Source of the DNA: Sulfurimonas sp.
Lineage (GTDB): Bacteria > Campylobacterota > Campylobacteria > Campylobacterales > Sulfurimonadaceae
Assembly (NCBI GenBank): GCA_027011725.1
Contig: JALUZQ010000152.1
Location: 1 to 24,848 of the forward strand
Direction of reading: 5' to 3'
Length of the DNA stretch: 24,848 bases
Shown here: positions 1-24,848 of the stretch, piece by piece
How positions within the stretch are numbered: position 1 is the stretch's first letter
Layout: each line of letters starts with the position of its first letter
Notes under the pieces: generated by a model
What the model saw: the letters and a program-made list of their open reading frames with translations, nothing else
Database searches by the model: none
Told to the model about the DNA's origin: nothing
Made by a program: the position numbers and the translations under genes

Positions 1-1
1 C

Positions 2-304
2 GCAGCGTATCATAGTTTTGCCCTCTATGGTGCTGAACAAGAAGACAATAAAACGCTTGAAAAACTGCAAAATCTTGTCATTGTTGTAGCTTCTGCACAA
101 ACACTTCCAGACAATACTTTTAAAGGTGATATGCTTAGCATACTAGAAACAAATAGAGTTCGCCAAATATGGGTCATACCTTTAGTTGAAAAGGATGGTG
201 TTGTTCAAAAAGCATATAAGGGAGACTATCTTTATGAAGAGTGGCAAAAACAGATCAATGAGACCATAAATGACTACCGTATAAGGTTGTATAATGAAAA
301 ATAA
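2..304 (+). CDS. 3' end of a DUF2868-like protein (5' end outside window)
   Basis: An open frame enters from the left edge and ends at TAA 302-304, giving the last 100 residues. The fragment has a beta-strand-like segment (LVIVVASAQTLP), then WVIPLVEKDG and a charged C-terminus containing YEEWQKQI and DYRIRLYN. It overlaps the start of the GTPase gene by 11 bp, so the two are probably translationally coupled. In many proteobacteria a DUF2868 membrane protein lies directly upstream of a DUF3482 GTPase. That neighbourhood and the general look of this C-terminus suggest the same here, but the fragment alone does not prove the family. The coding call is firm; the family name is an inference. Confidence 0.6.
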   Translation, partial: AAYHSFALYGAEQEDNKTLEKLQNLVIVVASAQTLPDNTFKGDMLSILETNRVRQIWVIPLVEKDGVVQKAYKGDYLYEEWQKQINETINDYRIRLYNEK

Positions 305-1688
305 CGCGCCCACTTTTGCTTTTATAGGCAAACCAAACAACGGCAAAAGTAGTATGATATCGGCACTTACTTTTGATGACCGTATTGAAGTCTCAAAAAG
401 TGTTGGAACAACGAAAAAAGCATTGCAGTACAGTTACTATTATAAACAAAAAGTGGTGTGCAACTTTTTTGATACTCCAGGCTTTGAGCAGGCAAAGAAA
501 ATTGTTGCTTTTATAAAAGAGCAAAGAAGCGAATATTTTGGACATGGGGTGCTTGATGCTTTTATATCACAATACAGCGAAGATGCAGGGATGCAAAAAG
601 ATATTGAAATTATCCGCGCAGTACTTGCAAGTGATTTTATAGTATTTGTCATAGATGTCTCACAGCGTTATAATCAAAATGTCATAGGCTATGAATTTGA
701 GATACTACAGTTTTTAAAAAAACCGGTTTTGATACTGCTAAATAAAATTCAAAAGCAAGACTATACTCAGGAATGGCAAGAGGCACTACACAAGTATAAA
801 CTGACAAATATTCATCCTATTAATCCGCTTAACAGTAGTTATGAAAATATTGACACAATTTATAAAAATCTCTACACGGTAGATGCAACATTGCAGCAAA
901 AACAGTTCTTAGATGAGCTTTTACATCTGCATCGGGTGCATTATCAAGAGAAGAAAAGTCTGAGTGCTAAAGAGATTGCAGGGATGATAGTGGAGATTTT
1001 ACAGTTTGAATCTGTTATGCAGTTCAAAGAAAAAGAGGTAGATGAGACTCTGAAAGAGAGAGCACTGAAAAAATACCAAAATGGCATTTATGAAATAGAG
1101 AAAAACGGCAAAAACGTAGTAGAGAAAATATGGGGCTATTACCAAATAAAGGTACTCGATGAGCGTGCTGAGATAGATGCAAAAGAGAGTGTTAATTTAG
1201 GACTTACAAAAAACCGTTTGGCGATCATTGGTGCTGGTGTGGGAGCCATAGGAAGTGGCGCGGCAGTTGCTCCCATAGCTCTTTTTGACGGTGGTATTTC
1301 TACTGCTGTTGCGGCAACTGTTGGCGGACTTATAGGAGCAAAATCTGCTTATGTCATAGGTGAGAAATTTGCTTCATACATCATTTCAAAGCATAAAATT
1401 ATCCATAAAATGGATGCGAAAAATTATAATGCGACATTTGTTTTACTCAAGCGTTCTCTTGAACATCTCTATCGCCTTATCAAACACGGTCATGCCAACA
1501 GAGAAGTTATAGTAATACCAAAAAATCCCGACTCTTGGCATTTTGGTACAGAGTGGAGTTTTCAAAGAGATGAAGAAAAAAAGATAGCTGCGTTTCATAA
1601 AAGTATAGTGAAAGATGAAAATACAAAGAAAGTTGAAAAAGAGTTATGTCAGTTTATAGAGAATGTGATTGATCGGGAAATAAAATAG
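294..1688 (+). CDS. GTPase with C-terminal DUF3482-like domain
   Basis: A 464-residue P-loop GTPase of the TrmE/Era/EngA group. Visible motifs are G1 GKPNNGKS (residues 12-19), a TT pair in SVGTTKK for G2, G3 DTPGF (60-64), and a G4-like LNKIQ around 149-153. The Asp that normally follows NKx in G4 is Gln here, so guanine specificity may be relaxed or supplied otherwise. Residues about 307-355 form a glycine/alanine-rich hydrophobic stretch, probably a membrane-inserting hairpin, followed by a charged C-terminal region; this layout matches DUF3482 proteins. The start at 294 has AAGG 7 nt upstream. The gene overlaps its upstream neighbour by 11 bp. The biological role of this family is poorly known; membrane association is inferred from the hydrophobic hairpin. 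Confidence 0.85.
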   Translation: MKNNAPTFAFIGKPNNGKSSMISALTFDDRIEVSKSVGTTKKALQYSYYYKQKVVCNFFDTPGFEQAKKIVAFIKEQRSEYFGHGVLDAFISQYSEDAGMQKDIEIIRAVLASDFIVFVIDVSQRYNQNVIGYEFEILQFLKKPVLILLNKIQKQDYTQEWQEALHKYKLTNIHPINPLNSSYENIDTIYKNLYTVDATLQQKQFLDELLHLHRVHYQEKKSLSAKEIAGMIVEILQFESVMQFKEKEVDETLKERALKKYQNGIYEIEKNGKNVVEKIWGYYQIKVLDERAEIDAKESVNLGLTKNRLAIIGAGVGAIGSGAAVAPIALFDGGISTAVAATVGGLIGAKSAYVIGEKFASYIISKHKIIHKMDAKNYNATFVLLKRSLEHLYRLIKHGHANREVIVIPKNPDSWHFGTEWSFQRDEEKKIAAFHKSIVKDENTKKVEKELCQFIENVIDREIK

Positions 1689-1703
1689 TAAAGGTGTGAA
1701 AAA

Positions 1704-1792
1704 TGGTGGATCCTCAGGGATTCGAACCCTGGGAGGTATGACCCTCGCCGGTTTTCAAGACCGGTGCATTCGACCAACTCTGCCAAAGATCC
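1704..1792 (-). tRNA. tRNA-Ser (UGA)
   Basis: On the minus strand the sequence folds as an 89-nt class II tRNA with encoded CCA. The acceptor stem GGATCTT pairs with AGGATCC, the anticodon loop is CTTGAAA (anticodon TGA), and the T-loop contains GGTTCGAATCC. There is an extra variable arm, as expected for Ser. It is the last of four tandem tRNA genes and lies convergent to the GTPase gene. Confidence 0.96.
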
Positions 1793-1822
1793 ACGTTGTA
1801 TTAGAAAGGTTGACTATAAAAC

Positions 1823-1896
1823 TGGAGGTGCCACCCAGATTTGAACTGGGGATAGCAGCTTTGCAGGCTGCGGCCTTACCACTTGGCGATGGCACC
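1823..1896 (-). tRNA. tRNA-Cys (GCA)
   Basis: A 74-nt minus-strand tRNA with encoded CCA. The acceptor stem GGTGCCA pairs with TGGCACC, the discriminator is U, the anticodon loop is CTGCAAA (anticodon GCA), and the T-loop contains GTTCAAATC. The U73 discriminator is the known identity base for cysteine tRNA. Confidence 0.96.
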
Positions 1897-1914
1897 AGTT
1901 TCGTTTTATCATCA

Positions 1915-2001
1915 TGGTGCCCGGGGCCGGACTTGAACCGGCACAGTATTGCTACCGGGGGATTTTAAGTCCCCTGCGTCTACCGATTTCGCCACCCGGG
2001 C
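1915..2001 (-). tRNA. tRNA-Leu (UAA)
   Basis: An 87-nt minus-strand class II tRNA with encoded CCA. The acceptor stem GCCCGGG pairs with CCCGGGC, the discriminator is A, the anticodon loop is CTTAAAA (anticodon TAA), and there is a long variable arm. A73 plus the long arm fits leucine. Confidence 0.96.
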
Positions 2002-2036
2002 ATCGGGTGTCTCTGCTTTATAATGTATAAATTAAA

Positions 2037-2111
2037 TGGAGCGGGAAACGAGGTTCGAACTCGCGACCCCAACCTTGGCAAGGTTGTGCTCTACCACTGA
2101 GCTATTCCCGC
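2037..2111 (-). tRNA. tRNA-Gly (GCC)
   Basis: A 75-nt minus-strand tRNA with encoded CCA. It starts GCGGGAATAGCTCAG, has anticodon loop TTGGCAA (anticodon GCC), T-loop GTTCGAA and discriminator U. It is the promoter-proximal gene of the four-tRNA cluster. Confidence 0.96.
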
Positions 2112-2120
2112 AATTTTTCG

Positions 2121-2135
2121 CTTACAATTTGTAAG
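2121..2135. repeat. Short palindrome in the tRNA leader
   Basis: The sequence CTTACA-ATT-TGTAAG is a 6-bp-arm inverted repeat with a 3-nt centre. It lies between the predicted tRNA transcription start (about 2138, minus strand) and the 5' end of tRNA-Gly. In the primary transcript it would form a small hairpin ahead of the first tRNA. Confidence 0.5.
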
Positions 2136-2144
2136 TGAGCCGGA

Positions 2145-2173
2145 ATTATAGCGATTTATTTTTTGTTTGTAAA
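2145..2173 (-). promoter_or_regulatory. Sigma-70 promoter of the tRNA cluster
   Basis: Read on the minus strand, TTTACA (2173-2168) is followed after exactly 17 bp by TATAAT (2150-2145). This is a near-consensus promoter that would start transcription near 2138 and read through tRNA-Gly, Leu, Cys and Ser. Confidence 0.75.
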
Positions 2174-2201
2174 GAGTTTTTAGCCAAAAATAGTAAAAAA
2201 G

Positions 2202-2210
2202 TGCTATAAT
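2202..2210 (+). promoter_or_regulatory. Extended -10 of the ilvD-thrS-infC operon
   Basis: TGC directly precedes TATAAT at 2205-2210, giving an extended -10. No good -35 hexamer is visible, and the upstream DNA is A/T-rich, as is common in Campylobacterota. It lies 53 bp before the chosen ilvD start and points away from the tRNA promoter. Confidence 0.6.
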
Positions 2211-2263
2211 TGCGAAAATTTATAAAATAATAGTAAGATCATTATAAAATGAAGGAATACCTT

Positions 2264-3952
2264 ATGAGAAGTGACATTATAAAAAAAGGCTTTGATAAAG
2301 CGCCGCACCGTTCACTGTTACGTGCAACGGGATTAAAAGATGAGGATTTTGACAAGCCTTTTATTGGGATTGCAAACTCTTACATTGATATTATTCCAGG
2401 GCATTTTTTCTTGCATGAGTATGGGGAGATTGTAAAAGAGGCGATCCGTGAAGCCGGTGGTGTTCCTTTCGTATTTAACACGATTGGTGTTGATGATGGG
2501 ATTGCGATGGGGCATGATGGTATGCTTTACTCTCTACCGTCTCGTGAAATTATTGCAGACTCCATTGAAACTGTAATGAACGCACATAAGTTAGATGCAA
2601 TGATCTGTATTCCCAACTGTGACAAAATCGTTCCGGGTATGATAATGGGAGCACTTCGTGTGAATGTTCCTACTATATTTGTTTCTGGTGGACCAATGCC
2701 TGCAGGACATAAAAAAGATGGTACTCCAATTGATCTTGCAACTGCGTTTGAAGCGGTTGGTCAGTTTAATGATGGAAAAATGAGCGAAGAAGAGTTGCAT
2801 GAGATAGAGTGTGAAGCGTGCCCAAGTGGTGGAAGCTGTTCTGGTATGTTTACTGCAAACTCTATGAACACACTTTGTGAAGCGATGGGAATTGCACTTC
2901 CGGGTAATGGAACTGTACTTGCGATGACTCCTGAGCGTATTGCTATGGTTAAAAAAGCTGCAAAACGTATTGTTGAACTCGCAAAGATGGAAAACAATGA
3001 AAAGTATAACTTTAAAAATATTTTAAATGAAAAAGCTGTTCATAATGCATTTACAGTAGATATGGCAATGGGTGGAAGCTCAAATACGGTACTTCATATG
3101 TTGGCAATTGCAAAAGAGGCTGATGTCGATTTTAAAATTGAAAACATTAATGCTATTGCTGAAAAAGTTGCACATATCGCAAAGATTTCTCCATCATTAA
3201 CAACTGTTCATATGAAAGATATTGACGATGCAGGTGGAGTAAACGCAGTAATGAAAGAGGTCTCTCGCCGTGGAGATATTTTAAAACTTGATGCTTTAAC
3301 CATTACGGGTGAAACACTTGGTGAGAGAATTAAAGATGCTGAAATCAAAGACACTTCTATTATCCATACAAATGAGAATGCTTACTCTCCTGTTGGCGGG
3401 CTTTCAATTTTGTTTGGAAACTTGGCCGAAGAAGGTGCGGTTATCAAAGCGGCTGGAATTGTTGACTCGATGAGACACTTTAAAGGGACTGCTATCTGTT
3501 TTAACTCACAACCAGAGGCAATTGCAGGTATTATGGCACGTAAAGTAAAACCTGGTAATGTTGTTGTCATTCGTTATGAAGGCCCTAAAGGTGGCCCTGG
3601 TATGCAAGAGATGCTAGCCCCTACGGCACTTATTCAAGGTATGGGACTTGGTGAGAGTGTTGCACTCATTACAGATGGTCGTTTTTCCGGTGCAACGAAA
3701 GGTGCTTCGATAGGGCATGTCTCTCCTGAAGCAGCTGAGGGTGGACTTATAGCGCTCATTGAAGATGGTGATGAGATAGAGCTCGATGTTGATAAACACA
3801 TTTTACAACTCAATGTTGACGAAGCAGAGCTTGCAAAAAGAAAAGAAGCATACAAACCGTATAAAAATGAAGTCAAATCGAAATGGCTTAAACGTTACCA
3901 GCTTCTTGTATCAAACGCATCAAACGGTGCAGTATTAAAAACTGAATTATAG
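2264..3952 (+). CDS. ilvD: Dihydroxy-acid dehydratase
   Basis: A 562-residue cytoplasmic enzyme that dehydrates 2,3-dihydroxy-isovalerate and 2,3-dihydroxy-3-methylvalerate to the 2-keto acids of valine and isoleucine synthesis. Full-length IlvD/Edd features are present: the cluster-ligand motif PNCDK (C119), [16 protein letters not shown] (C192), [17 protein letters not shown], and GRFSG with the catalytic Ser near 475. The position that is a third Cys ligand in [2Fe-2S] plant and mycobacterial enzymes is Gly in IIPGHFFL, as in the E. coli [4Fe-4S] enzyme, so an oxygen-labile [4Fe-4S] type is expected. I chose ATG 2264 over the in-frame ATG 2249 because AAGGA (2252-2256) sits 7 nt before 2264, while 2249 has no ribosome site. 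It is first in an operon with thrS 8 bp downstream. Confidence 0.97.
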
Positions 3953-3960
3953 GAATAAAA

Positions 3961-5769
3961 TTGAGCGCAATAGCAATAAAATATAATGATGATATAGTAG
4001 ACTTACAAACAGCACAGGAACTCGGACTTAAGGGTGAAGAGATAGAACTAGATAACTCGAAAGAGGCACTAGAAGTTCTGCGTCACTCAACAGCACACCT
4101 TATGGCACAAGCTATTAAGTCACTCTATCCAGATGCAGAGTTCTATGTAGGGCCAACTGTCAATGAAGGTTTTTATTATGACTTTAAAACTTCGGCTGAG
4201 ATAGGGCAGGGAGACTTGAAAAAAATCGAGAAGCAGATGCTCTCTTTTGCAAAGAAAAAGTACCCGATTGAGCGTTATGTAATCTCTAAAGATGAGGCAC
4301 GTGAGAAGTTTAAAGATGACCATCTCAAACAAGCTGTTCTTGATATGATCCCTGATGAAGATGTGAGCATTTACAAACAAGGTGAATTTGAAGACCTTTG
4401 TCGTGGGCCACACCTTCCAAATATTGGGCTTATTCGTTATTTTAAACTTACAAAAATTTCTGGTGCTTATCTTGGTGGTGATTCTAAAAATGAAATGCTT
4501 ACTCGTATATATGGTATTGCGTTTGCAACGAAAGATGCACTGAAATCGTACATGGATATGATGGCAGAAGCTGAAAAGCGTGACCACCGTAAACTTGGAA
4601 ATGAGATGAAACTCTTTACTTTCCGTGAAGAGGTTGGGGCTGGTTTTCCTATTTGGCTGCCGGCCGGTGGACGACTCCGTGCTCGTTTAGAGTCACTGCT
4701 TTTTAAAGCACACCGTAAACGCGGCTATGAGCCTGTTCGTGGACCTGAAATGCTGCGTTCAGATTTGTGGAAAACATCAGGGCATTACCAAAACTATGGT
4801 GAAAATATGTACTTTACGCATATTGATGAGCTTGAGTTTGGGGTAAAACCGATGAACTGTGTAGGGCATATTAAAGTCTATGAAGATGAACTGCACTCAT
4901 ACCGTGACCTGCCGATTAAGTACTTTGAATATGGTGTTGTTCACCGTCATGAGCTGACAGGCGCACTGCATGGTCTTTTTAGAGTACGTGAATTTACTCA
5001 AGATGATGCACACATCTTCTGTCGTGCTGACCAGATCGAAGAGCAGATCATAGAAGTAGTTGATTTTGTAGATAAAATTATGTCAACGTTTGAGTTTGAT
5101 TATAAAATGATGATATCTACTCGTCCAGACAAAGCAGTCGGAAGTGATGAAGTGTGGGAAATCTCAACAAATGCACTCAAAAGTGCGATGGACAAACACC
5201 AACTCGCTTATGAGATAGATGAGGGCGGCGGGGCATTTTACGGTCCAAAAATCGACATTAAAATCACAGATGCTATTGGGCGTGAGTGGCAGTGTGGAAC
5301 AATTCAGTTAGATTTTAATCTTCCTGAGCGTTTTAAACTTGAGTATAACGGCGAAGAGAATGACAAAATCCAGCCTGTTATGATTCACCGTGCTATTTTA
5401 GGTTCATTTGAGCGTTTTATCGGAATTTTGACTGAGCACTATGCCGGAGAGTTTCCGATGTTTATTGCTCCTACACAAGTTGCGATTGTTCCTGTTGCGG
5501 AGTCACATAAAGAATACGCTAAGGAATTATCAGATAAACTTATTGACATTAATGCCGATAGTGAGATCTATGCGAAAAATGATTCTTTAAACAAAAGAAT
5601 CAGAACTGCTGAGAAAACTCGTGTTCCTATGATAGTTGTCGTAGGCGATGAAGAGATAGCTAACAAAACAGTGGCTGTTCGTGACAGACGCACTAGAGAG
5701 CAGTATAACTTAAGCCAAGAGGAATTCTTGAAGCTTATACAAACTAAAATAAATGAGGTAAATTTTTGA
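3961..5769 (+). CDS. thrS: Threonyl-tRNA synthetase
   Basis: A 602-residue class II synthetase that charges tRNA-Thr. The editing domain keeps HSTAH (H42, H46) and CRGPH (C147, H151). The catalytic-core zinc ligands are C300 (MNCVGH), H351 (DDAHIF) and H476 (MIHRAILGS). Class II motif 2 is RVREFTQDD, and the C-terminal anticodon-binding domain starts near PTQVAIVPV. These ligands lie 34-35 residues earlier than in the E. coli enzyme (31 for the editing histidines), so the N-terminal TGS-like domain is reduced to about 40 residues. The start is TTG, with AGGA overlapping the ilvD stop codon. The stop overlaps the infC start. Confidence 0.97.
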
Positions 5770-6284
5770 GTAAAAACAAAGACCGCGTCATCATGAATGA
5801 TGACATCCGTGTTCCTGAAGTAAGATGTAATGTAGATGGTGGGGAGTCTCTAGGGATTGTCTCTACTGATGAAGCTATGACAAAAGCAAATGAGTTGGGA
5901 CTAGATTTAGTTCTTATCGCACCAAATGCTAAACCGCCTGTTGCTAAGATCATGGATTATGGTAAGTTTAAATACCAAGAAGAGAAAAAACTCAAAGAAC
6001 AACGTAAAAATCAAGTCAAGATTGTTGTCAAAGAGATTAAACTTTCTGTAAAAATTGCAGAAAATGACATCGCTTACAAAGTAAAACATGCACGTGAATT
6101 CCTTGAAAAAGGTTACCATGTGAAATTTAGAGTATTTTTACGTGGTCGTGAGATGGCGCATCCTGAAGCTGCCCGTGAAGTACTTGAACAAGTATGGCCT
6201 ATGGTTGAGGACATCGCTGTGATGGAAAAACCACCAAAATTTGAGGGTCGTTACTACAATATGTACGTGGTGCCTAAAAAATAA
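5766..6284 (+). CDS. infC: Translation initiation factor IF-3
   Basis: A 172-residue IF-3, which binds the 30S subunit, prevents premature 50S joining and checks start-codon pairing. The N-domain contains [11 protein letters not shown] and [20 protein letters not shown], a lysine-rich linker helix follows, and the C-domain contains [19 protein letters not shown] and [12 protein letters not shown]. The start is TTG at 5766, with GAGG 7 nt upstream, and it overlaps the thrS stop by 4 bp, so the two are coupled. E. coli infC also uses a non-AUG start (AUU) for autoregulation; whether UUG does so here is unknown. rpmI and rplT do not follow, as in other Campylobacterota. Confidence 0.97.
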
Positions 6285-6294
6285 CTCTATTTTA

Positions 6295-6336
6295 TTGACA
6301 TATATTATTCTTTTCTACTGCTTTAGAGAGTATAAT
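6295..6336 (+). promoter_or_regulatory. FNR-like box and -10 before the regulator operon
   Basis: TTGAC-ATAT-ATTAT at 6295-6308 is followed by 22 bp and then TATAAT at 6331-6336. This puts the box centre at about -41.5 from the predicted start (about 6343), the class II Crp/Fnr position. The second half-site is one base off the ATCAT seen at the nosB and nosL sites. TTGACA is too far (30 bp) from the -10 to be a -35 hexamer. Confidence 0.55.
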
Positions 6337-6359
6337 TTCTCAAAGTAAGGGAGAAAAGA

Positions 6360-6806
6360 ATGAAAAAATGTTTTTTACAATGGAGTTTGTTATTGCTTGT
6401 TACATCTTTATTTGCTAAAGATGTGCAAATGCAAACCAGAGAGTTTCCACAAGAAGAATTAAAAAAACAAAAAGTATTAATTGCCTCTTTAGCTGCAAAA
6501 GAGCTTTCAAAAACACTTCCTCAAAAAATAGATAACTATACGACTCTTCAATCAGTGAAAAATAGGGATGCTACATTAGTATATACTTTTGTCATAAATA
6601 CAGCTGACAAAAGTGATGAAAGTATTATAAAAGAGGACCATACTCGTATGCAACGAGTTGTTATACGTGGGGTATGTCAATCATCAGCAAGATTTTTAGA
6701 TGCAGGCATTAACACTTCTTATATTTATGTCAGTGCTAAGAGTAAAAAGCAACTTTTCCGTTTTGATGTGACAAAAGAGCGATGTAAAAATTTAGCTGCG
6801 AATTAG
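6360..6806 (+). CDS. Small exported protein of unknown function
   Basis: A 148-residue protein with a Sec signal peptide (KK, then a hydrophobic core, likely cut after SLFA near residue 19). The mature part is rich in charged residues and has two cysteines, in RGVCQSS and close to the end in KERCKNL, which could form a disulfide in the periplasm. I do not recognise a named family. The spread of motifs (LPQKIDNYTTLQSV, then VYTFVINT, then GINTSYIYVSA, then a C-terminal Cys) resembles small two-cysteine periplasmic hypothetical proteins seen in several proteobacteria. AAGGGAG lies 6 nt before the ATG. It is first in a unit with the Crp/Fnr regulator (8 bp gap) and has an FNR-like box in its promoter, so a role in the same response is inferred. 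Confidence 0.85.
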   Translation: MKKCFLQWSLLLLVTSLFAKDVQMQTREFPQEELKKQKVLIASLAAKELSKTLPQKIDNYTTLQSVKNRDATLVYTFVINTADKSDESIIKEDHTRMQRVVIRGVCQSSARFLDAGINTSYIYVSAKSKKQLFRFDVTKERCKNLAAN

Positions 6807-6814
6807 GTCTGTTT

Positions 6815-7483
6815 TTGTCCCTTAAAGATACTATTAAAGAGCAAGATTTTTTCAATACACTGAATGAAGAGCAAATAGAGAAACTCTCTTCTTTTGCTAC
6901 TTTGCATCACTATGAAAAAGAGTATATTCTTTATTACGAACGTCAAGAGAGCCATGAACTCTGTTTTTTAGTCAAAGGTTTAGCCAAAGCCTACAAGCTT
7001 GATAAGCATGATAATGAAATTTTTCTTTATTATATCTATGAAAATTCTATGATATCAGAGCTTTCCAATATACAAGGCAATACTTTACTCTCTTTTTCAA
7101 ATATTTCCTTTATCGAAGATTCTCATCTGCTTAAAATTAATTATAAAAAATTTAAAGAGGAATTTTTGGATAAACAACTCTTATGTCATCAATTCAGCTC
7201 TGCACTTCTAGAACGCTCTTTACAGATGCAGTCATTGATAAATAGAGAGTTTATTTTTGATGCAGTCTCAAAAGTGAGTATGATGTTGCGTGAAGACCTT
7301 GCGATGTTCAATAAACTTAAGCGTCATGACATCTCATTAATGCTGCATATTCAACCGGCAACACTGTCTCGAGTTTTGAATAGGCTAAAACGCAATAATA
7401 TTATTGATATAATACAGGGAAAGGTGAAAGTTTTGAATGTGCAGGCATTAGAAGAAATTTATAAGGATAAAGCAGATGGATAA
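6815..7483 (+). CDS. Crp/Fnr-family transcriptional regulator (NssR/DNR-like)
   Basis: A 222-residue regulator with an N-terminal cyclic-nucleotide-type beta-roll (roughly 15-130), a dimer helix, and a C-terminal winged HTH (roughly 165-215). The recognition helix PATLSRVLNRL keeps the Ser-Arg pair that reads TTGA in FNR, but the FNR Glu position is Ala. Only two cysteines are present (in HELCFLV and LLCHQF), so the four-Cys [4Fe-4S] oxygen sensor of FNR is absent. The protein is therefore more like DNR/NssR regulators, which respond to nitrogen oxides. The start is TTG with AGGT 6 nt upstream. It overlaps the next gene by 8 bp. Four FNR-like boxes in this window, one in its own promoter, are its likely targets; this is inferred, not shown. 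Confidence 0.88.
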   Translation: MSLKDTIKEQDFFNTLNEEQIEKLSSFATLHHYEKEYILYYERQESHELCFLVKGLAKAYKLDKHDNEIFLYYIYENSMISELSNIQGNTLLSFSNISFIEDSHLLKINYKKFKEEFLDKQLLCHQFSSALLERSLQMQSLINREFIFDAVSKVSMMLREDLAMFNKLKRHDISLMLHIQPATLSRVLNRLKRNNIIDIIQGKVKVLNVQALEEIYKDKADG

Positions 7484-8429
7484 GATAAAATTTCTGAGTG
7501 CATTGATATTTGTGCTTTCATTACTTTTGGCATTCTATTCAAAGCATATAGCACAGGAAAATGATGCTAATCTCAATCTGCTTAAAGTTATAAATGAACA
7601 AAAGGCTTTCACCCAAGAGATATCAAAAAATATATTTTATATCTATAATAATAAGCATGCTTCTACGAAACAACTCAATGAATCAATAGCCGCTTTTGTC
7701 GAAAACGTAAACCATAAAGAAGAGATACTTGGTGAACTGGATGATGAACAGATACGTAAACAGACAGAAAAAATTATTCGTTTGTGGAACAAATTTTATC
7801 TACTTGTTCAAAAATTTCGAGATGTAAGTAAAGTACATAATGGTTATACGAATATTATTCAAGAAAAACTTGTTAGTGATATATACAATGCAAACTTAGA
7901 TCTTGTTGTTGCGTTTGATAAACTTATTTTGATGCATAAAAAGTATTATGATGCCTTGAAAAGTAGAGATAAAACAATACAGATTGCTCTATTTGTTGTC
8001 TTACTTTTACTGCTTGTCTATCTTTTTACACAGCTTAAAGGTCTCCTTCTCTTTGTTCAAAAGTTTTTGCACACATCTAAAAATATTATTCGAAAATCGA
8101 CCGTGCAGGGCGTGAAACCTATTGAAGTAGAAGCAAATGTAGCAGATGTCTCTGAAGCACTCAATGACTTTAACTATTTGATTTCAAAAATTGATAGATC
8201 TATTGATACTTCTTCGAATGCCATTGAAAAAAGTGTAGAGTCTTTAGAAGATATAGAAAAGAACATTGAAGATTTGATTGAATTGATTTCAATAATGCAA
8301 GAGGGCGAGTCTTTGGATAAAGAGCTCATTAAAAAAGAGGATATTCTCATAGAAACACTCGATGAGCTCAGTTTGAGTGCACAGAGACTGCAAAATCTTA
8401 AAAAAGAGCTACAAAACTTTAAAAAATAA
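7476..8429 (+). CDS. Two-TM membrane protein with periplasmic domain and cytoplasmic coiled coil
   Basis: A 317-residue protein with TM1 at about 5-23, a mostly helical periplasmic domain at about 24-166, TM2 at about 168-187, and a cytoplasmic tail at about 188-317 rich in E, K, L and I that should form coiled coils. The topology is that of a sensor (histidine kinase or chemoreceptor), but I see no HAMP, kinase, methyl-accepting or GGDEF output domain. The segment NEQKAFTQEISKNIF faintly recalls the PilJ/NarX-type helical sensor domain; this is a weak hint only. The gene overlaps the regulator gene (ATGGATAA), so they are coupled. It may sense a signal and act through the regulator or another partner; this is inference. 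Confidence 0.85.
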   Translation: MDKIKFLSALIFVLSLLLAFYSKHIAQENDANLNLLKVINEQKAFTQEISKNIFYIYNNKHASTKQLNESIAAFVENVNHKEEILGELDDEQIRKQTEKIIRLWNKFYLLVQKFRDVSKVHNGYTNIIQEKLVSDIYNANLDLVVAFDKLILMHKKYYDALKSRDKTIQIALFVVLLLLLVYLFTQLKGLLLFVQKFLHTSKNIIRKSTVQGVKPIEVEANVADVSEALNDFNYLISKIDRSIDTSSNAIEKSVESLEDIEKNIEDLIELISIMQEGESLDKELIKKEDILIETLDELSLSAQRLQNLKKELQNFKK

Positions 8430-8442
8430 AATTAATTAAACA

Positions 8443-8486
8443 ATTTGACCTGAGTCAAATTTTTCACGCCATTTGTGTATTATTAT
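8443..8486 (+). promoter_or_regulatory. nosZ promoter with perfect FNR/DNR-type palindrome
   Basis: ATTTGAC-CTGA-GTCAAAT (8443-8460) is a perfect inverted repeat with 7-bp arms whose core TTGAC-N4-GTCAA is the FNR/DNR class of site. The core ends 22 bp before TATTAT (8481-8486), so its centre is at about -41.5 from a start near 8493. This is the strongest of the four sites in the window and would make nosZ directly dependent on a Crp/Fnr-type activator. Confidence 0.75.
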
Positions 8487-8496
8487 TTTTCTATCA

Positions 8497-8514
8497 TTTG
8501 AGAAAATTCTCAAA
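8497..8514 (+). promoter_or_regulatory. Hairpin at the 5' end of the nosZ leader
   Basis: TTTGAGAA-AA-TTCTCAAA is a perfect 8-bp-arm inverted repeat beginning about 4 nt after the predicted nosZ start point and ending before the ribosome site (AAGGAG 8523-8528). As RNA it would be a 5'-terminal stem-loop, a position known to protect messages from decay. It could instead be a second operator. Confidence 0.45.
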
Positions 8515-8534
8515 ATGAAATGAAGGAGAATAAA

Positions 8535-11135
8535 ATGGCTACTCATTTAAGTAAGCTGCTTTCACTTGTTGTAAGTACCTCTATAGCTGCTACAGTTGCG
8601 TCTGCTGCTATAGGCGGAGAGTTACAAAAAGTTATGAAGGCAAGGGGGTTAACAGAAAAAGATGTTATTCATGCTGCTAAAACATATACACCAAGTGGTG
8701 GCAGGGATGAATTCATCGTTTTTAGTTCAGGTGGACAGTCTGGACAGATGATTGTCTATGGTGTTCCAACTATGAGAATCTTAAAGTATATCGCTGTATT
8801 TACGCCAGAACCATGGCAAGGGTACGGATATGATGAAGATTCAAAGAAGGTTTTAAGACAGGGGAATATCCGCGGTCGTGAGATTAACTGGGGAGATACT
8901 CACCATCCGGCACTTTCAGAAAAAGACGGAAAGTATGATGGTAAATGGCTCGTAATTAATGACAAGGCAAATCCTCGTGTTGCAGTTATTGACCTAAAAG
9001 ATTTTGAGACAAAGCAGATTGTTGTGAATCCTGTTTTTAAATCTGAGCATGGTGGAGCATTTTTTACACCAAATTCAGAATATATTTTAGAAGCATCTCA
9101 GTATGCTGCACCGTTTGATAATAACTATCATCCAATCGAGGAGTATAAAGAGACATACCGTGGGGGTGTGACACTTTGGAAATTTGATTCAAAAATTGGT
9201 CGTATTAAACCAAAGGACTCTTTTGTTCTTGAACTGCCTCCATATATGCAGGATTTAAGTGATGCTGGTAAAGGTGCTTCTTATGGATGGGGCTTTACAA
9301 ACTCATTTAACTCTGAAATGTACACAGGTGGTATAGAAGTTGGTATGCCTCCGTTTGAAGCAGGTTGTTCAAGAAATGATACTGACTTTTTACATGTATA
9401 CAACTGGAAGAAATTAGCGCAGCTCGCTAAAAATAAGAAAAACTATAAAATGATCAATGGTATCAGAGTAATTCCTATGAGCGTGGCTGTAAAAAATGAT
9501 GCACTCTTTTTGATTCCTGAACCAAAATCACCACATGGTGTGGATGTTTCTCCTGATGGTGAGTACATTACGGTTTGTGGAAAACTCGATACACACGCTT
9601 CAGTCTATAAATGGAGTAAAATCAAAAAGTTAATTAAAAATCATGAGTATGCAGGAAAAGATCCATATGGGATTCCTATTTTAGATATGAAGAAAGCTCT
9701 TCATGGTCAGGTAGAGCTAGGTCTTGGGCCACTGCATAACCAATACTCTAATGTTGATGGTGAGATATACACGTCACTTTATGTTGATTCTCAAATTGTA
9801 AAATGGAACTATAAAAAATTGAAAGTTCTTGATAAAGTAAATGTACACTACAATGTTGGTCACTTATGTGGTATGGAAGGAAAATCTGCTGATCCTCAAG
9901 GAAAATACATTATCTCTTTGAACAAATTAGCAATTGACAGATTTGATCCTGTTGGTCCACTGCATCCACAAAATCATCAGTTGATCGATGTAAGCGGTAA
10001 AAAAATGGATATGCTTGTTGACATGCCTTTACCTTTAGGTGAACCACATCAAGCAGTTGCTATTCGTGCGAGTAAATTACACCCTGAAGTACGATATAAA
10101 ATGGGTACAAATACTAAAACTGGGAAGCCACATATTGGTAAAACTTTAGCTGGTCAAGAGAGAATTGTTAGAAAAGGTAAAAATGTTTATGTTTATGCAA
10201 CTCTTGTAAGATCTCACATTAATCCTGAGAGAATTACAGTGAATAAAGGGGATACGGTAACTATTTACTTAACAAATCTTGAACGTGCGCAAGATGAGAC
10301 ACATGGTTTTACAGTCGATAACTTTGACATTCATGCTTCACTCGAGCCGGGTGAGACTGCTGAATTGAAATTCAAAGCAGATATTGAGGGTGTTTTCCCT
10401 TACTACTGTACAGAGTTCTGTTCTGCACTTCACTTAGAAATGATGGGTTACATGATGGTTAAAGATCCTAACAAAAAATATGTAAGTGCTCAAAAACTTA
10501 AAATGAAAAAAATGTCTAAAGCGGAATTGAAAGCTGAGTATGACAAAACTGTTGCTGTAAATGCTGCTACAGATGCTGTTATCCAATCAGTTGTGAAGTT
10601 CTTAAAAGCGAATCATTATGAGAAATATCCAACTGTGAAAGCACTTGTTGAAGATGCACTTGATCAGTATGGCAAAATTCCTGAACAGAAAAAATTATCT
10701 GACAAAGCTGTAAAAGCCGGAGATTATGAAAAAGCCGTTCTTTTTGAAAATATGATTTGGCAATACATGGTTAAAACTGCCGATGTTGGTATTCGTGCCA
10801 AAGATTTACTTGTGAAAAAAGTTGCAACGAAACAATCTCCTGCTGCTGAAGCCGGTGAGAGAGCATTTGGTGAAGGTGGATGTGGCGGATGTCATGTTAT
10901 TGGTAAAGTTTCATCTGGTCCAGACTTAACAGGTGTTCTTTTAAGACATGAAAATGCAGAGAAATGGGTAAAAGATTTTATACTTGACCCAGCATCTAAA
11001 TATAACGATCCATATGTGAAAAGTATGATAGATTACTTCAATCTAAAAATGCCTAATCAACATATGAATGAAGAAGAAGTGAAAAACATCATCGAATACC
11101 TTAAATGGGTCGATGAGAATGCGAACTTATTCTAA
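8535..11135 (+). CDS. nosZ: Nitrous-oxide reductase, clade II, with C-terminal cytochrome c domain
   Basis: An 866-residue periplasmic enzyme reducing N2O to N2. It has a Sec signal peptide (no twin arginine; likely cut at ASAA), as in clade II enzymes. All seven CuZ histidines can be placed: H123, H124, H172, H334, H401, H443, H505. The cupredoxin CuA site has H590, C625, C629, H633 and M636, with spacing identical to the Pseudomonas stutzeri enzyme. A C-terminal cytochrome c domain carries CGGCH (C783, C786, H787), the fused heme typical of Campylobacterota cNosZ. ATG 8535 was chosen over 8520 because AAGGAG lies 6 nt before it. The gene has its own FNR-type promoter and a hairpin follows it. 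Confidence 0.98.
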   Translation: MATHLSKLLSLVVSTSIAATVASAAIGGELQKVMKARGLTEKDVIHAAKTYTPSGGRDEFIVFSSGGQSGQMIVYGVPTMRILKYIAVFTPEPWQGYGYDEDSKKVLRQGNIRGREINWGDTHHPALSEKDGKYDGKWLVINDKANPRVAVIDLKDFETKQIVVNPVFKSEHGGAFFTPNSEYILEASQYAAPFDNNYHPIEEYKETYRGGVTLWKFDSKIGRIKPKDSFVLELPPYMQDLSDAGKGASYGWGFTNSFNSEMYTGGIEVGMPPFEAGCSRNDTDFLHVYNWKKLAQLAKNKKNYKMINGIRVIPMSVAVKNDALFLIPEPKSPHGVDVSPDGEYITVCGKLDTHASVYKWSKIKKLIKNHEYAGKDPYGIPILDMKKALHGQVELGLGPLHNQYSNVDGEIYTSLYVDSQIVKWNYKKLKVLDKVNVHYNVGHLCGMEGKSADPQGKYIISLNKLAIDRFDPVGPLHPQNHQLIDVSGKKMDMLVDMPLPLGEPHQAVAIRASKLHPEVRYKMGTNTKTGKPHIGKTLAGQERIVRKGKNVYVYATLVRSHINPERITVNKGDTVTIYLTNLERAQDETHGFTVDNFDIHASLEPGETAELKFKADIEGVFPYYCTEFCSALHLEMMGYMMVKDPNKKYVSAQKLKMKKMSKAELKAEYDKTVAVNAATDAVIQSVVKFLKANHYEKYPTVKALVEDALDQYGKIPEQKKLSDKAVKAGDYEKAVLFENMIWQYMVKTADVGIRAKDLLVKKVATKQSPAAEAGERAFGEGGCGGCHVIGKVSSGPDLTGVLLRHENAEKWVKDFILDPASKYNDPYVKSMIDYFNLKMPNQHMNEEEVKNIIEYLKWVDENANLF

Positions 11136-11156
11136 ACAGAATAGGTACTTATTTCT

Positions 11157-11182
11157 AAGAGTGAAGGGTCTCCTTCACTCTT
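11157..11182 (+). terminator. Strong hairpin between nosZ and nosB
   Basis: AAGAGTGAAGG-GTCT-CCTTCACTCTT is a perfect 11-bp stem with a 4-nt loop, 21 bp after the nosZ stop. No T-run follows (CCCCATTAAAAA), so it may be an inefficient terminator or a 3' stabilising element that lets nosZ message outlast the downstream genes. Confidence 0.65.
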
Positions 11183-11194
11183 CCCCATTAAAAA

Positions 11195-11237
11195 TTGACA
11201 TATATCATTAACTTTTATGTAGCAATTTAGATATAAT
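11195..11237 (+). promoter_or_regulatory. FNR-like box and -10 before nosB
   Basis: TTGAC-ATAT-ATCAT (11195-11208) is followed by 23 bp and then TATAAT at 11232-11237. The spacing is within 1 bp of the nosZ promoter, so this looks like a second class II Crp/Fnr promoter that starts the nosB-to-second-nosD run. The region from there to the nosB start is very AT-rich. Confidence 0.6.
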
Positions 11238-11308
11238 CAAAAAAGTCTATAATTAACTTTATAATTAGTTATAAATAAGTTTTTTAAGAATTCATAGAAG
11301 GACATATC

Positions 11309-12094
11309 ATGCACCCAAGTTTAATGAAAGCTAAAATTTTTGCTTTTTTAGCTTTAATCATACTCACCTTTGCGTTTACACTGCCAATGATTGCGTTTCA
11401 CGGTACACTCAATCAGATTGATGCAGGAAAAGAGAACGAGGTTTCATCATTTAGTAAAACAATCTGGAACCTTTATAATAAAGGCAGATACAAAAGTGTA
11501 ACAACACCGCCAGAAGCACGTAATAATTTAGAGAAGATGATTGACACGGCTTCAGAAATAGGTCCGGCATCTCTGCCAATATGGGCAGTTTCACTCGAAG
11601 CTCCAAACTATCCCAAAGAGGCTTTTCCTGAAGGTATTCCTGTTTATTTTCACTTTGATGGTTACAGTGGTGAAGTTCATGAGATGAATACTATTAACCA
11701 TTATGTCGGAATGGATCCGATGTGGGTAGGTGGACATTTTGAGAGAGCTATAGGGATCTATGCACTTTTGTTTTTGTCTTTAGGAATTATTCTTTTTATC
11801 GCATATGACAACAAATATTTGAACTATATTATGCTTATTCCTGCGGCATTGCCACTTATTTTTATCGCCGATTACTCCTATTGGCTCTATTGGTTTGGGC
11901 ACAATCTCCATGACTGGGGAGCCTTTAAAATCAAACCCTTTATGCCGACGGTATTTGGAGATGGAAAAATTGCTCAATTTACAACGCACTCATACCCGAC
12001 TATAGGGTTTTATGCTCTGCTTGCAGTGAGTATCTTGAGTATTTTGGCATTTTTTGCAAAACAAAAAGCTTTTAAAGAGATGGAAGAAAAATAA
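11309..12094 (+). CDS. nosB: NosB-like membrane protein of the clade II nos cluster
   Basis: A 261-residue integral membrane protein with one N-terminal TM (about 9-30), a periplasmic region of about 110 residues, and three further TMs in the C-terminal half. It contains the aromatic, His-bearing segment DYSYWLYWFGHNLHDWGAF. NosB is the membrane protein encoded just after nosZ in clade II clusters and found almost only there; position, length and topology fit. Its exact role is not known; electron transfer or NosZ maturation at the membrane has been suggested. AGAAGGA precedes the ATG. One base separates its stop from the nosD start. Confidence 0.85.
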   Translation: MHPSLMKAKIFAFLALIILTFAFTLPMIAFHGTLNQIDAGKENEVSSFSKTIWNLYNKGRYKSVTTPPEARNNLEKMIDTASEIGPASLPIWAVSLEAPNYPKEAFPEGIPVYFHFDGYSGEVHEMNTINHYVGMDPMWVGGHFERAIGIYALLFLSLGIILFIAYDNKYLNYIMLIPAALPLIFIADYSYWLYWFGHNLHDWGAFKIKPFMPTVFGDGKIAQFTTHSYPTIGFYALLAVSILSILAFFAKQKAFKEMEEK

Positions 12095-12095
12095 G

Positions 12096-13316
12096 ATGTT
12101 TGTAAGAATATTTGTATCATTTTTGTATTTGTTCATAAGTACGCTTAGTGCAAATATTCTACAAGATGCTATAGATAAGGCACCAGCCGGATCTATTTTA
12201 AAACTTCCAAATGGAGTCTATAAAGGTACTGTTCATATAGACAAAGCACTCTCTATAATAGGAGAGGGAGATAATGTTGTCATTGACGGTGAGAATGAAG
12301 GGACTGTCATTACAAGTAAAGGCTCTTTTGTAACACTGAAAAACCTGACAATCATAAACAGTGGTGATAGACATGAGAAGGTTGATGCTGCTATTTCAAT
12401 GAGTGATGCTTCGCAGTGTGAAATCAGTAACTGTGTCATTAAAAACTGTCTTTTTGGAATAGATCTGCAGATGGTGCATAATTCAATAATTGCTGACAAT
12501 AATATAACATCCAAAGACTTTGAACTTGGTTTACGTGGTGACGGACTTCGTCTTTGGTACTCCAATGACAATATAGTCAGAGGAAACTCTTTAATAAAAT
12601 CACGTGATATGGTTGTTTGGTACTCTCACGGAAATGAAATAATTAATAATTATGGGAGAAATAACCGCTACTCTCTACACTTTATGTACGCTGGAAAAAA
12701 TATTATCAAGAACAACCGATATGAGCTTAATTCTGTAGGAATATTTTTTATGTACTCCCAAGATTCCATCGCGATTGGTAATGTTGTGAAAAGTTCTCAA
12801 GGCGCAACAGGAATGGGAATAGGGCTCAAAGATGTTTCAAATTTCACCATTAAAGATAATACCGTTATCTACTGTGCACAGGGAATGTATATAGATAGAA
12901 GCCCCTTTGAACCAGATACGCATAATTGGATAGAAGGAAACAAGATACTCTATAATGCAGAAGCGATGCATTTTCACTCTGTTAGCGAGCACAATATTAT
13001 TAAAGATAATATCATTATGGGAAATATTGAAGATATTGTAAATGATTCTCGAGGTTCAAAAACCAATGAGAATGAAATTGCGGGGAACTATTGGGACAAG
13101 TATGAAGGTTTTGATAAAAATAGAGACGGCATAGGTGATACTCCGCATAAGGTGTATCAGTACGCGGATCAACTTTGGGTATACAACTCGGATGTGAAGT
13201 TCTTTTATGGTTCACCGGTAATATCGCTGCTCAATTTTCTTGCAAAATTGGCACCTTTTACAAAACCGCTCTTTTTGATGGAAGATCCAAAACCAAAAAT
13301 CAGTAAAGCAATATAA
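12096..13316 (+). CDS. nosD: NosD, periplasmic copper-site maturation protein
   Basis: A 406-residue right-handed beta-helix protein with a Sec signal peptide (cut near TLSA-N). Repeated NxI/NxxxxN rungs of the CASH type run through most of the length. Typical NosD aromatic repeats are visible: GDGLRLWYS, RDMVVWYS, RYSLHFMYA, GIFFMYS and AMHFHS. The conserved C-terminus has GNYWDKYEGFDKNRDGIGD. NosD works with the NosFY ABC transporter to build the CuZ sulfide-copper centre of NosZ. I start at ATG 12096, which has GGAAG 9 nt upstream and gives a proper signal peptide; the longer frame from 12054 would add 14 mostly basic residues inside nosB. Confidence 0.95.
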   Translation: MFVRIFVSFLYLFISTLSANILQDAIDKAPAGSILKLPNGVYKGTVHIDKALSIIGEGDNVVIDGENEGTVITSKGSFVTLKNLTIINSGDRHEKVDAAISMSDASQCEISNCVIKNCLFGIDLQMVHNSIIADNNITSKDFELGLRGDGLRLWYSNDNIVRGNSLIKSRDMVVWYSHGNEIINNYGRNNRYSLHFMYAGKNIIKNNRYELNSVGIFFMYSQDSIAIGNVVKSSQGATGMGIGLKDVSNFTIKDNTVIYCAQGMYIDRSPFEPDTHNWIEGNKILYNAEAMHFHSVSEHNIIKDNIIMGNIEDIVNDSRGSKTNENEIAGNYWDKYEGFDKNRDGIGDTPHKVYQYADQLWVYNSDVKFFYGSPVISLLNFLAKLAPFTKPLFLMEDPKPKISKAI

Positions 13317-13325
13317 AGGACAACT

Positions 13326-14069
13326 ATGGCAAAAAAAGTTAAAACAGACAGAAGAGAATTTATAAAATACTCTACTTTGGGAATACTTGGTTTGGTTTTA
13401 GGAGGGGGTGTAGTATTTAGCCCTTATCCTCTCAAAGCAGAAAATAGACTCAGACCGCCTGGGGCTGTAAATGAAAAAGATTTTTTAGCACTCTGTATCA
13501 AATGCGGACAGTGTTTACAGGTATGTCCTTATCACTCCATCAAGCTTTCAGACATAGCTATGGGACATGGCGTGGGTACACCATATATTGACCCTGTTGA
13601 GAGAGGTTGTTATGCTTGTAGTGCAGTTCCATGTGTTCTTGCCTGTCCAAGCGGAGCCTTAGATCATAGTTGTGAAAAACCTGAAGATATTCATATGGGT
13701 GTGGCTGTTTTGGAATTTCCTGATACCTGCTTGGCAATGAGTAATACTCCTGTTCCTGCAAATTATCTTGATGAAATGAAAAAATTTACGGACTCTGTAA
13801 GGAATGTGACAGAGTTGGAATTACAGTTACTTGATAGAATGAGTGGATATGAAGGCAAAGAGTGTACCTTGTGTGCAGATATCTGCCCGATCCCATCACC
13901 TCTGAGTGCAATTTCTATGGTTAGTGATGCCGGTGGTGGGAAAAAACCGGAAATTTATGATGGCTGCATAGGGTGTGGTGCATGTGAAGAAATTTGTCCG
14001 ACGTCAAAACCGTCTATTGTAATAAAACCAAGAGTTTCGTATGAAGAGTATTACGAACAGCAAACATAA
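13326..14069 (+). CDS. nosG: NosG, NapG-type 4x[4Fe-4S] ferredoxin
   Basis: A 247-residue iron-sulfur protein with a twin-arginine signal (DRREFIKYSTLG followed by a hydrophobic stretch), so it is exported folded to the periplasm. Four cysteine clusters are visible: CIKCGQCLQVCP (from C57), CYACSAVPCVLACP, CTLCADICP and CIGCGACEEICP, enough for four [4Fe-4S] centres. By analogy to the NapGH quinol dehydrogenase, NosG pairs with the membrane protein NosH to pass electrons from menaquinol towards NosC and NosZ. It lies 9 bp after nosD and 10 bp before nosC1. Confidence 0.95.
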   Translation: MAKKVKTDRREFIKYSTLGILGLVLGGGVVFSPYPLKAENRLRPPGAVNEKDFLALCIKCGQCLQVCPYHSIKLSDIAMGHGVGTPYIDPVERGCYACSAVPCVLACPSGALDHSCEKPEDIHMGVAVLEFPDTCLAMSNTPVPANYLDEMKKFTDSVRNVTELELQLLDRMSGYEGKECTLCADICPIPSPLSAISMVSDAGGGKKPEIYDGCIGCGACEEICPTSKPSIVIKPRVSYEEYYEQQT

Positions 14070-14079
14070 GGAAGAGAGT

Positions 14080-14718
14080 ATGAAACAAAGTTATAAAAAG
14101 AGTATTGTTAAGAGTTTGATTATGATTCCTTCACTTATGCTGTTAAGTAGTTTTACGGCGTGTAGTGATTCACAAAAAGAAGAAAACAGCAAGCAAACAT
14201 CGAGCAGTGTGGTAGAGGCTGCTACGCCAAAGATAGAGATAGTGCAAAACCAAGATGCGCATGCCGTTAAAGTTGTATCAAAAGAAAAGGAAAAGACTGA
14301 GGGAAGTTCGTACTATTATGATTACGGTGAAAAAAGCGAATATGACCAAAATGCACAACCTGCGAACAAAGATGCCTCTGTGCGAGTGCGTCCACGAACA
14401 GAGGTGGATGCAAATATGAATATTCGTAGCCCTTATGAAGAGGTGAAGGTTTCAATGTTGGTTCGAAAACTGAGTAAAAATTTTATAGTACGATGTTCAC
14501 CATGTCATAATGACTATGCAAATGGGATTATTGGACCTTCTTTATTAGAGAGAAATTCTGAGTATATTTATCATAAAATTCAGGACTTTAAAACAGGAAA
14601 AAAATCAAATCCTTTAATGACGGACCTTATCAAGATGATGAGTGACGATGAAATAAAAGATATGGCAAATGAGATTTACAGCTTTAATAAAGAGATTAAA
14701 AAGATGAGGAACAGATAA
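14080..14718 (+). CDS. nosC1: NosC1, membrane-linked mono-heme cytochrome c
   Basis: A 212-residue c-type cytochrome. The N-terminus looks like a lipoprotein signal (hydrophobic core, then SSFTAC), although Phe at -3 is not classical. A long, low-complexity, charged linker follows (about 30-125). The heme domain carries CSPCH (C139, C142, H143) and a likely Met axial ligand in NPLMTDL or IKMM. It is clearly homologous to NosC2 in the heme domain. Such cytochromes probably carry electrons from NosGH to the heme of NosZ. ATG 14080 is chosen because GGAAGAG lies just upstream and the signal sequence starts there; the longer frame from 14041 overlaps nosG. Confidence 0.9.
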   Translation: MKQSYKKSIVKSLIMIPSLMLLSSFTACSDSQKEENSKQTSSSVVEAATPKIEIVQNQDAHAVKVVSKEKEKTEGSSYYYDYGEKSEYDQNAQPANKDASVRVRPRTEVDANMNIRSPYEEVKVSMLVRKLSKNFIVRCSPCHNDYANGIIGPSLLERNSEYIYHKIQDFKTGKKSNPLMTDLIKMMSDDEIKDMANEIYSFNKEIKKMRNR

Positions 14719-15212
14719 TGAAAAATATAATCGTAGGATTTTTTGTAATTGTAATTTTTGGCTTGGCAGCATGGACAGCGATGCGCGGTGGTGCATACAA
14801 TGGTGGTGAGCATGGAAAGGTGATTGCTGATATAGGCAATAGAACGGCTACCGCTAAAGATAGTGAACCACAAGAGAAAAGTGACAGAGAAAAAGAGAAT
14901 GAAGCACTTAATGCTTTACGTGAGAAAGCAGGGAATATCAGTGGTTTCAAAGTAAGTGATGAGTATAAAAGTAAGTGTTCGTCTTGTCATGGTGTTGATG
15001 GCAGTGGTATGCAGTATGGGAAAAAACTGATGGGGCCAAAACTCTTTGGTCAAAGTGCAGATGAAATCTATAAAAAACTCGATGATTTTAAATCAGGCAG
15101 AAAAGAAAATATGGTCATGAAGGGTTTATTAATTCATATGACAAAAGAGGATTTGCGTAGATTTGCAGATGAGATAGGTGAGTTTCCAGCGCGAGCAAAA
15201 GCAATGAAATAG
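14718..15212 (+). CDS. nosC2: NosC2, membrane-anchored mono-heme cytochrome c
   Basis: A 164-residue protein with an uncleaved-looking N-terminal TM (about 4-21), a charged linker, and a class I-like heme domain with CSSCH (C87, C90, H91), HGVDGSGMQYG, GPKLFG and a likely Met ligand in NMVMKGLL. The heme domain aligns with that of NosC1 along its whole length (KxxDDFKSGRK against KIQDFKTGKK), so the pair arose by duplication. ATG overlaps the nosC1 TAA by one base (TAATG). Confidence 0.92.
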   Translation: MKNIIVGFFVIVIFGLAAWTAMRGGAYNGGEHGKVIADIGNRTATAKDSEPQEKSDREKENEALNALREKAGNISGFKVSDEYKSKCSSCHGVDGSGMQYGKKLMGPKLFGQSADEIYKKLDDFKSGRKENMVMKGLLIHMTKEDLRRFADEIGEFPARAKAMK

Positions 15213-15221
15213 GATAATATG

Positions 15222-16127
15222 ATGGATAAGTATCACAATAGAGAGACGATAAAAAAAACAACATTTTGGTCGACATTTTTTAATACAACAAGAGATGGTA
15301 AGAAAATCCTTAGCTACAGAGCCAAGAGGTGGATACTCGTTATTGCTATTCATCTGCTCTTTTTTCTCTCTTTTGCGATTGATATTCAAACCTTAGAGGG
15401 AACACTCAATGGTTCACGGTTTTTAGGTTTTCACCTTATTGATCCGTTTACAAGCTTAGAGATGTTGATGGCAGAGCATCATCTACATATAAATATCATT
15501 ATTGGTGTGAGTACCATTGTTATATTTTATATGCTTGTAGGTGGGCGAACATACTGTGCATGGGTCTGTCCATATGGAATTTTGAGTGAGATAGGTGAAA
15601 AGTGGCACGATACCTTGGTGCATAAAAAAATCATTAAAAATCGAAAATTCGATCATCGTATTCGCTACGCTTTTTGGGCAATATTTTTAATTCTCTCTTT
15701 TACAAGTGGGTATTTGGTCTTTGAAACTATAAATGTTGTCGGTATTCTCTCTCGTGCAATTACATATGGCTGGAGTTTGGCTCTTATCTGGGTCGTTGTT
15801 GTACTTGCTTTTGAGGTCTTTTTTTCGCGCCGTGCATGGTGTACTTACATTTGTCCAATAGGAACGACGTATGGTATGATAGGAAAAGTCTCAGCTCTGA
15901 GAGTTGAATGGAATGACAACTGTGACCACTGTATGGTTTGTCATGATGTCTGTTTCGAAAATCAAGTTTTAGAGATCACAAAAGCAAAATATGATAAACA
16001 AAGAGAAGAAGAGGGAATTACGCATGAGTATATTACCGGTGCAGATTGTACACTATGTGGAAGATGTATTGATGTTTGCCATGAAGATGCGCTTAACTTC
16101 GACTTTAGACTAAAAAGTTTGGTGTAG
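15222..16127 (+). CDS. nosH: NosH, NapH-type membrane ferredoxin
   Basis: A 301-residue membrane iron-sulfur protein. Four TMs are visible (about 43-60, 95-115, 145-165, 180-200). Two loop motifs, CAWVCPYG and CTYICPIG, are the paired CxxxCP motifs of the NapH/CcoG-like group. The cytoplasmic C-terminus carries CDHCMVCHDVC and CTLCGRCIDVC for two [4Fe-4S] clusters. NosH is expected to oxidise menaquinol with NosG. Two ATGs occur in tandem (15219 and 15222); AGGA at 15211-15214 is 7 nt from the second and only 4 nt from the first, so I use 15222. It lies 9 bp after nosC2 (6 bp if the first ATG is used) and 2 bp before nosF. Confidence 0.93.
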   Translation: MDKYHNRETIKKTTFWSTFFNTTRDGKKILSYRAKRWILVIAIHLLFFLSFAIDIQTLEGTLNGSRFLGFHLIDPFTSLEMLMAEHHLHINIIIGVSTIVIFYMLVGGRTYCAWVCPYGILSEIGEKWHDTLVHKKIIKNRKFDHRIRYAFWAIFLILSFTSGYLVFETINVVGILSRAITYGWSLALIWVVVVLAFEVFFSRRAWCTYICPIGTTYGMIGKVSALRVEWNDNCDHCMVCHDVCFENQVLEITKAKYDKQREEEGITHEYITGADCTLCGRCIDVCHEDALNFDFRLKSLV

Positions 16128-16129
16128 TT

Positions 16130-16774
16130 ATGATAAAAGTTTCAAATCTGACAAAGAAGTTCGGTGCTCATGTGTCACTCGATGATGTAAACTGTGAATT
16201 TAATAAAAATGAATCGATTGCTTTAATGGGTGCAAACGGAGCGGGAAAAACAACCTTAATACGTTCTATTATGGGCTATTACCATCCTGATCAGGGGGAA
16301 GTGCTTATAAACGAACTGAACCCTGTCAAAGAGCGTGTAGCGGTTTTAAACCATATCAGTTTTGTTCCGCAACTGCCGCCGCCGATTAAACTTAGTATTG
16401 AAGAACTGATGCAGTACATCTCTGTAAGTGCACAGGTTGATAAAGAGCTTATCAAGCACTATGCCAATGAGATGAAACTCGACATTAATTCCAACCTGAG
16501 CAAATCTTTTTTCAAGCTTAGCGGCGGGATGAAGCAAAAGCTACTCATTGCTATCTCTCTTGCAAAAAAGAGTGACATTATCATCTACGATGAACCGACA
16601 GCGAACCTTGACCCCAAAGCAAGAGATGATTTTTACAGACTCCTCAAGCAAAATGAAGAGGAGAAAGTGCTGCTTTTTGTTACACACAGACTCGAAGAGG
16701 TCAAAGACCTTGTCAACAGACAGATATATATGGACTTGGGGAAAATAGTTTCAGATGAGAGGGTAGAGGGATGA
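16130..16774 (+). CDS. nosF: NosF, ABC transporter ATPase
   Basis: A 214-residue ABC ATPase with Walker A GANGAGKTT (34-42), Q-loop FVPQLPPP, signature LSGGMKQK, Walker B IIIYDEPTANLDP and the switch histidine in VTHRLEE. It is short for the NosF family (usually near 300), ending soon after the H-loop, and so lacks the usual C-terminal extension. NosF powers the NosFY exporter that works with NosD in CuZ sulfur/copper assembly. Its stop overlaps the nosY start (ATGA). Confidence 0.94.
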   Translation: MIKVSNLTKKFGAHVSLDDVNCEFNKNESIALMGANGAGKTTLIRSIMGYYHPDQGEVLINELNPVKERVAVLNHISFVPQLPPPIKLSIEELMQYISVSAQVDKELIKHYANEMKLDINSNLSKSFFKLSGGMKQKLLIAISLAKKSDIIIYDEPTANLDPKARDDFYRLLKQNEEEKVLLFVTHRLEEVKDLVNRQIYMDLGKIVSDERVEG

Positions 16775-17598
16775 AAAATTTATATTTAATAGCCTATTTG
16801 GATCTTAAAGAGTCTATTCGTGCAAAATGGTTTCTCGTCTATTCATTAGTCTTTGGCGGACTCATAGCACTCTTTTTTATAGCAGGTGTGACAGAGTCAC
16901 AAGTAATGGGCTTTAGCGGGCTGAGCCGTCTACTGTTGATGTACATTCAAATTACCATCGTTATTTTGCCAATTTTCATTCTTATTACGACAGTGCGTTC
17001 TATTTCAGGTGACAGAGACAGTCATATTTTGGAGTATATGCTCTCTTTTCCTATCTCTTTGAAACAGTATTACTGGGGGAAAATCATAGGAAGATTTATA
17101 ACGGTCTATCTGCCCGTGCTTTTTGCTATGATTATTGCCGTGGTTTATGGGGCTATCAAGGGTGCGGCAATTCCATGGAGTATATTCTTTTTATATACAG
17201 GGTTGTTATTTGCTATGAGTGCCACCTTTTTAGGGATTGCTTTTTTTATCTCCTCTTTTGTAAAATCAAGTGAAGTAGCACTTGGTATATCCTTTTTTAT
17301 CTGGATCTTTTTACTCGCTTTTATTGACATCGCACTCATCTCTTTGATGATGCAGCAGCGTGTTGATGAGGGAATTATTATACTTATAAGTTTGATGAAC
17401 CCAATGGAGATTTTCAGAGTAGCGGCTATATCTCTTTTTGATCCGCAACTAACAGTAATGGGGCCTGTGGCATTTTACATTTTAGACTCTGTATCACAAA
17501 GTACTTTTGTTCTACTCTCAATTGCGTATCCGTTAATTTTAGGATTGTTGTTTGCATTTCTTGGTTACAAGATATTTGAAAAAAAAGATTTGGTTTAG
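16771..17598 (+). CDS. nosY: NosY, ABC transporter permease
   Basis: A 275-residue permease with six hydrophobic segments (about 20-40, 53-75, 110-130, 140-165, 173-195, 245-268) and the motif RSISGDRDSHILEYMLSFPIS typical of ABC-2 permeases of the NosY type. It forms the membrane part of NosFY and overlaps nosF by 4 bp. The nosL-like gene follows after 8 bp. Confidence 0.94.
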   Translation: MKNLYLIAYLDLKESIRAKWFLVYSLVFGGLIALFFIAGVTESQVMGFSGLSRLLLMYIQITIVILPIFILITTVRSISGDRDSHILEYMLSFPISLKQYYWGKIIGRFITVYLPVLFAMIIAVVYGAIKGAAIPWSIFFLYTGLLFAMSATFLGIAFFISSFVKSSEVALGISFFIWIFLLAFIDIALISLMMQQRVDEGIIILISLMNPMEIFRVAAISLFDPQLTVMGPVAFYILDSVSQSTFVLLSIAYPLILGLLFAFLGYKIFEKKDLV

Positions 17599-17606
17599 GA
17601 GATAAA

Positions 17607-18077
17607 ATGAAAAAGATAACACTGCTACTGTTTGTACTCTCTACACTGCTTTTCTCATTTGAGATGAATTACGATAAAAATACGACAGGTTTGGTACGAC
17701 ATTTAAAAATCTATGAATATCCTGCATGGGTATCTGTGATAGACTTAAATAACGGGGAGAGAATTTACTTCTCTTCACCAAAAGGAATGTTCGAGTTTTA
17801 TTTCAGACCCGGAAAGTGGCCGGAATACAACATTAAAAGTGAGTCGGACTTTAAAGATATTTATGTGACGGATTACGCTACGAGTAAGCCGGTAAAAGCA
17901 AAAGGGGCATTTTTTGTTTATGGAAGCGATGTTACTTCTCCTGCGGGTGATGACTTAGTACCTTTTGATTCTTATAAAAATGCAGAGAAATTTTCAAAAG
18001 AGCATAATGGAAAGCGTATTTTTGGTTTTCGTGAGGTTAATCGCGGACTAATTAACTGGCTCAACGATAGCTTATAG
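17607..18077 (+). CDS. NosL-family protein lacking the metal-binding cysteines
   Basis: A 156-residue exported protein with a Sec signal peptide (cut near LFSF) and no lipobox. The second half has the NosL/MerB-like fold signature: IYFSSPKGMFEFYF, DIYVTDYATSKPVKAKGAFFVYGSDV, then GDDLVPFDSYKNAEKFSKEHNGKRIFGF. There is no Cys anywhere, so the CxxCxM copper-binding motif of canonical NosL is missing. It sits where nosL is expected in the nos run, while a second, canonical NosL is encoded on the minus strand at 19819-20265. It may have become a structural partner of the copper chaperone, or bind metal through Met/His. Confidence 0.85.
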   Translation: MKKITLLLFVLSTLLFSFEMNYDKNTTGLVRHLKIYEYPAWVSVIDLNNGERIYFSSPKGMFEFYFRPGKWPEYNIKSESDFKDIYVTDYATSKPVKAKGAFFVYGSDVTSPAGDDLVPFDSYKNAEKFSKEHNGKRIFGFREVNRGLINWLNDSL

Positions 18078-18086
18078 GAGTATATG

Positions 18087-18611
18087 ATGACAAAACCAAC
18101 ACCGATAGATGAAGAGATAGTTCTAGACCCGAAACGTTATATTGTGAGTGAAACAGATGAAAAAGGCAGGATTACGTTTGCCAATGACTACTTTCAAGAG
18201 GTATCAGGCTACAGTGAAGAAGAACTCATCGGTAAACCGCATAATATTGTACGCCACCCTGATATGCCTAAGGTTGTCTTTAAGCTGCTGTGGGAGACAA
18301 TAGGTGCCGGAAAAAACATCAATGCTGTTGTGAAAAACTTGGCAAAAGATGGCAGGTACTACTGGATATTTACAGAATTTGAGATTCGAAAAGATACCGA
18401 TACGGGAAAAATCATCGGCTATCATGCCTCAAGAAAAAAGATATCACGTCATGTTATTGAAATCATAGCTGAACTGTATGCAAAACTTTTAGAGATTGAA
18501 AAGTCTGATGGTGTGGAGGCAAGTGAGAAGTATCTCATTGAATTCTTAAAAGAGAAGGGTGATGATATAGAGTTTGCCAATATTATGGAAGAGATTCATA
18601 GGTTCTATTAG
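18087..18611 (+). CDS. Stand-alone PAS protein, Aer/CetB-like
   Basis: A 174-residue soluble protein. Residues about 15-125 form a PAS domain with the Aer-type signature: ETDEKGRITFAND, FQEVSGYSEEELIGKPHN, VRHPDMPK, LLWETIGAGK, KNLAKDGRYYWIF. Aer PAS domains of this type bind FAD and read redox state. The remaining part is helical, with no kinase, HTH, GGDEF or chemoreceptor domain. Campylobacter CetB has the same build and works with a separate membrane partner, CetA, in energy taxis. The second of two adjacent ATGs (18084, 18087) is used because AGGAG lies 6 nt before it. It is embedded in the nos run, 9 bp after the nosL-like gene. Confidence 0.88.
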   Translation: MTKPTPIDEEIVLDPKRYIVSETDEKGRITFANDYFQEVSGYSEEELIGKPHNIVRHPDMPKVVFKLLWETIGAGKNINAVVKNLAKDGRYYWIFTEFEIRKDTDTGKIIGYHASRKKISRHVIEIIAELYAKLLEIEKSDGVEASEKYLIEFLKEKGDDIEFANIMEEIHRFY

Positions 18612-18629
18612 CCTTGTAGATGAGATAAA

Positions 18630-19832
18630 ATGAGAACAGTTCTGCTTTTTTGGATTTTTATCTCTACACTGCTTGCAAATCCTTTACAAGATGCTATTGA
18701 TAAGGCTTCTAGTGGTGCTATTATTAAACTGCAAGATGGTCTCTATGAGGGAAATATTATCATTGACAAACCACTTACCATTATGGGAATGGGTGAACAT
18801 GTGCATATTAAAGGAAGAGCAGATGGAAACGTTGTCACCATTACAAGTTCATCCGTAACTCTTAGAAATCTCATCATCACTGACAGTGGTCAAAATATGC
18901 AAAAGATTGACGCTGGAATTGCGCTTACACAGGTGAGAAACTGTAATATAATTCACTGCACTCTTTTTAATGTACTCTATGGAATTGATATGAATATGGT
19001 TGAGAACTCCACCATAGAGGCAAATGATATAACAGTCACAAAAGATGAGATAAGTCTGAGGGGTAATGGCTTAAAGATGTACTACTCAAATTTCAATAGA
19101 GTAGCAAAAAACAGTATACATGACAGTAGAGATGTCACTCTCAACTACTCTCATCATAATCTTTTTGAAAAAAACAGCTTTACGAACAATAGATTTGCAA
19201 CACATTTAGAGATGAGTAACAGCAATATATTTGTAAAAAACAGCTACAAATACAACTCTGTGGCTATGATGTTTATGGGTGCAAAAGATACACAGGTCAT
19301 AGGCAATAAAATTCTCAGCTCACGTGGTGCTGCGGGTATCGGTGTTATGATAGGGGGTGTTGCAAACTTTGTCTTTAAAGAGAATCTTGTGCGTTATAAT
19401 GCAAAAGCACTCTATATTCAAGGGCAGGAGAAAGCGTTGGGAATGAAGCGCTATATTTTAAACAATGACATCTCTTACAATATGGAAGCTTTCCATTTTC
19501 ATGCAAGTATTAAAGACAATACTATGAAAGGCAATACGATCTATGCAAACATAGATGATGTCGTGAAAGATGTCGGTGGAAATTTTGATGCTTCAAATGT
19601 CGTGGAGTATAACTACTGGGACAGATATGATGGTTTTGATGCAAACAAGGACGGTGTAGGAGATACTCCTTACCGCGTTTATCAGTATGGTGATTTACTA
19701 TGGCACGAGAACAATAAAATAAAGTTCTTTTATGCAGCGCCCGTAATGAGCTTACTGAATTTTTTACTTAAACTCGCCCCTTTTATGGAGCCAAATATGA
19801 TTATGCAAGATTCAAAACCTATCTTCCGATAG
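18630..19832 (+). CDS. Second, divergent NosD-like beta-helix protein
   Basis: A 400-residue paralogue of the nosD product encoded 5.3 kb upstream. It has a Sec signal peptide (cut near LLAN) and aligns end to end with NosD, sharing LQDAIDKA at the mature N-terminus, GIDMNMVENS, HFHAS, YDGFDANKDGVGDTPY, YQYGDLLW and SLLNFLLKLAPF. The aromatic repeats of NosD are altered: LWYS becomes MYYS, VVWYS becomes TLNYS, SLHFMYA becomes ATHLEMS, and FFMYS becomes MMFMG. It may bind a different ligand or help the first NosD. It is the last gene of the nos run, and its 3' end overlaps the minus-strand nosL by 14 bp. Confidence 0.88.
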   Translation: MRTVLLFWIFISTLLANPLQDAIDKASSGAIIKLQDGLYEGNIIIDKPLTIMGMGEHVHIKGRADGNVVTITSSSVTLRNLIITDSGQNMQKIDAGIALTQVRNCNIIHCTLFNVLYGIDMNMVENSTIEANDITVTKDEISLRGNGLKMYYSNFNRVAKNSIHDSRDVTLNYSHHNLFEKNSFTNNRFATHLEMSNSNIFVKNSYKYNSVAMMFMGAKDTQVIGNKILSSRGAAGIGVMIGGVANFVFKENLVRYNAKALYIQGQEKALGMKRYILNNDISYNMEAFHFHASIKDNTMKGNTIYANIDDVVKDVGGNFDASNVVEYNYWDRYDGFDANKDGVGDTPYRVYQYGDLLWHENNKIKFFYAAPVMSLLNFLLKLAPFMEPNMIMQDSKPIFR

Positions 19833-20265
19833 CTCTAACTCTTTTGACTACTTCATCATAATCAACAATCTCTTGCCCTTTGGCAATATCATCTTTTGAT
19901 GCATGGGCTGAAAAACCATAAGCCATAGGCGTAATGTTTTCTGTATCATAAAAAGCTTTGCGGGCATCTATCCACTTGCCTGTTTTGGCATCTGTTACCC
20001 AAATCACCGCTTTATCTTTCCATGGAATCTTTTCATCATCGAACCAGAGTACCATACACCCTATGTCATCAAAGAGATAATACTTTCCCGTTGCAGGGTT
20101 AATGGCCTGCGCAGTATTTTTTCTGTCACTTATAACCATTGCGCAGCGCGCGCACATATCGCGGTCAAAATGGACTTCGTGAATTTGAGTCTTTGATTGT
20201 TTGTCACACCCCGTTGTCGTGAGGAGTGTGAATGTAGATAGAAGTAACAAGAAAAATAGTCTCAT
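19819..20265 (-). CDS. nosL: NosL, copper-binding lipoprotein
   Basis: A 148-residue lipoprotein with lipobox TTTGC (C20) and the NosL motif DMCARCAMVISD (C38, C41, M43), followed by a further Cys in DDIGCMVLW and a typical NosL C-terminal half (VIWVTDAKTGKWIDARKAFY, MAYGFSAH). NosL delivers copper(I) to NosZ for CuA/CuZ assembly. GGGAG lies 8 nt before the ATG. It is transcribed against the nos run from its own FNR-like promoter (20291-20332), so it stays in the same regulon despite its orientation. Confidence 0.93.
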   Translation of the reverse strand: MRLFFLLLLSTFTLLTTTGCDKQSKTQIHEVHFDRDMCARCAMVISDRKNTAQAINPATGKYYLFDDIGCMVLWFDDEKIPWKDKAVIWVTDAKTGKWIDARKAFYDTENITPMAYGFSAHASKDDIAKGQEIVDYDEVVKRVRAIGR

Positions 20266-20290
20266 AGGTAAAGCTCCCTTTTTTGAGCAT

Positions 20291-20332
20291 ATTCTAACTT
20301 GTTATAATTGAAGATATGATGATATAAGTCAA
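20291..20332 (-). promoter_or_regulatory. FNR-like box and -10 of the minus-strand nosL
   Basis: On the minus strand, TTGAC-TTAT-ATCAT (20332-20319) is followed by 22 bp and then TAGAAT (20296-20291), predicting a start near 20284 and a leader of about 19 nt. The spacing equals that of the nosZ promoter, so the box sits at about -41.5. Confidence 0.6.
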
Positions 20333-20345
20333 TACTGATGAGGTA

Positions 20346-20372
20346 TTGTTAAAGTCTTGAAGACCTTAACAA
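20346..20372 (-). terminator. Hairpin just after the MFS gene
   Basis: TTGTTAA.GTCTT...TTAACAA forms an inverted repeat with about 11 paired bases, including one that is a G-U pair only in minus-strand RNA. That fits a role at the end of the MFS transcript, 1 bp after its stop. There is no clear T-run. It lies just upstream of the nosL FNR-like box. Confidence 0.5.
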
Positions 20373-20373
20373 C

Positions 20374-21699
20374 TTACTTTAAAATTTGTGCTTTGAGGGC
20401 ATCTTCTTCTAGCTTTTCAGTAGCATACTTAATAACAACCACTTTTTCGGTTTCATTGATAAACCACTCAGCAATATGCTCACTCTCAAGAGCTTTGAGT
20501 TTTTCCATATCTACTTCATCTTCAGGAATTACAAGGTGAGAGTAGCGTAAAGGGTTTTTCATTTTAAGTGCAGTCCATACAAGCCATAAAAGACTGATAC
20601 CACCAATGGTAAGACCTAATGTCTCACGTGAACTGATGTCAAGATAGAGCCCTGCAAATGTACCACCGATAAATGTAAAAAAGTATGCAGCAGAGTTTGC
20701 AATACCAAGTGCAGCACCTTTTTGGTGTACTTTTGCAAATTTAGAGATCATAGACTGAACAAGTGGTTCCATCATGTTAAACGCAACAAAGAAGAATATA
20801 ACCGCTGTTACAAAGAGTGCACTTGAGTGTGTAAGCCCCATCATTAAAAATGACGCCGTAAAAAGTACAATAGAGAGCATAAAGATCTGTTTTGGAATAT
20901 TACGTTTCTCTCCAAATACTGCAGCAGGTCCCATAGCTACAAGCCCTGCGACCATTGCCGGTGCATAGACCATCCAGAGGTCACTTTTTGCCCAATTGAA
21001 CCCATACTCAGGTTGTGTTAAAAATACGGGGATGATAACAAATGCTGCTGTCATAAGCCCTTTTTGCATCGCATTGATAATAATCATACTTAAAAGATTT
21101 GGATCTTTGAGGATGTCACTTGTTTTTGTTTTGTTGTGATAGATATGTTTGATCTTCGGTGGTGTCGGCACCTTTGTAAAAAGTACGATGATCGCAACAA
21201 ATGCAAGAATAGCCGTGATAATAAAGATAGTACTTATTCCGTAGTGAGAAGCTATAACAGGACCAAGTGCCATTGCGACTGCAAAACTCATAGCAATAAA
21301 ACCACCCATGATAGCCATAGCATGACCACGAGTCTTCTCTTCAACAAGGTCTGCAATCATAGCTGTTACAACTGAACCGATAGCACCTGCACCTTGTAAA
21401 AAACGTCCAATCATAAGTGTATAGATGTCTGTTGAGTATGCAGCAACAAGAGAACCAACTAAAAAGATAAGTAATCCTAAGAGAATAGTAGGTTTACGTC
21501 CTATTTTATCACTCATACTTCCAAAAGGAATTTGGAATACGGCTTGTGTCAGGGCATAACCACCCACAACAATACCAACAAGAAACGGTGTAGCACCTTC
21601 AAGGTCAAGTGCATAAACAGATAGAACCGGTAAAACCAGAAAAAGCCCCAAAAATCTTAGAAAAAGAATTGTGGAGAGAGGAAGAACTTTTTTGAACAT
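20374..21699 (-). CDS. MFS transporter, YajR-like
   Basis: A 441-residue major facilitator with about 12 TMs. Motif A SDKIGRKPT follows TM2, and RFLQGAGAIGSVV in TM4 resembles drug/proton antiporters. After the last TM (near LLWLVWTALKM) comes a soluble tail of about 60 residues (EDEVDMEKLKALESEHIAEW..., VVVIKYATEKLEEDAL). This tail fits the small ferredoxin-like YAM domain of E. coli YajR in place and look. Substrate unknown. The gene is divergent from rdgB and does not look like part of the nos system. Confidence 0.88.
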   Translation of the reverse strand: MFKKVLPLSTILFLRFLGLFLVLPVLSVYALDLEGATPFLVGIVVGGYALTQAVFQIPFGSMSDKIGRKPTILLGLLIFLVGSLVAAYSTDIYTLMIGRFLQGAGAIGSVVTAMIADLVEEKTRGHAMAIMGGFIAMSFAVAMALGPVIASHYGISTIFIITAILAFVAIIVLFTKVPTPPKIKHIYHNKTKTSDILKDPNLLSMIIINAMQKGLMTAAFVIIPVFLTQPEYGFNWAKSDLWMVYAPAMVAGLVAMGPAAVFGEKRNIPKQIFMLSIVLFTASFLMMGLTHSSALFVTAVIFFFVAFNMMEPLVQSMISKFAKVHQKGAALGIANSAAYFFTFIGGTFAGLYLDISSRETLGLTIGGISLLWLVWTALKMKNPLRYSHLVIPEDEVDMEKLKALESEHIAEWFINETEKVVVIKYATEKLEEDALKAQILK

Positions 21700-21826
21700 A
21701 GAAAGCCTTTATGAAATAATTTACAACTACTTATAGTATAATTTTGAAATTATAGAGCAACTATTATTTAGAATTGATTTGCAAAAGATAAAAAGACAAA
21801 ATTAAAAGATAATTTAAGGAAGAACA
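21700..21826. other. AT-rich divergent promoter region between the MFS gene and rdgB
   Basis: This region of 127 bp holds several -10-like hexamers on both strands (plus strand TATAAT at 21737-21742; minus strand TATAAT at 21754-21749 and TATACT at 21740-21735). None has a well-placed -35, so I cannot choose start points. No FNR-like box is visible. Confidence 0.4.
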
Positions 21827-22417
21827 TTGAAAAAATTAGTACTGGCAACGTCAAATAAGGGAAAAGTGAGAGAGATAAAAGAGTTGTGTTCAGAGTATGA
21901 GGTCGTTCCTTATACAGAGCTCATCTCTGCGTTTGAGATAGTTGAAGATGCAGATACCTTTAAAGAAAATGCACTCATAAAAGCAAGAGCAGTCTATGAA
22001 GCACTTGGAGATGAAGATGTCATAGTTATGGCAGATGACAGTGGCATTAGTGTAGAGGTGCTTGATGGTGCACCGGGAATTTACAGTGCACGATATGCAG
22101 GAGAGAATGCAAGTGATAAAGATAATCTTTACAAGTTGATGGAAGATATAAAAGTAAAAGGAGTGACAAGTTCACCGGCTTTTTATACAGCAGCCATTGC
22201 TATAGTGACAAAGGGTATAGAAAAGACGGTGCATGGTTGGATGTATGGCACGGCAATCACTCAGGCGCGTGGCGAGGGAGGTTTTGGATATGACCCGATG
22301 TTCATACCATTAGGCTATGATAAAACACTAGGAGAACTTGACAATGAGATAAAGAAAAAACTCTCTCACCGTTCAAAAGCACTCTCACTAGCAGGAAGAA
22401 TCCTAAAAAATCTATAG
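21827..22417 (+). CDS. rdgB: Non-canonical purine NTP pyrophosphatase (dITP/XTP)
   Basis: A 196-residue HAM1/RdgB enzyme that hydrolyses dITP, ITP and XTP to the monophosphates, clearing deaminated purines. Motifs are [12 protein letters not shown] (7-18), [46 protein letters not shown] and LSHRSKAL, all family hallmarks, and the length is normal. The start is TTG at 21827 with AAGGA 6 nt upstream; there is no ATG option nearby that keeps the N-terminal strand. Confidence 0.97.
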
Positions 22418-22504
22418 GATCTTCTCTCCGAGCTTACAAAAACCATCTTCAAGTTTTTTTAAAATTATATTTATTTGAGAGTTGTAATATTTGATTTTTT
22501 TCAT
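22412..22504 (-). CDS. Possible 30-residue small protein
   Basis: On the minus strand an ATG at 22504 is preceded by a strong ribosome site (AAAGGAGAG, about 5 nt away). It opens a 30-codon frame beginning [10 protein letters not shown] and ending KLGEKIL, stopping 4 bases inside the 3' end of rdgB (tail to tail). The predicted peptide is lysine-rich and helix-forming, with one Cys. No family is recognised. The strong Shine-Dalgarno is the main argument; the short length makes chance possible. Confidence 0.4.
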
Positions 22505-22564
22505 AATCTCTCCTTTGTGATTTTGTGTTCACATAGATAAAATAGCAAGAAATATTCCAAAATG

Positions 22565-22573
22565 TGCTATAAT
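22565..22573 (+). promoter_or_regulatory. Extended -10 of the cadherin-repeat lipoprotein gene
   Basis: TGC directly before TATAAT (22568-22573) gives the same GTGCTATAAT string as in the ilvD promoter. It lies 29 bp before the start codon, with AGGA 8 nt before the ATG. No clear -35. Confidence 0.55.
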
Positions 22574-22602
22574 AGTTTTAGTGTGAAAACAGGATGCTTA
22601 CT

Positions 22603-24848
22603 ATGAAAAAAAGTTTTTTCTTTATAATTTTTTTATTTCTTACAGCTCTGCTTTTTTCTGGATGTGGTGGAAGCAGCAGTTCATCAACTAGCTCAGATAC
22701 TCCCCAAGAGGGTACAACCCCTCCCTACTTTACTTCTGAGGGTATAGTGTATGTAGAAGAAAATGAACTCTACGCGCTTACTCTGCATGCCTCCTCTGAA
22801 AATAACATTACATATTCGATTAGTGATGGCGACAGTGCCGAGTTCACTGTAGATGCCCTAAGTGGTGAAGTGACCTTTAAGACTGCACCTGATTATGAAA
22901 CGAAACAGAGCTATGGATTTACTGCACATGCAAATGATGGTGTGTATGATGTGACACAAAATGTCATCATCTACATCGTTGATATCGATGAAAGTGTACC
23001 GAAGTTTGTATCTGCCAATGAAGTAAGTGTTGCTGAAAATCAGCGCAAGGCAATTAATCTGCGAGCGACAGATGAACATGCAGTTACCTACTCCTTAAGC
23101 GGTGGAGACAGCGCTGCGTTTGATATAAATACAACAACGGGAAATGTTCTCTTTAAAGTTGCACCTGACTATGAAACGAAGCATACGTATACTTTTACGG
23201 CCAGAGCAAGTGATGGAACAAATGTAGGTACGCAAAATGTCATCATACATATTATAGATATCGATGAGACAGTCCCTGTTTTTACTTCTGCAGCGAACAT
23301 TAGCGTGCCGGAGAAGAAATTTAGTGAAATTGTACTCAAAGCTACTGATGAACATCCTCTTGTCTACTCCATTATAGGAGGAGATGCCCTACAGTTCAAT
23401 CTCAACAAAATAACGGGAAAACTCACTTTTAAAAATCTACCCGATTATGAAACGAAAAATAGTTATACGTTTACGGCGAGAGCGAGCGATGGGACAAATA
23501 CAGCAACGCAGGATATGACGATACATATTACAAACGTTGATGAAAGCCCGCCAAATTTTGTCTCTGCAAACATGGTAACGGTAAAAGAGAATCAGCTAAA
23601 CGCAATTATGCTCAGTGCTACCGATGACAGTCCTTTGACATACTCCATAAGCGGTGGAGACAGTGCAAGTTTTGATGTGAACGCTACGAGTGGACTTGTG
23701 AGTTTTAAGAGTGCACCTGATTATGAGACGAAAAATGTCTATACATTTACGGCTGCCGTGAGTGACGGTACTTATGTGACCACGCAGGATGTGACCATCA
23801 AAATACGAGATGTAGATGAGAATCTGCCGGTCTTTACATCACCTCAAAATGTTACAGTCAAAGAGAACCAGCTTGATGCCATTACACTAAGTGCAACAGA
23901 TGACAATAACATCACATATGCCATCAGTGGAGGAGATAGCACAGCTTTCAATATAGATGCAATCACAGGGGTAGTGACTTTTAAAACAGCATCCGATTAT
24001 GAGAGTAAAAACTCTTACAGTTTTACAGCAGAGGTAAGTGATGGGACAAATAGAGTGACGCAAAGTGTTACCATAAGCATAGCCGATGTAGATGAGGCAG
24101 CACCGGTTTTTACTTCTGAAGCAAATGTCACTGTAGAAGAGAATCAACTGAGTGCACTTACACTTGAAGCAACAGATGATGGGAATGTTACCTACTCCAT
24201 CAGCGGTGCTGACAGCGCTGCGTTTAATTTAGATGTAACAAGCGGGGAAGTGACTTTTAAAACGGCACCCGATTATGAGACAAAAAATTTGTATACCTTT
24301 CAAGCAAGTGCAAGTGATGGAGTCAATATTAGTACACAAAATGTGAATATACACATAAGTAACGTCGATGAAAGTGCGCCGAATTTTATATCTGCACAGA
24401 GTGTCAGTGTAGAGGAAAATCAACTGAGTGCCATCACACTCAAAGCGACAGATGACAATAATATTACGTATGCAATCAGTGGCGGTGATAGCGCAGACTT
24501 CAATGTAGATGCAACAACGGGGGTAGTTACTTTCAAAACAGCACCTGATTATGAGAGTAAAAATGTTTACACTTTTAGCGCAAGTGCAAATGATGGTACC
24601 TATGTTACTACGCAAGATATCACTATAAACATCAAAGATGTCGATGAAGATGTACCTGTTTTTGTTTCAGCAGATAGCGCAGAGGTAGATGAAAATCAAT
24701 TAGATGCAATCACTCTACGTGCTTCAGATGAGAATAACATCACTTACTCCATAAGCGGTACAGACAGTTCAGAGTTTAACCTAAACGCAGTAACAGGTGT
24801 AGTAACATTCAAATCAGCTCCTGACTATGAGACAAAAAACTCTTATAC
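22603..24848 (+). CDS. Cadherin-like repeat lipoprotein (3' end outside window)
   Basis: An open frame from ATG 22603 to the window edge, at least 748 residues. Residues 1-21 are a lipoprotein signal with lipobox LFSGC (C21), followed by a Ser/Gly/Thr linker. From residue 41 on, the protein is a run of 92-residue cadherin-like domains, each with a PxFxS start, xENQLxAI, ATDDNNITYxISGGDS, FxxxxxTGxVTFK, APDYETKNxYTF, SDG and a closing DVDE. The acidic EN, DDNN and DxDE positions fit calcium binding between domains. Seven full copies and part of an eighth are seen. A surface or adhesion role is likely from the architecture; the ligand is unknown. Not connected to the nos genes by any sequence evidence. 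Confidence 0.9.
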   Translation, partial: MKKSFFFIIFLFLTALLFSGCGGSSSSSTSSDTPQEGTTPPYFTSEGIVYVEENELYALTLHASSENNITYSISDGDSAEFTVDALSGEVTFKTAPDYETKQSYGFTAHANDGVYDVTQNVIIYIVDIDESVPKFVSANEVSVAENQRKAINLRATDEHAVTYSLSGGDSAAFDINTTTGNVLFKVAPDYETKHTYTFTARASDGTNVGTQNVIIHIIDIDETVPVFTSAANISVPEKKFSEIVLKATDEHPLVYSIIGGDALQFNLNKITGKLTFKNLPDYETKNSYTFTARASDGTNTATQDMTIHITNVDESPPNFVSANMVTVKENQLNAIMLSATDDSPLTYSISGGDSASFDVNATSGLVSFKSAPDYETKNVYTFTAAVSDGTYVTTQDVTIKIRDVDENLPVFTSPQNVTVKENQLDAITLSATDDNNITYAISGGDSTAFNIDAITGVVTFKTASDYESKNSYSFTAEVSDGTNRVTQSVTISIADVDEAAPVFTSEANVTVEENQLSALTLEATDDGNVTYSISGADSAAFNLDVTSGEVTFKTAPDYETKNLYTFQASASDGVNISTQNVNIHISNVDESAPNFISAQSVSVEENQLSAITLKATDDNNITYAISGGDSADFNVDATTGVVTFKTAPDYESKNVYTFSASANDGTYVTTQDITINIKDVDEDVPVFVSADSAEVDENQLDAITLRASDENNITYSISGTDSSEFNLNAVTGVVTFKSAPDYETKNSY
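22723..24848 (+). repeat. Tandem 276-bp coding repeats (7.7 copies seen)
   Basis: Copies begin at 22723, 22999, 23275, 23551, 23827, 24103, 24379 and 24655. The PDYE(T/S)K motif recurs at exactly 276-bp steps (22891, 23167, 23443, 23719, 23995, 24271, 24547, 24823) without a single indel. Copies differ at many bases, so this is an old, diverged array held at constant domain length rather than a recent expansion. The array continues past the window. Confidence 0.92.

What the first reader, a model, noticed from the sequence alone, without database searches (positions are those of the whole stretch)
6295..20332. Four promoters of the N2O island share an FNR/DNR-like box at the same -41.5 position
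TTGAC-N4-(G/A)T(C/T)A(A/T) occurs at 6295, 8445, 11195 and (minus strand) 20332, each followed after 22, 22, 23 and 22 bp by a -10 hexamer. This repeated geometry is hard to get by chance and defines one regulon: the regulator unit, nosZ, the nosB run, and the opposite-strand nosL. The half-site is TTGAC rather than the FNR TTGAT, which may reflect the regulator's altered recognition helix (FNR Glu replaced by Ala).
Basis: partly seen in the sequence, partly recalled or inferred. Interest (0 to 1): 0.72.

Follow-up and report, generated by a model that had tools for sequence, protein, structure and literature searches.

The report
N2O-reductase promoter boxes and sensor module
Four promoters around a bacterial nitrous-oxide reductase gene carry the same regulator-binding box in the same position, and next to them sits a matching regulator with a membrane sensor that looks like a nitrate sensor which has lost its nitrate-binding residues, making it a candidate for the unknown switch of a greenhouse-gas-consuming enzyme.

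Summary
In detail: four TTGAC-N4-RTYAW boxes, each 22-23 bp before a -10 hexamer (0 of 1000 shuffles gave as many). The layout is conserved in Campylobacterota (nosZ 61 of 78 loci, nosB 49 of 70; shuffles 1-3%). They are most likely class II Crp/Fnr (DNR/Nss-type) activator sites. Two parts of the reading fail. (1) It is not one nos regulon: the same promoter type precedes nir-type, porin-like and nap genes in this genome, and nosZ differs, with TTGAC-N4-GTCAA in 26 of 30 genomes with this regulator type, plus two TTGCC-N4-GTCAA. (2) Glu-to-Ala does not explain TTGAC: seven nosZ-linked orthologues keep Glu and the same box type. The larger find: the regulator is paired with a PilJ/NarX-type membrane sensor. 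A paralogous pair sits at napA with the nitrate motif G-x-x-R intact; in the nosZ pair it is N-x-x-K (27 of 27; held-out Lys in 12 of 12). Arg-to-Lys there blinds NarX (PMC7247690 passage). I propose a nitrate module recruited to nosZ with a changed signal, possibly N2O. Binding and signal are inferred.

The parts
6295..6308 (+). Crp/Fnr-type box TTGACATATATTAT of the regulator operon; -10 TATAAT at 6331-6336 (gap 22)
   Evidence: relatives mostly have an AT-type box (TTGAY-N4-ATCAW) here: 14 of 19 boxed, held-out 6 of 12 boxed, one of them symmetric
6360..6806 (+). 148-aa protein with a signal-peptide-like start and two Cys, first gene of the regulator operon ('up148')
   Evidence: only a sub-threshold Pfam match, no NCBIfam match; found before the regulator in 12 of 12 held-out genomes
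6815..7483 (+). Crp/Fnr-family regulator (222 aa), 'nos-type', recognition helix QPATLSRVL
   Evidence: Pfam HTH_Crp_2 and cNMP_binding; 120 listed homologues; tree
7476..8429 (+). membrane sensor partner (317 aa): TM, periplasmic helical part, TM, cytoplasmic helices (membrane topology read from the sequence); PilJ/NarX-type by homology; overlaps the regulator gene by 8 bp
7593..7604 (+). codons 40-43 of the sensor: N-E-Q-K at the place of the nitrate-contact motif G-x-x-R of PilJ/NarX sensors
   Evidence: ungapped alignment
8445..8458 (+). symmetric box TTGACCTGAGTCAA of nosZ; -10 TATTAT at 8481-8486 (gap 22)
   Evidence: the only TTGAC-N4-GTCAA among the genome's 27 pattern matches
8520..11135 (+). 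nosZ, clade II-type (cytochrome c-fused) nitrous oxide reductase
11195..11208 (+). box TTGACATATATCAT of the nosB run; -10 TATAAT at 11232-11237 (gap 23)
11309..19832 (+). nosB-nosD-nosG-cytochromes c-nosH-nosF-nosY-nosL-PAS protein-second nosD
   Evidence: nosB (no family match), nosG, nosH and the cytochrome names by position and recalled cluster order
19819..20265 (-). second NosL-like protein, opposite strand
20319..20332 (-). box TTGACTTATATCAT of the opposite-strand nosL; -10 TAGAAT at 20296-20291 (gap 22)

Best explanation
The four boxes are class II activator sites for dimeric Crp/Fnr-family regulators of the DNR/Nss kind: the protein sits over -41.5 in place of a -35 element and recruits sigma-70 RNA polymerase. 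Two regulators with overlapping taste are most likely at work. A DNR/Nss-like factor (candidate in this genome: the C107 protein, helix PETLSRIF) reads the TTGAY-N4-ATCAW boxes at the regulator operon, nosB, the opposite-strand nosL, nir-type and nap-side genes. The regulator encoded in the window (6815-7483) reads the symmetric TTGAC-N4-GTCAA box of nosZ. It works as a pair with the membrane protein encoded directly behind it (7476-8429), a PilJ/NarX-type periplasmic sensor without a kinase, which probably passes its signal to the regulator by direct contact. The pair is related to a nitrate-type module that sits at napA in relatives; in the nosZ copy both nitrate-contact residues are replaced (Gly to Asn, Arg to Lys), so it should no longer answer to nitrate but to another signal of N2O respiration. 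Shown: sequences, geometry, conservation, gene pairing, substitutions, co-occurrence with nosZ. Inferred: who binds which box, activation, the contact, the signal.
For: Geometry. Conservation in the window plus 80 relatives: nosZ 61 of 78 (shuffles 40 of 1560), nosB 49 of 70 (19 of 1400), regulator operon 12 of 19 (11 of 380), opposite-strand nosL 5 of 11 (5 of 220). Predicted starts 48-49 bases from the box in N. labii. nosZ box against regulator: with the regulator beside nosZ, 20 of 22 TTGAC-N4-GTCAA and 2 of 22 TTGCC-N4-GTCAA; without it there, 3 of 40 symmetric. Held-out near-complete genomes (nosZ 80-92% identical in DNA to the nearest earlier locus): regulator-sensor pair directly upstream of nosZ 12 of 12, box TTGAC-N4-GTCAA with gap 22 in 12 of 12, Lys at the Arg position 12 of 12. 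Co-occurrence in the sampled genus: nosZ+ 23 of 23 with a nos-type regulator, nosZ- 0 of 12. Regulator tree: 27 nos-type rows form one clade (support 100), all with N-x-x-K sensors, beside nap-type rows with the N-box. nap-type pairs: N-box intact 8 of 8 and in 3 of 4, the fourth unreadable. napA boxes are symmetric in 14 of 19 genomes with a nap-type regulator and 2 of 10 without (p 0.016) and in 3 of 3 Arcobacter-type genomes with napA. Sensor homology: PilJ in two Arcobacter-type partners, E 2.8e-16 and 2e-15; weak fold matches to NarQ R50K and McpN.
Against: No transcript start, binding or induction was measured. The box-regulator association rests on few independent events: 3 supported pairs, on average 1.8 the same way, 0 opposite, not significant. 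Exceptions: L056 and L077 have symmetric nosZ boxes and no close regulator found; L052 and L073 have a nos-type regulator and only half-symmetric boxes; napA is symmetric in 2 of 8 genomes with only the nos-type; nosB is symmetric in 4 of 17 boxed nos-type genomes. The regulator operon has no box in 5 of 19 and 6 of 12 held-out genomes, and a symmetric one in L216, so a cascade through that operon is not general. 14 of 41 nosZ+ genomes of the family sample have no nos-type regulator found (some are incomplete). The window's own sensor has no PilJ hit; no fold match reaches E 0.001. The genome is 67.6% complete, so regulators may be missing. The regulator's own cNMP-binding-like domain could carry a ligand.
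Confidence: 0.66

Rival explanations
1. One DNR/Nss-type regulator reads every box; C or T at position 5 of the half-site is neutral or tunes strength, and the nosZ-linked regulator is only one more reader.
For: Same geometry at all promoters; half-sites mix within genomes; symmetric boxes also occur at some napA and nosB promoters and at one held-out regulator operon (L216); few independent changes on the NosZ tree.
Against: nosZ symmetric in 28 of 30 nos-type genomes (2 of them TTGCC) while the regulator operon of the same set is 0 of 14 boxed; 12 of 12 in held-out genomes; the symmetric box is commoner at napA where a nap-type regulator is present.
Confidence: 0.24
2. The TTGAC half-site follows from Glu-to-Ala in the recognition helix.
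For: Ala in 117 of 120 listed homologues; Arcobacter-type orthologues with Glu have TTGAT-type nosZ boxes.
Against: Seven nosZ-linked orthologues with Glu have TTGAC-N4-GTCAA at nosZ, three more in held-out genomes (L221-L223); nap-type regulators with Glu stand at napA genes with symmetric boxes.
Confidence: 0.04
3. The sensor is nitrate-blind because it is decaying or only structural; the regulator senses its signal (for example NO) by itself.
For: FNR-like regulators such as DNR and NnrR are described as NO-sensing on their own (PMC1274295 passages); no contact between the two proteins is shown; L217 has only a 215-aa sensor reading frame.
Against: Lys at the Arg position in 27 of 27 and 12 of 12 sensors and Asn at the Gly position in 27 of 27 and 11 of 12: constrained rather than decaying; the gene stays behind the regulator.
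Confidence: 0.25
4. Chance AT-rich matches or ordinary sigma-70 promoters misread as Fnr boxes.
For: AT-rich DNA; TTGACA resembles a -35 hexamer.
Against: Maximum 1 in 1000 shuffles; 30-31 bp lie between TTGACA and the -10, not about 17; the two-sided box is conserved in relatives.
Confidence: 0.02

Closest known systems
Nss regulators of Wolinella succinogenes (NssA, NssB, NssC)
   Same: Crp/Fnr regulators of nap, nrf and clade II nos in a campylobacterotum; a review states that NssA, NssB and NssC act in response to nitrate, NO and N2O respectively (PMC6682613, passage).
   Different: Their sequences were not obtained here, so orthology is untested; no membrane sensor partner is mentioned in the passages seen. 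The primary paper (Kern and Simon 2016) is not held and was not read.
Crp/Fnr sites of Nitrosophilus labii (PMC11539149; sections 15, 16, 19 and passages seen)
   Same: Boxes upstream of nap, nor, nosZ and nosB; first base of the exact boxes at napA, norE and nosB 48-49 from the predicted start.
   Different: No symmetric nosZ class and no sensor pairing in what was seen ('PilJ' does not occur in the main text); its two regulators are nap- and nor-linked, not nos-linked.
DNR of Pseudomonas and beta-proteobacteria
   Same: FNR-like regulator of nir, nor and nos genes; half-site TTGAT (PMC1274295 passages).
   Different: Different half-site from the nosZ box here; no membrane partner mentioned in the passages seen.
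HcpR
   Same: Assigned TTGACnnnnGTCAA, the form of the nosZ box (PMC1274295 passages).
   Different: Main targets are hcp and related redox genes in other phyla; no nosZ link in the passages seen.
NarX/NarQ and McpN (PilJ-type nitrate sensors)
   Same: Periplasmic helical sensor between two TM helices; homologues beside the nap-type regulators keep the N-box (PMC6381276 passages).
   Different: No kinase or chemotaxis output found; the nosZ-linked version has N-x-x-K in place of G-x-x-R.

Membership tests
Class II Crp/Fnr-dependent promoter | 14-bp inverted-repeat box with about 22 bp between box and -10 | tested here: met
Class II Crp/Fnr-dependent promoter | start point about 41.5 bp from box centre | not testable with these tools
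   no transcripts; N. labii distances of 48-49 from box start agree
Crp/Fnr superfamily regulator | cNMP-binding-like domain plus Crp helix-turn-helix | tested here: met
   PF00027 3.9e-8, PF13545 3.9e-9
FNR proper | N-terminal cysteines for the Fe-S cluster | tested here: not met
   column 124 is the only one with Cys in more than 30 of 121 rows
Nss regulators of W. succinogenes | orthology to NssA, NssB or NssC | not tested
   sequences not obtained
PilJ/NarX nitrate sensor | homology to PilJ-domain sensors and helical-bundle architecture | tested here: met
   27-30% identity to seven partners of the nap-/Arcobacter-type, of which the two scanned have PilJ hits; all-helical model. The window protein alone has no PilJ hit, and fold matches to NarQ and McpN have prob 1.0 but E 0.038 and 0.11
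PilJ/NarX nitrate sensor | N-box / G-x-x-R nitrate contacts | tested here: not met
   N-x-x-K in 27 of 27 nos-type sensors
Clade II nos cluster | cytochrome c-fused NosZ with nosB, D, G, H, F, Y, L | tested here: met
   NosB, NosG and NosH by position and recalled order

The most novel reading that the evidence does not exclude
The regulator-sensor pair upstream of nosZ is a dedicated N2O-sensing device: a duplicated nitrate module whose periplasmic pocket was refitted (G-x-x-R to N-x-x-K) to detect N2O, or a direct correlate of it, and which switches on nosZ through its symmetric box by a kinase-free membrane-to-Crp/Fnr contact.
Probability: 0.25. Interest if true: 0.92.

Novelty: new variant of a known kind. 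Interest (0 to 1): 0.7.

Why it matters
Organisms with nosZ are called the only known biological sink of N2O (abstracts of PMC11148229 and PMC9381517), and how clade II ones sense N2O is open: a 2024 study of a campylobacterotal N2O reducer still lists the presence of an N2O-sensing mechanism as something to be identified (PMC11539149, section 19). The pair described here gives a named candidate, a nitrate-type paralogue in the same genome in many cases as a built-in control, a defined DNA target and single residues to test.

Tried and rejected
Glu-to-Ala as the cause of TTGAC: it looked supported by the Arcobacter-type orthologues, then was contradicted by seven nosZ-linked Glu orthologues. 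'Symmetric box private to nosZ': suggested (20 nos-type genomes: 43 matches, reversed control 16; six genomes have only the nosZ site, and one, G077 with a TTGCC box, has none), weakened when napA proved symmetric in many genomes. Within-genome control with second nosZ copies (5 copies, 68-69% identical): none has a box, but by eye the upstream stretches look like the end of a preceding coding sequence, so they say little. Tree-aware test of box against regulator: right direction, too few independent pairs. Orthology to NssA/B/C: not possible without those sequences. The regulator's own structure was not modelled.

Rows dropped or set apart: nosZ promoters 78 of 81 (3 with too little upstream DNA), nosB 70 of 81. 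In one search, 19 of 81 loci were set apart (15 unknown, 4 with a cut-off block). In one search three of the 30 genomes (L049, L053, L062) count as nos-type from a sensor fragment beside nosZ only, and 'symmetric' means C and G at positions 5 and 10, so two TTGCC nosZ boxes and two ATGAC napA boxes count. In one search two of the 14 symmetric napA boxes begin ATGAC; G190 was left out because its napA lacks its start, and 8 of the 28 genomes searched had no napA at the cut-off. In some searches nos-type was called by identity (52% or more); the 12 genomes were checked by helix and sensor. L221's sensor motif was read by eye.

Names checked late: napA and napH are confirmed by NCBIfam; nirJ is the best but sub-threshold match; a 411-aa gene behind C107 that I first took for nnrS has no Pfam or NCBIfam match and is no longer named.
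Full report
Observation. The four boxes and the spacing are as stated. With the -10 geometry the window has 5 matches, the four sites plus the reverse reading of the nosZ palindrome, against a mean of 0.044 and a maximum of 1 in 1000 dinucleotide shuffles. The window is one contig of a 67.6% complete genome of 1.42 Mb. It encodes ThrRS, IF-3, then a 148-aa protein, a Crp/Fnr regulator, a 317-aa protein without Pfam domain, nosZ, the nos accessory run, and an opposite-strand NosL-like protein.

The regulon is wider than nos. In the whole genome the box pattern has 27 matches at 26 places (reversed control pattern: 13). On the matched strand 7 of the 26 places have a good -10 at gap 22-23: the four window sites; one before a run of a small cytochrome c, a radical SAM protein nearest to NirJ (sub-threshold) and a cytochrome-d1-domain protein, behind another cytochrome-d1-domain gene; one directly behind a second Crp/Fnr regulator (C107), before a weakly rusticyanin-like gene (sub-threshold) and a 411-aa gene without family match; and one before a porin-like gene (weak Alginate_exp match) beside the nap operon. 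The eighth place is napA (NCBIfam equivalog above cut-off), where the other strand reads TTGATATAAGTCAA with a -10 at gap 21. The other 18 places have no such -10, and 16 of them lie inside reading frames of 100 codons or more.

Conservation. In 80 nosZ loci of other genomes (the best 80 of 233) plus the window, a box with at most one mismatch to TTGAYNNNNRTCAA and a -10 at gap 21-23 stands before nosZ in 61 of 78, before nosB in 49 of 70, before the regulator operon in 12 of 19 and before the opposite-strand nosL in 5 of 11; shuffles gave 40 of 1560, 19 of 1400, 11 of 380 and 5 of 220. 17 of the 78 nosZ promoters fail, and so does the window's own 6295 box, which has two mismatches. An independent study of Nitrosophilus labii predicted starts 48-49 bases from exact boxes at napA, norE and nosB, which is what class II geometry requires; its nosZ sites were inexact, and sites overlapping the predicted start are reported there too (same section).

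Two box classes. In loci with the regulator beside nosZ, 20 of 22 nosZ boxes are TTGAC-N4-GTCAA and 2 are TTGCC-N4-GTCAA; where no regulator is seen beside nosZ despite enough DNA, 3 of 40 are symmetric, 12 mixed, 11 AT-type and 14 have none (Fisher 4e-11, not corrected for kinship). On the NosZ tree only 3 supported independent pairs exist; on average 1.8 agree and none disagrees. Whole-genome searches of 58 further loci's genomes found nos-type regulators on other contigs for L036, L039, L041, L052 and L073, and nothing close for L044, L056 and L077. Across 30 nos-type genomes the nosZ box has C and G inside both half-sites in 28 (26 TTGAC, 2 TTGCC), nosB in 4 of 17 boxed (7 without), the regulator operon in 0 of 14 (5 without), the opposite-strand nosL in 0 of 5 (6 without), napA in 10 of 19 (1 without). 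In 12 held-out genomes the regulator operon is boxed in 6 (one symmetric, L216) and nosB in 8 (none symmetric). So nosZ stands apart; that the regulator operon is itself switched by the AT-type reader is a guess that fits only part of the genomes.

The recognition-helix idea. The window regulator has Ala at the position of FNR Glu209 (equivalence recalled; CRP 181 in PMC1274295 passages); 117 of 120 listed homologues share it. But L055, L057, L058, L060, L061, L069 and L072 have PETLSR and a TTGAC-N4-GTCAA nosZ box, as do L221, L222 and L223 among the held-out genomes. So Ala is not the cause.

The sensor. The gene behind the regulator overlaps it by 8 bp. Two homologues beside Arcobacter-type orthologues have PilJ domains (E 2.8e-16, 2e-15) while the window protein has no hit. 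The AlphaFold2 model is all helical (mean pLDDT 81.7, pTM 0.49) and its weak fold matches include NarQ R50K (rank 2, E 0.038) and McpN (rank 5, E 0.11), none at E <= 0.001. Among 42 distinct partners the nitrate N-box core is intact in 15, and in 27 nos-type ones it reads N-x-[QK]-K without gaps. The regulator tree joins the 27 nos-type regulators in one clade (support 100), beside nap- and Arcobacter-type regulators with intact N-box partners (a quick tree). In PilJ-type sensors nitrate is held by G-x-x-R (PMC8199190 passage; PMC6381276 passages), and NarX Arg54 changed to Lys or Ser loses ligand sensitivity (PMC7247690 passage).

Held-out test. In 12 further near-complete genomes, whose nosZ is 80-92% identical in DNA to the nearest earlier locus, the regulator-sensor pair lies directly upstream of nosZ in 12 (1.0-1.1 kb from regulator end to nosZ start, the sensor gene between), the nosZ box is TTGAC-N4-GTCAA with gap 22 in 12, and the sensor has Lys in 12 and Asn in 11 (L221 has Ile). 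Eight nap-type paralogues, all from genomes that also hold the nos-type, lie directly upstream of napA in 8 (1.1-1.3 kb) with an intact N-box in 8. Of four more regulators of 49-51% identity from nosZ-less genomes, three have an N-box partner and one could not be read; one (L233) is directly upstream of napA, one (L236) is divergent from it, one (G186) is about 9 kb away, one (L235) has no napA in the stretch. In three Arcobacter-type genomes the pair is about 13-25 kb from napA on the same contig. In 121 sampled genomes of the family all 27 with a nos-type regulator have nosZ; in the genus 23 of 23 nosZ+ genomes have it and 0 of 12 listed nosZ- genomes, three of which keep a nap-type one by identity. 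14 of 41 nosZ+ genomes of the family have no nos-type regulator found, so it is not needed everywhere. The napA box is symmetric in 14 of 19 genomes with a nap-type regulator, in 2 of 8 with only the nos-type, and absent in both genomes with neither (p 0.016 for 14/19 against 2/10).

Reading. The simplest account is a kinase-free membrane sensor plus Crp/Fnr activator module, of nitrate respiration in relatives, duplicated and placed at nosZ with a changed ligand pocket. The direction nap to nos is inferred from the nitrate motif being shared with other PilJ sensors; the tree is not rooted. Known: DNR/Nss-type control of campylobacterotal nos genes and a reported N2O-responsive NssC in W. succinogenes (PMC6682613 passage). 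Not found in the listings, abstracts and passages of searches: a nosZ-linked Crp/Fnr regulator with a PilJ-type partner. The library lacks most subscription journals, including Kern and Simon 2016, so this is weak evidence of novelty. Binding, contact and signal remain to be tested.

Noticed in passing
18084-18611 (+) and L030:6344-6790 (-): Small PAS-only proteins without output domain sit in both the nos and the nap cluster of this genome; the nos one is up to 93% identical in relatives and stands beside nosZ in some (L051, L076, L080, L111).
   Followed up: partly
18630-19832 (+): Second NosD-like protein directly behind nosL and the PAS gene, in addition to the nosD at 12054.
   Followed up: no
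17607-18077 (+) and 19819-20265 (-): Two NosL-like proteins, one in the run and one on the opposite strand with its own boxed promoter.
   Followed up: partly
L237-L241: Five genomes of the family sample have a second nosZ (about 70% identical to the window's) without a box of its own in the 300 bp before it.
   Followed up: partly
L030:4315-5544 (-), box at G000:C162:5602-5615: A porin-like gene beside the nap operon has a boxed promoter (TTGACTTATATCAA, gap 22, TATAAT), so an outer-membrane channel may belong to the regulon.
   Followed up: no
L121-L123, L131-L135: Related regulators (34-41% identical) in Sulfurospirillum-type and other genomes are paired with a longer sensor (449-471 aa, one cut at 390) with an intact N-box.
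   Followed up: partly
L048: In this locus nosB and the accessory run lie on the opposite strand from nosZ, and its nosZ box is TTGCC-N4-GTCAA.
   Followed up: no
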